From the NCBI GenBank assembly GCA_014799365.1, contig JAAVIF010000069.1, positions 1 to 49,399 on the forward strand: a stretch of DNA of 49,399 nt, in the 5' to 3' direction. The first letter of the stretch is position 1; each line of letters starts with the position of its first letter. The notes under the pieces were generated by a model, which had not been told where the DNA came from, ran no database searches, and saw only the letters and a list, made by a program, of their open reading frames with translations. This document shows, in pieces, positions 1-49,399 of this stretch. A program made the position numbers and the translations under genes. This stretch comes from Oscillospiraceae bacterium (lineage in GTDB: Bacteria > Bacillota > Clostridia > Oscillospirales > Ruminococcaceae).

Positions 1-63
1 GCCGAAACAAGCTCCGAAAAAGCGATGAATAACAGCTTTAATTTTGAAATAAAGAAAGATTAA
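1..63 (+). CDS. C-terminal end of an unidentified protein (partial)
   Basis: The first frame is open from the window edge and encodes 20 residues ending in EIKKD before a TAA at 61-63. Too little remains to name a family. In many Firmicutes rpoD precedes trmK, but the residues seen do not resemble the end of sigma A, so I do not assign it. It could also be chance readthrough of non-coding sequence. Confidence 0.35.
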   Translation, partial: AETSSEKAMNNSFNFEIKKD

Positions 64-86
64 GTGTTTGCGGAGCTTGTTCCGAC
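1..86 (+). repeat. Inverted repeat with an 11-bp perfect core
   Basis: Bases 1-17 and 70-86 are inverted copies matching at 14 of 17 positions, with a perfect core AACAAGCTCCG (6-16) against CGGAGCTTGTT (71-81). The roughly 52-base loop contains the end of the partial gene. No T-run follows directly, so this is not a standard terminator. It may be part of a larger repeat cut by the window edge. Confidence 0.4.
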
Positions 87-341
87 ACTCTCCCCCCTTA
101 GGTTTCACCTTAAGAATCCTTTCCTTACCCCCCTCTATGCGTAGTGCTCATTTTTTAGTTGTTTGCTTCAAAAAATATGTGCGTAAAATATCACTTAGGT
201 TAGCTTGTCAATTTGCAGATGCCGATAATTTGCAATTGTGTTGTGCATTGTTTGTTTTTCATTTTTTGAGGTGCTTTTTTCTTTTGGTTATGCCTCTTTT
301 TTTATTTCTTCATTGAATTTTGGGGAAACTTAAATGCAGCA

Positions 342-397
342 ATACCAATCCCTTTTTATACTGACGCAATATCCACAGTTTTAAAAGGGATTGGTAT
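342..397 (+). repeat. Two-hairpin repeat family, short single-hairpin copy a
   Basis: ATACCAATCCC at the left end pairs with GGGATTGGTAT at the right end, and the arm continues as CTTTT/AAAAG. The tip, read on the other strand, is GTGGATATTGCGTCA, similar to the tips of the copies at 494, 20158 and 46187. The rest of 64-417 is AT-rich DNA in which I see no gene. Confidence 0.75.
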
Positions 398-417
398 AAA
401 TACAATAATATCCCCTC

Positions 418-446
418 TTGTATTTTAAATAAAAATGGTGTATAAT
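418..446 (+). promoter_or_regulatory. Candidate sigma-A promoter
   Basis: TTGTAT (418-423), a 17-base spacer, then TATAAT (441-446). It lies between repeat copies a and b and points toward the DUF1858-trmK genes. A transcript starting near 453 would carry repeat copy b in its 5' untranslated region. Confidence 0.5.
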
Positions 447-493
447 AAAACTACATATAATAAAATCAAAGGGCGCAAAAGAATTTTTGGTTT

Positions 494-588
494 ATGCCAA
501 TCCCTTTTTTAAACTGACGAAATACCCACAGTTTAAAAAGGGATTGCACACTAAACACTAATCCAACAGTTTTAAAAGGGATTAGTAT
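494..588 (-). repeat. Two-hairpin repeat family, copy b (reverse orientation)
   Basis: Full-length copy. The first hairpin pairs CAATCCCTTTTTTAAACT with AGTTTAAAAAGGGATTG. The hinge TTGCACACTAAACACTAAT follows, then a second hairpin ending in GGGATTAGTAT. Its end is 48 bases before the DUF1858 start codon, so it sits in that gene's leader. Confidence 0.8.
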
Positions 589-636
589 TAAATGGCAAGA
601 ATATTTTTTAAGCCCTTAAAAAGAAAGGAAAATACC

Positions 637-837
637 ATGGAAATCACAAAAGATACAATTATCGGCGATATTCTCGATTTTAACGCGGAGGCGGCGGCAC
701 CCTTTTTCTTTGAAATGGGAATGCACTGCTTAGGCTGTCCCTCGGCAAGAGGCGAAAGCGTAGCGCAGGCCTGCGCCGTTCACGGAGTTGATCCCGAAGC
801 ACTTGTTTCGAAGCTTAACGACGCTGTAAATAAGTAA
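637..837 (+). CDS. DUF1858 / hybrid-cluster-associated redox disulfide protein
   Basis: A 66-residue protein starting METTI-like at METI-position MEITKD, with a paired-cysteine motif HCLGCP and a further Cys in VAQAC. This is the layout of the small DUF1858 domain, often linked with hybrid-cluster (prismane) proteins and thought to hold a redox disulfide. The start at 637 is preferred over an in-frame ATG at 592: AAGAAAGGAAAA lies just upstream of 637, while 592 abuts a repeat and would add a basic extension not seen in the family. The molecular role is not established. The spacing of 9 bases to trmK suggests co-transcription. Confidence 0.8.
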   Translation: MEITKDTIIGDILDFNAEAAAPFFFEMGMHCLGCPSARGESVAQACAVHGVDPEALVSKLNDAVNK

Positions 838-846
838 TCGGGTCAA

Positions 847-1500
847 ATGAGCTTAAACACCGAAACTGTAAAGAAACCTCAACGGCTTCATTTGGACAGG
901 CGGCTGAAAACCGTTGCCGAAATGGTTCGTCTTGACAAAAGAATTGCCGACATCGGAACAGATCACGCTTTTGTCCCCTGCTACCTTTCAGAGCGGGGGG
1001 CTAAAGGCGTTATTGCCACCGATATTTCCGACGGTCCGTTAGCCTGCGCGAAAGCGACAACGGAGCTGTACGGCATTACGGATATAACGCTTATAAAATG
1101 CGACGGTCTGGATAAGGTACCGCCCGTGGACGATGTTATAATAGCGGGAATGGGCGGAGAGATGATAGCGGATATTATTTCCCGCTGTTCATTTTTGAAT
1201 GGGGATATTCATTTTATTTTGCAGCCCATGACCAAGGACTTTATTTTGCGCCGGGAACTGTATAAAATGGGTCTGGAGATAATAGAGGAAAAAACGGCGG
1301 CGGTTTCAAAAAAGGTGTATACGGTAATGCTTTGCTCATATACGGGAGCAAAGAAAGACATAGACGACGCGTTTGCTTTTATGGGGAAAAATTCCGATAG
1401 GCTTTATCTTGAAAAAGTACTTAACAAGCTGGAAAAAATGGGAAAGGGCGAACCTAAGTATCTTGAATTGAAAAGGGAACTGGAAGAGCGTTTTGTATAG
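847..1500 (+). CDS. trmK: tRNA (adenine-22-N1)-methyltransferase TrmK
   Basis: A 217-residue class I SAM-dependent methyltransferase of the TrmK (YqfN) family, which methylates N1 of adenine 22 in bacterial tRNAs. The SAM-binding motif IADIGTDHAFVPCYL is near residues 34-48 and a second motif, DDVIIAGMGGEMIADI, follows in the first half, both typical of TrmK. Length fits the family at about 220-240. The N-terminus (RLKTVAEMVRLDKR) aligns in layout with known TrmK starts, supporting the ATG at 847 although its ribosome binding site is weak. The gene lies two upstream of nif3, the usual yqfN-yqfO neighbourhood in Firmicutes. Confidence 0.9.
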   Translation: MSLNTETVKKPQRLHLDRRLKTVAEMVRLDKRIADIGTDHAFVPCYLSERGAKGVIATDISDGPLACAKATTELYGITDITLIKCDGLDKVPPVDDVIIAGMGGEMIADIISRCSFLNGDIHFILQPMTKDFILRRELYKMGLEIIEEKTAAVSKKVYTVMLCSYTGAKKDIDDAFAFMGKNSDRLYLEKVLNKLEKMGKGEPKYLELKRELEERFV

Positions 1501-1517
1501 GAAAGGATGTTGTACTC

Positions 1518-2303
1518 TTGAAATTGTTCGGCAAAGGAAAAAAGAATAAAAACGAAGAAAAGCGGGAGGCGGTGCAGCCCGAGAAATCTCCGATACAGAC
1601 AGGCTTTGAAAAAAATCTGAAATTTTTAAACCATGATACATATCCCTTGGATTTTTTTCAAAGCCTGTGGGACGGCAGATTCGGTACGGAAAATTTTACT
1701 GTGGGAGAAGCGGATTTTCCGACGGGTGAAATAGTTCTGGCCGATCCGTTGGCATATTTGGGCAGTAAGTATCAAACCGCTCTTGAAGGCAAAATCCCCG
1801 CGGGAAGCTATTCCGTTGAGCTTTCGATTTTGCGTTCGGAGACGGTCGGCATCAGAGTAGCCGCGGCGCGGCTGAAAATAAAAGAAGCGTGCGCGGCCGA
1901 ATATAAGCTTGCGATGCCTGAGGGTCATACCTCTGAGGATTACAACAAGCCGGGAGTGTTCAGCTTTTTCGGAGTTGACGCGGGAATGGCCTGCTTTGCG
2001 GACAGATCGCTTTCGAAGGAATTTTACGAATTTACAACGGATTGGCATAACGCAAATCCGGGCAAAAATATATATGACGATTATTTTATGGAGCTTTTTG
2101 CCGAAAGCTATAAAAAATATCCCGAGCTGCAAACGCCGTACGGAGATTTTATTCTTTGGCGATTCCCGAAAAGCGGAAACAGGCTGATCATGTTCAGCAG
2201 CGGACTGGGTGACGGAGTTTACAGCGGGTATTGGGCCATGGACGATAAAGGGGAAGCAGCGGAGCTTGTTATACCCTTTATGAATCCCGAATTTTTTTGT
2301 TAG
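1518..2303 (+). CDS. DUF4241 domain protein
   Basis: A 261-residue soluble protein starting at TTG with GGAAAGG about ten bases upstream. After a lysine-rich N-terminus of about 30 residues comes a DUF4241-type domain. Recognisable blocks are TGEIVLADPLAY, IPAGSYSVELSI, IRVAAARLKI, FGVDAGMACFAD and FSSGLGDGVYSGYW. The family has no known function. It sits between trmK and nif3, which are often adjacent, so it looks like an insertion into a conserved pair. No signal peptide or membrane segment is seen. Confidence 0.8.
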   Translation: MKLFGKGKKNKNEEKREAVQPEKSPIQTGFEKNLKFLNHDTYPLDFFQSLWDGRFGTENFTVGEADFPTGEIVLADPLAYLGSKYQTALEGKIPAGSYSVELSILRSETVGIRVAAARLKIKEACAAEYKLAMPEGHTSEDYNKPGVFSFFGVDAGMACFADRSLSKEFYEFTTDWHNANPGKNIYDDYFMELFAESYKKYPELQTPYGDFILWRFPKSGNRLIMFSSGLGDGVYSGYWAMDDKGEAAELVIPFMNPEFFC

Positions 2304-2404
2304 CGGGCAATCGGTTTTTCCATTGCTTTTTATTGCTTTTTTTAAAAATACGGGACTATACTTTACGGCTTTAAAAAATAAAAAACAGAAAGGAAACGGC
2401 GGAA

Positions 2405-3184
2405 ATGACAGTGACAGTAGGAGACGTTTACCGTTATATCGACAGCTTTGCACCCTTTAGCACACAGGACGGCTTTGACAATTCGGGACTTTTGGTAGGC
2501 AGTATGGACGCAACCGTTACAAAAATAGCGGTCTGTCTTGATATTACCAGAAAGGTGGCGGAGGAAGCGGCTTTGCGCGGGGCTGAGCTTATAGTTTCCC
2601 ACCACCCGTTGATTTTTCATAAGCTAAGCGCGATAGAAATACACAATCCCATAAATATTCTTATAAAAAACGGGATCAGCGCGATCTGCGCTCATACCAA
2701 CATCGATATATGCAAAAACGGCATAAGCGACATGATGCTGGAGCTGCTGGAATTCAAGGGGGAAGCAAAGGTGCTGGAGCCCATACACAAGGACGGCAGC
2801 GGTTACGGAAGGATAGTTGAGCTTGATTTTGTGGCGGACGCTTCCGCGCTTGCCGCTGCGTGTAAATCGGCTTTTCACTGCAACACCGTAAGATATTACG
2901 ACAGCGGGCGCATTATAAAAACGGTAGGCGTTTGCTCGGGCGCGGGCGGCAGCGAGGAGAATGTAGCCAACGCCGCCAAAATGGGCTGCGACGCTTTGAT
3001 AACGGGCGACGTTAAGCACAGCGGCTTTGTCGAAGCCCTGAACAGAGGAATCACCTTAATAGACGCGGGACATTTTCATACCGAAAATATTATCTGCGGT
3101 AAAATTTCCGCGGATATTGAAGCGGATCTCGGAATTGAAGCGTTTATTGCTGAAAACAGTGAAGATATATTAAGGTATTGCTGA
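2405..3184 (+). CDS. Nif3-like dinuclear metal-centre protein (YqfO/YbgI family)
   Basis: A 259-residue Nif3 family protein. Metal-centre motifs are visible: DGFDNSGLLVG near the N-terminus, SHHPLIFH, CAHTNIDI, and late TGDVKHSG plus IDAGHFHTEN. The length matches the short form (as in E. coli YbgI) and lacks the PII-like insert of Bacillus YqfO. Family members form hexameric toroids with two metals per subunit. The label GTP cyclohydrolase 1 type 2 is common in databases but the physiological reaction is unsettled. The ATG has GAAAGGAAACGG before it. The stop codon shares its last A with repeat copy c. Confidence 0.9.
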   Translation: MTVTVGDVYRYIDSFAPFSTQDGFDNSGLLVGSMDATVTKIAVCLDITRKVAEEAALRGAELIVSHHPLIFHKLSAIEIHNPINILIKNGISAICAHTNIDICKNGISDMMLELLEFKGEAKVLEPIHKDGSGYGRIVELDFVADASALAAACKSAFHCNTVRYYDSGRIIKTVGVCSGAGGSEENVANAAKMGCDALITGDVKHSGFVEALNRGITLIDAGHFHTENIICGKISADIEADLGIEAFIAENSEDILRYC

Positions 3185-3271
3185 TACCAACCTTTTTAAA
3201 CTATGAAATCCATAGTTTAAAAAGGGTTGCACCCGAAACACTAATCCCACAGTTTTAAAAAGGATTAGTAT
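3184..3271 (-). repeat. Two-hairpin repeat family, copy c (reverse orientation)
   Basis: Starts ATACCAACC on the last base of the nif3 stop codon. The first hairpin pairs TTTTTAAACTATG with CATAGTTTAAAAA. The hinge is TTGCACCCGAAACACTAAT and the second hairpin ends AGGATTAGTAT. It lies between nif3 and rqcH and may affect termination or mRNA stability there. Confidence 0.8.
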
Positions 3272-3354
3272 GAATTCGGTAAAAACGTACACATCGTAAA
3301 AATCTGCGGCAAATACGTTTCTTAAATTTTAATTTTAAAAAGAAAGGGGCCGTT

Positions 3355-5106
3355 ATGTCACTTGACGGAGCGTTTCTCTCATTGGTAAAAAACGAGCTGA
3401 CAGCCAAAGGGCTTATCGGCTCGAGAGTGGATAAAATACATCAGCCCGCGAGAGACGAGCTGACAATAACACTAAGAGGTTTTAACGGCGCGTTCAGGAT
3501 CGCCATGTCCGCCAACCCCTCCGCGGCAAGGGTATGTATAACCGAAGGCATTGCCGACAATCCCCAATCTCCGCCAATGTTTTGCATGCTGTTAAGAAAG
3601 CATTTAAGCGGCGGGCGACTTTTGGATATAACGCAGGAGGGCTTGGAAAGAGTACTGGCGTTTGATTTTGAATGCGTAAACGAAATAGGGGATATTGTTC
3701 GCAACCGCCTTTCGGTGGAGCTTTTGGGCAGGTGCAGCAATATAATACTGCTTACCGAAAAAAACGGGGAAATGCGTGTGGTGGACAGCATTAAGCGCAT
3801 AGGCGACGATGTTTCCGCAATCAGGCGTATTTTGCCCGGGATACTTTACGAAGCTCCTCCGAAAGAGGACAGGCTTGATCTGCGCTTTTGCACAGCCGAG
3901 GAAGCAAAAGAACGGCTTTTGGTTTTCCCGGAGCAAAAGCTTGAAAAAACGCTTATAAAGGTATTTGAGGGAGTAAGCCCTGTTTTGTGCAGGGAATGGG
4001 CTTTTTATACCGCAAGGGATATTGACGTGCCCTGTAATTGCCTTTCAGACAAAGAGCGTTTTCAACGGTTTGAATTCTTTTTGAACAGGCTTAAAAACGC
4101 TCTTTCGGTTTCTCAGTCGGAGAGCTGCGCAAAATTTGTGACTGTATACGATAAAAACGGAAAGCCGATCGATTTTACCTTTGTTCCCACAGAGCAGTAC
4201 GGCGCGGCAATGATACAAAAGGAATTTGATTCGCCCTCAAAGCTTCTTGACGGATTTTTCTCGGGAAGGGCCCGGGCGGAGCGCATGAAGCAGCGTTCTG
4301 GCGATTTGTTGAAATCGATTTTGGCCATATATAACAGAACCGCAAAAAAGCTGGAGCTGCAAAAGGGCGAGCTTGCGGCCTGCGGGGAACGGGAGGTATT
4401 CCGAGTCCGCGGCGATCTTCTTTCCGCCAATATCTACCGCATGGAAAAGGGAATGAACGAAATAACGGTGGATAATTACATTACGGGGAAGCCCGAGACC
4501 ATAAAGCTTGACGTAAGACTTACCCCCTCGCAGAACGCGCAGAAGTGCTATAATGAGTACAAGAAGCTTGATACCGCGGAAAAAATGCTGACTAAGCTTA
4601 TCGAAAAGGAAAAGCAGGAGCTTGTTTACTTGGACAGCGTTTTCGATTCGGCGGCAAGAGCGCAGACCGACGCGGAATTGCAGGAAATACGCCTGGAGCT
4701 GTCGGGAGAGGGGTATCTCAAAAAGGGCAAAAACAAGACTTCAGATAAGGCGGTAAAGCCCTTGCAGCCTATCAAGCTTAAATCCAAGGACGGCTTTGAC
4801 ATATGGGTGGGCAGAAACAATCTGCAAAACGACAGACTTACACTTAAAACCGCCAAGGGCGAGGATTTGTGGCTGCACACCAAGGATATACCGGGAGCGC
4901 ATGTTATAGTTTTCGCCAAGGGTAGGGAAATACCCGACAGCACCATAGTTGAAGCGGCGCAGATTGCCGCTTCAAATTCAAAGGCGAAGGGACAGACGAA
5001 AATTCCCGTGGACTATACTAAGGTAAGGTATGTTAAAAAGCCTAACGGGGCGAAGCCGGGAATGGTTATTTTTACAAATAATAAGACGATTTTGGTGGAC
5101 GGGTAG
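3355..5106 (+). CDS. rqcH: Ribosome quality-control factor RqcH (NFACT family)
   Basis: A 583-residue NFACT protein, the bacterial Rqc2/NEMF homologue. It binds split 50S subunits carrying stalled peptidyl-tRNA and directs alanine tailing. The N-terminal NFACT-N domain covers roughly residues 1-270 (opening GAFLSLVKNELTAKGLIGSR), a helical coiled region spans about 300-430, and the NFACT-R domain (about 460-560) carries DIWVGRNNLQNDRLTLK and LWLHTKDIPGAHVIV. It ends at a typical DYTKVRYVKKPNGAKPG segment. Older annotations call this family fibronectin-binding protein; no export signal is present. AAGAAAGGGG precedes the ATG. Confidence 0.93.
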   Translation: MSLDGAFLSLVKNELTAKGLIGSRVDKIHQPARDELTITLRGFNGAFRIAMSANPSAARVCITEGIADNPQSPPMFCMLLRKHLSGGRLLDITQEGLERVLAFDFECVNEIGDIVRNRLSVELLGRCSNIILLTEKNGEMRVVDSIKRIGDDVSAIRRILPGILYEAPPKEDRLDLRFCTAEEAKERLLVFPEQKLEKTLIKVFEGVSPVLCREWAFYTARDIDVPCNCLSDKERFQRFEFFLNRLKNALSVSQSESCAKFVTVYDKNGKPIDFTFVPTEQYGAAMIQKEFDSPSKLLDGFFSGRARAERMKQRSGDLLKSILAIYNRTAKKLELQKGELAACGEREVFRVRGDLLSANIYRMEKGMNEITVDNYITGKPETIKLDVRLTPSQNAQKCYNEYKKLDTAEKMLTKLIEKEKQELVYLDSVFDSAARAQTDAELQEIRLELSGEGYLKKGKNKTSDKAVKPLQPIKLKSKDGFDIWVGRNNLQNDRLTLKTAKGEDLWLHTKDIPGAHVIVFAKGREIPDSTIVEAAQIAASNSKAKGQTKIPVDYTKVRYVKKPNGAKPGMVIFTNNKTILVDG

Positions 5107-5149
5107 TATAATTTTTCCGTTTGATGTATCATAATTTCAATAAAAGGGC

Positions 5150-6029
5150 GTGAAAATTGTGGATTTTGATAAAGAAATGAAAGTTATTATGTACAAGGCG
5201 GAAAATGAAGATATTACGATAAATGCTGTCGTCAAGGGCGAAAGCATATGGCTTACGCAAAGAGCAATGGCGGAGCTTTTTGATTGTTCCTCGGACAATA
5301 TATCCCTTCATTTAAAAAATATTTACTCCGAGGGAGAGTTGGTTTATGAATCAACTGCCGAGAAAATCTCGGTAGTTCAAACCGAAGGAAACAGGCAAGT
5401 AAAAAGGTCTGTTGATCACTATAATCTTGACGCGATAATTTCCGTAGGCTACCGCGTAAACTCTCGGCGCGCCACCCAATTCCGCATATGGGCGACCAAA
5501 GTCCTTAAGGAATATATGATAAAGGGCTTCGCCATGGACGATGAAAGATTGAAGCAGGGGAAAGCCCTTTTCGGCAAGGATTATTTCCGTGCCCTGCTTG
5601 AACGTGTGCGTTCAATCAGGGCAAGCGAGCGCAGAATCTGGCAGCAGGTCACCGATATTTTTGCGGAGTGCAGCATTGACTACGATAAAAGCTCCGATAC
5701 GGCATATAAATTTTATTCCTCAATACAAAATAAGTTCCATTATGCCATTACGGGAAAAACGGCAGCGGAAATCGTATATGATACAGCGGATCACAAAAAG
5801 GAAAATATGGGGCTTACCACTTGGAAAAACGCTCCCGACGGACGTATTTTAAAATCCGACGCGGGAATAGCGAAAAATTACCTTGATGAAAAACAAAGGA
5901 AGAGTTTCGCATAAGGAAGCGCAGGACAAGGCTTACGCCGAATATGACATTTTCAATAAAACTCAAAAAATAGAATCCGATTTCGATAAAGCAATAAAGG
6001 CAATGCTTAAAAATAACGGCAATACATAA
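5150..6029 (+). pseudogene. RhuM-family gene with internal deletion and frameshift
   Basis: The reading frame 5150-5914 (GTG start; an ATG at 5177 is an alternative) encodes a RhuM-type protein, with SIWLTQRAMAELF at the N-terminus and ITGKTAAEIVYDTADHKK later. It stops just after KSDAGIAKNYLDEKQ. From 5898 another frame continues GRVSHKEAQDKAYAEYDIFN and IESDFDKAIKAML to a TAA at 6027, which is the expected RhuM C-terminus. From memory of the family, about 45-50 codons between these blocks are missing. RhuM proteins are accessory genes of uncertain function, named from a Salmonella pathogenicity island. The product is likely non-functional unless the truncated form has a role. Confidence 0.75.
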
Positions 6030-6065
6030 AATAAAAGGTACAAGAAATAAAGAAAAGGGGGAAAA

Positions 6066-6479
6066 ATGACCTATAAAAAATATCCCGATGAAGAAACGGT
6101 AAACGGATACATCAAGAAAAAAGAACCGCTGATTATTGCTATTCCATTTGACGAAAACGAGCCTGTGCTGCTGTCTCTGCTTGACGACAGCTTTGAGCAT
6201 CATATTCTTCTTTCGCACTTCGGGTTAAATCCCGATTATATTGATAGGTATTACCGAATAGTTGCGGACGAGGAATCTGCGGAATGGACCTTTGTCTGCC
6301 CTGCCGATTACCGCGGGATAAAAGACAGGCAAAAAAGAATTATCCGTTTTTATAACGACGGCTTTACGGCGATTTCCAGCATTCTGTCGGATATTGGCTA
6401 CTTCTCCGATATAAGGATACCCAAAAGATACAGACGTCATTTTGACGCTATGGGCGACGATAGCGTATACATGCCTTAA
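6066..6479 (+). CDS. Hypothetical protein, 137 aa
   Basis: An acidic, soluble 137-residue protein that I do not recognise. It opens MTYKKYPDEETVNGYIKKK and has no signal peptide or membrane segment. A good Shine-Dalgarno (AAAAGGGG) lies just before the ATG. It follows the broken RhuM gene by 36 bases and precedes valS by 33, so it could be accessory DNA brought in with RhuM or a lineage-specific gene. No catalytic motif is visible. Confidence 0.65.
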   Translation: MTYKKYPDEETVNGYIKKKEPLIIAIPFDENEPVLLSLLDDSFEHHILLSHFGLNPDYIDRYYRIVADEESAEWTFVCPADYRGIKDRQKRIIRFYNDGFTAISSILSDIGYFSDIRIPKRYRRHFDAMGDDSVYMP

Positions 6480-6512
6480 TAAAAGTTAAAAAAGAAAGGA
6501 CATAAACAACAT

Positions 6513-9131
6513 ATGAAAAAAGAACTGGCAAAAACCTATTCTCCAAAGGATTTTGAGGATAGAATCTATCAGACATGGCTTGACAAAAAGTACTTCCATG
6601 CCGAGATCGACAAAAACAAGACCCCCTTTACAATAGTTATCCCCCCACCCAATATTACGGGACAGCTCCACATGGGACACGCCCTTGACGAAACCTTTCA
6701 GGATATTATAATCCGCTACAAGAGAATGCAGGGCTTCTGCACCCTTTGGCTTCCCGGCACAGACCATGCTTCCATCGCCACCGAGGCTAAAATAGTTGCG
6801 GCAATGAAGGAAGAGGGACTTTCAAAGGACGACGTGGGCAGAGAGGGCTTTCTTGAAAGAGCGTGGGACTGGAAAGAAAAGTACGCGGGCAGAATATGTC
6901 AGCAGCTTACAAAATTAGGCTGCTCCTGCGATTGGGACAGACTGCGCTTTACTCTTGACGAGGGCTGCTCAAAGGCGGTTCAGAAGGTATTTATTGACCT
7001 TTACAATGAGGGGCTTATTTACCACGGAGAAAGAATAATCAACTGGTGTCCCAACTGCAAGACCAGTATCAGCGATATTGAGTGCGAATACGAGGAGCAG
7101 TCGGGTCATTTCTGGCATATCAAATACCCCTTTGCCGACGGCAGCGGCTTTGTTGAAATAGCCACCACCCGTCCCGAAACGCTGCTTGGTGATACCGCCG
7201 TTGCGGTAAATCCCGAGGACGAACGCTACAAGAACATAATAGGCAAAAAAGTCGTTTTGCCATTGGTTAACAAGGAAATACCCGTAATCGCCGACGAATA
7301 CGTTGACATGGAATTCGGAACGGGTGTTGTAAAAATCACTCCCGCTCACGATCCTAACGACTATGAGGTTGGACTTCGTCATGATCTCGAGATCATAAAC
7401 GTTATGAACGAGGACGCCACCATTAACGAAAAAGGCGGAAAATACACGGGCATGGACCGCTACGAGGCAAGAAAAGCAATGGTTGCCGATCTGGAGGAGC
7501 TGGGTCTGCTTGTTAAGGTAGAAGAGCATGTTCACAATGTCGGCACTTGTCAACGCTGCCATACAGTAGTTGAGCCTCGCTGCTCAAAGCAGTGGTTCGT
7601 TTCAATGAAGGAGCTTGCGCAGCCCGCTATTGACGTTGTAAAATCTGGAGAATTGAGATATATCCCCAAGCGTTTTGAAAACGGCTATCTCCACTGGATG
7701 GAAAATATCCGCGACTGGTGTATTTCCCGTCAATTGTGGTGGGGTCACAGGATTCCCGCTTACTACTGCACAAACAAGGAATGCGGTCATGAGATGATCT
7801 CCGCTGCCGCACCCGACAAATGCCCCGAGTGCGGAGCGGCAATGGTACAGGACGGCGACACTTTAGACACATGGTTCAGCTCCGCGCTGTGGCCTTTTTC
7901 CACTTTGGGCTGGCCCGAAAAGACCGAGGACTACGAATATTTCTATCCCACGAATACCTTGGTAACCGGCTACGATATTATCCCGTTCTGGGTATCGAGA
8001 ATGATATTCAGCGGTCTGCACTACACGGGACAAAAGCCCTTTACCGACGTTTATATCCACGGCCTTCTGCGTGACAGCTTAGGACGGAAGATGTCAAAAT
8101 CTCTCGGCAACGGTGTTGACCCGCTGGAAATAATCGAGCAGTACGGCGCGGACGCGTTAAGGCTCACTCTTATCACGGGCAACGCTCCAGGAAACGATAT
8201 GCGCTGGTCGGAAGCGAAGCTCAATAACAGCAGAAACTTTGCCAACAAGCTTTGGAACGCTTCACGCTATATTCTGATGAATCTGCCCGAGGATATGACC
8301 AAGGCGGTATTGCCGGAAAATCTTCCTATTGAAGATAAGTGGCTTTTGTCGCTTTACAATGAGCTTGTTAAGGACGTTACCTCAAATATCGACGCCTACG
8401 AATTCGGTATCGCCTGCGGAAAGGTTTACGATTTTATCTGGGATATTTACTGCGACTGGTACATCGAGCTTACCAAGCCGAGGATCGCCGAGGGCGGAGA
8501 AACCGCAAAGGCGGCGCAGAATGTGCTTGTGTATGTAATGGCGGGTCTGCTGAAATTACTGCACCCCTTTATGCCCTATATCACCGAAGAAATATGGCAG
8601 TCCATGCCTGTTGAGGATCAGCCCGAAAGCATTATGATCGCCGACTGGTGCAAATATGACGAAAAGCTTTGCTTCCCCAAGGAGCAGGAGGATTTCGGAA
8701 AGATAGTTGACGCGATTAAGGCACTTAGAGTTCAGAGAAGCGAATTGAATGTTCCTCCCTCCAAAAAGGCTTCCCTTGAGATTGAAACCAAGGAAATCGA
8801 GCTGTTTAAATCCTGCTCTGTATTCTTTACCCGTCTTGCGGGGGCTTCCTCCGTTGAGGCAAAGGAAAAGATAGATAATACCGAGGGCAAAATGACCGCC
8901 GTTACCTCCGCCGCAAGGCTCTTTATGCCGAGAGACGAGCTTGTTGACGCGGAGAAGGAAGCGGCAAGGATAGAAAAGGAAATAAAGGCGGTGCAGAAGG
9001 ATATAGACTTCCTCAGCAAGAAGCTGAACAATCCCGGATTTTTGGCTAAGGCTCCCAAGGAGCAGATAGAAAACGAAAGGGCGAAGCTGGAAAAGGCGGA
9101 GGAGAAGATGAGGAAGTTGATGCAAAAATAA
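6513..9131 (+). CDS. valS: Valyl-tRNA synthetase
   Basis: An 872-residue class I aminoacyl-tRNA synthetase that charges tRNA-Val. The HIGH signature appears as HMGH at residues 53-56 after [14 protein letters not shown] is at 526-530. The CP1 editing domain lies in between, including [17 protein letters not shown]. Two Cys pairs form a zinc-ribbon-like segment (CTNKECG and KCPECG). The C-terminus is a Lys/Glu-rich coiled coil from about residue 810, as expected for ValS. Length is normal. The 33-base upstream gap holds an AGAAAGGA site and is too short for a T-box. Confidence 0.97.
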
Positions 9132-9166
9132 CTATTTACAAACAGTCGGATAAAAAAGGCGGTACC

Positions 9167-9991
9167 ATGAAAAGAAAGCTTTTCTGCGAAATCTCACCCT
9201 TGACTTACAGAATATCCGTTGAAAAAAATATTTTTATGCGCAGGCTAAGCGATTTGTTTAACAGGAAAGTAAGGTATGCTTCGGACAAATCCGGCGAACC
9301 GCTTCCGATACGGTTATACTCTCATAGGTCGCTTATACGCCGCCGCCTTGGCAATGTTGACATGCGGCTTCAGGAGAACAAGGCGGTAAACCTTTCCATT
9401 GCCGCACCCAAGGTTACGGGCATTTTGATAAAGCCCGGAGAGACCTTTTCCTTTTGGCGGCTTGTGGGCAGAGACAGCAAGCGCAGGGGCTATCTTGAAG
9501 GACTGACCATAGCAAACGGAAAGACCTCCTCGGGGACCGGCGGCGGTATGTGTCAGTTTACCAACCTTATTCACTGGATGGTATTACATTCCGAGCTTAC
9601 TATAACCGAACATCACCACCATGACGGCTTCGACCTTTTTCCCGATTTCGGCAGGCAAATACCTTTCGGCACGGGCACGTCCGTAATGTACAATTATCTC
9701 GATTACCGCGTGCGGAACGATACCGACAGGGTCTATCAGCTTCTTGCAAGCACCGACGGCGAATACCTCTGCGGTGAGCTTAGAGCGGACAAGCCGCAGA
9801 ATTTTAAATATCACATAAAGGCGGAGGACGAGCGTTTTGTACGGGAGGACGGCGCGGTATACCGCTGCGGCAAGGTTATTAGGACAACGGTGGATTGTGA
9901 TTCCGAAAATATTGTTTGTACGGAGGTTATTAGGGAAAATCATGCGATGGTGATGTATGATACGGATTTGATCGAGGTTTTGGAAAATTAA
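9167..9991 (+). CDS. VanW family protein
   Basis: A 274-residue VanW-domain protein. The hallmark block runs from KPGETFSFWRLVG to SSGTGGGMCQFTNLIHW and then HHHHDGFDLFPDFGRQIPFG, followed by YLDYRVRNDTD. VanW is named for an accessory gene in vanB-type vancomycin resistance clusters, but most genomic copies are far from resistance genes and the biochemical role is unknown. No vanH/A/X genes are nearby, so resistance should not be inferred. No membrane anchor is visible. It is last in the plus-strand run and is closed by a terminator. Confidence 0.88.
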   Translation: MKRKLFCEISPLTYRISVEKNIFMRRLSDLFNRKVRYASDKSGEPLPIRLYSHRSLIRRRLGNVDMRLQENKAVNLSIAAPKVTGILIKPGETFSFWRLVGRDSKRRGYLEGLTIANGKTSSGTGGGMCQFTNLIHWMVLHSELTITEHHHHDGFDLFPDFGRQIPFGTGTSVMYNYLDYRVRNDTDRVYQLLASTDGEYLCGELRADKPQNFKYHIKAEDERFVREDGAVYRCGKVIRTTVDCDSENIVCTEVIRENHAMVMYDTDLIEVLEN

Positions 9992-10005
9992 ATAACAATA
10001 AAAAT

Positions 10006-10044
10006 AAACCGTAAAGGCTTTTTGAGCTTTTACGGTTTGTTTTA
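10006..10044 (+). terminator. Intrinsic terminator between convergent genes
   Basis: AAACCGTAAA and TTTACGGTTT form a 10-bp stem with an inner AGGCT/AGCTT pairing, followed by GTTTTAT. On the opposite strand the hairpin is followed by TTATTTTTATTG, so it can serve both the VanW gene and the convergent AraC gene. Confidence 0.8.
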
Positions 10045-10061
10045 TCTCACTGATTATTATT

Positions 10062-10820
10062 CTATTCATCATTTTTCCTTTTCTGCATCTTCTCCGCATA
10101 ATGCTTCGGCGAACACCCGAAATTCTTTTTAAACACCCTCGAAAAATACAGCGGCTCCGAAAATCCGCATACATAAGCGATCTGCGATACGTTCTGTTCT
10201 ATATCGCAGGTAGAGCAAAGCAGCTTTTCCGCCATTTGCATGCGCAGACTGGTAAGGTAATTGTGCGGGGTCATGCCCACTTCGCTTTTGAACAGCTTGC
10301 GCAGATAATCATAGCTGAAAGGAATGGTCTGTAAGTACTTGTCAAGCTCGTAATCGCAGTCGGTGCAGTTTTGCATGATATTGCTCTTTATCGCGCCCAC
10401 TACGTTTCTGAGCGGTTTTGTGCTTTGGAACGCTATCACGTAATTTACTATAAGATTTCCGAAAGCCTCTATAATCAGCTGCTTGTTGTTTATCTTGCTG
10501 TTAAAATAATAAAAGGCGTCATTGAAGGAGGTCAGAATATGCTTGTCGCTGTCGTCGGAAATAACTATGGGGTTCTTAAAAGGAAATGTTGCGTCCTTGA
10601 TATTTATATGTATGTTTGTAAAGCCCTCGTCGCTGTTGTTCATATGAGACACTCCGGGGGGGATTATGACTATATCTCCGAGGCTGTAATTTAAAGAGGA
10701 GCTGTCAAAAACAAACTGTCCGCTGCCGCCCGTACAGTAGACCAGCTCCCAGCTTTCGTGGGAGTGACGGTGCATTGAAAACGTAATAAGATTTCTGCCG
10801 ACATAGACTATATTATTCAT
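10062..10820 (-). CDS. AraC family transcriptional regulator (cupin + HTH)
   Basis: A 252-residue two-domain regulator. The N-terminal cupin-type sensor domain (about residues 1-135) includes MHRHSHESWELVYCTGG and LGDIVIIPPGVSH. The C-terminal AraC double helix-turn-helix (about 150-245) includes the signature IAYVCGFSEPLYFSRVFKK. Placed beside the pectinesterase gene and at the edge of the uronate locus, it is the likely local activator, sensing a galacturonate-derived ligand; that ligand is inference. The upstream gap (10,821-10,993) holds a candidate operator. Confidence 0.9.
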   Translation of the reverse strand: MNNIVYVGRNLITFSMHRHSHESWELVYCTGGSGQFVFDSSSLNYSLGDIVIIPPGVSHMNNSDEGFTNIHINIKDATFPFKNPIVISDDSDKHILTSFNDAFYYFNSKINNKQLIIEAFGNLIVNYVIAFQSTKPLRNVVGAIKSNIMQNCTDCDYELDKYLQTIPFSYDYLRKLFKSEVGMTPHNYLTSLRMQMAEKLLCSTCDIEQNVSQIAYVCGFSEPLYFSRVFKKNFGCSPKHYAEKMQKRKNDE

Positions 10821-10853
10821 GGATTACCAGCCTTCCTTATTTATCTTTATCGT

Positions 10854-10887
10854 AACGGTAATATGCCCTAATTCGGAATTAACCGTT
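10854..10887. promoter_or_regulatory. Nested palindrome upstream of the AraC gene (candidate operator)
   Basis: AACGGT (10,854-10,859) is mirrored by ACCGTT (10,882-10,887), and TAATTCGGAATTA (10,869-10,881) between them is a perfect palindrome around one G. It lies about 34 bases upstream of the AraC start codon, a reasonable place for autoregulation. No second copy of this exact motif was noticed elsewhere in the window. Confidence 0.35.
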
Positions 10888-10919
10888 TGTGCATAATCAA
10901 CAAAATTTTACAACAACTA

Positions 10920-10948
10920 TTGAAAAAACATAAACAACATGCTATACT
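10920..10948 (+). promoter_or_regulatory. Promoter-like sequence pointing antisense to the pectinesterase gene
   Basis: TTGAAA (10,920-10,925), a 17-base spacer, then TATACT (10,943-10,948). On the plus strand this would transcribe into the 3' end of the minus-strand pectinesterase gene. It may be a chance match in AT-rich DNA. Confidence 0.3.
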
Positions 10949-10993
10949 AACAGAAACAACAATCAGAAACCCAACTACCGAGAAACTATAAAT

Positions 10994-11905
10994 TTAAGCT
11001 TCCGTAAAATAGCCAAGCAGGGTTTCTTTTTCATTTTCCGAAAGAATTTTGCTCCATTGTACTCTTCCCTCACACTTGGCTTTGTATTCTGCAAAACGGG
11101 CGGTCTTGTCTCTTTCGGTATCGTTCCACTTGTCAAATCCCGCTTTTGCGATGTGCCTGCCGTATTGGCATTCTATAAAGCTTGATTTTCCGTAGTCGCG
11201 CCAAGGGCGTGCCAAAAATACCGATCCGCTTTCAACTCTTTCATCGCAGGTAAAGCGGCATTTGTTAAATACGAAGCCTATGTTTTGCACAAGAGCGTGG
11301 GCAGGGGCGGCGGCGTAGCCGTGATCCCTTACATCGTAAAGAGATTTTATTTCGCAGTTCTCAAACAAAGTATCGCCGCAGCCGAAAATGAAATCCACAG
11401 TACCGGCGATATAACAGTTTTTGAATATCTGTTTTTCGTATTCCGAACGTCGAAGCTCGTCCTTTAAAAAGCCGTCGTACCTTTCTATAAGATCGGGAGG
11501 CAGAGGTCCGCAAAAGACGGTATCCTGCGTGGAAACAAATCGGCAGTCCTCGGCGAAAAAATTGTCGGCATATACCGTTAAGGCCACCTCCTGACCCTTT
11601 GTTTCGGGAAACAACGAATCGTTTTCGACGGTAAGATTCTTAAGGGTAACATTCGGCGCGGTGACAGCCATTGTATAGGTGCGGAAGGTGTTGTATTCCT
11701 TACCCGTTTCATCAAGCTTTTTCGCGTAATCATCGTAAGATATAACGGTATCGTTTTTTCCCGCTCCTATAATTTCTATATCAGGCACGGCGATTTCGAC
11801 CTTTTCTCTATAAACGCCTTTGTCAAGTATAACGCGCGTAAAGGGGCGCAGATTTTTCAGAATGTCCGAAAGCTTGTCTTTATTCGTAATGTGAATCGTT
11901 TCCAT
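10994..11905 (-). CDS. Pectinesterase (carbohydrate esterase family 8)
   Basis: A 303-residue pectin methylesterase, which removes methyl esters from homogalacturonan to give free carboxylates and methanol. The acid/base Asp is in STQDTVFCG (D128) and the nucleophile Asp in GTVDFIFGCGDT (D171). The substrate-binding Arg is in ARPWRDYGKSSF. The right-handed beta-helix repeats are evident (ENCEIKSL and similar). The protein starts METIHITNKD with no signal peptide, so it probably acts inside the cell on imported methylated oligogalacturonides. CTTTCCTTTCGAGG upstream reads as a strong AAGGAAAG site on this strand. Confidence 0.92.
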   Translation of the reverse strand: METIHITNKDKLSDILKNLRPFTRVILDKGVYREKVEIAVPDIEIIGAGKNDTVISYDDYAKKLDETGKEYNTFRTYTMAVTAPNVTLKNLTVENDSLFPETKGQEVALTVYADNFFAEDCRFVSTQDTVFCGPLPPDLIERYDGFLKDELRRSEYEKQIFKNCYIAGTVDFIFGCGDTLFENCEIKSLYDVRDHGYAAAPAHALVQNIGFVFNKCRFTCDERVESGSVFLARPWRDYGKSSFIECQYGRHIAKAGFDKWNDTERDKTARFAEYKAKCEGRVQWSKILSENEKETLLGYFTEA

Positions 11906-12288
11906 AGTCTTTCCTTTCGAGGTTAATGACTAAATATGATATATTTTTCTTCTGATTTGATTATATATGTTATCAAAGTATTTTTCAACATTAAATGCAC
12001 ATTTTTGTTAAAAAGCAACAATTGGCAATTAAGGATTTTGTTTGATTTCATCAAAATGCGCAATTTAATGGGATAAAACGGTTATCGACAAAAAATGTAA
12101 ATGTCCGAATTGTGCATAAATTGTCTTGTATTTGGCGTATACATTCGTCGAAATATCGGTTACAATATGTTTTGTAAATATCACACAAAAAGTTACAACT
12201 TTGATAAAAAATATTTGATATATTTCTAACAATACATGTACATACACTGTAAAAGTATTGAATACTAATTTTAGAAAACGGGCTTTAC
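11906..12288. promoter_or_regulatory. Divergent control region between pectinesterase and the transporter operon
   Basis: This 383-base, very AT-rich gap separates two divergently transcribed units of the pectin locus, so it must hold promoters for both. The only compact symmetric element I see is AGTATTGAATACT (12,254-12,266), a 13-base palindrome about 23 bases before the first plus-strand start codon. TACATGTA also lies at 12,235-12,242. Which regulator binds here cannot be read from sequence alone; the AraC protein is the obvious candidate. Confidence 0.5.
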
Positions 12289-12882
12289 ATGAACAAAATG
12301 ACCTTTAACCAGTACAGAGCGATCGACCTCGTTATTTTGGCGGTTGTAACCGCCGTCTTTGAAACGATCACGACGCTGGCGGCCACAAGATGGTTTCCCG
12401 ATCAGCTCTACACGCTGTCCCCGACCATAACGATGGTTTGTATCGTTATGATGCGCTGGGGAGGATTCGCGGCAATTCACGCCTTTGTAGGCGGGGCGGC
12501 TTTTTGCATGGCCTCCGGTGCTACCGAACAGCAGATAATCTTATACTGCGTCGGAAATTGCTTTTCCCTTTTGGCACTGCTGCTGTTTAAGCTTCTCGGC
12601 AAGGCAAAGATCAAGGATAAGTTTTATTTTACCGTTTTGTTTACGGTGTGCGCTTATATCGGGGCGCAAATCGGACGCTGGCTTGTAGGTCTTATTTTCG
12701 GAGGTCCCTTCGATTCAGTTATCGTGTTTCTCACCACGGATTCGCTTTCACTGCTTTTCGCAATAGTGGTGGTCCTGATCTCCCGCAGAGCCGACGGACT
12801 TTTCGAGGATCAGAAAAGCTATCTTATACGCATTGATAAGGAAAGAAGAAAAAAAGAGGCGGAGGACTTTTACGCACAGTAA
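12289..12882 (+). CDS. Integral membrane protein, ECF S-component-like
   Basis: A 197-residue membrane protein with about five or six hydrophobic segments and a basic, soluble C-terminal tail (KERRKKEAEDFYAQ). Size and layout resemble substrate-specific S components of ECF transporters, but no EcfA/EcfT partners are near and I cannot confirm the family. It is first in the plus-strand transporter cluster, 92 bases before the LplB-type permease, which suggests a role linked to uronide uptake or its control. Confidence 0.6.
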   Translation: MNKMTFNQYRAIDLVILAVVTAVFETITTLAATRWFPDQLYTLSPTITMVCIVMMRWGGFAAIHAFVGGAAFCMASGATEQQIILYCVGNCFSLLALLLFKLLGKAKIKDKFYFTVLFTVCAYIGAQIGRWLVGLIFGGPFDSVIVFLTTDSLSLLFAIVVVLISRRADGLFEDQKSYLIRIDKERRKKEAEDFYAQ

Positions 12883-12974
12883 GGCTTTCGCGCTTGAAAC
12901 TATATAACTGCGGATAACGAACTAAAGCGGCATTTTTACTTTGTTTTAAAATATCATTTTAGGAGGTTTCAAAG

Positions 12975-14015
12975 ATGCAAATGAACGCTACCGACTATTT
13001 GATTTTCGATGAAGAAAGCGGAACCTACATCGAAAATCCGGAACAGATCGTTCGTGATGATGTGGAAAAGCATCATTGGCTGAACGTTCTCAGAACAGTG
13101 CTGAAGGACTGGCGGCTTTACCTGATGCTTGTACCGATGATCCTGGTTTTCCTGTTCTGGCGTTATTTCCCGATGTATGAGCTGTTGGGCTGCTTTAAGC
13201 TTACGGACGACATCAAGCCCGTTGCGGATCAATTTTTTGTCGGTTTTTCCAACTTTAAATCGCTGCTCACGTCAAATATCGAATTTTGGCGTGCATTCCG
13301 CAACACATTCCTGCTCAGCTTTTACGGACTTCTGTTCGGCTTCCCTATGCCGATAATCATTGCGCTGTTTTTCAATGAAATCCGTTCAAATATCTGCCGC
13401 AGCGTATATCAGGTTCTTACATATCTTCCTAAGTTCATGTCAACGGTTGTTATGACCTCTCTTGTAATGATGCTTGTTAAGCAGGGCTCGACTTTCTCGG
13501 GTACGGGTGTTCTTTCACAGCTCCTTGAACAGATCGGCTTTATCAGTCACGATACCGCCCAATCGGGTCTTCTGAACGACCCGTCCTTCTTCCGAGCTAT
13601 CTATCAGATAAGCGGCATTTGGGAGACGGCGGGCTATGACAGTATCGTGTTCTTTGCGGCGATAATCGCAATTTCACCGACAAGCTACGAGGCGGCACAG
13701 ATAGACGGCGCGGGAAAGATGGCACAGATGAGATATGTGGTTCTTCCCTGCATCCTGTCCACTATCGTAATTATGCTTATCACAAGAATAGGCTCTCTGC
13801 TTAACATAGGCTACGAAAAGGTTCTGCTTCTTTACAACCCCAATACCTATGTTACCGCCGACGTAGTTTCCACGTTTGCGCAAAGAACGGGTATCGCGGG
13901 AGCCGCCAAAGGTCTGGCGTCCGCTGCCGAAATGATGAACAACGTCATAGGAATGCTTTTGGTTATCGGTGCGAACACCATAGCGCGGAAGGCGTCCGAC
14001 GTATCGCTGTACTAA
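12975..14015 (+). CDS. ABC sugar permease, LplB type
   Basis: A 346-residue inner-membrane permease of the binding-protein-dependent carbohydrate ABC importers (CUT1 class). About 45 cytoplasmic residues precede the first membrane helix. The EAA loop that contacts the ATPase reads EAAQIDGAGKMAQMRYVVLP near residue 239. It pairs with the permease 36 bases downstream. LplB-type permeases in Bacillus work with large lipoprotein binding proteins on complex polysaccharide fragments, here most likely oligogalacturonides. An AGGAGGTTTC site precedes the ATG. Confidence 0.9.
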   Translation: MQMNATDYLIFDEESGTYIENPEQIVRDDVEKHHWLNVLRTVLKDWRLYLMLVPMILVFLFWRYFPMYELLGCFKLTDDIKPVADQFFVGFSNFKSLLTSNIEFWRAFRNTFLLSFYGLLFGFPMPIIIALFFNEIRSNICRSVYQVLTYLPKFMSTVVMTSLVMMLVKQGSTFSGTGVLSQLLEQIGFISHDTAQSGLLNDPSFFRAIYQISGIWETAGYDSIVFFAAIIAISPTSYEAAQIDGAGKMAQMRYVVLPCILSTIVIMLITRIGSLLNIGYEKVLLLYNPNTYVTADVVSTFAQRTGIAGAAKGLASAAEMMNNVIGMLLVIGANTIARKASDVSLY

Positions 14016-14050
14016 ATGTATAAATATAGTAAAAGGAATAAGAGGCTGTT

Positions 14051-14941
14051 ATGAAAAGAAAACTCGAAATTTCCGAGCTTATATTCAAAATTATAAGCTA
14101 CACTTTATTGACAATATTTGCTCTTTGCTGCCTGTACCCTTTCCTGTATGCAATTTCGGCGTCTATCAGCGGAAGACACGCGGTAGAGTACAATGAGGTC
14201 GTTTTGTTCCCGAAGGACATTCAGTTTGAAGCATTCTCGACAATGTTTAACGACAATATGTTCTGGAATTCCTATACAAATACCCTTTTCCTTACCTTCT
14301 ACGGTACGATCTGGGCGTTGGGAATATCCCTGTTCGGCGCGTACGCTCTTTCAAAAAAGCGTCTGCTGTTCCGTAAGGGCTTTAACTTCTTCCTGGTATT
14401 CACCATGTGGTTCAGCGCAGGTCTTGTACCTCAGTACCTGAACTATTTGGATACCCAGCGTGTGTTTAAGGCTGTGGGCATTACCGACGACAAGTGGCTT
14501 GTTGTTATAGCAATGGGTATGGCGGCAATGAACATCATACTGCTGAGAAACTCCTTTGAGGGAGTTCCCTCTGAGATCGAGGAGGCGGCCATTGTGGACG
14601 GAGCTACGGAAATGCAGGTTTTGTGGCGTGTTTACATACCTATGAGCAAATCAATAATCGCTACCGTTGCGTTATTCTTCGGAATATCGCGCTGGAACGG
14701 ATACTTCTGGGCAAGACAGATGATCTCCAATGCCAATGAGCGTCCTCTCCAGGTATTTATACGTCTTAAGCTGGAGCAATTCAGCGACCCTGAGCAGATG
14801 ACCAACTGGTCCGAGCCGTACGCCTCAGACTCCATAATCTACGCTCTTATCGTCTGCTCCATCGTTCCTATCCTTATTATTTATCCCTTTATCCAGAAAT
14901 ACTTTGCCAAGGGCGTTAACGTAGGCGGCGTAAAGGAATAA
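14051..14941 (+). CDS. ABC sugar permease, LplC/YtcP type
   Basis: A 296-residue second permease subunit of the same importer, with about six membrane helices. The EAA loop is EIEEAAIVDGATEMQVLWRV near residue 175-195. The C-terminus ends FAKGVNVGGVKE, a common ending in this permease family (KGVxxGAVKG-like). It forms the heterodimeric channel with the preceding LplB-type protein. Start is supported by AAGGAATAAGAGG upstream. Confidence 0.92.
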   Translation: MKRKLEISELIFKIISYTLLTIFALCCLYPFLYAISASISGRHAVEYNEVVLFPKDIQFEAFSTMFNDNMFWNSYTNTLFLTFYGTIWALGISLFGAYALSKKRLLFRKGFNFFLVFTMWFSAGLVPQYLNYLDTQRVFKAVGITDDKWLVVIAMGMAAMNIILLRNSFEGVPSEIEEAAIVDGATEMQVLWRVYIPMSKSIIATVALFFGISRWNGYFWARQMISNANERPLQVFIRLKLEQFSDPEQMTNWSEPYASDSIIYALIVCSIVPILIIYPFIQKYFAKGVNVGGVKE

Positions 14942-15026
14942 TAAAGCTTTGTTATCAGCCGTTTTTGACGGTTGACATAAAAATGAGAAAATGTAAACAA
15001 AACAGTATCCTTAAAGGAGGAAACAA

Positions 15027-17243
15027 ATGAAAAAGAACACACTTGCGGCTAAACTGATAGCAGTATCCGTTGCCGCAGCTGCATTGTTGACAGGCTGTGC
15101 CACCGTGCCCGATGCCAACAGTGGAACAACAGGCACAACAACTGCCGCTCCCACAACCACCGCTAACGGCGGAGGAAGTGACAGTGCCGACACTACTGCC
15201 GGCAATACCGATCCCGGCGATACCGCGCAGGCTTCATCTCTGTCTTATGAGAACGGCACCGTTCTTCGTATGGCGACAGGCTACAACAGTGCGGACACAG
15301 GTCTTTCCATGGATCCTGAGATCGCGGGCGAGGGCATTACCCTTGCGGACGGCAAAACCTACAATGCAGGCGACTTAAAGCCTACATGGGTTGAAATCGA
15401 AAACAGACTTAACATCAAGATCGATGACCAGTATCAGGGCAATAAGGCTTCCGATGAGTTCGAATACTGGAGATCTCAGATGGGCAATATCGATTTGGTA
15501 AGCGGTACCGCTTCCTTACTTACCGAAGCCGGCAACAACGGCCTGGTAGTTAACCTTGCGGATCATCTTGACGAGATGCCTAACTTTAAGGCTTACCTTG
15601 AGGCTAATCCTATCGTTCGTATTTCTATCACAGGTGATACCGATTCCGGCTCTATTTTCTTCTCTCCTTACTTTGACGGTGTAAACGACATCGAGCGTAT
15701 GCCCCTTATGAGAGTTGACTGGGTAGCCAGACTTCTTGACGGCGACGAAGAATTTACCGCGGACGCAAGCGGCAATACCGCAGAACCCGTATATCAGCCT
15801 TACATGCCCACAAGCGGCAAGGTTGAGATCGATGTTGTTAAGCTTGACGGTTCCGGTACCGAAAAGGTAACAAAGGACTATGATACAGCAGGCAACATCG
15901 TTGCTAAGATGAACGAAGCAGGTGCAATGAGCGGCGTTGACGCTGTTAACATGCTCCGTACATACATTGATGAAGCGTACAACGGTTACTACGGTTCTAC
16001 TCGTTCCAACCTCTTCATAGGTCAGAACGCTGCTTGGGACGCAGACGAGCTTGTAGCTCTTCTCCGCTGCGTAGTAGCTAACGCGCAGACCCTCAACGGC
16101 ACTGATACTGTACAGGGTCTCTTCTCCCGTGAAGACAACAACCTCCAGAGAAAGGTTGACATCATGCGTTTCGCAGGCCACCTCTTCGGCGTTCGCGGTC
16201 TTGAATCAAGATCCGATTGGCTCTATGTCGGCACTGACAACAAGCTTCATGACGCACGTATGGAAGAAGACGCATATGTTGCTATGGAAAGAATGTACCA
16301 GATGACACAGGAAGGCCTTATCTCCGAGAACTTCATCAAGGACGCAGAGGCTAAGTCCGATCAGTATCTGGAAAGTGATTCCGGCTTCATGAGCTACGAC
16401 TACAACCAGACTCAGACCGCTTACAACCAGTCCAAGCTTCAGGACGGCGAAAAGTACATGGCAGCTATGGTTCCCGTTGCTCTTTGGTTTGACGGCTCCA
16501 GTGCTGACGGCGTATACATGAGATTTACCGAGTCCTGGCGTTCCGTTAAGACCGACGGTTGGGGAATCTCCGTAGAAGGCACAGCAGGTGATACCAATAA
16601 GCTCAATGCTGCTCTTGCTCTTATCGACTACGCATACAGCCCCGCAGGTCAGATCCTTATGTCCTACGGTCCCGATGACTTCATTATGACCGACGCAGAC
16701 GGCAACTACATGACCTTTAAGTTCAACGGACAGGATATGCCCATGATCTCCGAAGATACCTACAAGGAGCTTTGGGATAAGGCAAACGGCAACTACACCA
16801 ACTACGCTCGTAAGTACCTCGGTTCTACTCTGAGCTTCGTAAAGAGCCAGGCGTTTGAATACCAGTGCACACACGATGTAGGCAAGGAAGGCGCAGGATA
16901 TATTTCCACCGCTATCGGCTTGGGTACAATCAAGCATCCCGAGCTTGACGTTGCCGACAATCCTTGGTACACCTCCGTTCCTACCGTTCTTCCTAACTAC
17001 AAGACAGAGAACGACGAGATCAACACTTACACCGAGCTTGGCTCCAAGGGTAAGTTCAGCACCAGCAAGGGCGGAGAAAACCTGTTTGTTGACATAATCA
17101 CAAGCGGCTATTCGGGCGAGGGTACATCTTCCCGTGAAGAAGCGATCTCCACCGTTACCGATTCTTGGGGTGCTACTCAGGTTTTGATCCTCCGCAACGA
17201 CGCTTGGGACAGACTTGTTGAGTACTATAACTCTATCAGCTAA
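15027..17243 (+). CDS. ABC solute-binding lipoprotein (large LplA type)
   Basis: A 738-residue extracellular binding protein. The signal peptide ends in the lipobox LLTGC around residue 24, so it is lipid-anchored on the outer face of the membrane. A Thr/Gly/Asp-rich linker follows to about residue 75, then the solute-binding fold. Its large size fits binding proteins for oligosaccharides paired with LplB/LplC permeases. Codon use is visibly more biased (GCT, CTT, AAG) than in neighbours, consistent with high expression. AAAGGAGG lies at ideal spacing before the ATG. TTGACA at 14,972 may mark an internal promoter, but no good -10 follows. Confidence 0.92.
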   Translation: MKKNTLAAKLIAVSVAAAALLTGCATVPDANSGTTGTTTAAPTTTANGGGSDSADTTAGNTDPGDTAQASSLSYENGTVLRMATGYNSADTGLSMDPEIAGEGITLADGKTYNAGDLKPTWVEIENRLNIKIDDQYQGNKASDEFEYWRSQMGNIDLVSGTASLLTEAGNNGLVVNLADHLDEMPNFKAYLEANPIVRISITGDTDSGSIFFSPYFDGVNDIERMPLMRVDWVARLLDGDEEFTADASGNTAEPVYQPYMPTSGKVEIDVVKLDGSGTEKVTKDYDTAGNIVAKMNEAGAMSGVDAVNMLRTYIDEAYNGYYGSTRSNLFIGQNAAWDADELVALLRCVVANAQTLNGTDTVQGLFSREDNNLQRKVDIMRFAGHLFGVRGLESRSDWLYVGTDNKLHDARMEEDAYVAMERMYQMTQEGLISENFIKDAEAKSDQYLESDSGFMSYDYNQTQTAYNQSKLQDGEKYMAAMVPVALWFDGSSADGVYMRFTESWRSVKTDGWGISVEGTAGDTNKLNAALALIDYAYSPAGQILMSYGPDDFIMTDADGNYMTFKFNGQDMPMISEDTYKELWDKANGNYTNYARKYLGSTLSFVKSQAFEYQCTHDVGKEGAGYISTAIGLGTIKHPELDVADNPWYTSVPTVLPNYKTENDEINTYTELGSKGKFSTSKGGENLFVDIITSGYSGEGTSSREEAISTVTDSWGATQVLILRNDAWDRLVEYYNSIS

Positions 17244-17355
17244 TTTTCAGCAATTTCCACAGAAACATTCTCTGAAAGAAACACGAAAAAATTGCGCATT
17301 GTTTCGTAAGGCCTGCGGTCTTGCGCGATGATGTAAAATCCTAATTATGTTCACT

Positions 17356-17378
17356 CGGGAGGGGAATCTCCCCTCCCG
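17356..17378 (+). terminator. Very stable hairpin after the binding-protein gene
   Basis: CGGGAGGGGA and TCCCCTCCCG form a perfect 10-bp stem with a 3-base loop. TTTAAAC rather than a long U-run follows, so it is more likely a leaky terminator or 3' exonuclease block. Such hairpins after binding-protein genes keep that transcript segment more abundant than the downstream genes. Confidence 0.6.
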
Positions 17379-17404
17379 TTTAAACATAAAGGAAGAGGGC
17401 TTTT

Positions 17405-18001
17405 ATGTATAAGAAACAATTGATTTTTCAGAAAATAGTTTGTATGGCTATGCTGGCTATGTCAGCCATAGTATTTCTGTATTCATTGGGGATAATGACG
17501 GATATTTACGATACATTGTATTACACAATGCCCAATCCCAATAATATTTACAGCTCAAAGGTGTCTGGTTCTGCGATCTACTATGAAATGCAGCCCTTTA
17601 ACACCATATTTACCAACCTGTCCATAGGTCTTATACTTGTGACCTTGATCTTATTTATAACCTGCACTCATTCACGCAGGAAATATTACATAGGAAACTA
17701 CATTGCGGTAGCACTTTCTACCGTATGCAATATCGGTGTTTCCACGTGGTCGCTTTATCATATTGCATATTATAAAGCAAGATTTTTGCAAATTGACTTT
17801 GCAGCATTAAAGGAATTCTGGGAAAACAGAAAACAGCCTCAGGTTTATACCGATTCCACATTCTGGTTTGATATAAGCTACCTTGTTTTCGGTTTGCTTT
17901 TATTGGTTACGGTGCTGCTTATTGTCAATACAATTTTGAAAATAATTTTGATGAAGGAAGAACAACGCCTTATCGGCAGCAGAAAGGACGTGAAAGCATG
18001 A
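17405..18001 (+). CDS. Small four-helix membrane protein of the ABC operon
   Basis: A 198-residue protein with about four hydrophobic helices, a short external loop after helix 1 (YYTMPNPNNIY) and a basic cytoplasmic C-terminus. I recognise no domain. Its end overlaps the next gene in an ATGA junction, a sign of translational coupling. It lies between the binding-protein gene and the ABC ATPase, so a role as an accessory subunit of the importer is plausible but unproven. AAGGAAGAGG precedes the ATG. Confidence 0.65.
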   Translation: MYKKQLIFQKIVCMAMLAMSAIVFLYSLGIMTDIYDTLYYTMPNPNNIYSSKVSGSAIYYEMQPFNTIFTNLSIGLILVTLILFITCTHSRRKYYIGNYIAVALSTVCNIGVSTWSLYHIAYYKARFLQIDFAALKEFWENRKQPQVYTDSTFWFDISYLVFGLLLLVTVLLIVNTILKIILMKEEQRLIGSRKDVKA

Positions 18002-18504
18002 CATCAAATAGCGTGGCACTTATCAAAAAGGATCGTCTGCGTTATTCCAAAAACAAGCTTTCCTCAAATCTGACCTTGCTTGCGATTGTATTTAACGCTC
18101 TTTATTTCGTCAGTATTTATAAATCGGACGTAGGTTCATATTATTACAGCTATATTATAGGCATATCGGTGGTTTATAACCTTCTGTTTATGCTGATCGC
18201 GTTCCTTGCCTCCGAGGGCGTAAAAAGCTATAAGCTTAATTACAGCTATGTTTTGGCGGCATTGGGATTAGGGCAGATCGTTCGTATCTTTATACTGCCC
18301 ATAGACGCAAAAAATGCCGTTATCACTTTAAGTCAGGAATCTCAGCAAGTAATGCAGGACGGACAGTTTATGAGAGTTTGCATTTACCTTATCGCCTCTG
18401 CCGCTCTTTGCGTTATTGCAGGAATAACAGCTTTTATTAAGACGCGTACGTTGACAAGCTACGAAGCGGAGCTTGAACAAAAAGCAAAGGGAGCGAGCCA
18501 ATGA
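17998..18504 (+). CDS. Small four-helix membrane protein of the ABC operon (second)
   Basis: A 168-residue protein with about four hydrophobic helices and charged ends (N-terminal KKDRLRYSKNK, C-terminal EAELEQKAKG). No recognised domain. Both its start (ATGA with the preceding gene) and its end (ATGA with the ABC ATPase gene) overlap neighbours, so the three genes are tightly coupled. That arrangement suggests the products assemble with the ATPase or permeases. Confidence 0.65.
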   Translation: MTSNSVALIKKDRLRYSKNKLSSNLTLLAIVFNALYFVSIYKSDVGSYYYSYIIGISVVYNLLFMLIAFLASEGVKSYKLNYSYVLAALGLGQIVRIFILPIDAKNAVITLSQESQQVMQDGQFMRVCIYLIASAALCVIAGITAFIKTRTLTSYEAELEQKAKGASQ

Positions 18505-19559
18505 GTAATCTTAAATTACAGCATCTTGACAAAATATACGACAACAACGTTCAGGCGGTTTACGATTTTAACCTCGATATCAACGACGGCGAGCTGATCG
18601 TCCTTGTAGGGCCCTCCGGCTGCGGCAAGTCCACTACGCTTCGCATGGTCGCGGGCTTGGAGGATATTTCCGCTGGTAAGCTGATAATCGACGGCAAGGA
18701 CGTTACATCAATGCCGCCGAAGGATCGTGACATCGCAATGGTTTTCCAGAACTACGCGCTTTACGGTCATATGACGATTTACGAAAACATGGCGTTTTCG
18801 CTTAATCTGCGCAAGGAAAACAAAAACGAGATACACCAAAAGGTTTTGGCTGCGGCGGAAATATTGGGTCTTACAGACCAGCTCAACAAAAAGCCCAATC
18901 AGCTTTCCGGCGGTCAGCGTCAGAGAGTTGCCATGGGCCGTGCAATTGTGCGTACCCCTAAGGTGTTCCTTTTTGACGAACCCCTTTCCAACCTTGACGC
19001 CAAGCTCAGAGGCGCGACAAGACGTGAAATACTGCTGCTTCACAAAAGACTCAATGCCACAATGATCTATGTAACTCACGATCAGACAGAGGCGTTGACG
19101 CTTGCGGACAGAATAGTCTGCATGTCAATGGGCTACGTTCAGCAGATAGGTACTCCTCTGGAGCTGTACGATACACCCGCAAACCTTTTTGTGGCAGGAT
19201 TTATAGGACTTCCTCCGATGAACTTCTTTGATGTGGAGGTAAAGAACGGACAGGTTGTCTGCGATGGCTTCGCCGTAGATCTTACGGCAGAGGAAAAACA
19301 GACGCTTAAGGCTTATGAAAACAAAACCATTACTTTGGGCGTAAGACCCGAAAATATCGTCGAGGGCGGAAATATTACCGTAGACGTATTTTCCAATGAA
19401 AACCTGGGTCAGACCACCTTGGTAAACGGTGTGGTAAAGAATCACAAAATAACCTGCAAGTTCCGTGAATGGTGCAATTACAAGGCAGGCGACACGGTTA
19501 ATGTTTCCTTTACAAGAAAGCATTTCTTTGACAAGGAAACAACCAATGCCATTAGATAA
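18501..19559 (+). CDS. Sugar ABC transporter ATPase, MsmK/UgpC type
   Basis: A 352-residue ATPase of the MsmK/MalK group that energises CUT1 sugar importers. Walker A is GPSGCGKST (37-45), the ABC signature LSGGQ is at 135-139, Walker B is VFLFDE (155-160), and the H-loop is in YVTHDQTEA. A C-terminal regulatory/TOBE-like region follows from about residue 235. It is coupled by overlap to the small membrane protein upstream. A second MsmK-type gene lies at 32,120, so either could serve the single permease pair here. Confidence 0.94.
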   Translation: MSNLKLQHLDKIYDNNVQAVYDFNLDINDGELIVLVGPSGCGKSTTLRMVAGLEDISAGKLIIDGKDVTSMPPKDRDIAMVFQNYALYGHMTIYENMAFSLNLRKENKNEIHQKVLAAAEILGLTDQLNKKPNQLSGGQRQRVAMGRAIVRTPKVFLFDEPLSNLDAKLRGATRREILLLHKRLNATMIYVTHDQTEALTLADRIVCMSMGYVQQIGTPLELYDTPANLFVAGFIGLPPMNFFDVEVKNGQVVCDGFAVDLTAEEKQTLKAYENKTITLGVRPENIVEGGNITVDVFSNENLGQTTLVNGVVKNHKITCKFREWCNYKAGDTVNVSFTRKHFFDKETTNAIR

Positions 19560-19579
19560 GAAGAAGGAGAACAAAGCAT

Positions 19580-20158
19580 ATGAGTAAGAATAAAACGTCT
19601 GCCGCTCCAAGGAAAGGATTTAAGGAATTTATCCGCAAGTTTTTTGTTTCCTTGAAGCGCAGCCCGCAGAATATTGCAATGGTTGCTTTAGCCGCGGCGT
19701 TTCTTGTTTATTCCCTTAATTTGACCGCGATCTCAAATACCACCGCAAGAATAAACTCACCCAATATGGGACAGTGCGAATTTGCGGCAATGCTGTTTTC
19801 TATCCTTGCCTTTGTCTGCTTTCTCAGGTCGTTTCCGAAACGGCAGAAGCCGAACATGATAATGCTGGGACTGCTCTTTCTGATGCTGATCGGCCTGGTA
19901 TTTGTAGATTGTGTATACCTTACAAGAATAACTCAGGCAGTAATGCGTGCCGACAATCCCTTGGTAATAAATGTTGACACCGCATATGTCGCAATTGCAA
20001 ACAACACTATTGTGGCGCACATTGTGTGCGTGGCCATTTGCGCGGTTTTGGTAGCCACATTGCCTATTTACGGAAAGCTCTTGAAGAAAATAAACACCTC
20101 TATCGAGGTCGAAGGCAACGGAGACATGGAGGTTATAGACATTTCCGGCGAGGACTGA
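19580..20158 (+). CDS. Small four-helix membrane protein of the ABC operon (third)
   Basis: A 192-residue protein. A basic N-terminal segment (about residues 1-32, rich in Lys/Arg) is followed by about four hydrophobic helices and an acidic tail ending ISGED. No domain recognised. It follows the ABC ATPase by 20 bases with AAGAAGGAG before the ATG. Its stop codon shares one base with repeat copy d. Confidence 0.65.
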   Translation: MSKNKTSAAPRKGFKEFIRKFFVSLKRSPQNIAMVALAAAFLVYSLNLTAISNTTARINSPNMGQCEFAAMLFSILAFVCFLRSFPKRQKPNMIMLGLLFLMLIGLVFVDCVYLTRITQAVMRADNPLVINVDTAYVAIANNTIVAHIVCVAICAVLVATLPIYGKLLKKINTSIEVEGNGDMEVIDISGED

Positions 20159-20250
20159 TACTAATCCCTTTTTAAAATGCGGATTAGTGTTTCGGATGCA
20201 ATCCGATTTTAACCCTTGGGTATTACGTCAGATTAAAATCGGATTGGGAT
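20158..20250 (+). repeat. Two-hairpin repeat family, copy d
   Basis: Starts ATACTAATCCC on the last base of the preceding stop codon. Hairpin 1 closes with GGATTAGT. The hinge is GTTTCGGATGCAAT. Hairpin 2 pairs ATCCGATTTTAA with TTAAAATCGGAT, with the tip GGGTATTACGTCAG. Note that the hairpin-2 arm differs from the usual CCCTTTTTAAACT yet is fully paired. Confidence 0.8.
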
Positions 20251-20266
20251 GATAACTAATTAACGG

Positions 20267-20306
20267 AAGCAACATCTGTCATAAAAAGACTTGTGTTGCT
20301 TTCTTT
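20267..20306 (+). terminator. Possible terminator after the ABC operon
   Basis: AAGCAACA (20,267-20,274) pairs with TGTTGCTT (20,294-20,301), with an inner GTC/GAC pairing, and TCTTT follows. The loop is long, so it is a weak candidate. A TATAAT at 20,324-20,329 abuts the next start codon and is probably not a functional -10. Confidence 0.4.
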
Positions 20307-20329
20307 GTAATAGTATACAAAGGTATAAT

Positions 20330-20956
20330 ATGTCAAAAAAAAATAAAAAACAAAGCGAAAAAAAGGCGGCAGTCAACTATTACGATTTAAAAACAGACGC
20401 GGTAGACAGGCTGGTCAACGCGAAAAACGCGCCCAAGGTCTCCGATGAGGAGATAAGCAAATATACGCGCAGACACAAGCTGCGTATTCCCTCCTGGCTG
20501 AAAATAGTTTTTATAAAATTCTGGTTCAGCGGAGCGATTTGTTACTTTTTTCTTTGGGGCTTGGGAACGTACATTACTGGACTGGACTTAATGGCGGCAC
20601 TGGCGATAGGCCTGGGAGTTTCATGCGATCTGATGGTAAATCATATGCTGCACCATTATGAACCCGAAAAGGGCGCATATGACAAGTGGATGATGATTCC
20701 GTTCAGAAAATTCTGGACAATTTTCCTTAACGTCATTTATTCGACCGTGATACTGTTTTGTGTTATTCAGTTCTATAACGTTGTTAACACTCTGCTTGTG
20801 GGAAGCGCGGAAACCGCTGAAACGGTGGCCATAGGAGTTGAGCCGATTCTGTTCGGACTTCTGTATATGGGCTTCGATATGTTGTTCATAACGATAAAGA
20901 ACGGCTTGATAAAGGTGTTTAAGGACGCGGACGCAAAGGTTTCCGGCGGGAAGTAG
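20330..20956 (+). CDS. Membrane protein (fourth small membrane protein of the cluster)
   Basis: A 208-residue protein starting SKKNKKQSEKK after the initiator Met. About 70 charged cytoplasmic residues precede about four hydrophobic helices. A conserved-looking polar stretch NHMLHHYEPEKG lies between helices 2 and 3. I do not recognise the family. The ATG at 20,330 (with AAAGG upstream) is preferred over an in-frame ATG at 20,291, which would place 13 odd residues (CCFLCNS) ahead of the basic start. It precedes the polygalacturonase gene by 70 bases. Confidence 0.65.
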   Translation: MSKKNKKQSEKKAAVNYYDLKTDAVDRLVNAKNAPKVSDEEISKYTRRHKLRIPSWLKIVFIKFWFSGAICYFFLWGLGTYITGLDLMAALAIGLGVSCDLMVNHMLHHYEPEKGAYDKWMMIPFRKFWTIFLNVIYSTVILFCVIQFYNVVNTLLVGSAETAETVAIGVEPILFGLLYMGFDMLFITIKNGLIKVFKDADAKVSGGK

Positions 20957-21026
20957 CTTTTACAAATGTGCAATCATGTTATGGACATGAAAAAATGCTC
21001 CGCAAACAGGAAAGGAATTAACGAAA

Positions 21027-22568
21027 ATGATAAATATACTTTTTGTGGGCTCTGTTTCCGCCTGCTTTGAATTGGAAAACCGTTCGGCATACTATAACGA
21101 TACCGAATATAAGGTCAGCCTGGACGGCAAGGAGCTGTTTTCGGCACGCACCAACGTTTTTTCACTGTTCGGCCTTAAGCCCGACAGAGAATACACGCTT
21201 GAGGCAAGCGGTCACGGAATAGTAAAATTTACTACCGCAAAGGAGACCTGCGCTGTAAACGTTAAGGACTTCGGCGCGGTGGGCGACGGAGAACATGACG
21301 ACACCATAAGCATTCAGACTGCGATAAACTGTCTCCCCTGCGGCGGAAGACTGTATTTCCCCGAGGGAAGGTACAGTACCGCTCCCCTTAATTTAAAAAG
21401 TCATATCGTTATCGAGCTTTCCGAAAAAGCGGTTTTGCTCGGTGTGACCGATACCGAACGCTATCCCGTTATACCCGGCGCGCTTACCGATATTGAAAGC
21501 GGCGAGCTGATTCAGTTAGGCACATGGGAGGGCAATTCCGTTCCAATGCACCAAGCCCTTTTGTTTGCCGAATACGCCGAGGATATCCGGATAGTTGGCA
21601 AGGGTACGATAGACGGCAACGCGCAAAACAGCGAATGGTGGGTCAATGTTAAGGAGCGCGAGACAGGAAGGCCGAGGCTTTTATTTACCAACCGCTGCAA
21701 AAATATTGTTTTACACGGAGTTACCGTTCAGAATGCGGCTTCATGGCAGCTTCACCCATATTTCTCTCAAGACTTAAGCTTTTTGGACGTTTCGGTAAAC
21801 GCGCCAAAGGACAGCCCCAACACCGACGCGCTTGACCCCGAGGCCTGCGATAACGTTAATATTATCGGCTGCAAATTCAGCGTAGGCGACGACTGCATAG
21901 CCATTAAATCGGGCAAGATCGAGCTGGGTAAAATGTATAAGACCCCCGCTAATCATCATACGATCAGAAACTGCTTAATGCAGTTCGGTCACGGCGCGAT
22001 CACCTTGGGCAGCGAAATGGCGGGAGGCGTCAAAAATCTTACCGTAAACCGCTGCATCTTCAATCACACCGACAGAGGACTGCGCATAAAGACCCGCCGC
22101 GGCAGAGGAAAGGACGCGGTTATTGACGGGGTACTGTTTGAAAATATCAAAATGGACGGCGTTTTGACACCTATTGTTATAAATATGTGGTACAACTGCT
22201 GCGATCCTGACCGTTATTCCGAATACAATACCACAAGAGAAAAGCTGCCTGTTGACGACAGAACACCTTATCTCGGCAAGTTCACCTTCAGGGATATGAT
22301 TTGCGAAAACTGTCAGGTCGCCGCCTGCTACTGCGACGGACTTCCCGAGCAGCCTATCGAGGAAATCACGGTGGAGAATATAAAGTTCACCTACGATGAA
22401 AACGCTAAGGAAGGCGTTCCCGCTATGAGGAACAACGCTGAAAAAATGTGCAGGGCGGGAATGTATTTCGATAACGTTAAAAAGCTTGTTGTTAAAAATA
22501 TTGATATAAGCGGAAACGAAGGCGCAAATCTTATTGTAAGCCATGTGGACACTCTTGTAAAGGAATAA
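21027..22568 (+). CDS. Polygalacturonase (glycoside hydrolase family 28)
   Basis: A 513-residue GH28 enzyme that hydrolyses alpha-1,4 bonds of polygalacturonate or oligogalacturonides. An N-terminal beta domain (about 1-75) precedes the parallel beta-helix, which opens VKDFGAVGDGEHDDT. All catalytic motifs are present: NTD (265-267), DD (288-289), GHG (321-323) and RIK (353-355). The extra N-terminal domain resembles exo-acting relatives. No signal peptide is visible, so action in the cytoplasm on imported oligomers is likely. AGGAAAGGA precedes the ATG. Its stop overlaps the next start (TAATG). Confidence 0.93.
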   Translation: MINILFVGSVSACFELENRSAYYNDTEYKVSLDGKELFSARTNVFSLFGLKPDREYTLEASGHGIVKFTTAKETCAVNVKDFGAVGDGEHDDTISIQTAINCLPCGGRLYFPEGRYSTAPLNLKSHIVIELSEKAVLLGVTDTERYPVIPGALTDIESGELIQLGTWEGNSVPMHQALLFAEYAEDIRIVGKGTIDGNAQNSEWWVNVKERETGRPRLLFTNRCKNIVLHGVTVQNAASWQLHPYFSQDLSFLDVSVNAPKDSPNTDALDPEACDNVNIIGCKFSVGDDCIAIKSGKIELGKMYKTPANHHTIRNCLMQFGHGAITLGSEMAGGVKNLTVNRCIFNHTDRGLRIKTRRGRGKDAVIDGVLFENIKMDGVLTPIVINMWYNCCDPDRYSEYNTTREKLPVDDRTPYLGKFTFRDMICENCQVAACYCDGLPEQPIEEITVENIKFTYDENAKEGVPAMRNNAEKMCRAGMYFDNVKKLVVKNIDISGNEGANLIVSHVDTLVKE

Positions 22569-23419
22569 TGAGAAAGAGTAAAAGGGCGGCGGCTCTTATT
22601 TTGGCACTGCTTGTTTTAACAGGCTGCGGCGGCAGACTTGACGAATCCGCCCTCGGAGATTTCGACCTGATCTCCGAATATATGAAAACTCATGCGGAGG
22701 CAATTATTACGGATACAACAAAAATATTTGAATGTGACGCCCGGGCGATAAGCGGGAACGCAAACGCCGAGCAAATAACGAATCTGTATCTTGAATCCTT
22801 TGCAGCCGGAAAGGAAAATGGGTATGTTCCCGTTTTGGTTTTCCTTGATGATATTCTTGAAAGAGAAATAAACTTGTTCTTTGAAGATAAAGACAGGGAA
22901 TCGTATTTACAAGAAACGTTATCTTCCGAGAGAACGGACGGAAAAGGGCTGCTTGACAAACGTTATTCCGAATTGGAGGAGTATTTTGGCGAGGAGCTGT
23001 TAATAAATGACGCCGAGCTTGATACTATGCTTTCATTGTACGGAAATTCGGTCGGCGGAAAGCTTTTGCCGTCAACCGATCACTATGACGGGGAAATGTA
23101 TCTGGTAAAAGTGCCTGCCGATAATCCCTTTGAAGTCTTTGCTTGGCTGCCCTTTGGCGGCTGGAATGAATGTCCCGGCACAAATGAAATGATTTCAATA
23201 TGCGAATATTGGTACAAAGAATACGGTGCCGTTCCCGCGGCAATAACCCGCGATACTTTGACATTTTATTTAAGCGATCCCGTTTCCGATAAAGCGGCAG
23301 CGGTAAAGGCGGCCAAAGAGCAATGCGCTTTTTCAAGCGAGGTGCTTGGAATGGGCGGTATAAGCTCCTATGTGCTAATGACCTTGAACAGTAATGTCTG
23401 GACTTTTTGGTGGGACTAA
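22568..23419 (+). CDS. Lipoprotein of unknown function
   Basis: A 283-residue protein whose signal peptide ends in the lipobox VLTGC around residue 20, so it should be anchored outside the membrane. The mature part is acidic, with no recognised domain. Translation is coupled to the polygalacturonase gene through a TAATG junction. A lipoprotein inside an otherwise cytoplasmic enzyme operon could help in substrate capture, but nothing in the sequence proves that. Its stop codon overlaps repeat copy e by one base. Confidence 0.7.
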   Translation: MRKSKRAAALILALLVLTGCGGRLDESALGDFDLISEYMKTHAEAIITDTTKIFECDARAISGNANAEQITNLYLESFAAGKENGYVPVLVFLDDILEREINLFFEDKDRESYLQETLSSERTDGKGLLDKRYSELEEYFGEELLINDAELDTMLSLYGNSVGGKLLPSTDHYDGEMYLVKVPADNPFEVFAWLPFGGWNECPGTNEMISICEYWYKEYGAVPAAITRDTLTFYLSDPVSDKAAAVKAAKEQCAFSSEVLGMGGISSYVLMTLNSNVWTFWWD

Positions 23420-23511
23420 TACTAATCCCTTTTAAAACTGTTGGATTAGTGTTTAGGGTGCAACCCTTTTTAAACTATGAATTTTTCCATAGTTTAAAAA
23501 GGGATTGGTAT
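23419..23511 (+). repeat. Two-hairpin repeat family, copy e
   Basis: Starts ATACTAATCCC on the last base of the lipoprotein stop codon. It carries hinge ATTAGTGTTTAGGGTGCAA and hairpin 2 AAACTATG/CATAGTTT with the tip AATTTTTC, and ends GGGATTGGTAT. It is nearly identical to copy g at 39,858. Confidence 0.85.
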
Positions 23512-23512
23512 A

Positions 23513-23674
23513 AGAACATGTTCCAATAGGATTGGCGCGCGTCTTTCCGGCGAAATTTTCCGTGCTCTTCGTCAGAAAATCTTGAAATACGTCAAGTATT
23601 CCTGCGCTTTTCTTCCTTGATCACGAAAAATTTCGCTCGAGAATCCGCACACCCCTCCTATTAGAACAAGTTCT
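23513..23674. repeat. Second inverted-repeat family, long copy
   Basis: The ends AGAACATGTTCCAATAGGA and TCCTATTAGAACAAGTTCT are imperfect inverted repeats. An inner pair, GCGAAATTTTCCGTG and CACGAAAAATTTCGC, forms another stem. The element abuts repeat copy e directly. A shorter relative lies at 36,094. It resembles a small non-autonomous mobile or palindromic intergenic element, with no coding capacity. It lies between the lipoprotein and GH105 genes. Confidence 0.75.
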
Positions 23675-23704
23675 CAAAAAACAAAAAATGAGAGGGCAAC
23701 AACA

Positions 23705-24841
23705 ATGTACGACCGTATAGACAATTATATTGAAAAGCTTTTAAACAACTCCACCCCCGATGCGCCTCTGTGGAATATCGAGAGCATAAGAATGGGGAAA
23801 AAGCCCCACTGGAATTACATTGACGGCTGTATGATAACCGCGCTTATCTGTGCCAGTGAGATAACGGGAGAAAAGAAATACTTTGATTTTGCCGAAAGCT
23901 TTATTGATTACTACGTTAAAGAGGACGGCTCGATTTTGGGCTACTCTATGGAAAAATACAACCTTGACGATATAAACGAGGGCAGGGTATTATTTGATCT
24001 GTACGAAAAAACAGGCAAGGAAAAGTACAAAAAAGCGATCTTCCTTTTGCGTGAGCAGTTAAAAAATCAGCCCCGCACCGTTACGGAAAATTTCTGGCAC
24101 AAGCAGATATATCCCAATCAGATATGGCTTGACGGCTTATATATGGCGCAGGTGTTTTATGTAAGATTCCAGAAGGAATTCGGCGGCAAGGATTATTCCG
24201 ATACGTTAGCGCAGTTCAAAAATGTACACAAATATATGCTCGACAAGGATAAAAAGCTGTACTATCACGGAATGGACTGCTCCAAAACAGCCTTTTGGGC
24301 AGATAAGGAAACGGGCTGCTCGAAAAATTTCTGGCTCAGAGCAATGGGTTGGTTCTGCGTCGCAATGATCGATATTATAGACTATATCGACGATGAGGAA
24401 GCCAAAAAGGAGCTTTGCGGTATCTTTGCCGAAACGATAGAGGGTGTTTCGCAGTACGCCGATTCCGAAACGGGAATGTTTTACCAGGTTATCGACTGCG
24501 GCGGAAGAGAGGGCAATTATCTTGAAACCAGCGGCAGCAGCATGATCGCTTATGCCATGATGAAGGGCGCAAGGTTAGGAGTTATCGATAAAAAATATTC
24601 CGATATGGGCAAAAAAGCCTTTGACGGAATTTGTCAGAAATATTTAACTATAAATGAGGACGGCGATTTGAATTTGGGCGGCATATGTCTTGTTGCGGGC
24701 TTGGGTCCCGAGGATAACCGCCGCCGCGACGGAAGCTATGAGTACTATATTTCAGAGCCTGTTGTGGAAAACGACGCAAAGGGCGTTGCGCCTTTTGTGC
24801 TTTGCTACACGGAAGTAAAAAGAATGATAGGCCGCTCATAA
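23705..24841 (+). CDS. Unsaturated rhamnogalacturonyl/galacturonyl hydrolase (GH105)
   Basis: A 378-residue GH105 enzyme, which hydrates and removes the 4,5-unsaturated uronic acid left at the non-reducing end by pectin lyases. The (alpha/alpha)6-barrel signatures are present: HWNYIDGCMIT near residue 36, YNLDDINEG with Asp 88/89, and IWLDGLYMAQ with Asp 143. These match the two key aspartates of Bacillus YteR (D88, D143). No signal peptide, so cytoplasmic. The product feeds KduI and KduD encoded downstream. Confidence 0.92.
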   Translation: MYDRIDNYIEKLLNNSTPDAPLWNIESIRMGKKPHWNYIDGCMITALICASEITGEKKYFDFAESFIDYYVKEDGSILGYSMEKYNLDDINEGRVLFDLYEKTGKEKYKKAIFLLREQLKNQPRTVTENFWHKQIYPNQIWLDGLYMAQVFYVRFQKEFGGKDYSDTLAQFKNVHKYMLDKDKKLYYHGMDCSKTAFWADKETGCSKNFWLRAMGWFCVAMIDIIDYIDDEEAKKELCGIFAETIEGVSQYADSETGMFYQVIDCGGREGNYLETSGSSMIAYAMMKGARLGVIDKKYSDMGKKAFDGICQKYLTINEDGDLNLGGICLVAGLGPEDNRRRDGSYEYYISEPVVENDAKGVAPFVLCYTEVKRMIGRS

Positions 24842-24856
24842 AAGGAAAAAATAAAT

Positions 24857-26260
24857 ATGAAAAATATCAAGATAGCCTATATCGGCGGCGGCTCGAAGGC
24901 GTGGGCAAGAGTTTTTATGACCGATCTGGCACTTGCCGAGGGGCTTGGCGGAGAGATCGCGCTTTACGATATTGACTTGCCCGCCGCGGAGCTGAATCAA
25001 AAGATCGGCGGCAGAATAAACGAGGATAAAAACACAATTTCCCGGTGGGATTACAAGGTATACGAGGATATAGGCGGCGCGCTGGACGGAGCGGATTTTG
25101 TGGCATGCTCCATTTTGCCGGGTACCTTCGACGAAATGGAAAGCGATGTACATATGCCGGAGGAATACGGAATTTATCAGTCGGTGGGCGATACGGTGGG
25201 ACCGGGCGGAGTACTCCGCGCGATGCGCACCGTGCCTATCTATGAGGGATTCGCCCGTGAGATAAAGGCTCATTGTCCCAACGCGTGGGTGATCAATCTG
25301 ACCAATCCCATGACCGCCTGCACCAAAACGCTTTTTGATGTTTTTCCCGGGATAAAGGCTTTCGGCTGCTGTCATGAGGTGTTTCACGCACAGGAATTTT
25401 TGTGCTGCGCAGCCAAGGAAATTTTAGGCGTTGAACGTCCCCACCGAAAGGAAATACATATAGACGCCTGCGGAGTAAATCATTTTACATGGATAACCGA
25501 AGCAAAATACAACGGGCATGACATGCTTAAAATACTTCCCGAATTTATTGATAAATTTTATGATAAAGGGTATTGCGAACGTTTGGGTACTGCTCCCGAT
25601 GATTTCGGGGACGATCCGTTTCTTTACGGAAACAAGGTGAAAATGGATCTCTTTAACCGTTTCGGAGTACTTGCGGCGGCGGGCGACAGACACCTTGTGG
25701 AATTCATGAACAATTCGCAGTACATTAAGGATAAGGAAGCTGTGGAAAGCTGGCTTTATCACCTGACGACCGTTTCCTACCGCAAAAAGGACAGGATAAA
25801 TAAGATCGAGCAGTCAAAGCGCATTGCGGCGGGGGAAGAAAAAATAGAGGTAAAAAAGAGCGACGAAGAGGTGGTGGAGCTGATGAAGGCTCTGTTGGGG
25901 CTTATCCCGCCCACCGTTTCAAACGCCAATGTTATAAACGCGGGACAAATGCCCGATATGCCTTTAGGCTCGGTGGTGGAAACCAACTGCGTATTTTCCT
26001 TGGACAGCGTTAAGCCGATCACCGCAAAGCCGCTTCCGCAAAACGTAAGCGCGCTGGTGCTGAGAAACGCCTTGAACATAGAGAACACTTATTACGGAAT
26101 AAAACACCGTGATGCCAAAGAAATATTCGAGGCTTTTATGAATCAGCCCTTGTGTTCGAATCTCACACTTGCCGACGGCAGGGAAATGTTTAACCGCATG
26201 GTTGACAATACAAGCAACTATCTGAAAGAATACTATTCCTTGGAGAAGCTTAAGGTATGA
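24857..26260 (+). CDS. GH4 family alpha-galacturonidase-like enzyme (LplD type)
   Basis: A 467-residue family GH4 enzyme. It needs NAD and a divalent metal and works by redox-assisted elimination. The nucleotide-binding start is KIAYIGGGSKAWARVF. The metal-site motifs are NLTNPMTACTK, AFGCCHEVFH and GVNHFTWITEA. In Bacillus subtilis the related LplD is an alpha-galacturonidase, and the surrounding uronate genes support cleavage of digalacturonate to galacturonate. It ends in an ATGA overlap with the AEC carrier gene, suggesting coupled translation. Confidence 0.88.
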   Translation: MKNIKIAYIGGGSKAWARVFMTDLALAEGLGGEIALYDIDLPAAELNQKIGGRINEDKNTISRWDYKVYEDIGGALDGADFVACSILPGTFDEMESDVHMPEEYGIYQSVGDTVGPGGVLRAMRTVPIYEGFAREIKAHCPNAWVINLTNPMTACTKTLFDVFPGIKAFGCCHEVFHAQEFLCCAAKEILGVERPHRKEIHIDACGVNHFTWITEAKYNGHDMLKILPEFIDKFYDKGYCERLGTAPDDFGDDPFLYGNKVKMDLFNRFGVLAAAGDRHLVEFMNNSQYIKDKEAVESWLYHLTTVSYRKKDRINKIEQSKRIAAGEEKIEVKKSDEEVVELMKALLGLIPPTVSNANVINAGQMPDMPLGSVVETNCVFSLDSVKPITAKPLPQNVSALVLRNALNIENTYYGIKHRDAKEIFEAFMNQPLCSNLTLADGREMFNRMVDNTSNYLKEYYSLEKLKV

Positions 26261-27249
26261 CGGACGCATTTATTTTTGCGGCGAACGCGGTGCTGCCTAT
26301 CGTACTGATGATAGCTTTAGGCTACTTCTTTAAAAGAATAGGACTTTTGAATCAGGGCTTTCTTGACGTGGGCAACAAGCTCACCTTTCGGGTGCTTATC
26401 CCCGCGCTGCTTTATTGCAATATTTACGGAATAGGCAGTCTGGGTGAGATAAACCTCGTCTTTGTGCTTTACGGTCTTGCGGCGGTCGTTTCGATTTTTC
26501 TTATTTCGACCTTGGTCACCTGCTTGTTTACAAAGGACAGCGGAAAAAGGGGTGCTTTGATACAGGCCACCTTTCGTTCCAACTACGCGATAATAGGGCT
26601 TCCCTTGGCCTCGGCTCTTTTCGGTGACAAAGGAGCGGCCGCGGCGGGTGTGATGTCGGCGTTCTGCGTGCCGCTGTTTAATATATTGGCGGTAGTGACC
26701 TTAACGATATTCAATAACGACAGTCAAAAGAAAAGGATCGACATTAAAAAGATACTTATCGGTATTATCAAAAACCCGCTGATAATAGGAACGGTTCTGG
26801 GACTGCTTACCCTTGCGGTGCGGGAGCTGTTTGTACAGTGGGGCGTTGATTTCAGATTAAAGGATATTGAATTTCTGTATAAGACCTTGGAAAATCTAAA
26901 ATCCATTTGTACCCCTTTTGCGCTTATAGTCTTAGGCGGAAAATTTGAGTTTTCGGCGGTAAAAAGACAGCTTAAGCACATTGTTTTCGGTACTCTTATG
27001 CGTACCGTGGCGGTACCCGTGATCGCTTTGTCCGTTGCGTACTTTTTCATTCCCGGACTTTCGGGCGAGCATTTCGCGACCTATGTGGCGGTTTTCGGAA
27101 CTCCCGTCGCGGTAGCAAGCGCGATCATGGCGAAGGAAATGGGCGCGGACGACGAGCTGGCGGGTCAGCTGGTGGTCTGGACCAGCTTGGTCAGCACGGT
27201 AACGATTTTTATCTATGTTGTGATTTTTCGAGCGATCGGAGTATTTTAA
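26257..27249 (+). CDS. AEC family transporter (auxin efflux carrier type)
   Basis: A 330-residue membrane carrier with about ten helices and the AEC/PIN-like repeated fold. Recognisable parts are the opening LPIVLMIALGYFFKRIGLL and TFRSNYAIIGLPLASALFG. Bacterial members move organic acids such as malate. Overlap with the GH4 gene suggests it moves a uronate, a monomer or a product of their breakdown; the substrate is inference. A second AEC gene lies at 47,076. Confidence 0.88.
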   Translation: MTDAFIFAANAVLPIVLMIALGYFFKRIGLLNQGFLDVGNKLTFRVLIPALLYCNIYGIGSLGEINLVFVLYGLAAVVSIFLISTLVTCLFTKDSGKRGALIQATFRSNYAIIGLPLASALFGDKGAAAAGVMSAFCVPLFNILAVVTLTIFNNDSQKKRIDIKKILIGIIKNPLIIGTVLGLLTLAVRELFVQWGVDFRLKDIEFLYKTLENLKSICTPFALIVLGGKFEFSAVKRQLKHIVFGTLMRTVAVPVIALSVAYFFIPGLSGEHFATYVAVFGTPVAVASAIMAKEMGADDELAGQLVVWTSLVSTVTIFIYVVIFRAIGVF

Positions 27250-27323
27250 TACAGAAATATCCGTTTTGTCCATAAAGTTCAGCGGTTTTGCACTCGCTTT
27301 TTCGGGCAATCGGATATAAGATT

Positions 27324-27435
27324 ATACTGATTCTATCTTAAAAAGGTTTTACCTTTTTAAGATAGAATCACACCCAAAGCACTATTTCTAAATTAACCTC
27401 TAAAATTTACAATCATTTTAATTTAGAAATAGTAT
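27324..27435 (-). repeat. Two-hairpin repeat family, divergent copy f (reverse orientation)
   Basis: Keeps ATACT/AGTAT ends and the hinge (read forward, TAGTGCTTTGGGTGTGAT), but both arms have new sequence: GATTCTATCTTAAAAAGG pairs with CCTTTTTAAGATAGAATC, and TATTTCTAAATT pairs with AATTTAGAAATA. Paired arms with changed sequence are strong evidence that the structure is what is conserved. It lies between the AEC carrier and kduD. Confidence 0.8.
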
Positions 27436-27442
27436 TAAAGGT

Positions 27443-27478
27443 AGATAACGTGCTTAAAGGAAAAGCACTTTCTTATCT
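27443..27478 (+). promoter_or_regulatory. Leader hairpin before kduD
   Basis: AGATAA and TGCTT (27,443-27,455) pair with AAGCA and TTATCT (27,463-27,478) around an AAAGGAA loop. It is 33 bases upstream of the kduD start and has no U-run. Possible role: mRNA stability or a protein site. Confidence 0.3.
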
Positions 27479-27511
27479 AAAAAATGAATAATATTTTCGG
27501 AGGTAAACAGT

Positions 27512-28267
27512 ATGATACTGGACAAATTCAGTCTGAACGGCAAAGTGGCAATTGTAACGGGCAGCGACACGGGACTTGGACAGGGCTTTTCAAAAGCATT
27601 TGTCGAAGCAGGCGCAAAGGTTTTGGGCGTTTCGGTGGTTCCCAGCACGGCAACACAGGAAATGCTCGGAAAGGAAAACTTCGAATTTATTACAGCGGAT
27701 CTTTCCACACTTGATCCCATTGACAGCATTATTCAAAAGGCGTTGGACGTATTCGGACACATTGATATTCTCGTAAACAACGCGGGAATCATCAAGCGCG
27801 AGGATACTATCGATTTCAGCGTGGAAAATTGGGACAGCGTTATCAATGTAAATCTGCGTACCCTTTTCTTCCTTTCACAGGCTGTTGCAAAGCAGTTCAT
27901 GAAGCAGAACAGCGGCGGCAAGATTATTTCCGTTGCAAGCATGCTTTCTTATCAGGGCGGTATCCGCGTTCCCAGCTACACCGCAAGCAAATCGGCGGTT
28001 AAGGGAATCACAATGACTATGGCTAACGAGTGGGCTCAGCACGGTATCAATGTAAACGCTATCGCTCCCGGATATATGGCTACAAACAACACTAAGGCAC
28101 TTCGTGCGGACGCGGACAGAAGCGAAGCTATTCTTGACCGTATTCCCGCGGGACGCTGGGGAACTCCCGACGATATTATGGGCGCGGCGGTATTCCTTGC
28201 TTCCTCAGCCAGCGATTATGTTAACGGCTTTACTCTTGCGGTTGACGGCGGCTGGCTCGGCAGATAA
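27512..28267 (+). CDS. kduD: 2-dehydro-3-deoxy-D-gluconate 5-dehydrogenase (KduD)
   Basis: A 251-residue short-chain dehydrogenase. The NAD(P)-binding glycine motif is GSDTGLGQG (17-25), NNAGI follows, and the catalytic Tyr-x-x-x-Lys is Y156/K160 in SYTASKSA. KduD reduces 2,5-diketo-3-deoxygluconate to 2-keto-3-deoxygluconate (KDG), the step after KduI in unsaturated uronate breakdown. Length is typical. TCGGAGGTAAAC precedes the ATG. It starts the run kduD-aldolase-kdgK-TIM barrel-kduI. Confidence 0.92.
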   Translation: MILDKFSLNGKVAIVTGSDTGLGQGFSKAFVEAGAKVLGVSVVPSTATQEMLGKENFEFITADLSTLDPIDSIIQKALDVFGHIDILVNNAGIIKREDTIDFSVENWDSVINVNLRTLFFLSQAVAKQFMKQNSGGKIISVASMLSYQGGIRVPSYTASKSAVKGITMTMANEWAQHGINVNAIAPGYMATNNTKALRADADRSEAILDRIPAGRWGTPDDIMGAAVFLASSASDYVNGFTLAVDGGWLGR

Positions 28268-28326
28268 CGGCCTGTAACCAATCCGGCATACATTATTACA
28301 AAAACGATTCGGAGGACAAGGATATT

Positions 28327-29298
28327 ATGGATATGAAAGCTTTTCAAGAGCAGCTTGAATGTACGGGAATCATACCCGTTATCAAGCTTGAAGATACATC
28401 AAAGGCGGTAGAGCTTGCAAAGGCACTTCGTGCGGGCGGGATCAACGCCGCGGAGGTAACCTTCCGCGCCGAGGGCGCAGACAAGGTCATTTCAGATATG
28501 ACCAAGGCGTTCCCCGATATGCTTGTAGGCGCGGGTACGGTTCTCACCGTTGACCAATGCGACAAGGCGATAGCGGCGGGAGCTAAGTTCTGCGTGGCTC
28601 CCGGTCTTAACGCGAAAGTGGTTAAGCATTGTCTTGATAAGGGCGTTCCTTTTGCTCCAGGCGTTGCCAACGGCAGTCAGATCGAGGAAGCTATGGAGCT
28701 GGGACTTGATTTCGTTAAGTTCTTCCCCGCCGAACAGGCAGGCGGTCTCGCTTACATCAAGGCGGTTTCCGCGCCTTATTCCAATATGAAATTTATGCCC
28801 ACCGGCGGCGTTAATGAAAATAATCTGAATACCTATCTCGGCTTTAAGAAAATAATATGCTGCGGCGGAAGCTGGATAGTTCCCGACAAGCTGATAAAAG
28901 CGGATAAGTGGGACGAAATAACCGCGCTTTGCCGTACCGCCGTTAACAAAATGCTCGATTTCAGCGTTGCGCATGTCGGCATCAACTGCGAAAACGAAGA
29001 CGAGGCTAAGGCTGCCACGGCAATGTTTGCCAAAATGTTTGGCTGGGAGCAGAAGGTCGGCAACAGCAGCGTATTTGCGGGAAGCTATATCGAGTGCATG
29101 AAAACTCCCTTCAGGGGCAAAAACGGTCACATTGCGGTTGCCACAAACAGCGTTCGCAGAGCGGTTTACCAGCTTAAAAGCATGGGCGTGGAGGCGGATA
29201 TGGATTCCGCTAAATACGATGCCGACGGCAGAATGACCGTAGTTTACTTGAAGGACGAGTTCGGCGGGTTTGCGGTTCATCTTGTTGAGAAAAAATAA
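28327..29298 (+). CDS. KDPG aldolase fused to a VOC (glyoxalase-like) domain
   Basis: A 323-residue two-domain protein. Residues 1-205 are a KDPG/KHG aldolase that splits KDPG into pyruvate and glyceraldehyde-3-phosphate. The Schiff-base Lys is K131 in FVKFFPAEQAGG, with E43 and R47 in EVTFRAEGA. Residues 212-323 look like a vicinal-oxygen-chelate domain: opening VAHVGINCENEDEA and ending FGGFAVHLVEKK. E. coli Eda lacks this extra domain. The added domain may bind a metal or sugar acid, but its function is unknown. It sits between kduD and the KDG kinase gene, as the pathway expects. Confidence 0.9.
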   Translation: MDMKAFQEQLECTGIIPVIKLEDTSKAVELAKALRAGGINAAEVTFRAEGADKVISDMTKAFPDMLVGAGTVLTVDQCDKAIAAGAKFCVAPGLNAKVVKHCLDKGVPFAPGVANGSQIEEAMELGLDFVKFFPAEQAGGLAYIKAVSAPYSNMKFMPTGGVNENNLNTYLGFKKIICCGGSWIVPDKLIKADKWDEITALCRTAVNKMLDFSVAHVGINCENEDEAKAATAMFAKMFGWEQKVGNSSVFAGSYIECMKTPFRGKNGHIAVATNSVRRAVYQLKSMGVEADMDSAKYDADGRMTVVYLKDEFGGFAVHLVEKK

Positions 29299-29340
29299 AA
29301 ACTAATCACCTACCCATAAAAACAAAGGAGATATTCAGAT

Positions 29341-30372
29341 ATGGCTAAAATAGTCACAATGGGTGAAATCATGCTCAGACTTTCCACCCCAAACAACGAA
29401 AAATTTATCCAGGCGGACGAATTTGACATCAACTACGGCGGCGGTGAAGCCAATGTTGCGGTTTCCCTCGCGAACTACGGTCATAACGCCGAATTTGTAA
29501 CCGCTGTTCCCGACAACCCGATCGGTATGTGCGCAATTGCCGCTCTCAGAAAGTACGGCGTTGAGACCAAGCATATCGCAAAGTGCGGTGAAAGACTGGG
29601 TATTTATTTCCTTGAAACAGGCGCGTCAATGAGAGCCTCCAACGTTGTATACGACAGAGCTCATTCCTCTATCGCGACCGCCGACGCATCCAACTTCGAT
29701 TTTGACGATATATTCAAGGACGCCGACTGGTTCCACTTTACGGGCATCACTCCCGCTATTTCCGATCTGGCGGCAGAGGTTACGGAAGTAGCTTTAAAGG
29801 CTGCAAAGAAGCACAATGTTACCGTTTCGGTCGACTTGAATTTCCGCAAAAAGCTGTGGTCGTCGGAAAAGGCTCAGAAGGTTATGACAAACCTTATGCA
29901 GTATGTTGACGTTTGCATCGGAAACGAAGAGGACGCTGAAAAGGTTCTCGGCTTTAAGCCCGGAGCTACCGATGTTACCAAGGGTGAGTTAGAGCTTAGC
30001 GGCTATGTTGATATATTCAATCAGATGGCTGATAAATTCGGCTTTAAGTATATCATATCCTCACTTCGTGAAAGTCATTCCGCTTCCAACAACGACTGGT
30101 CAGCTTGCATCATGGACGGTAAAACAAGAGAATTTTATCACTCCAGAAAGTACAACATCAATCCTATCGTTGACCGCGTAGGCGGCGGCGACTCTTTCGC
30201 GGGCGGACTTATCTGCGGTCTTGCCGACGGCAAGGATTTCAAGTCCGCGCTTGAATTTGCGGTTGCGGCTTCCGCTCTTAAGCACACTATCCCCGGCGAC
30301 TTCAACTTAGTTACCCGTGCGGAGGTTGAGACCCTTGCGGGCGGCGACGCTTCGGGACGTGTACAAAGATGA
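29341..30372 (+). CDS. kdgK: 2-keto-3-deoxygluconate kinase (PfkB family)
   Basis: A 343-residue PfkB-family sugar kinase that phosphorylates KDG to KDPG. The N-terminal substrate region has YGGGEANVAVSLANYG. The C-terminal anion-hole motif is GGGDSFAGG, with the catalytic base D284. Context (aldolase upstream, kduI downstream) makes KDG the likely substrate rather than another sugar. It is slightly longer than typical KdgK (about 310-320). It overlaps the TIM-barrel gene by 4 bases (ATGA). Confidence 0.9.
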   Translation: MAKIVTMGEIMLRLSTPNNEKFIQADEFDINYGGGEANVAVSLANYGHNAEFVTAVPDNPIGMCAIAALRKYGVETKHIAKCGERLGIYFLETGASMRASNVVYDRAHSSIATADASNFDFDDIFKDADWFHFTGITPAISDLAAEVTEVALKAAKKHNVTVSVDLNFRKKLWSSEKAQKVMTNLMQYVDVCIGNEEDAEKVLGFKPGATDVTKGELELSGYVDIFNQMADKFGFKYIISSLRESHSASNNDWSACIMDGKTREFYHSRKYNINPIVDRVGGGDSFAGGLICGLADGKDFKSALEFAVAASALKHTIPGDFNLVTRAEVETLAGGDASGRVQR

Positions 30373-31208
30373 TGAAGCTGTTTATACGCGCTCACGATCT
30401 TGGGGTAAAAAACGAGGATAATGTTGCCGGCAGACTTGAGGAATTGGGGCTTGAAGGCGTTCAGCTGGTTGCCTATAAGGTGCTTGAGGACGTAACCTAT
30501 ACACCGAACGCGGCAACAAAGGAGCGCGCCGAAAAATTCGCGGAGGTCTTTAAGGCTCACGGAAAGACAGTTCCCCTTATCGGAGCGTACTTTAACCCCG
30601 TTCACCCCAACGAGGAAAAGATAAAAAACGGTATCGCGGTGTTCAAGGATTACCTCAAAGTCGGAAAGTACTTCGGCTGCAATATCGTAGGCTCGGAAAC
30701 GGGATCATACAACGGAGATAAGTGGACGTATCACCCCGAAAACCGCACAGAGGAAGCACTGAACAGAGTAATAAAAACCTTTTCGGAGCTGTGCGGATAT
30801 GCCGAGGAACAGGGTATGTACGTCGGCATGGAGGGCGCGTTCGGTCACGTTTGCTACGACGTAAAAACACTTGACCGCGCCGTTAAAAGCATAGGTGCGG
30901 ACAATATAAAAATCATATTTGATCTGTACAATTATATGGACAAATCAAATGTTGACAAAATGTATGATATTCTTGCCGAGGGGCTTCAGACCTTCGGCGA
31001 CAGAATATGCGTGTTCCACATTAAGGACTGTATTATTGCCGAGGACGGTTCACTTAAACAGTGCGGTGTGGGAAAGGGTATTTTTGATTATTCCCGTATT
31101 CTTTCGGAGATCAAAAAGGTATGCCCCGACGCAAATCTTGTTTTTGAGGGTACAACGGGGGAGGATATTCCCTTTGCGGTTTCCCATATGAAGCAAAGAT
31201 TACAATAG
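30369..31208 (+). CDS. TIM-barrel sugar isomerase/epimerase-like protein (AP endonuclease 2 fold)
   Basis: A 279-residue protein of the xylose-isomerase-like TIM barrel group. The likely metal ligands lie on barrel strands: Glu in GMYVGMEGAFGH, Asp in KIIFDLYNYMD, His in CVFHIKDC and Glu in NLVFEGTTGED. Members isomerise or epimerise keto-sugars, or are inosose dehydratases. It is coupled by a 4-base overlap to the KDG kinase gene, so it should act on a uronate intermediate, but I cannot name the reaction. The pathway drawn from the other genes has no gap that it must fill. Confidence 0.8.
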   Translation: MMKLFIRAHDLGVKNEDNVAGRLEELGLEGVQLVAYKVLEDVTYTPNAATKERAEKFAEVFKAHGKTVPLIGAYFNPVHPNEEKIKNGIAVFKDYLKVGKYFGCNIVGSETGSYNGDKWTYHPENRTEEALNRVIKTFSELCGYAEEQGMYVGMEGAFGHVCYDVKTLDRAVKSIGADNIKIIFDLYNYMDKSNVDKMYDILAEGLQTFGDRICVFHIKDCIIAEDGSLKQCGVGKGIFDYSRILSEIKKVCPDANLVFEGTTGEDIPFAVSHMKQRLQ

Positions 31209-31224
31209 GAAAGGAATGATAATT

Positions 31225-32061
31225 ATGACCTTAGATATCAGATACGCCAATCACCCCGACGATTCAAAGCATTACGACACCGAGGCACTGAGAAAAAACT
31301 ACCTTATTGAAAAAGTATTCGTTAAGGACGAAATTTCTCTCACCTATTCTCATCAGGACAGAATGATAGCCGGCGGCGCAATGCCCGTTGACAAAGAGCT
31401 TTCATTGGGCAGCACCAAGGAGCTTGGCACCGAGTACTTTCTGGAAAGACGCGAGATGGGTATCATCAATGTCGGCGGCAAGGGAACGGTAGTGCTTGAC
31501 GGTACGGAATACGTTCTGAATTTCAAGGACGGACTTTATATAGGAATGGGTACAAAGGAGATCGTGTTCAAATCCGAGGACGGTTCAAAGCCCGCAAAGT
31601 TCTATATCAATTCCTGCCCCGCTCATCAGACCTGCCCCACCGTTTACATTACCAAGGATAAGGCAGTACACAGACCTTTGGGTACCGCCGAAAACATGAA
31701 CAAGAGAGTTGTAAATCAGTATGTTAATCCCGCTGTATGCGCAAGCTGTCAGCTTGCTATGGGAATGACCGAGCTTGCACCGGGCAGCAGCTGGAATACA
31801 ATGCCCTCACACACTCATGAGAGAAGAATGGAGGTTTACTTCTACTTCGAGCTGGAGGACGACAACGTGGTATTCCATATGATGGGTCAGCCTCAGGAAA
31901 CACGTCACATAATCCTTCATAATGAGCAGGCGGTCATTTCCCCCAGCTGGTCGATACACAGCGGCACGGCAACCAGCAATTACACCTTTATCTGGGGCAT
32001 GTGCGGAGAAAACCAGACCTATGACGATATGGACAATATCGGAAACCTTGACTTAAAATAA
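31225..32061 (+). CDS. kduI: 5-dehydro-4-deoxy-D-glucuronate isomerase (KduI)
   Basis: A 278-residue cupin-type isomerase converting 5-keto-4-deoxyuronate to 2,5-diketo-3-deoxygluconate, the substrate of KduD. Zinc ligands are H196, H198 and E203 in HTHERRMEVYFYF, and H245 in WSIHSG. These have the same numbers as in E. coli KduI, which supports the ATG at 31,225 over an ATG at 31,216. AGGAAAGG is also at better spacing for 31,225. It completes the unsaturated branch. Confidence 0.94.
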   Translation: MTLDIRYANHPDDSKHYDTEALRKNYLIEKVFVKDEISLTYSHQDRMIAGGAMPVDKELSLGSTKELGTEYFLERREMGIINVGGKGTVVLDGTEYVLNFKDGLYIGMGTKEIVFKSEDGSKPAKFYINSCPAHQTCPTVYITKDKAVHRPLGTAENMNKRVVNQYVNPAVCASCQLAMGMTELAPGSSWNTMPSHTHERRMEVYFYFELEDDNVVFHMMGQPQETRHIILHNEQAVISPSWSIHSGTATSNYTFIWGMCGENQTYDDMDNIGNLDLK

Positions 32062-32119
32062 ATTCATTTCATAATTCCGTCGCGTGCGGAAAAAACCATA
32101 GAAAAGTGAGAGTACTGTT

Positions 32120-33229
32120 ATGGCATATTTAACATTAAGAGGAATCAACAAAATTTACCCGAACGGTTATCATGCTGTTCACGACTTCAACTTGGAGATC
32201 GAAAAAGGTGAATTTATCGTATTTGTCGGCTCATCGGGCTGCGGTAAATCCACAACCCTGCGTATGATCGCGGGGCTTGAAAACATCAGTAAGGGCGATT
32301 TTTTAATTGACGGCGTAAGAGCCAATGAAAAGGGTCCTCGCGAGCGCGGTGTTGCTATGGTTTTTCAAAGCTATGCGCTGTATCCGCACATGTCGGTTTA
32401 CGACAACCTTGCGTTCGGTCTTACGCTTCAGGGCGTTGACGATGACGTTATCGAAAAAAAGGTTTTGAATACCGCAAAGATATTGGGCTTGACAGATTAT
32501 CTCGACAGAAAGCCCCGCGCTCTTTCGGGCGGTCAAAGACAGAGAGTTGCGGTAGGACGCGCGATTATCCGTAAGGTTGATATATTCCTTATGGACGAGC
32601 CGCTTTCCAACCTTGACGCCAAGCAGAGAGTTACAATGCGCTCCGAAATTACGCAGATCCACCGCGAAACTGGCGCGACCACCATTTACGTAACTCATGA
32701 CCAGACGGAAGCCATGACTATGGCGGACAGAATCGTCGTAATGAAGGACGGATACGTTCAGCAGGTGGGAACTCCCTATAACCTCTATTTCAATCCCGTT
32801 AATATGTTTGTGGCAGGTTTTATCGGCGAACCTCCCATGAACTTTATCGAGGAAACGCTTAAGGGCGGAAAGCTCGATATACAGGGGAATATCGTTGATC
32901 TTAACGCCATTGCGGATAAGAGCGTGCTGCAAAAGCACGAGGGCAAAAAGGTAGCCTTGGGCTTCCGTCCCGAAGCAATAAAGCTTGTGGGCAAGGAAGA
33001 CACAAGCAAGGCTTACAAAATTTCCTGCAAGGTCGAGCTTACCGAGCTTTTGGGCGATAACACCAACATTTATGTTGACATTAACGGAGTTAAGTCCATT
33101 CTTAAGGTAGATCCCCATGATTCTCCCGAAATGGACACCGACCTTGATTTCGCAATTCCCTACGAAAGCGTTTATCTCTTCGATAAGGAAACGGAAAAAC
33201 GTATCAAATTAAAAGAAAAAGACAAATAA
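32120..33229 (+). CDS. Second sugar ABC transporter ATPase, MsmK type
   Basis: A 369-residue ATPase. Walker A is GSSGCGKST (37-45), the signature LSGGQ is at 135-139, and Walker B is IFLMDE (155-160). The C-terminal TOBE-like part is longer than in the copy at 18,501. MsmK-type ATPases are often shared by several sugar importers. No permease is adjacent, so it may serve the permeases at 12,975-14,941 or others in the genome. It follows kduI by 58 bases. Confidence 0.93.
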   Translation: MAYLTLRGINKIYPNGYHAVHDFNLEIEKGEFIVFVGSSGCGKSTTLRMIAGLENISKGDFLIDGVRANEKGPRERGVAMVFQSYALYPHMSVYDNLAFGLTLQGVDDDVIEKKVLNTAKILGLTDYLDRKPRALSGGQRQRVAVGRAIIRKVDIFLMDEPLSNLDAKQRVTMRSEITQIHRETGATTIYVTHDQTEAMTMADRIVVMKDGYVQQVGTPYNLYFNPVNMFVAGFIGEPPMNFIEETLKGGKLDIQGNIVDLNAIADKSVLQKHEGKKVALGFRPEAIKLVGKEDTSKAYKISCKVELTELLGDNTNIYVDINGVKSILKVDPHDSPEMDTDLDFAIPYESVYLFDKETEKRIKLKEKDK

Positions 33230-33232
33230 AAT

Positions 33233-34633
33233 ATGGCAGGTACTTCGATTGTAAGTGAGAAGGACCGCAAACGGAGGGAATTTATCCTTAACGGCAGACC
33301 TATGGCTGTTGTTTTGAGTATTTCCCTTCCGTTGATTTTGCTGGGTGCGTTTTCCTACCTCAGCAGCATTATAGATACTGTTGTTGTTGCAAAAAGCGAT
33401 AATAACGCTCTGTCGTCCGTTGTAATGATCTCGCAGATAAAAAATCTGTTTACGGCTTTAGGCTCGGGCTTTGCAACGGGCGGCTCTATTATTGTTGCGC
33501 GGCTTATCGGAAGAAACGAATATGACAAAGCAAAGCAGGCGGCAAACACGGTGATCTCGATTTTTGCCTGCGGTGCGCTGCTGTTGGTGACCGTGCTTAT
33601 GCCGTTATCCAAAGGTATTTTGCTTCTTATGGGGCTTACCGAGGATATGGCGGAGGGCGGATTGGGCTATTTTCGTATTCAGCTGGTATCTATCGGCGTT
33701 TCGATGTTCAATACCGTTTTTCTCGGACTTGAAAAAGCAAGGGGAGCGACGGTCAATATTCTTTTTGTAAATATAATGTCAATGTCGCTGAAGCTGCTGT
33801 TTACCGTGGTTTTTGTTACCGTTTTGCAGCTTGGCACCGAAATGGTGGCTTTTTCAACGCTGTTGGCGGATATTTCCGTTACCTGCTACGGGGTGACAAT
33901 GCTGATAAGAAAACGCTATCTTTTTCACTATTCACTTAAAAATACACGGTTTAAAAGGGATTTTATCTTTCCGCTGTGCTCCATGTCGGTGCCTGTGTTT
34001 TTGGGAAAATTTGTTTTTTCAATGGGCAAGGTCATTGTCAATTCACTTGCCATAGGCTACGGCGAGGACGCGCCCGGCGCGCTTGGAGTATCCAATCAGA
34101 TAAGCGGCAGCGTTACCAATATCACCAACTGCACCGAGGATTCCGAATCCTCCATAGAAAGCTACAACCTGAGCGCGGGATATTACGGCAGAATGATCAG
34201 GATATTTTTCTGCACCCTGACGGTAAATCTCATAATATCCTCGGTGGGATTTCTGATACTTACCGTTTTTAAAGACAGTATTTCAATGTACTTTGCCGAC
34301 GGCGATCCCGAAAAAGCATTGCTTATCGGAAAGATATTCGGCTACGAAAGAATAGGGATAATAGCACTGGGAGTTAATGCCGCCGTAAACGGACTGATCT
34401 ACGGAATAGGCTACACAAAGCTTTCCATGATCTGTAATCTGGCGCGGCTTTTCGTGTTCCGAATACCCTCCATGCTGATAATGATAAACTGTTTTCCCGA
34501 AATGGGGGCGGAAAGTCTCGGAATCGCGATGCTTATTTCCAATGTGGGAATAGGGCTGATGTCGGTGGTTATAGGCACGGTGTGTCTTATTAAAGTAAAA
34601 AAACATAAAACCAAGGATAATGTTAAGTTATAG
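33233..34633 (+). CDS. MATE family efflux transporter
   Basis: A 466-residue, twelve-helix MATE exporter, with typical N-terminal LPLILLGAFSYLSSIID and a middle region GSGFATGGSIIVARLIGRNEYDKAKQ. MATE proteins export cationic drugs or metabolites using Na+ or H+ gradients. It starts 4 bases after the ABC ATPase stop and is 12 bases before uxaB, so it appears to be part of the uronate operon. Its substrate there is unknown. Confidence 0.88.
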   Translation: MAGTSIVSEKDRKRREFILNGRPMAVVLSISLPLILLGAFSYLSSIIDTVVVAKSDNNALSSVVMISQIKNLFTALGSGFATGGSIIVARLIGRNEYDKAKQAANTVISIFACGALLLVTVLMPLSKGILLLMGLTEDMAEGGLGYFRIQLVSIGVSMFNTVFLGLEKARGATVNILFVNIMSMSLKLLFTVVFVTVLQLGTEMVAFSTLLADISVTCYGVTMLIRKRYLFHYSLKNTRFKRDFIFPLCSMSVPVFLGKFVFSMGKVIVNSLAIGYGEDAPGALGVSNQISGSVTNITNCTEDSESSIESYNLSAGYYGRMIRIFFCTLTVNLIISSVGFLILTVFKDSISMYFADGDPEKALLIGKIFGYERIGIIALGVNAAVNGLIYGIGYTKLSMICNLARLFVFRIPSMLIMINCFPEMGAESLGIAMLISNVGIGLMSVVIGTVCLIKVKKHKTKDNVKL

Positions 34634-34645
34634 AAAGGGCATAAT

Positions 34646-36085
34646 ATGAAAGACCTAAACAGAACCAATTTCAAAACAGGCGAAAGACCCATAAAAATAA
34701 TGCAGTTCGGCGAGGGCAATTTTTTGAGAGCCTTTGTTGACTGGATCATTCAGAACCTTAACGACAGCGGGGTAATAAACTCCGACGTTGCCGTTGTACA
34801 GCCTATGCCTATGGGCAGAGTAAAGGATTTGGAAAAGCAGGACGGCTTATACACCGTTTGCCTGGAGGGAATCGACAAGGGAGAAAAGGTGCAGTCACGC
34901 AGAGTGATAGACGTTTTGCGCGACTTTATCAATCCCTTTGAGGAATACGAAAAGTATCTTGCTTACGCAAAGAGTGAGGATTTGGAAATAATCGTTTCCA
35001 ACACCACAGAGGCGGGAATCGCTTTAGACCCCACCGACACCGATCTTTCCGTTTGCCCCAAAAGCTTTCCCGGAAAGCTTCTGGCACTTTTAAAGGCAAG
35101 ATACGAGCATTTTAAGGGGGATACCTCAAAAGGCTTGGCTGTTATCCCCTGTGAGCTTATCGATCATAACGGAGACGAGCTTAAAAGAGTGCTTAAGGAG
35201 CTGGCGGAGATAAATAAATTAGACGGTGACTTTATAAACTGGCTCACCACGGCAAATCATTTTACGAGCACCTTGGTAGACAGAATCGTACCCGGCTATC
35301 CCCGCGATACCGCAAATGAGATATGCGAGGAAACGGGCTTTGCCGACAACAACATAGTAAAGGGCGAAATTTTCCACCTTTGGGTGCTTCAAAAGGAGCC
35401 TTTTGTTCAGGAAAAGCTGCCCGCGGACAAATCGGGGCTTAACGTTATTTTCGCCGACGATATTACCCCCTATAAGCAGCGCAAGGTCAAGATATTGAAC
35501 GGCTCTCACACCTCTATGGTACCCTTGGCTTACCTTTGCGGCATAGATACCGTAAGAGAAGCGGTAACGGACGAGGACGTGGGAAAATTCGTGCAGGGCT
35601 TGGTAAACGATGAGATAAAGCCCACCATTGATCTTCCCAAGGACGAAATGGACGCTTTCGCAAGCAGCGTAATCGAACGCTTCATGAATCCCTTTATCCG
35701 TCACGAGTTAATGTCCATCGCCTTAAACTCCACCACAAAGTTCAAGACGCGTCTGCTGCCCACCTACAACGATTATCGCGAAAGATTCGGAAAATCCCCC
35801 AAGCATATTCTGTTTTCTTTGGCTTCCCTTATCGTATTCTACCGCGGAAAAAGAGGTAACGAGGATATAGCTTTGAACGATTCCCCCGAGTATCTGGAGT
35901 TCTGGAAGGAAACCTGGAAGCTTGAGGACAGCACCGAAATTGCAAAGAAGGTGCTTTCCAACAGCGATATTTGGGAGCAGGACCTTGCAGCCGACGACAA
36001 CAATGCCGAGGTAGTTGCAGGTTATATCGACAGTATTGTTAAGAACGGCGAAAGAGCTGTGTTAAAGGCGTTTCTTGCAGAATAA
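34646..36085 (+). CDS. uxaB: Tagaturonate reductase (altronate oxidoreductase, UxaB)
   Basis: A 479-residue member of the polyol/mannitol dehydrogenase family, reducing tagaturonate to altronate with NADH. The N-terminal nucleotide-binding stretch is IMQFGEGNFLRAFVDWII. The catalytic region includes KVKILNGSHTSMVPLAYL, typical of UxaB. Length is normal (about 480). It sits with uxaA and uxaC, supporting UxaB over mannonate oxidoreductase UxuB; no uxuA is seen. AGAAAGGGC precedes the ATG. Confidence 0.92.
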   Translation: MKDLNRTNFKTGERPIKIMQFGEGNFLRAFVDWIIQNLNDSGVINSDVAVVQPMPMGRVKDLEKQDGLYTVCLEGIDKGEKVQSRRVIDVLRDFINPFEEYEKYLAYAKSEDLEIIVSNTTEAGIALDPTDTDLSVCPKSFPGKLLALLKARYEHFKGDTSKGLAVIPCELIDHNGDELKRVLKELAEINKLDGDFINWLTTANHFTSTLVDRIVPGYPRDTANEICEETGFADNNIVKGEIFHLWVLQKEPFVQEKLPADKSGLNVIFADDITPYKQRKVKILNGSHTSMVPLAYLCGIDTVREAVTDEDVGKFVQGLVNDEIKPTIDLPKDEMDAFASSVIERFMNPFIRHELMSIALNSTTKFKTRLLPTYNDYRERFGKSPKHILFSLASLIVFYRGKRGNEDIALNDSPEYLEFWKETWKLEDSTEIAKKVLSNSDIWEQDLAADDNNAEVVAGYIDSIVKNGERAVLKAFLAE

Positions 36086-36093
36086 AAAAACTT

Positions 36094-36168
36094 AGAACAT
36101 GTCCCAATAGGATCGACGCACGTCTTTTCGGCGAAATTTTGCACATCACACCTATTGGAACAGGTTCT
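36094..36168. repeat. Second inverted-repeat family, short copy
   Basis: AGAACATGTCCCAATAGGA and CCTATTGGAACAGGTTCT are the ends, with GCGAAATTTTGC in the middle. The left half closely matches the copy at 23,513, but about 85 bases of its interior are absent. It lies between uxaB and uxaA, 36 bases before the uxaA start codon. Confidence 0.75.
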
Positions 36169-36204
36169 TAAACAAAAACCTTTTAAAAAGGAAAGGTCAC
36201 TGAT

Positions 36205-37683
36205 ATGAAAAAAACTATCGTAATTTCACCGAAGGATTTAGTGGGCGTTGCTCTTGTTTCTCTTAAAAAAGGAGAGGAAGCGGAGGGTGTTACCCTTTCG
36301 GAGGATATTGAAAAGGGTCATAAGTTTGCCTTAAGGGATATTAAAAAAGACGAGCATATTATAAAATACGGCGAGGTGATAGGCCGAGCGACCGCCGATA
36401 TTAAAGCGGGGGAGCATATCCACAGCCATAATATGTCCACCAATCTTTCCGGCACTCTCGAATATTCCTACAACAAAAAGGATATTCCGGCCCTCGGAAG
36501 CTACAAAAACAGAAAGGTGTCCGTATATCAGCGTAAAAACGGTGAGGTTGGAATCAGAAACGAATTATGGGTAATTCCCACAGTAGGCTGCGTTAACGCA
36601 CAGGCAAAGGTGATAGTTTCCGAGTTTAATAAAAAGCACGGTGAGCTTGAGGGCATAGACGGTGTATTTACTTATACTCACCCCTACGGCTGTTCGCAGA
36701 TAGGCGAGGATCATATCCGCACCCGTACAATTCTCCAAAGAATGGTCAAGCATCCCAACTGCGGCGGCGTATTGGTATTGGGCTTGGGCTGCGAAAACAA
36801 CCGCATGGACGTTTTTAAGGAAACCTTGGGAGAGTATGACGAAGATCGCACCGAGTTTCTTGTGGCTCAGGACGTTGAGGACGAGATAGACGAAGGCGTT
36901 AAGCTTTTGGAAAGGCTGTACCAAAAAGCAAAGGACGACAAACGAGTTGAAAAGGATATATCCTGCCTTAAGGTAGGCTTAAAGTGCGGCGGTTCGGACG
37001 GACTTTCGGGAATTACCGCCAATCCTCTCGTTGGAAGATTTTCTGATTATATGGCGGCAATAGGCGGCACTACCGTCCTTACCGAAGTACCCGAAATGTT
37101 CGGAGCCGAACAGCTTCTTATGGACAGAGCAAAGGACGAGGAGACCTTCAACAAGATAGTAAAGCTTGTAAACGGCTTCAAGGAATACTATCAGAAGCAC
37201 GATCAGCCCGTGTATGAAAATCCTTCTCCCGGAAACAAGGCGGGCGGCATCACCACCTTAGAGGATAAATCCTTGGGCTGCACTCAGAAATCGGGTTCGG
37301 GCGAGGTATGCGACGTACTGTTTGACGGCGACGCTTTGTCCGCGCACGGACTTAATCTCTTAAACGGTCCGGGAAATGATATGGTGGCCGTTACCAATCT
37401 TGCGAGCGCGGGCTGTCACATCGTATTGTTTACCACGGGACGCGGTACTCCTTTCGGCGGCTTTGTGCCTACCATAAAGATTTCCACAAATTCCGATCTT
37501 GCCAAAAGAAAATCAAACTGGATTGATTTTGACGCAGGCGGAATTGCCTTAGGGGACAGCTTCGAGGATAAATTGGAGCAGCTTGTGGATCTGATCGTCG
37601 AAACCGCAAACGGAAAGCAGACGGTTAATGAGAGGTATAATTCAAGGGATATTGCTATATTTAAGTCGGGGGTTACTTTGTAA
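36205..37683 (+). CDS. uxaA: Altronate dehydratase (UxaA)
   Basis: A 492-residue iron-dependent dehydratase converting altronate to KDG. The N-terminal SAF-type domain spans about 1-85. The large catalytic domain carries THPYGCSQIGEDH, LVLGLGCENNRMD and LKCGGSDGLSGITANP, with the conserved cysteines expected to hold the iron site. Length matches UxaA (about 495). With UxaC and UxaB it forms the complete galacturonate isomerase route. AAAAAGGAAAGG precedes the ATG. Confidence 0.93.
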   Translation: MKKTIVISPKDLVGVALVSLKKGEEAEGVTLSEDIEKGHKFALRDIKKDEHIIKYGEVIGRATADIKAGEHIHSHNMSTNLSGTLEYSYNKKDIPALGSYKNRKVSVYQRKNGEVGIRNELWVIPTVGCVNAQAKVIVSEFNKKHGELEGIDGVFTYTHPYGCSQIGEDHIRTRTILQRMVKHPNCGGVLVLGLGCENNRMDVFKETLGEYDEDRTEFLVAQDVEDEIDEGVKLLERLYQKAKDDKRVEKDISCLKVGLKCGGSDGLSGITANPLVGRFSDYMAAIGGTTVLTEVPEMFGAEQLLMDRAKDEETFNKIVKLVNGFKEYYQKHDQPVYENPSPGNKAGGITTLEDKSLGCTQKSGSGEVCDVLFDGDALSAHGLNLLNGPGNDMVAVTNLASAGCHIVLFTTGRGTPFGGFVPTIKISTNSDLAKRKSNWIDFDAGGIALGDSFEDKLEQLVDLIVETANGKQTVNERYNSRDIAIFKSGVTL

Positions 37684-37714
37684 CTGTGAATCAAAATTTG
37701 TTTGGAGTGTGGCA

Positions 37715-38131
37715 ATGTTGAATATTGAATACAGCGAGAAATTTGATGATGATATTTACAGTCTTATAGATACCGAGTTTAGCAAATTCGCCGATAAAAA
37801 CGGTGTGGTATGCGATTATACATCATTCGGCTTTATCGCTAAAGAGGATAATAAGGTTGTCGGTGTAATCAGGGGTCATTCATCTTATAATGAGGTCCAT
37901 ATCAGCGATCTTATTATACTTGAACAATACCGCAACAGTCATATCGGAACAAGGCTTGTTGAAGCGGTTGAAAAATATTGCGCCGACAACGGATTTGAAA
38001 GCATTACTTTAAGCACCTATGATTTTCAGGCTCCCGAATTTTATAAAAAATGCGGATTTGAGGTTGAATTTATCAGGGAGAATAAGAAAAATCCCAAGCT
38101 GACAAAATATTTTTTGATTAAGCATTTTTAA
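37715..38131 (+). CDS. GNAT family N-acetyltransferase
   Basis: A 138-residue Gcn5-related acetyltransferase. The acetyl-CoA binding motif is LEQYRNSHIGTRLVEAVE, followed by GFESITLSTYDFQAPEFYKKCGF, split across the usual beta-strand and helix. The ATG at 37,715 (GGAGTG upstream) is preferred; an in-frame ATG at 37,628 would overlap uxaA by 56 bases and adds unrelated residues. The substrate is unknown. It may be an unrelated gene sitting between uxaA and uxaC. Confidence 0.8.
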   Translation: MLNIEYSEKFDDDIYSLIDTEFSKFADKNGVVCDYTSFGFIAKEDNKVVGVIRGHSSYNEVHISDLIILEQYRNSHIGTRLVEAVEKYCADNGFESITLSTYDFQAPEFYKKCGFEVEFIRENKKNPKLTKYFLIKHF

Positions 38132-38203
38132 AGCGGTTTTGCCGATCATGAATGTGCGGAAAATCTTATACAATCGGATAATTTAATAGCAAAGATTTTA
38201 GTG

Positions 38204-38209
38204 TATAAT
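38204..38209 (+). promoter_or_regulatory. Candidate -10 element upstream of the DUF1349 remnant and uxaC
   Basis: TATAAT at 38,204-38,209. The -35 position 17 bases upstream is only ATTTAA, so the promoter would be weak or activator-dependent. It lies 22 bases before the remnant's GTG start and could provide a separate start for uxaC. Confidence 0.35.
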
Positions 38210-38230
38210 AATTTCCGAAAGGAGAAAACA

Positions 38231-38314
38231 GTGATATTCAACACAAATCTTTTAAAATGGACAAGAGAACCCGAAAACCACACCATAACCGAAAACAGAG
38301 TAGAATTTATTTGA
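38231..38314 (+). pseudogene. Remnant of a DUF1349-like gene, or a 27-codon leader ORF
   Basis: GTG at 38,231 with an excellent GAAAGGAG site opens a 27-codon frame reading FNTNLLKWTREPENHTITEN before a TGA at 38,312. The text resembles the start of DUF1349 proteins (tryptophan then REPEN), a domain of sugar-related enzymes. Most of the gene is gone. It lies 56 bases upstream of uxaC, so its translation could also influence that gene. Confidence 0.45.
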
Positions 38315-38370
38315 ACCTTGGAGTATAGCGGATATGCTCTATAAAAAATTACAGGAAAGGAACGATACCA

Positions 38371-39765
38371 ATGAAAAACTTTATGGACAAAGACTTTGTG
38401 CTGAAAAACCAAACAGCTCAAGCTCTTTACGACAACTACGCAAAGGATATGCCTATCTTCGATTTCCACTGTCACTTGAATATCGAGGAGATATACAATG
38501 ACAAGAAATTCAGCTCTATTACCGAAGCATGGCTTGGCGGAGATCATTACAAGTGGCGTCTTATGCGTGAAATGGGCGTTGACGAAAGCTACATAACGGG
38601 AGACAAGGGCGATTACGAGAAATTCTTAAAATACGCCGAGGTAATGCCTTACGCTATCGGCAACCCCATTTACCACTGGACTCACCTTGAGCTGCGCTGT
38701 TTCTTCGGTATCGACGAAATACTTTCGCCCAAAACCGCCGAAACAATTTACAACAAGGCTAACGAAAAGCTTCAGACCTTGACCGCGCGCAAGCTTATCA
38801 AAATGGGCAACGTTAAAAAGCTTTTCACCACCGACGATCCTATTGACGACCTGCACTTCCACAAGCTGTTAAAGGAGGACAAGAGCTTTGACGTTGAGGT
38901 CGCTCCCGCTTTCCGCCCCGATAAGGCGATAAATATCGAGCTTCCCACCTTTGTGCCCTATATTGCCAAGCTTGCGGACGCGGCGGACGTAAAGATCGAC
39001 GGTATTGACGGTCTTTGTGAAGCTTTGACCAAGCGCATCGAGTATTTTGACAGTGTGGGCTGTGTATGCTCCGACCATGCTCTTGACGTTGTTATGTTTA
39101 TGCCCGCCGAAAAAGATCAGGTTGACAAGATACTTAAAAAGGCTCTTGCAGGCGATGATCTTACAAGAAACGAAATAGAGCAGTACAAGGGCTATATCCT
39201 TGTTCATCTGGGCAGGCAGTACGCAAGGCTGCATTGGGTTCAGCAGTATCATATAGGCGCGCTGCGCAACAACTCTTCAAGATACATGAGACTTCTGGGA
39301 CCCGATACGGGCTTTGACGCTATCGAGGATCAGACCTTTGCAAAGAAGCTTTCAATGCTTCTGGACACCTTGGACAGCACCGACGAGCTGCCGAAAACCA
39401 TTCTGTACTGTCTGAACCCTCGCGACAACGAGGTGCTTGCCACCATTATCAACTGCTTCCAGCAGGGCGGAGTAGTTGGCAAAATGCAGTTCGGCTCCGC
39501 TTGGTGGTTCAATGATCAGAAGGACGGCATGGAAAGACAGCTTATGGCGTTGTCGCAGGTAGGCTTGCTGAGCAAATTTGTGGGCATGCTTACCGACAGC
39601 CGCAGCTTCCTGTCTTATACACGTCATGAGTATTTCAGACGTATTCTCTGCAATATGCTGGGTACTCTTATTGAGGAGGGCGAATATCCCAACGAGGTTG
39701 AGTTTGTCGGAGAGATAGTTAAGGATATTTGCTATAATAACGCGGTGAATTATTTTACAAAATAA
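38371..39765 (+). CDS. uxaC: Glucuronate/galacturonate isomerase (UxaC)
   Basis: A 464-residue amidohydrolase-fold isomerase converting galacturonate to tagaturonate (or glucuronate to fructuronate), the first step of the saturated branch. The metal-binding HxH is in IFDFHCHLNIEEI near the N-terminus. HLGRQYARLHWVQQYHIGALRNN and QFGSAWWFNDQ are typical of the family and place the active site. Length is normal (about 465-470). ACAGGAAAGGAACG precedes the ATG. A strong terminator follows, closing the locus. Confidence 0.94.
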   Translation: MKNFMDKDFVLKNQTAQALYDNYAKDMPIFDFHCHLNIEEIYNDKKFSSITEAWLGGDHYKWRLMREMGVDESYITGDKGDYEKFLKYAEVMPYAIGNPIYHWTHLELRCFFGIDEILSPKTAETIYNKANEKLQTLTARKLIKMGNVKKLFTTDDPIDDLHFHKLLKEDKSFDVEVAPAFRPDKAINIELPTFVPYIAKLADAADVKIDGIDGLCEALTKRIEYFDSVGCVCSDHALDVVMFMPAEKDQVDKILKKALAGDDLTRNEIEQYKGYILVHLGRQYARLHWVQQYHIGALRNNSSRYMRLLGPDTGFDAIEDQTFAKKLSMLLDTLDSTDELPKTILYCLNPRDNEVLATIINCFQQGGVVGKMQFGSAWWFNDQKDGMERQLMALSQVGLLSKFVGMLTDSRSFLSYTRHEYFRRILCNMLGTLIEEGEYPNEVEFVGEIVKDICYNNAVNYFTK

Positions 39766-39803
39766 TACTGTTTCAATAATACCTATAAAATTCCGATATT
39801 TTT

Positions 39804-39837
39804 GGGGCTGTCGATATTATTCGACAGCCCCTTTTTA
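39804..39837 (+). terminator. Intrinsic terminator of the uronate locus
   Basis: GGGGCTGTCGA (39,804-39,814) pairs with TCGACAGCCCC (39,821-39,831), followed by TTTTTA. This is a strong rho-independent terminator 38 bases after the uxaC stop. Confidence 0.9.
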
Positions 39838-39857
39838 ATATGACGATATTATTTCTG

Positions 39858-39950
39858 ATACTAATCCCTTTTAAAACTGTTGGATTAGTGTTTAGGGTGC
39901 AACCCTTTTTAAACTATGGATTTTTCCATAGTTTAAAAAGGGATTGGTAT
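39858..39950 (+). repeat. Two-hairpin repeat family, copy g
   Basis: Starts ATACTAATCCC, carries the hinge ATTAGTGTTTAGGGTGCAA, has hairpin 2 AAACTATGG/CCATAGTTT and ends GGGATTGGTAT. It is almost identical to copy e at 23,419. It lies between the uxaC terminator and the convergent GH25 gene. Confidence 0.85.
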
Positions 39951-39963
39951 GAAATTATAATGG

Positions 39964-41016
39964 TTACAAGGAAAAATAGTCCGCGTTAACATATCCGATA
40001 TATCCGTTATACGCCGCCTTTCTCAGCGGCACTCCGTCCTTGGACACCTTAAACTCCTTAAAAATAATAAAGGTATCTCTGTTTGGGATCACTGTCAGCA
40101 CATTATCGCTTTGCGGAGACTCCCTTAAATTCAAGGTCGCCGTGGCCTTAGCCACTGCGCCGGCCGTGCTGCGGAAAAGGCTGTTTTCGTTTATCCAGCC
40201 GTAAACGTTGGAGCTGTCGCCTATTAAATGGAAAGGATGTGCGGTTCCGGGGGCAATATTTGTTACCTGCGCCGTCCCCGCGGTTCTTACCTTTCCTACC
40301 GGCGTATTTGATTCCGAAGCCGCGTAGTGCCGCCCTCCGCTGAACAGCACCATATCTCCTATGCTCGGTTCGGGCTCGGGTTCGCTGCCGTTCGGACCGT
40401 TTTGATTGTCCGCGGCAATTATGGCGGGGTAATCCACATAACAAATGTCGCAGTCGATTTTTTCCCTTGCGCCGTAAATATAGTCGGCTCCCCACTGCCA
40501 CATTTTCTGCCCAAAGTTGTACTTGCTCGGTATAGCGGGGTCATTTGTCCAGTGGGCAAGCCACAGATCGTATCGGCTTAAAATCTTATCGCTTGTCAAA
40601 TTATTTTCCAGAATTGAAGGATTGGCGTACAACCCTCCGCGGTAATTCTCCTGTTCGACTCTTTCCAAAAACGCTAAAGCAATATTTGTAAGCTTAGTGC
40701 GCGACAGACTCAACACCGTCGGGTCCTCAATATCGTAAAAAACGGGATAAGTAAGCTTATACGGTTTTATCAAGCTTAACGCATACTCCGCTTCCTTCCT
40801 TGCTTCGGCGGGTGTTTTTGCAAGGCAGTAGCAATAGACGCCCACATTCAGTCCCGCCTTTATTGCGTTTTTCATATGACTTTCAAACATTTCGTCCGTT
40901 TTTTGACGGTAGCCTGTGCGAATAATGGCAAAGGTTATGCCGCCCGATCTTATGCGTTCAAAATCAAGATTTTTGTTTGCATAGGAAATGTCGATTCCCC
41001 GTGTGGAAATATTCAT
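39964..41016 (-). CDS. GH25 family muramidase with SH3-like domains
   Basis: A 350-residue lysozyme-like protein. The GH25 domain (about 1-200) has RGIDISYAN (D9) and YPVFYDIEDP with D95 and E97, the catalytic acids that cleave the N-acetylmuramic acid-glucosamine bond. An acidic EPEPEP linker near residue 215 leads to two SH3-like wall-binding segments ending in VNADYFSL. There is no N-terminal signal peptide, which is unusual for a wall hydrolase; it may be a phage-type lysin or be exported by another route. AAGAAAGGCGG precedes the ATG on this strand. Confidence 0.87.
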   Translation of the reverse strand: MNISTRGIDISYANKNLDFERIRSGGITFAIIRTGYRQKTDEMFESHMKNAIKAGLNVGVYCYCLAKTPAEARKEAEYALSLIKPYKLTYPVFYDIEDPTVLSLSRTKLTNIALAFLERVEQENYRGGLYANPSILENNLTSDKILSRYDLWLAHWTNDPAIPSKYNFGQKMWQWGADYIYGAREKIDCDICYVDYPAIIAADNQNGPNGSEPEPEPSIGDMVLFSGGRHYAASESNTPVGKVRTAGTAQVTNIAPGTAHPFHLIGDSSNVYGWINENSLFRSTAGAVAKATATLNLRESPQSDNVLTVIPNRDTFIIFKEFKVSKDGVPLRKAAYNGYIGYVNADYFSL

Positions 41017-41117
41017 TTTATGTCCGCCTTTCTTAAATAAAGTTTTTTATACCGTTATATTTTATTCTTAAAGGCGATTTAGTGTTCACATAGGGGTTTA
41101 AAAAATAATAAGACGTT

Positions 41118-41246
41118 ATTTTTCACTTTTTTACCATGTTTTATACACCTAATAAAAATAAATATGGAAATAATTTTCACTTGAATATAACTTAATTGTC
41201 ACAAATCAAAAAATAATAATGATGATATTTTTCACGCAATTATCAC
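41118..41246. promoter_or_regulatory. Five-fold repeated ATTnTCAC motif upstream of the GH25 gene
   Basis: ATTTTTCAC at 41,118 and 41,227, ATTTTCAC at 41,173, ATTGTCAC at 41,195 and ATTATCAC at 41,239. On the minus strand these read GTGANAAT, all within 230 bases upstream of the GH25 start. Spacing of 55, 22, 32 and 12 bases is not regular. The density suggests an operator array, but the AT-rich background weakens the case. The surrounding 41,017-41,660 gap (644 bases) holds no gene that I can support. Confidence 0.35.
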
Positions 41247-41258
41247 ATTTTGATGTGC

Positions 41259-41403
41259 TTGGCAAAAATATATAACTGCGCACTATAACCGCAATGGTTA
41301 CATGTGTAATTTTGCCAAAAATCAACGGGGCGTGAAAATTTGTCTGATTATATTATTATCGGTAAGATGTCAGCGTCCGAAGCGGCGGCTTTGCCGCTTT
41401 TTT
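41259..41403 (+). ncRNA. Candidate small RNA with its own terminator
   Basis: A plus-strand hairpin AGCGGC/GCCGCT (41,381-41,398) followed by a T-rich tract is a good terminator, yet no plus-strand gene ends before it: the gene to the left is on the minus strand. TTGGCA (41,259) and TATAAC (41,284), spaced by 19, could start an RNA of roughly 105 bases near 41,296. TTGGCAAAA and TTTTGCCAA (41,259 and 41,312-41,320) are also inverted copies. No conserved RNA family was recognised. Confidence 0.35.
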
Positions 41404-41581
41404 CTTTTTTATTTTTTAGCCCCATAATCCTTTAATGCCGGATAAGCTCCTGTTTTTGTATTTGCCCGTTCTGCAAAATTCCGCATTTTCCCCTTGATTT
41501 TTTTCCTGAAATATGCAATAATATAAACAGGTATATCCAACGTCGAACGTGCAAGTTACCGTATTTAAAAAAATGTCGAAA

Positions 41582-41609
41582 TTGCGGATAACGCATAATA
41601 TATTATAAT
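41582..41609 (+). promoter_or_regulatory. Candidate promoter for the P-type ATPase gene
   Basis: TTGCGG (41,582-41,587), a 16-base spacer, then TATAAT (41,604-41,609), about 52 bases before the start codon. The -35 is weak. Confidence 0.4.
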
Positions 41610-41660
41610 AGTATACGGCAAATCGAACGATCGGCGCGGGCTTATGGAAAGGTACATAAA

Positions 41661-44114
41661 ATGTCACAAATCTTGAATTTTAAATCCGAATATAGAGGAC
41701 TTACCGACGCGGAGGTCGAAAACCGACTGTCCATGTACGGCTATAATGAGGACAGCGGAGAAGACGGCGGCTCATACAGCTTAAAAAAAGCAATCCTTTG
41801 CCCCCGTTTTTTTGCGCAGGCGATTTCCGTAGTGCTTCTGTTTCTGGCGGGACAGTACGTGATGGGTGCTGTAATGCTGCTGCTTACCGTTATGATGACG
41901 GTTGGCGACGTTATTTTTCAAATGAAGCTGTACGACAAGGAAACCACTCTTAAAAAGCTTGGCGGAATGAAATTCCGTACGGTAAGGAACGGGGAGCTTA
42001 CCTTGGTCAGAAAGGAATATCTTGTCCCCGACGACATAATAGTATTACAGGGCGGCGAAAGAGTTCCCGCCGACGCGCATTTGCTCGAGGCCGAGGACCT
42101 GACGGTCAATGAGGCTGTTGTTACGGGAGACAGTACTCCCGTAACAAAAAAAATAGGCTCGGACAGTGAGAGAAAGCTGCCAAAATCCACCTGCATTTAC
42201 AAAAACACCCTGATAATCACGGGAAGCCTTGTGGCAAGAGTTTTCGCCACAGGCGAGGACGTAGCGGTAAAGCGTGAGGAAAGCTATCGTCCGTCGCATT
42301 TTGAGGAAAGCATGAAGAGGCCGATAATAGTAATCCTTATTATGGGCTTGCTTGAAACGCTGGTTGCGGCACTGCTTTGCTTTTTGAGAGCGGAGGAAAT
42401 AAACACCCTTACGGACGGACTGGTAAATATAGCTCTTCCCGCCATATCCGTGGGAATGTGTTTTATCCCCTCGCAGGCGGATAAGCTTGTAAGGCTGTTT
42501 TATCTGAACGGCGCGGGACGGCTTAACCGAAAGCACGCGCTTGTAAAAAACGTTGCCGCAATGGAGGAATTAAGCGCGATAACCTGTGTTCTTGTTGAGA
42601 AATCGGGTACCATTACCAAAAATCACATGGAGGTGGCGGATGTTTTTACGGAGGAGCCTGCCTTTTTCAACAACGTCTGTGTTTTGGCATGCGATCCCGC
42701 TCCCACCTCGGCGGCGGAAAAAGCCATTTTATTGTATTCCACCTTTGGAGGTACGGATGTAAAGGAGCTGTTTTCCAACGAAAGAGAGGCCGTATATGCC
42801 TTTTCCGAAAGCGCGAAAATGGCGGGAAATCTATGGAAGATAAACGGACAAAGGCTGCTTTGCATCAAGGGCAGTCCCGAGGAAATCTTGGCCCTTTGCA
42901 ACATAGACCCCAACGAGATACACTACATACAGCTTAAGCGGCAGGCTTTCGCAAAGCAGGGCCGCCAGATACTCGCGGTGGCGTTTACCGTGCTTCCCGC
43001 GGATCAGCCCGCACCCGATAAGCTTTCCGATCTGCGCTACGAATACATAGGGCTTGTGGCTCTGGAAAATTCCACAAGAGATACGGTTCCTTATGCGGTT
43101 AAATCCTGCATCAAGTCGGGCGTAAGAGTAATTATGATGACAGGGGACGATCAGGAGACAGCCGCCGCTATCGGAAGGCAGATAGGACTGCAAAGCACGA
43201 AAACCGTTTTAGGCTCGGAGCTTGATTTTACCCCCGATATAAAAAATGTTGGTATTTTTGCTAAAATAACTCCCGAACAGCGGATCAAGGCGGTAAATTT
43301 ACTTAAGAGCAGCGGTGAGATAGTGGCGGTGGTAGGCACCGATACCGACGATATAGCTATTCTTGAGGAATCTGACATAGGCATTTCAGTAAACAGCACC
43401 GCTTCTCCCGCTGCGGCCGAAAGCTGCGACATGCTGATGAGCGATGATAATTTGCTGGCAATCGCCGAAGCGGTAAAGGAAAGCAGGCAGGTACACCGCA
43501 ATTTAAAAAGCGCGCTGGCTCTGCTGCTGGCCGCACATTTTGCTCTTGCGATATTTGCGGCGGTGGTTATGGCAGTAGGCGGAACGGCTTTGTTTTCTCC
43601 CGTGCTGGCAGTGCTTCTGTCGGGGGTCATATTTCCTATTGCGGCTTCCATGTTTATGGGCAACACCTTTGACATAAAGGCGGATTTTACACCCAGCGGA
43701 TTTATCGGAAAGGGTGTTGTAAACAATACGTTTTTCCCAAAGGCTCTGATTCTGGGCGGAACTCTCGCAATGGCTATGATTCTGTTTTATCTATTTACAA
43801 TAAACCTCGAGGTGGAGGCTCACCGTTCTATTTTTCTGATGATGGCTACTACGGGAGTTGTGTTGGAGGGCTTCACGCTTGCTTCCCGAAAAAAAACTTT
43901 TATATCTTCCGTAAAGGAAAAGCACGGTTTTTCGGGAACATTTCAGGCAGGACTTGTTTTCCTTTGCTCCTTGGTAATAATTTATGTTCCGTATTTAAAT
44001 ACGGCGTTCGGTTTTTCCGCGCCTAATGTATTGGTTTTGTTTATTTCGCTTATAGTCACCTTGGTGTTTACTTTCTGGGCGGAGTTTGTGAAGAAATTCA
44101 ATTCGGTCAAATAA
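41661..44114 (+). CDS. P-type ATPase-like protein lacking the phosphorylation aspartate
   Basis: An 817-residue protein with the full P-type ATPase layout: actuator domain with VVTGDSTPV (normally TGES), about eight to ten membrane helices, a nucleotide-binding domain with KGSPEEIL, and hinge motif IMMTGDDQETAAAIG. The catalytic DKTGT is EKSGT (E313, codon GAG at 42,597). The usual GDGxND is GTDTDD, so the first Asp is also lost. The PEGL ion-site motif in helix 4 reads IPSQ. A standard phosphoenzyme cycle is therefore unlikely, and it may be a regulatory or scaffold pseudo-ATPase. The open frame is intact over its full length, which argues against recent decay. Confidence 0.88.
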   Translation: MSQILNFKSEYRGLTDAEVENRLSMYGYNEDSGEDGGSYSLKKAILCPRFFAQAISVVLLFLAGQYVMGAVMLLLTVMMTVGDVIFQMKLYDKETTLKKLGGMKFRTVRNGELTLVRKEYLVPDDIIVLQGGERVPADAHLLEAEDLTVNEAVVTGDSTPVTKKIGSDSERKLPKSTCIYKNTLIITGSLVARVFATGEDVAVKREESYRPSHFEESMKRPIIVILIMGLLETLVAALLCFLRAEEINTLTDGLVNIALPAISVGMCFIPSQADKLVRLFYLNGAGRLNRKHALVKNVAAMEELSAITCVLVEKSGTITKNHMEVADVFTEEPAFFNNVCVLACDPAPTSAAEKAILLYSTFGGTDVKELFSNEREAVYAFSESAKMAGNLWKINGQRLLCIKGSPEEILALCNIDPNEIHYIQLKRQAFAKQGRQILAVAFTVLPADQPAPDKLSDLRYEYIGLVALENSTRDTVPYAVKSCIKSGVRVIMMTGDDQETAAAIGRQIGLQSTKTVLGSELDFTPDIKNVGIFAKITPEQRIKAVNLLKSSGEIVAVVGTDTDDIAILEESDIGISVNSTASPAAAESCDMLMSDDNLLAIAEAVKESRQVHRNLKSALALLLAAHFALAIFAAVVMAVGGTALFSPVLAVLLSGVIFPIAASMFMGNTFDIKADFTPSGFIGKGVVNNTFFPKALILGGTLAMAMILFYLFTINLEVEAHRSIFLMMATTGVVLEGFTLASRKKTFISSVKEKHGFSGTFQAGLVFLCSLVIIYVPYLNTAFGFSAPNVLVLFISLIVTLVFTFWAEFVKKFNSVK

Positions 44115-44127
44115 GGCGGGAAAATAC

Positions 44128-44955
44128 ATGTCAAGAAAAAAACGCATTATTATTTCTTTATCCTTGGTATTGGCAATATTTACCCCTTTGCTGATATGGG
44201 ATAATATGAGAATTGAAACTGTTTGTTACGATATAAAGGATAAAAATATCCCCGAGGCCTTTAACGGATTTAAAATAGTTCAGGCGTCCGATCTGCATAA
44301 TAATTTGTTTGGGGAGAATCAGCACAGACTGATAGAAGCGATAAAAAAAGAAAATCCCGATATAATAGTAATAACCGGCGATTTAATTGACTCCGAGAAA
44401 ATGGCAAGCTCTGTTACGTTTATAAAAGAAGCGGTAAAAATTGCTCCGTGCTATTATGTCAACGGGAACCATGAAATATGGACAGGTCTGTATGAAAGTC
44501 AAATCAAGCCAATGCTGCTTGAAAACGGCGTATGCGTTCTTGACGACGAAAAAACCTATATTGCAAGAGGAGAAGCAAGACTTCCTATTCTGGGGCTTTC
44601 CGACCGCGGCTATGTCGGCGATCTTGTAAAAGGAACGATTTTGGAGGAGCTTACCGCAGACGAGGATTTTACCCTTTTGCTTTCTCATCGTCCTGAGCTG
44701 TTCGAGCTTTATGCGGAAGAAAATGTTTCCTTAGTTCTGACGGGACACGCTCACGGCGGACAGGTGCGTATACCCTTTACTCATCAGGGCTTGTATGCTC
44801 CGAATCAGGGCTTGTTTCCCAAATATACCGAGGGAGTATTCAAAAAGCACAATACACAGATGATAGTGAGCAGGGGCTTGGGGAACAACGTATTCCCGAT
44901 ACCGAGAGTCAATAACTGCTATCAATTGGCTGCGGTTACATTAAACAGAGAATAA
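44128..44955 (+). CDS. Membrane-anchored metallophosphoesterase
   Basis: A 275-residue calcineurin-like phosphoesterase. One N-terminal hydrophobic segment (about residues 7-24) should anchor it with the catalytic domain outside. The metal-site motifs occur in order: DLHNN (55-59), GDLID, GNHE, HRPE and GHAHGGQ. This is the YkuE-like group; members act on phosphate esters of envelope lipids or nucleotides, and the substrate here is unknown. It follows the P-type ATPase-like gene by 13 bases and is likely co-transcribed. Confidence 0.87.
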   Translation: MSRKKRIIISLSLVLAIFTPLLIWDNMRIETVCYDIKDKNIPEAFNGFKIVQASDLHNNLFGENQHRLIEAIKKENPDIIVITGDLIDSEKMASSVTFIKEAVKIAPCYYVNGNHEIWTGLYESQIKPMLLENGVCVLDDEKTYIARGEARLPILGLSDRGYVGDLVKGTILEELTADEDFTLLLSHRPELFELYAEENVSLVLTGHAHGGQVRIPFTHQGLYAPNQGLFPKYTEGVFKKHNTQMIVSRGLGNNVFPIPRVNNCYQLAAVTLNRE

Positions 44956-45033
44956 CCGAATAAAGATAAAGTAAAAAAGAATAAAGATAAAACGAAAAAA
45001 CGGAACAAAATCGAAAGGAAAACAAAAGACAAA

Positions 45034-46167
45034 ATGAAAAATCTACTGGGAATTATTTACGGTGCGGTGTTCGGCGTTGCCAACGTCATACCGGGAGTCA
45101 GCGGCGGCACCATGCTGGTGGCATTCGGCTGCTACGACAAGGTGTGCGGCGCGCTGGCATTGGATTTTAAAGAGATCAAGAAAAATATAAAATTCCTGAT
45201 TTTCTTTGCAATAGGCGCGGCACTTGGCATTGTTGGCTTTTCAAATATAATAACGCTGCTTTTTGAAAAATTCCCCACCGAAACCTATATGTTTTTTATC
45301 GGGCTTATCTTGGGCAGTGTACCTCTTATTATAAGAAACGCCACTATAAAGGAAAAGTTCCGCCCCGTTTGCGCTGTACCGTTTATTATTGCGCTGGGCT
45401 TGGTAATAGGATTGGCGGTTTTGGAAAATAGCTCCTCCGATCCTATGCCCGTGACGGAGGAGAGTATAGGTAATGATTATTACGAGATCACGGTTACCAA
45501 TAACAGCAGTCAGACTGTTAATGAATGGTGGCTCGAAATAGAGGGGGATCGTAACCATGACGGTTTCGGGGGAATATTTGATTTTTATTCCAACGATGAA
45601 AGCGTTAAGGTAACAAACAAACAGGGATTTATCGATAAGCTTATGGGAAAATCGGGCGATGATGTAATAGTACCTGCGGGAAGCGCGGAAATAAAGCCGG
45701 GCGAATCGGTAACCTTTACGATTTATGTATCGGATTACTTTATTTTGACCCCAAAATACAGCTACACCATAACCCCGATGTTTATTGCAACAATAATTCT
45801 TGCATCCTTTGCGGCGGCGGTGGCAATGATAATCCCCGGAGTAAGCGGTTCATTTATAATGGTGCTTTTGGGAACATACTCAACCGTTATTTCCGCCGTT
45901 AAGGATTTCAACTTTGCCGTAATTATCCCCACTGCCGCGGGTGTGCTTTTAGGCTTGGTATTCGGGGCAAAGCTTATAAGGCTGCTTCTTAACAAGGCTC
46001 GCTTAATGGTATTCAGCGCGATTTTGGGAATGTGCGCGGGCTCGCTGTACGCCATACTGCCCGAGGGCTTCGGATTAAACATTGACACACTGATAGGCGT
46101 GTTTGCTTTGGTACTTGGCGGAGTAATTTCATATTTTGTGGGAAAGAATACTAAGGTCGAGGAATAA
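45034..46167 (+). CDS. DUF368 membrane protein (undecaprenyl-phosphate translocase type) with inserted domain
   Basis: A 377-residue DUF368 protein. The two repeated signature loops are ANVIPGVSGGTMLVAFG (about 16-32) and AMIIPGVSGSFIMVLLG (about 264-280). DUF368 proteins were recently linked to recycling undecaprenyl phosphate across the membrane (PopT). Between the two halves, residues about 131-245 form an extra hydrophilic, beta-rich domain (YEITVTNNSSQTVNEWWLEI and IKPGESVTFTIYV) that ordinary members, about 270-310 residues, lack. The domain reads like a cellulose-binding or Ig-like fold and should face outward. AAAGGAAAAC precedes the ATG. Confidence 0.87.
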   Translation: MKNLLGIIYGAVFGVANVIPGVSGGTMLVAFGCYDKVCGALALDFKEIKKNIKFLIFFAIGAALGIVGFSNIITLLFEKFPTETYMFFIGLILGSVPLIIRNATIKEKFRPVCAVPFIIALGLVIGLAVLENSSSDPMPVTEESIGNDYYEITVTNNSSQTVNEWWLEIEGDRNHDGFGGIFDFYSNDESVKVTNKQGFIDKLMGKSGDDVIVPAGSAEIKPGESVTFTIYVSDYFILTPKYSYTITPMFIATIILASFAAAVAMIIPGVSGSFIMVLLGTYSTVISAVKDFNFAVIIPTAAGVLLGLVFGAKLIRLLLNKARLMVFSAILGMCAGSLYAILPEGFGLNIDTLIGVFALVLGGVISYFVGKNTKVEE

Positions 46168-46186
46168 ATCCGTAACGCCGCATTTA

Positions 46187-46242
46187 ATACTAATCCCTTT
46201 TTGAACCGTGGGTATTACGTCAGTTCAAAAGGGAATTGGTAT
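46187..46242 (+). repeat. Two-hairpin repeat family, short copy h
   Basis: ATACTAATCCCTTTTTGAACC pairs (one bulge) with GTTCAAAAGGGAATTGGTAT in a single hairpin. The tip GTGGGTATTACGTCAG is shared with copies b and d. Located 19 bases after the DUF368 stop. Confidence 0.75.
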
Positions 46243-46302
46243 TACAAAAAATTACAGCCGCAAACAAATCACCGACTATTCAAATGAAAGGACGGTCACA
46301 AT

Positions 46303-47076
46303 ATGAAATATCAAGATTTACGCAAAAACGGCGAAACCGTAGTTCACACCTCCAAGATCGAGGTGTTGGAGTATGACGGCGTTGCATACAAGCTGTTCGA
46401 TAAATCCTTCCCCCGTACACAGATTTTTTACGAAGCTATGCTTCAGACCAAAGCGGAGGAGCAGGGAATACGAGTGCCCAAAATCTACGGCGTCGAACAG
46501 ATAGACGATCGTCTGGCTATATTATCCGAATATATCGAGGGTCAGACCGTATTGGAGCTTATGGACGAAAACCCCGCCAAAAAGGATTATTATTTAAATA
46601 TCCTTTTGGATACTCAGCTCAGCATAAACACGCACATTGTCGGCGATATTGTCAAGCTTAAGCATAAGATGGCAAGAGTAATAAAAACGCTTCCCTTTAT
46701 CGACGATATTAAAAGATACGAGCTTGAGACCCGTCTTGCTTCCATGCCCAAGCACAGCAAGCTTTGTCACGGAAATTTCGGCCCCGAAAACGTACTGATA
46801 GACGGCATGGACAAGGTGATAGTTCTGGACTGGGTAGCTTCCTCACGCGGTAACGCGGGGGCGGACGTTGCAAGGACCTATCTTAAGCTTACTCTTATAT
46901 CCACCGAGCTTGCGGAACGCTACATAACCCTGTTTTGTCAAAAATCGGGCTATGACAGGCAATATGTATATGAATGGCTTCCCCTTATTGCCGCCTGCGG
47001 TCTCGGGGAGAAAAATATTTCGGAAAGTGAAAAAGCCGTAATGCTCAGTTGGCTTGACGTGGTAGACTACAATTGA
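46303..47076 (+). CDS. Aminoglycoside phosphotransferase-like kinase, catalytic Asp replaced
   Basis: A 257-residue protein of the APH/choline kinase fold. The hinge region has LSEYIEGQTVLELMDE. The catalytic loop, normally HGDxxxxN, is HGNFGPEN (H156, N158, N163), so the catalytic Asp is Asn. The metal-binding Asp is present (D176 in VLDWVA). Real substrates of such chromosomal members are usually unknown and no drug resistance should be assumed. The next gene starts in a TGATG overlap, so the two are translationally coupled. Confidence 0.8.
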   Translation: MKYQDLRKNGETVVHTSKIEVLEYDGVAYKLFDKSFPRTQIFYEAMLQTKAEEQGIRVPKIYGVEQIDDRLAILSEYIEGQTVLELMDENPAKKDYYLNILLDTQLSINTHIVGDIVKLKHKMARVIKTLPFIDDIKRYELETRLASMPKHSKLCHGNFGPENVLIDGMDKVIVLDWVASSRGNAGADVARTYLKLTLISTELAERYITLFCQKSGYDRQYVYEWLPLIAACGLGEKNISESEKAVMLSWLDVVDYN

Positions 47077-48017
47077 TGGAAATTATCTCGCGGATCGTTA
47101 TCATGGCACTGCTTATCGCGGTGGGAGTTATTTGCCAAAAAACAAAAATAATCGGAAATGAGGTAAACAAGGGTATTTCCGATATTGCGCTCAAGGTATC
47201 TACTCCCGCGCTGCTGGTAAGCTCATTTCAGCAGGAATTAAACGCGGAGCGGCTCCAAAGATTGGGCTACGCCGCGCTTCTTGCGGTAATCGCAATACTT
47301 TTCGCGGCGGTATTGGGCTATCTTTGTATACCCAAGGTCAGAAACAGATCAAAGGACGATAACGGCAGGCTTTCGATTGAACGCTTTTCCGCGATTTACA
47401 GCAACTGTGCCTTTATGGGTATACCTTTAATCAATGGTATTTACGGCGATGAGGGAGTGTTTTACCTTACCGCCTTTTATGCGTTATTCAATATAGCAGT
47501 CTGGACTCACGGAGTTATCATGATGAAGGGTGAAACGGGAGTAAGACAGGTGCTGAAAGCCCTCGCAAGCCCCGCTCTGATAGGCATAGTGATAGGAGCG
47601 GCACTGTTTTTCCTGCAAATATCCCTTCCCGATGTTATCAAACAGGCTCTCGATTACGCGGGTTCTATGACTACTCCCTTGGGTATGCTGGTTGCGGGCG
47701 TTACCATTGCTCAGACAAACCTGCCGGGCGCGTTAAAAAAGCTGAAAATTTATTATATAAGCGCGTTGAGGCTTATTATTATACCCGTTTTGACGATCGT
47801 CCTGTTTTTGTTATTCCCGTTTGACGAAACGGTAATGGGTGTAACAGTTGCGGCCGCGGCTTGTCCCGCCGCCACTATCTGCACTATGTTTGCCATAAGC
47901 TTCAACAAGGACAGCTTGTATGCGGGGGAGATTTTTGCGGTTTCCACGGTGCTGTCGGCGGTTTCCTTGCCGCTTATAATGTGGTTGTTTGATTTCTTTA
48001 ACGGATTTATAAGATAG
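47076..48017 (+). CDS. AEC family transporter (second)
   Basis: A 313-residue AEC carrier with about ten helices. The half-repeat signature SNCAFMGIPLINGIYG is clear, and the C-terminal half has AAAACPAATICTMFAIS. The ATG at 47,076 (TGATG overlap with the kinase-like gene) is chosen over a TTG at 47,073. The substrate is unknown; coupling to a kinase-like gene suggests metabolite transport plus phosphorylation, but this is inference. It resembles the carrier at 26,257 only in fold. Confidence 0.87.
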   Translation: MEIISRIVIMALLIAVGVICQKTKIIGNEVNKGISDIALKVSTPALLVSSFQQELNAERLQRLGYAALLAVIAILFAAVLGYLCIPKVRNRSKDDNGRLSIERFSAIYSNCAFMGIPLINGIYGDEGVFYLTAFYALFNIAVWTHGVIMMKGETGVRQVLKALASPALIGIVIGAALFFLQISLPDVIKQALDYAGSMTTPLGMLVAGVTIAQTNLPGALKKLKIYYISALRLIIIPVLTIVLFLLFPFDETVMGVTVAAAACPAATICTMFAISFNKDSLYAGEIFAVSTVLSAVSLPLIMWLFDFFNGFIR

Positions 48018-48086
48018 TATCTTTTTTATAATGATTTATGTTCGGATTAAGAGAAAATAAAACCGCTGAAAAATGGAGGTTAATGT

Positions 48087-49091
48087 GTGGCAAAAGCTCA
48101 TAATCAAAAGCGCAGATTATTGATTTTAGCGCGGATATTCAGAGAGGAAACCGACGAAAATCACGGTCTGTCTCTTGCGCAGCTTGAAGCTCTTCTAAGC
48201 GAATACGGCGCGGAAAGCGAAAGAAAAACAATGTACAGCGATATTGAGGCTTTGCGCGACGCGGGTATTGACATTGTAGCGGACAAGCAGGCGAGAAACA
48301 CTACATATTTTTTGGCAAGCAGAGAATTTGAGCAGCCCGAGCTGTACTTGCTTGCAAACGCTGTCGCAAGCTGTAAATTTATAAGCAGCCGAAAATCGGT
48401 TCAGCTTATTAAAAAAATTTCGGCTATCGCGGGAAAATACGAGGGGAAAAAGCTCATACGTCAGATAACTGTAAGCGACCGCGTTAAATCCACCAACGAA
48501 AGTATTTATTATAATATCAACTACATAAACGAAGCCATTTCGGCAGGGAAAAAAATCAGCTTTTTGTATTTCAATTATAATGAAAAAAAGAAAAAAGTGT
48601 ATCACAATGATAAAAAGCCGTTGGTGATCTCGCCGAGAGCGTTGGTGTGGAAAGACGAAAACTACTATGTAACAGGTTACTACGTGAAGCGCAGAAAGCA
48701 TGTGGATTTTCGTGCGGACAAAATGGAAAAGGTAGAGATATTAAACGAAAAAAGCTATAAAGACCCCGGCTTTGACATTGACGATCATTGCAGCAGACGT
48801 TTCGGCATGTTCGGCGGCGAGCTTACAAGAGTAAAGCTGCGTTTTGACAACTCACTGGCAGGCGTGGTTATTGACAGATTCGGGCTAAAAACACATTTTG
48901 TTGATATGGGAAGCGGCTTTGAAATAGAAACCGAGATCGATCTCAGCCCCACCTTTTACGGCTGGCTGTTCCAGTTCGGAAGCAAGGCGCAGATCGTAGG
49001 CCCGCCAAGCGTCAGAAACGAGTTCAAACAGTTTGCGGAGGATACATTAAAGCAGTACGGGCTTAAATCCGGCGGTCATTGCGGGATTTAA
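48087..49091 (+). CDS. WYL-domain transcriptional regulator
   Basis: A 334-residue regulator. The N-terminal helix-turn-helix (about 8-65) includes LSLAQLEALLSEYGAESE and TMYSDIEALRDAGIDI. The central WYL domain (about 150-235) has ISFLYFNYNEKKKK, PRALVWKDENYYVTGYY and VDFRADKMEKVEIL. A C-terminal WCX segment follows. WYL domains sense ligands, including nucleotides. The start is GTG, set 7 bases after GGAGG. It could regulate the adjoining AEC/kinase pair. Confidence 0.88.
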   Translation: MAKAHNQKRRLLILARIFREETDENHGLSLAQLEALLSEYGAESERKTMYSDIEALRDAGIDIVADKQARNTTYFLASREFEQPELYLLANAVASCKFISSRKSVQLIKKISAIAGKYEGKKLIRQITVSDRVKSTNESIYYNINYINEAISAGKKISFLYFNYNEKKKKVYHNDKKPLVISPRALVWKDENYYVTGYYVKRRKHVDFRADKMEKVEILNEKSYKDPGFDIDDHCSRRFGMFGGELTRVKLRFDNSLAGVVIDRFGLKTHFVDMGSGFEIETEIDLSPTFYGWLFQFGSKAQIVGPPSVRNEFKQFAEDTLKQYGLKSGGHCGI

Positions 49092-49100
49092 CGGGGGTTT

Positions 49101-49226
49101 ATACTAATTGAAAATCATATTGTAGACAAATTTTACAGGGTCTACAATATGATTTTCAATTACACCCTAAACACTAATTTCCAATCGACAGCAAAATTTG
49201 TCTATACTTTGATTGGAAATTAGTAT
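49101..49226 (-). repeat. Two-hairpin repeat family, divergent copy i (reverse orientation)
   Basis: ATACTAAT/ATTAGTAT ends and the hinge ATTACACCCTAAACACTAAT are kept, but both arms are new: TTGAAAATCATATTGTAGAC pairs with GTCTACAATATGATTTTCAA, and TTTCCAATC pairs with GATTGGAAA. It starts 9 bases after the WYL gene. Confidence 0.8.
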
Positions 49227-49228
49227 TA

Positions 49229-49283
49229 CATTACAGTCATGATTCATAACCACCTTTCAGACAAAATTTTACAGGGTCTGTAA
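49229..49283. repeat. Degenerate hairpin related to copies i and j
   Basis: ATTACAG and CTGTAAT are the outer ends. Inside, CAGACAAAATTTTACAGGGTCTG is a hairpin whose tip matches the tip of copy i. It lacks the hinge, so it may be a decayed copy. Confidence 0.45.
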
Positions 49284-49399
49284 TACTAATATCTGTTTAA
49301 AAAGTGGATAAAATGGCTTTTTAAACAGATATTAGTGCTTAGGGTGTAACTCTGTTTTGACAGTAGACCCTGTTCTGTTTTGTCTACTGTCAAAACAGA
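49283..49399 (+). repeat. Two-hairpin repeat family, copy j (cut by window end)
   Basis: Starts ATACTAATATCTGTTTAAAA, pairing with TTTTAAACAGATATTAGT. The hinge is ATTAGTGCTTAGGGTGTAAC. Hairpin 2 pairs CTGTTTTGACAGTAGAC with GTCTACTGTCAAAACAG. The final GTAT end lies beyond the window. Confidence 0.75.

What the first reader, a model, noticed from the sequence alone, without database searches (positions are those of the whole stretch)
342..49399. Family of about ten structured intergenic repeats (two hairpins, constant hinge)
Copies at 342, 494, 3184, 20158, 23419, 27324, 39858, 46187, 49101 and 49283 share ATAC/GTAT ends, two self-complementary arms and, in full copies, the hinge ATTAGTGTTTAGGGTGCAA or a close variant. 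They occur in both orientations, only between genes, at about one per 5 kb. I do not recognise a described element with this architecture. It could be a non-autonomous mobile element (MITE or REP type), an mRNA stability element or a DNA-structure site.
Basis: seen in the sequence. Interest (0 to 1): 0.85.

Follow-up and report, generated by a model that had tools for sequence, protein, structure and literature searches.

The report
Two-hairpin mobile repeat with fixed hinge
This is a family of tiny jumping DNA elements, present in well over a hundred copies in this bacterium's genome, built as two hairpins joined by one fixed short sequence, that insert at the three letters T-any-A and quite often land exactly on a gene's stop codon without breaking the gene.

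Summary
Plan: TNA|TACYAAT - hairpin 1 - GYTTNGGGTG - hairpin 2 - ATTRGTA|TNA. New here: (1) identical 3-bp TNA flanks (target duplications) in 123 of 156 complete copies, and in 7 of 7 complete two-hairpin copies of the window. (2) Arms fall into unrelated sequence families yet stay paired, with no excess of G-T over A-C mispairs, so the palindrome is kept at DNA level. (3) The hinge, with 0-1 mismatch, is in 14 of 14 copies found without using it. (4) Insertion is oriented (TRA 88, TYA 23). (5) Copies sit on stop codons in 17 of 101 cases against 6.8 expected; the 23419 site is empty in two related species. At least 8 of 71 genus genomes carry it. No transposase with matching ends was found. 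REP/RAYT origin is unlikely: duplications exist, and Y1 transposase is absent from two of the three richest genomes. Most likely moved in trans by an unidentified DDE transposase; IS5/PIF-Harbinger is the nearest footprint.

The parts
342..397 (.). single-hairpin copy (A type), no hinge; flanks CAA/TAA
494..588 (-). two-hairpin copy (A type); duplication TTA
3184..3271 (-). two-hairpin copy (A type); duplication TGA; sits on the stop codon of the NIF3-family gene 2405-3184
20158..20250 (+). two-hairpin copy (A type, diverged); duplication TGA; sits on the stop codon of ORF 19580-20158
23419..23511 (+). two-hairpin copy (A type); duplication TAA; sits on the stop codon of the DUF4253 gene 22568-23419; site empty in orthologues of G007 and G015
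27324..27435 (-). two-hairpin copy (D type); duplication TTA
39858..39950 (+). two-hairpin copy (A type); duplication TGA; identical to 11 others in the fetched DNA
46187..46242 (.). single-hairpin copy (A type), no hinge; flanks TAA/TTA
49101..49226 (-). two-hairpin copy (C type); duplication TTA
49283..49399 (+). two-hairpin copy (B type), right end cut off by the contig end; left flank TAA

Best explanation
A family of MITEs of about 85-128 bp (plus single-hairpin forms of about 45-67 bp) that moves as DNA, cut and joined in trans by a DDE transposase. Shown: ends TACYAAT...ATTRGTA; a 3-bp TNA duplication; arms that differ between subfamilies but stay paired; an all but invariant hinge; identical copies at many places; an empty site in relatives. 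Inferred: the left and right outer arms (about 18 bp) are the transposase binding sites; the inner arms are inverted copies whose tips have changed (CACTA and GTGYAAT in place of TACTA and TACYAAT), so only the outer tips are cut and the pair of hairpins travels as one unit; the hinge is a fixed sequence that the transposition complex needs, and the complex tells the hairpin-1 end from the hairpin-2 end, which sets the insertion orientation at targets leaning to RnRTYTNA. Because TAA and TGA fit the target and are duplicated, insertion on a stop codon leaves the upstream protein whole; such copies survive and are over-represented.
For: Copy number: 173 hinge matches vs 6 in the control; model matches at the 150 ceiling. 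Duplication: 123 of 156 complete copies with identical TNA, of which 111 of 132 two-hairpin and 12 of 24 single ones; in an earlier set 99 of 132 two-hairpin copies equal vs mean 46, maximum 63 in 2000 shuffles. One copy nested in another copy's hinge with TTA duplicated. Pairing across families: covariation score 0.589 vs 0.171 shuffled, slid versions at most 0.246; 93.9% of cells paired. DNA rather than RNA: mispairs G-T 39, A-C 51. Left and right outer arms agree at 9.1 of 12 positions within an element vs 5.9 between families. Hinge in 14 of 14 copies found without it. Orientation 88:23. Stop codons 17 of 101 vs 6.8. Empty orthologous sites. 12 identical copies; one sequence shared by G000 and MAG Mgla_MAG_6-bin_38.
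Against: A symmetric DDE complex would not set orientation, so the 88:23 bias is not explained by the simple model. Single-hairpin forms show weak duplications (8 of 19 equal, chance 6.1). Likeness of left and right arms could also be common descent, and one complete copy with rather unlike ends (L084, 7 of 12) has a duplication. The role of the hinge is inference.
Confidence: 0.72

Rival explanations
1. REPIN-like element: two hairpins moved as single-stranded DNA by a REP-associated tyrosine transposase (TnpA/RAYT).
For: Two hairpins in mirror order, high copy number; oriented insertion with a target that leans to RnRTY on the hairpin-1 side only, as in IS200/IS605 systems (recalled). G032, G036, G103 and G007 (fragment) do have Y1 matches.
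Against: Correlated TNA on both sides; ends TAC/GTA, no GTAG/CGTC tag; Y1_Tnp matches in 20 of 71 genus genomes but in neither G000 nor G015, two of the three richest carriers.
Confidence: 0.07
2. Structure-recognised transposition: the enzyme reads the folded two-hairpin form through tips and hinge, and arm sequence is largely free, as in integron attC sites (recalled).
For: Arms differ completely between families while pairing, tips and hinge stay. A copy with unlike ends has a TTA duplication (L084).
Against: Left and right outer arms resemble each other within an element (9.1 vs 5.9 of 12). All 106 copies with a duplication agree at 6 or more positions; the five at 5 or less lack it, but four of those are truncated or wrongly bounded.
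Confidence: 0.16
3. A selected host element acting in RNA (terminator, mRNA stabiliser, small RNA).
For: Often just downstream of stop codons; stable hairpins. 26 of 101 sites lie between convergent and 10 between divergent genes (no null computed).
Against: Mispairs G-T 39 vs A-C 51, no RNA bias; one-sided changes 8 of 603 cells; both orientations; not found in most of the genus; no terminator-like match on the two complete two-hairpin copies in the 10.4 kb scanned, though two promoter-like matches overlap copies there; no Rfam match in the window.
Confidence: 0.05

Closest known systems
BOX elements of Streptococcus pneumoniae (PMC3049150, passages seen)
   Same: High-copy, modular, hairpin-forming, terminal inverted repeats and target duplications, over-represented between convergent genes, found inserted in one another
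   Different: BOX varies by its boxB modules; here a fixed hinge joins two hairpins whose arms come in several families, with TNA duplications. No sequence comparison was made
RUP (same passages) and Correia-type MITEs (recalled)
   Same: Small non-autonomous elements thought to be moved in trans (RUP by IS630-Spn1)
   Different: TA duplication (recalled); no two-hairpin plus hinge plan (recalled)
REP/REPIN with RAYT (PMC3733652, passages seen)
   Same: Palindromes, often dimers, stem families that differ, ends that often supply a stop codon to the flanking ORF
   Different: GTAG or CGTC tag; Y1 transposase for the GTAG type; no target duplication (recalled); 'Firmicutes' and 'Clostrid' do not occur in that main text
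IS5 family / PIF-Harbinger transposons (3-bp Harbinger duplications: passages of PMC12730594; TNA for IS5 subgroups: recalled)
   Same: 3-bp duplication of TWA/TNA type
   Different: The IS5-type ends that could be read here differ (G007 AGACCTCCTCGGAAACTAATT; G032 AGAACCTGTACCAATA; G000 GGGCGTATCTGAAAACTC); ends of the other hits were not determined

Membership tests
MITE (non-autonomous DNA transposon) | short, terminal inverted repeats, no room for a transposase gene | tested here: met
   56-128 bp; ends TACYAAT/ATTRGTA plus subfamily arms
MITE (non-autonomous DNA transposon) | target site duplication | tested here: met
   TNA in 123 of 156; 99 of 132 vs 46 by chance; weak for single-hairpin forms
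MITE (non-autonomous DNA transposon) | high copy number and presence/absence between relatives | tested here: met
   absence shown between species, not between strains
MITE (non-autonomous DNA transposon) | autonomous element with the same ends | tested here: inconclusive
   none found in the families and stretches searched; genomes are drafts
IS5 / PIF-Harbinger derived | 3-bp TNA/TWA duplication | tested here: met
IS5 / PIF-Harbinger derived | transposase of that family with the same terminal repeats | tested here: inconclusive
   none found; three IS5-type ends that could be read differ, others undetermined; not filed as a member
REPIN/RAYT | Y1 (TnpA) transposase in the genome | tested here: not met
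   0 matches in G000 and G015
REPIN/RAYT | GTAG/CGTC tag; no target duplication (the latter recalled) | tested here: not met
   ends TAC/GTA; duplications present
Rfam RNA family | gathering-score match | tested here: not met
   0 matches in the window
BOX | boxA/boxB/boxC sequence | not tested
   no alignment to BOX modules was made

The most novel reading that the evidence does not exclude
A transposition system whose substrate is defined by fold, tips and a fixed hinge, while the hairpin arms evolve freely in concert; the complex tells the two ends apart, inserts in one orientation at RnRTYTNA, and so colonises stop codons as safe sites.
Probability: 0.19. Interest if true: 0.82.

Novelty: new variant of a known kind. 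Interest (0 to 1): 0.58.

Why it matters
It gives a dense natural data set on how minimal transposon ends evolve: many arm families, one hinge, one target rule. It shows how a 3-bp TNA duplication can make stop codons safe landing sites. If the transposase is found, the role of the hinge and the orientation rule can be tested directly. Many contigs of these draft genomes end inside a copy, so the family also matters for assembly.

Tried and rejected
Autonomous partner: sought by Pfam families (Y1), by pairs of ends 250-6000 or 250-8000 bp apart, by an inverted-repeat scan round transposase genes, by end pattern in G007 and in 71 genus genomes (both lists capped), and at contig ends of G007 and G032. 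The candidates that I opened were module recombinants, host genes between two copies, or a longer hairpin element. IS256, IS110, IS630, IS982, IS1595, IS66 and other families were not searched.

Truncated copies (L008, L017, L021, L033): ORF lists read by eye, nothing taken for a transposase; no family search was run on them. Viral contigs: hinge 0, A end 0, C end 0; a shorter B pattern gave 44 hits, taken as chance and not inspected. Plasmids and phages: no match, one query each. Literature: searches showed no paper on this element in their listings; only 30 of 442 were listed and reverse-strand strings could be missed; only open-licence papers are held. Of PMC3049150, PMC3733652, PMC7031236 (not used) and PMC12730594 passages were seen.

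RNA function was tested by mispair type. There the stems were grown without gaps for best match, so the 97% Watson-Crick share is partly by construction; only G-T against A-C is used. The local null for stop codons (21 of 123 against 4.2) counts coding sites and was replaced by the intergenic null (17 of 101 against 6.8), which leaves out 22 copies inside crude ORFs.

Limits: most loci were fetched by hinge match, so hinge conservation in the 132 is biased; one search is the test free of that and, being strict, found only 14. Some of the 156 have wrong boundaries (for example HP1 clusters 7, 9, 11, 13) and were kept. Seven two-hairpin copies with N or over 140 bp were dropped (125 of 132 used). 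Of the five copies with unlike ends and no duplication, four are truncated or wrongly bounded and one (L062) is a complete hybrid, so this is weak support for arm recognition. On rechecking that, I moved the odds slightly: best explanation 0.75 to 0.72, fold reading 0.15 to 0.16, novel case 0.17 to 0.19.
Full report
What is there. Eight are two-hairpin copies (one cut by the contig end) and two are single hairpins of 56 bp. Read in the hinge direction a full copy is ATACTAAT-arm-loop-arm-ATTAGT, then GYTTNGGGTG, then YAA-arm-loop-arm-TTRGTAT. Six copies folded as single-stranded DNA give two hairpins and an open hinge. Rfam has no match in the window.

Copy number and range. The hinge pattern, with up to one mismatch, occurs 173 times in the own genome against 6 for the reversed pattern. 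A covariance model from 32 copies reaches the scoring ceiling of 150 in G000 and G032, and finds 137 in G015, 58 in G036, 40 in G007, 14 in G049, 13 in G055, 4 in G103 and 0 in the four others of the 12 genomes given. A longer hinge pattern matched in 9 of 99 genomes, the own one included; two of the nine have one match each, without arms, that reads as chance. No match in the other 51 same-genus genomes nor in the 39 of the order. The A-type end occurs in 7 of 71 genus genomes, one of them by a single two-mismatch hit. A scan of named species genomes with an exact 19-letter hinge gave 22 stretches: 17 of MAG Mgla_MAG_6-bin_38 (Oscillospiraceae; bank vole by the label, recalled), four of MAGs labelled Clostridia, Ruminococcus, Eubacteriales and Ruminiclostridium, all four with arms, and one Chitinophagaceae contig that is an unrelated tandem repeat. 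That scan may leave out records near the window's own genome.

Mobility. In 156 non-redundant complete copies from the fetched DNA, 123 have the same three bases TNA on both sides (TAA 58, TTA 54, TGA 10, TCA 1): 111 of 132 two-hairpin and 12 of 24 single copies. In an earlier set the triplets were equal in 99 of 132 two-hairpin copies against a mean of 46 and a maximum of 63 in 2000 shuffles, and in 8 of 19 single ones against 6.1, which is not convincing. In the window, 7 of 7 complete two-hairpin copies have it and 0 of 2 single ones. One copy sits inside the hinge of another, and taking it out with one TTA restores that hinge. Twelve fetched copies at different places are identical, and another sequence is shared by G000 and the Mgla MAG. 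The copy at 23419 begins on the TAA stop of a gene whose DUF4253 domain ends at the last residue. The orthologous genes in G007 and G015 end at the same residue with TGA and no element. These are other species, so presence/absence is shown between species.

Arms, pairing and hinge. At 70% identity the 132 two-hairpin copies give 14 hairpin-1 and 17 hairpin-2 clusters, some of them artefacts of wrong boundaries, in many combinations. Across 32 diverse copies the invariant columns lie in the tips, the hinge and the stem bases next to them. Yet 93.9% of pair cells stay standard pairs, with all four Watson-Crick types at some positions and a covariation score of 0.589 against 0.171 in shuffles and at most 0.246 when slid. 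The structure was named by me from these copies, which favours it against the slid versions. Only 8 of 603 cells are one-sided changes, and among mispairs G-T is not commoner than A-C (39 and 51). This fits a palindrome kept at the DNA level, by transposase binding or by copying of one arm from the other, and does not fit selection on RNA. In 726 kb scanned without using the hinge, ends plus duplication plus two hairpins picked 14 elements, and all 14 had the hinge with 0 or 1 mismatch, against 4-6 in shuffled elements; the reversed-sequence control gave none.

Ends. The outer left and right arms of one element agree at 9.1 of 12 positions against 5.9 between families (125 of 132 copies). All 106 of these with a duplication agree at 6 or more; the five at 5 or less lack it, but four of the five are truncated or wrongly bounded. 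A complete hybrid without duplication (L062) and a complete, rather unlike pair with TTA duplication (L084, 7 of 12) stand on either side. Arm recognition by a transposase is likely but not proved; common descent would also make the arms alike.

Target. Read in the hinge direction the duplicated triplet is TAA 80, TGA 8, TTA 21, TCA 2, so TRA to TYA is 88:23 (p 4e-10). The flank on the hairpin-1 side leans to RnRTY (mean 2.77 and 2.70 of 4 for TRA and TYA) more than the mirrored other side (2.25 and 1.74). Insertion is thus oriented. Copies sit exactly on stop codons in 17 of 101 usable cases against 6.8 (sd 2.3) expected from TNA sites of the same intergenic stretch (p about 4e-4). Gene calls were crude ORFs of at least 80 codons. 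Survival of harmless insertions explains this without any preference for stop codons.

What moves it. No partner was found. DDE_Tnp_1 matches occur in all five carriers given and DDE_Tnp_4 in three of seven, but the own genome has one DDE_Tnp_1 fragment only, next to a copy of the family whose right tip it seems to have interrupted. rve has no match in G007, ISL3 none in the five given. Y1 is in 20 of 71 genus genomes but not in G000 or G015. Carrier drafts are 76-98% complete with collapsed repeats, so absence is weak evidence. A DDE transposase with a 3-bp stagger is the best reading of the duplication; IS5/PIF-Harbinger is the nearest footprint (Harbinger: passages of PMC12730594; TNA for IS5 subgroups is recalled). 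It is not filed as a member.

Mechanism proposed. A two-hairpin copy looks like two single-hairpin elements set side by side whose inner tips have changed, so that only the outer tips are cut and the pair moves as one. The hinge is then the fixed junction, kept because the complex needs it. Steps shown: duplication, ends, pairing, hinge, orientation, stop codons. Steps inferred: enzyme type, binding to arms, role of hinge and inner tips.

Comparison. BOX of pneumococcus is nearest in kind: modular, with duplications, between convergent genes (PMC3049150, passages). REP families also vary in stem sequence, and GTAG REP ends often supply a stop codon to the flanking ORF (PMC3733652, passages), so contact with stop codons has a precedent by another mechanism. 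Verdict: a new family of a known kind (MITE) with an uncommon plan and an orientation rule that deserves a test.

Noticed in passing
window 23513-23677 and 36094-36140: A second repeat family with end AGAACATGTYCCAATAGG lies directly next to the 23419 copy and again at 36094; it matches in other genus genomes, also in G014 and G048 which have no hinge match, and its end resembles that of an 844-bp IS5-type element in G032 (L106, AGAACCTGTACCAATA).
   Followed up: partly
L002 1367-1651: A longer element with the same tips and a TTA duplication but several other hairpins inside, with an A-type copy nested in it; the tip family is wider than the two-hairpin plan.
   Followed up: no
L135 about 4190-4500: Chitinophagaceae tandem repeat of a unit like AACACTAGTGTTTAGGGTGCA, which matches the hinge string but shows no hairpin arms of this family.
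   Followed up: partly
L174 1145-1262: In G007, two hairpin-1 units in a row joined by a hinge, which suggests module duplication or template switching.
   Followed up: no
L266 6475-6580 and the matching part of L265: Next to IS5-type fragments in G007, repeated units with a very short hydrophobic ORF that looks like a small membrane toxin of type I systems (recalled resemblance).
   Followed up: no
L268 3919-4011: Another copy placed exactly on the TGA stop of ORF 2731-3921 in G000.
   Followed up: no
contig ends of G000 and G015: Many contigs end inside a copy of the family, so the repeats probably break these assemblies.
   Followed up: no
window 39932-39961 and 49130-49159: Promoter-like consensus matches (10 of 12) overlap two copies; 30 such matches were found in the region against 20.4 in shuffles, so they may be chance.
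   Followed up: no
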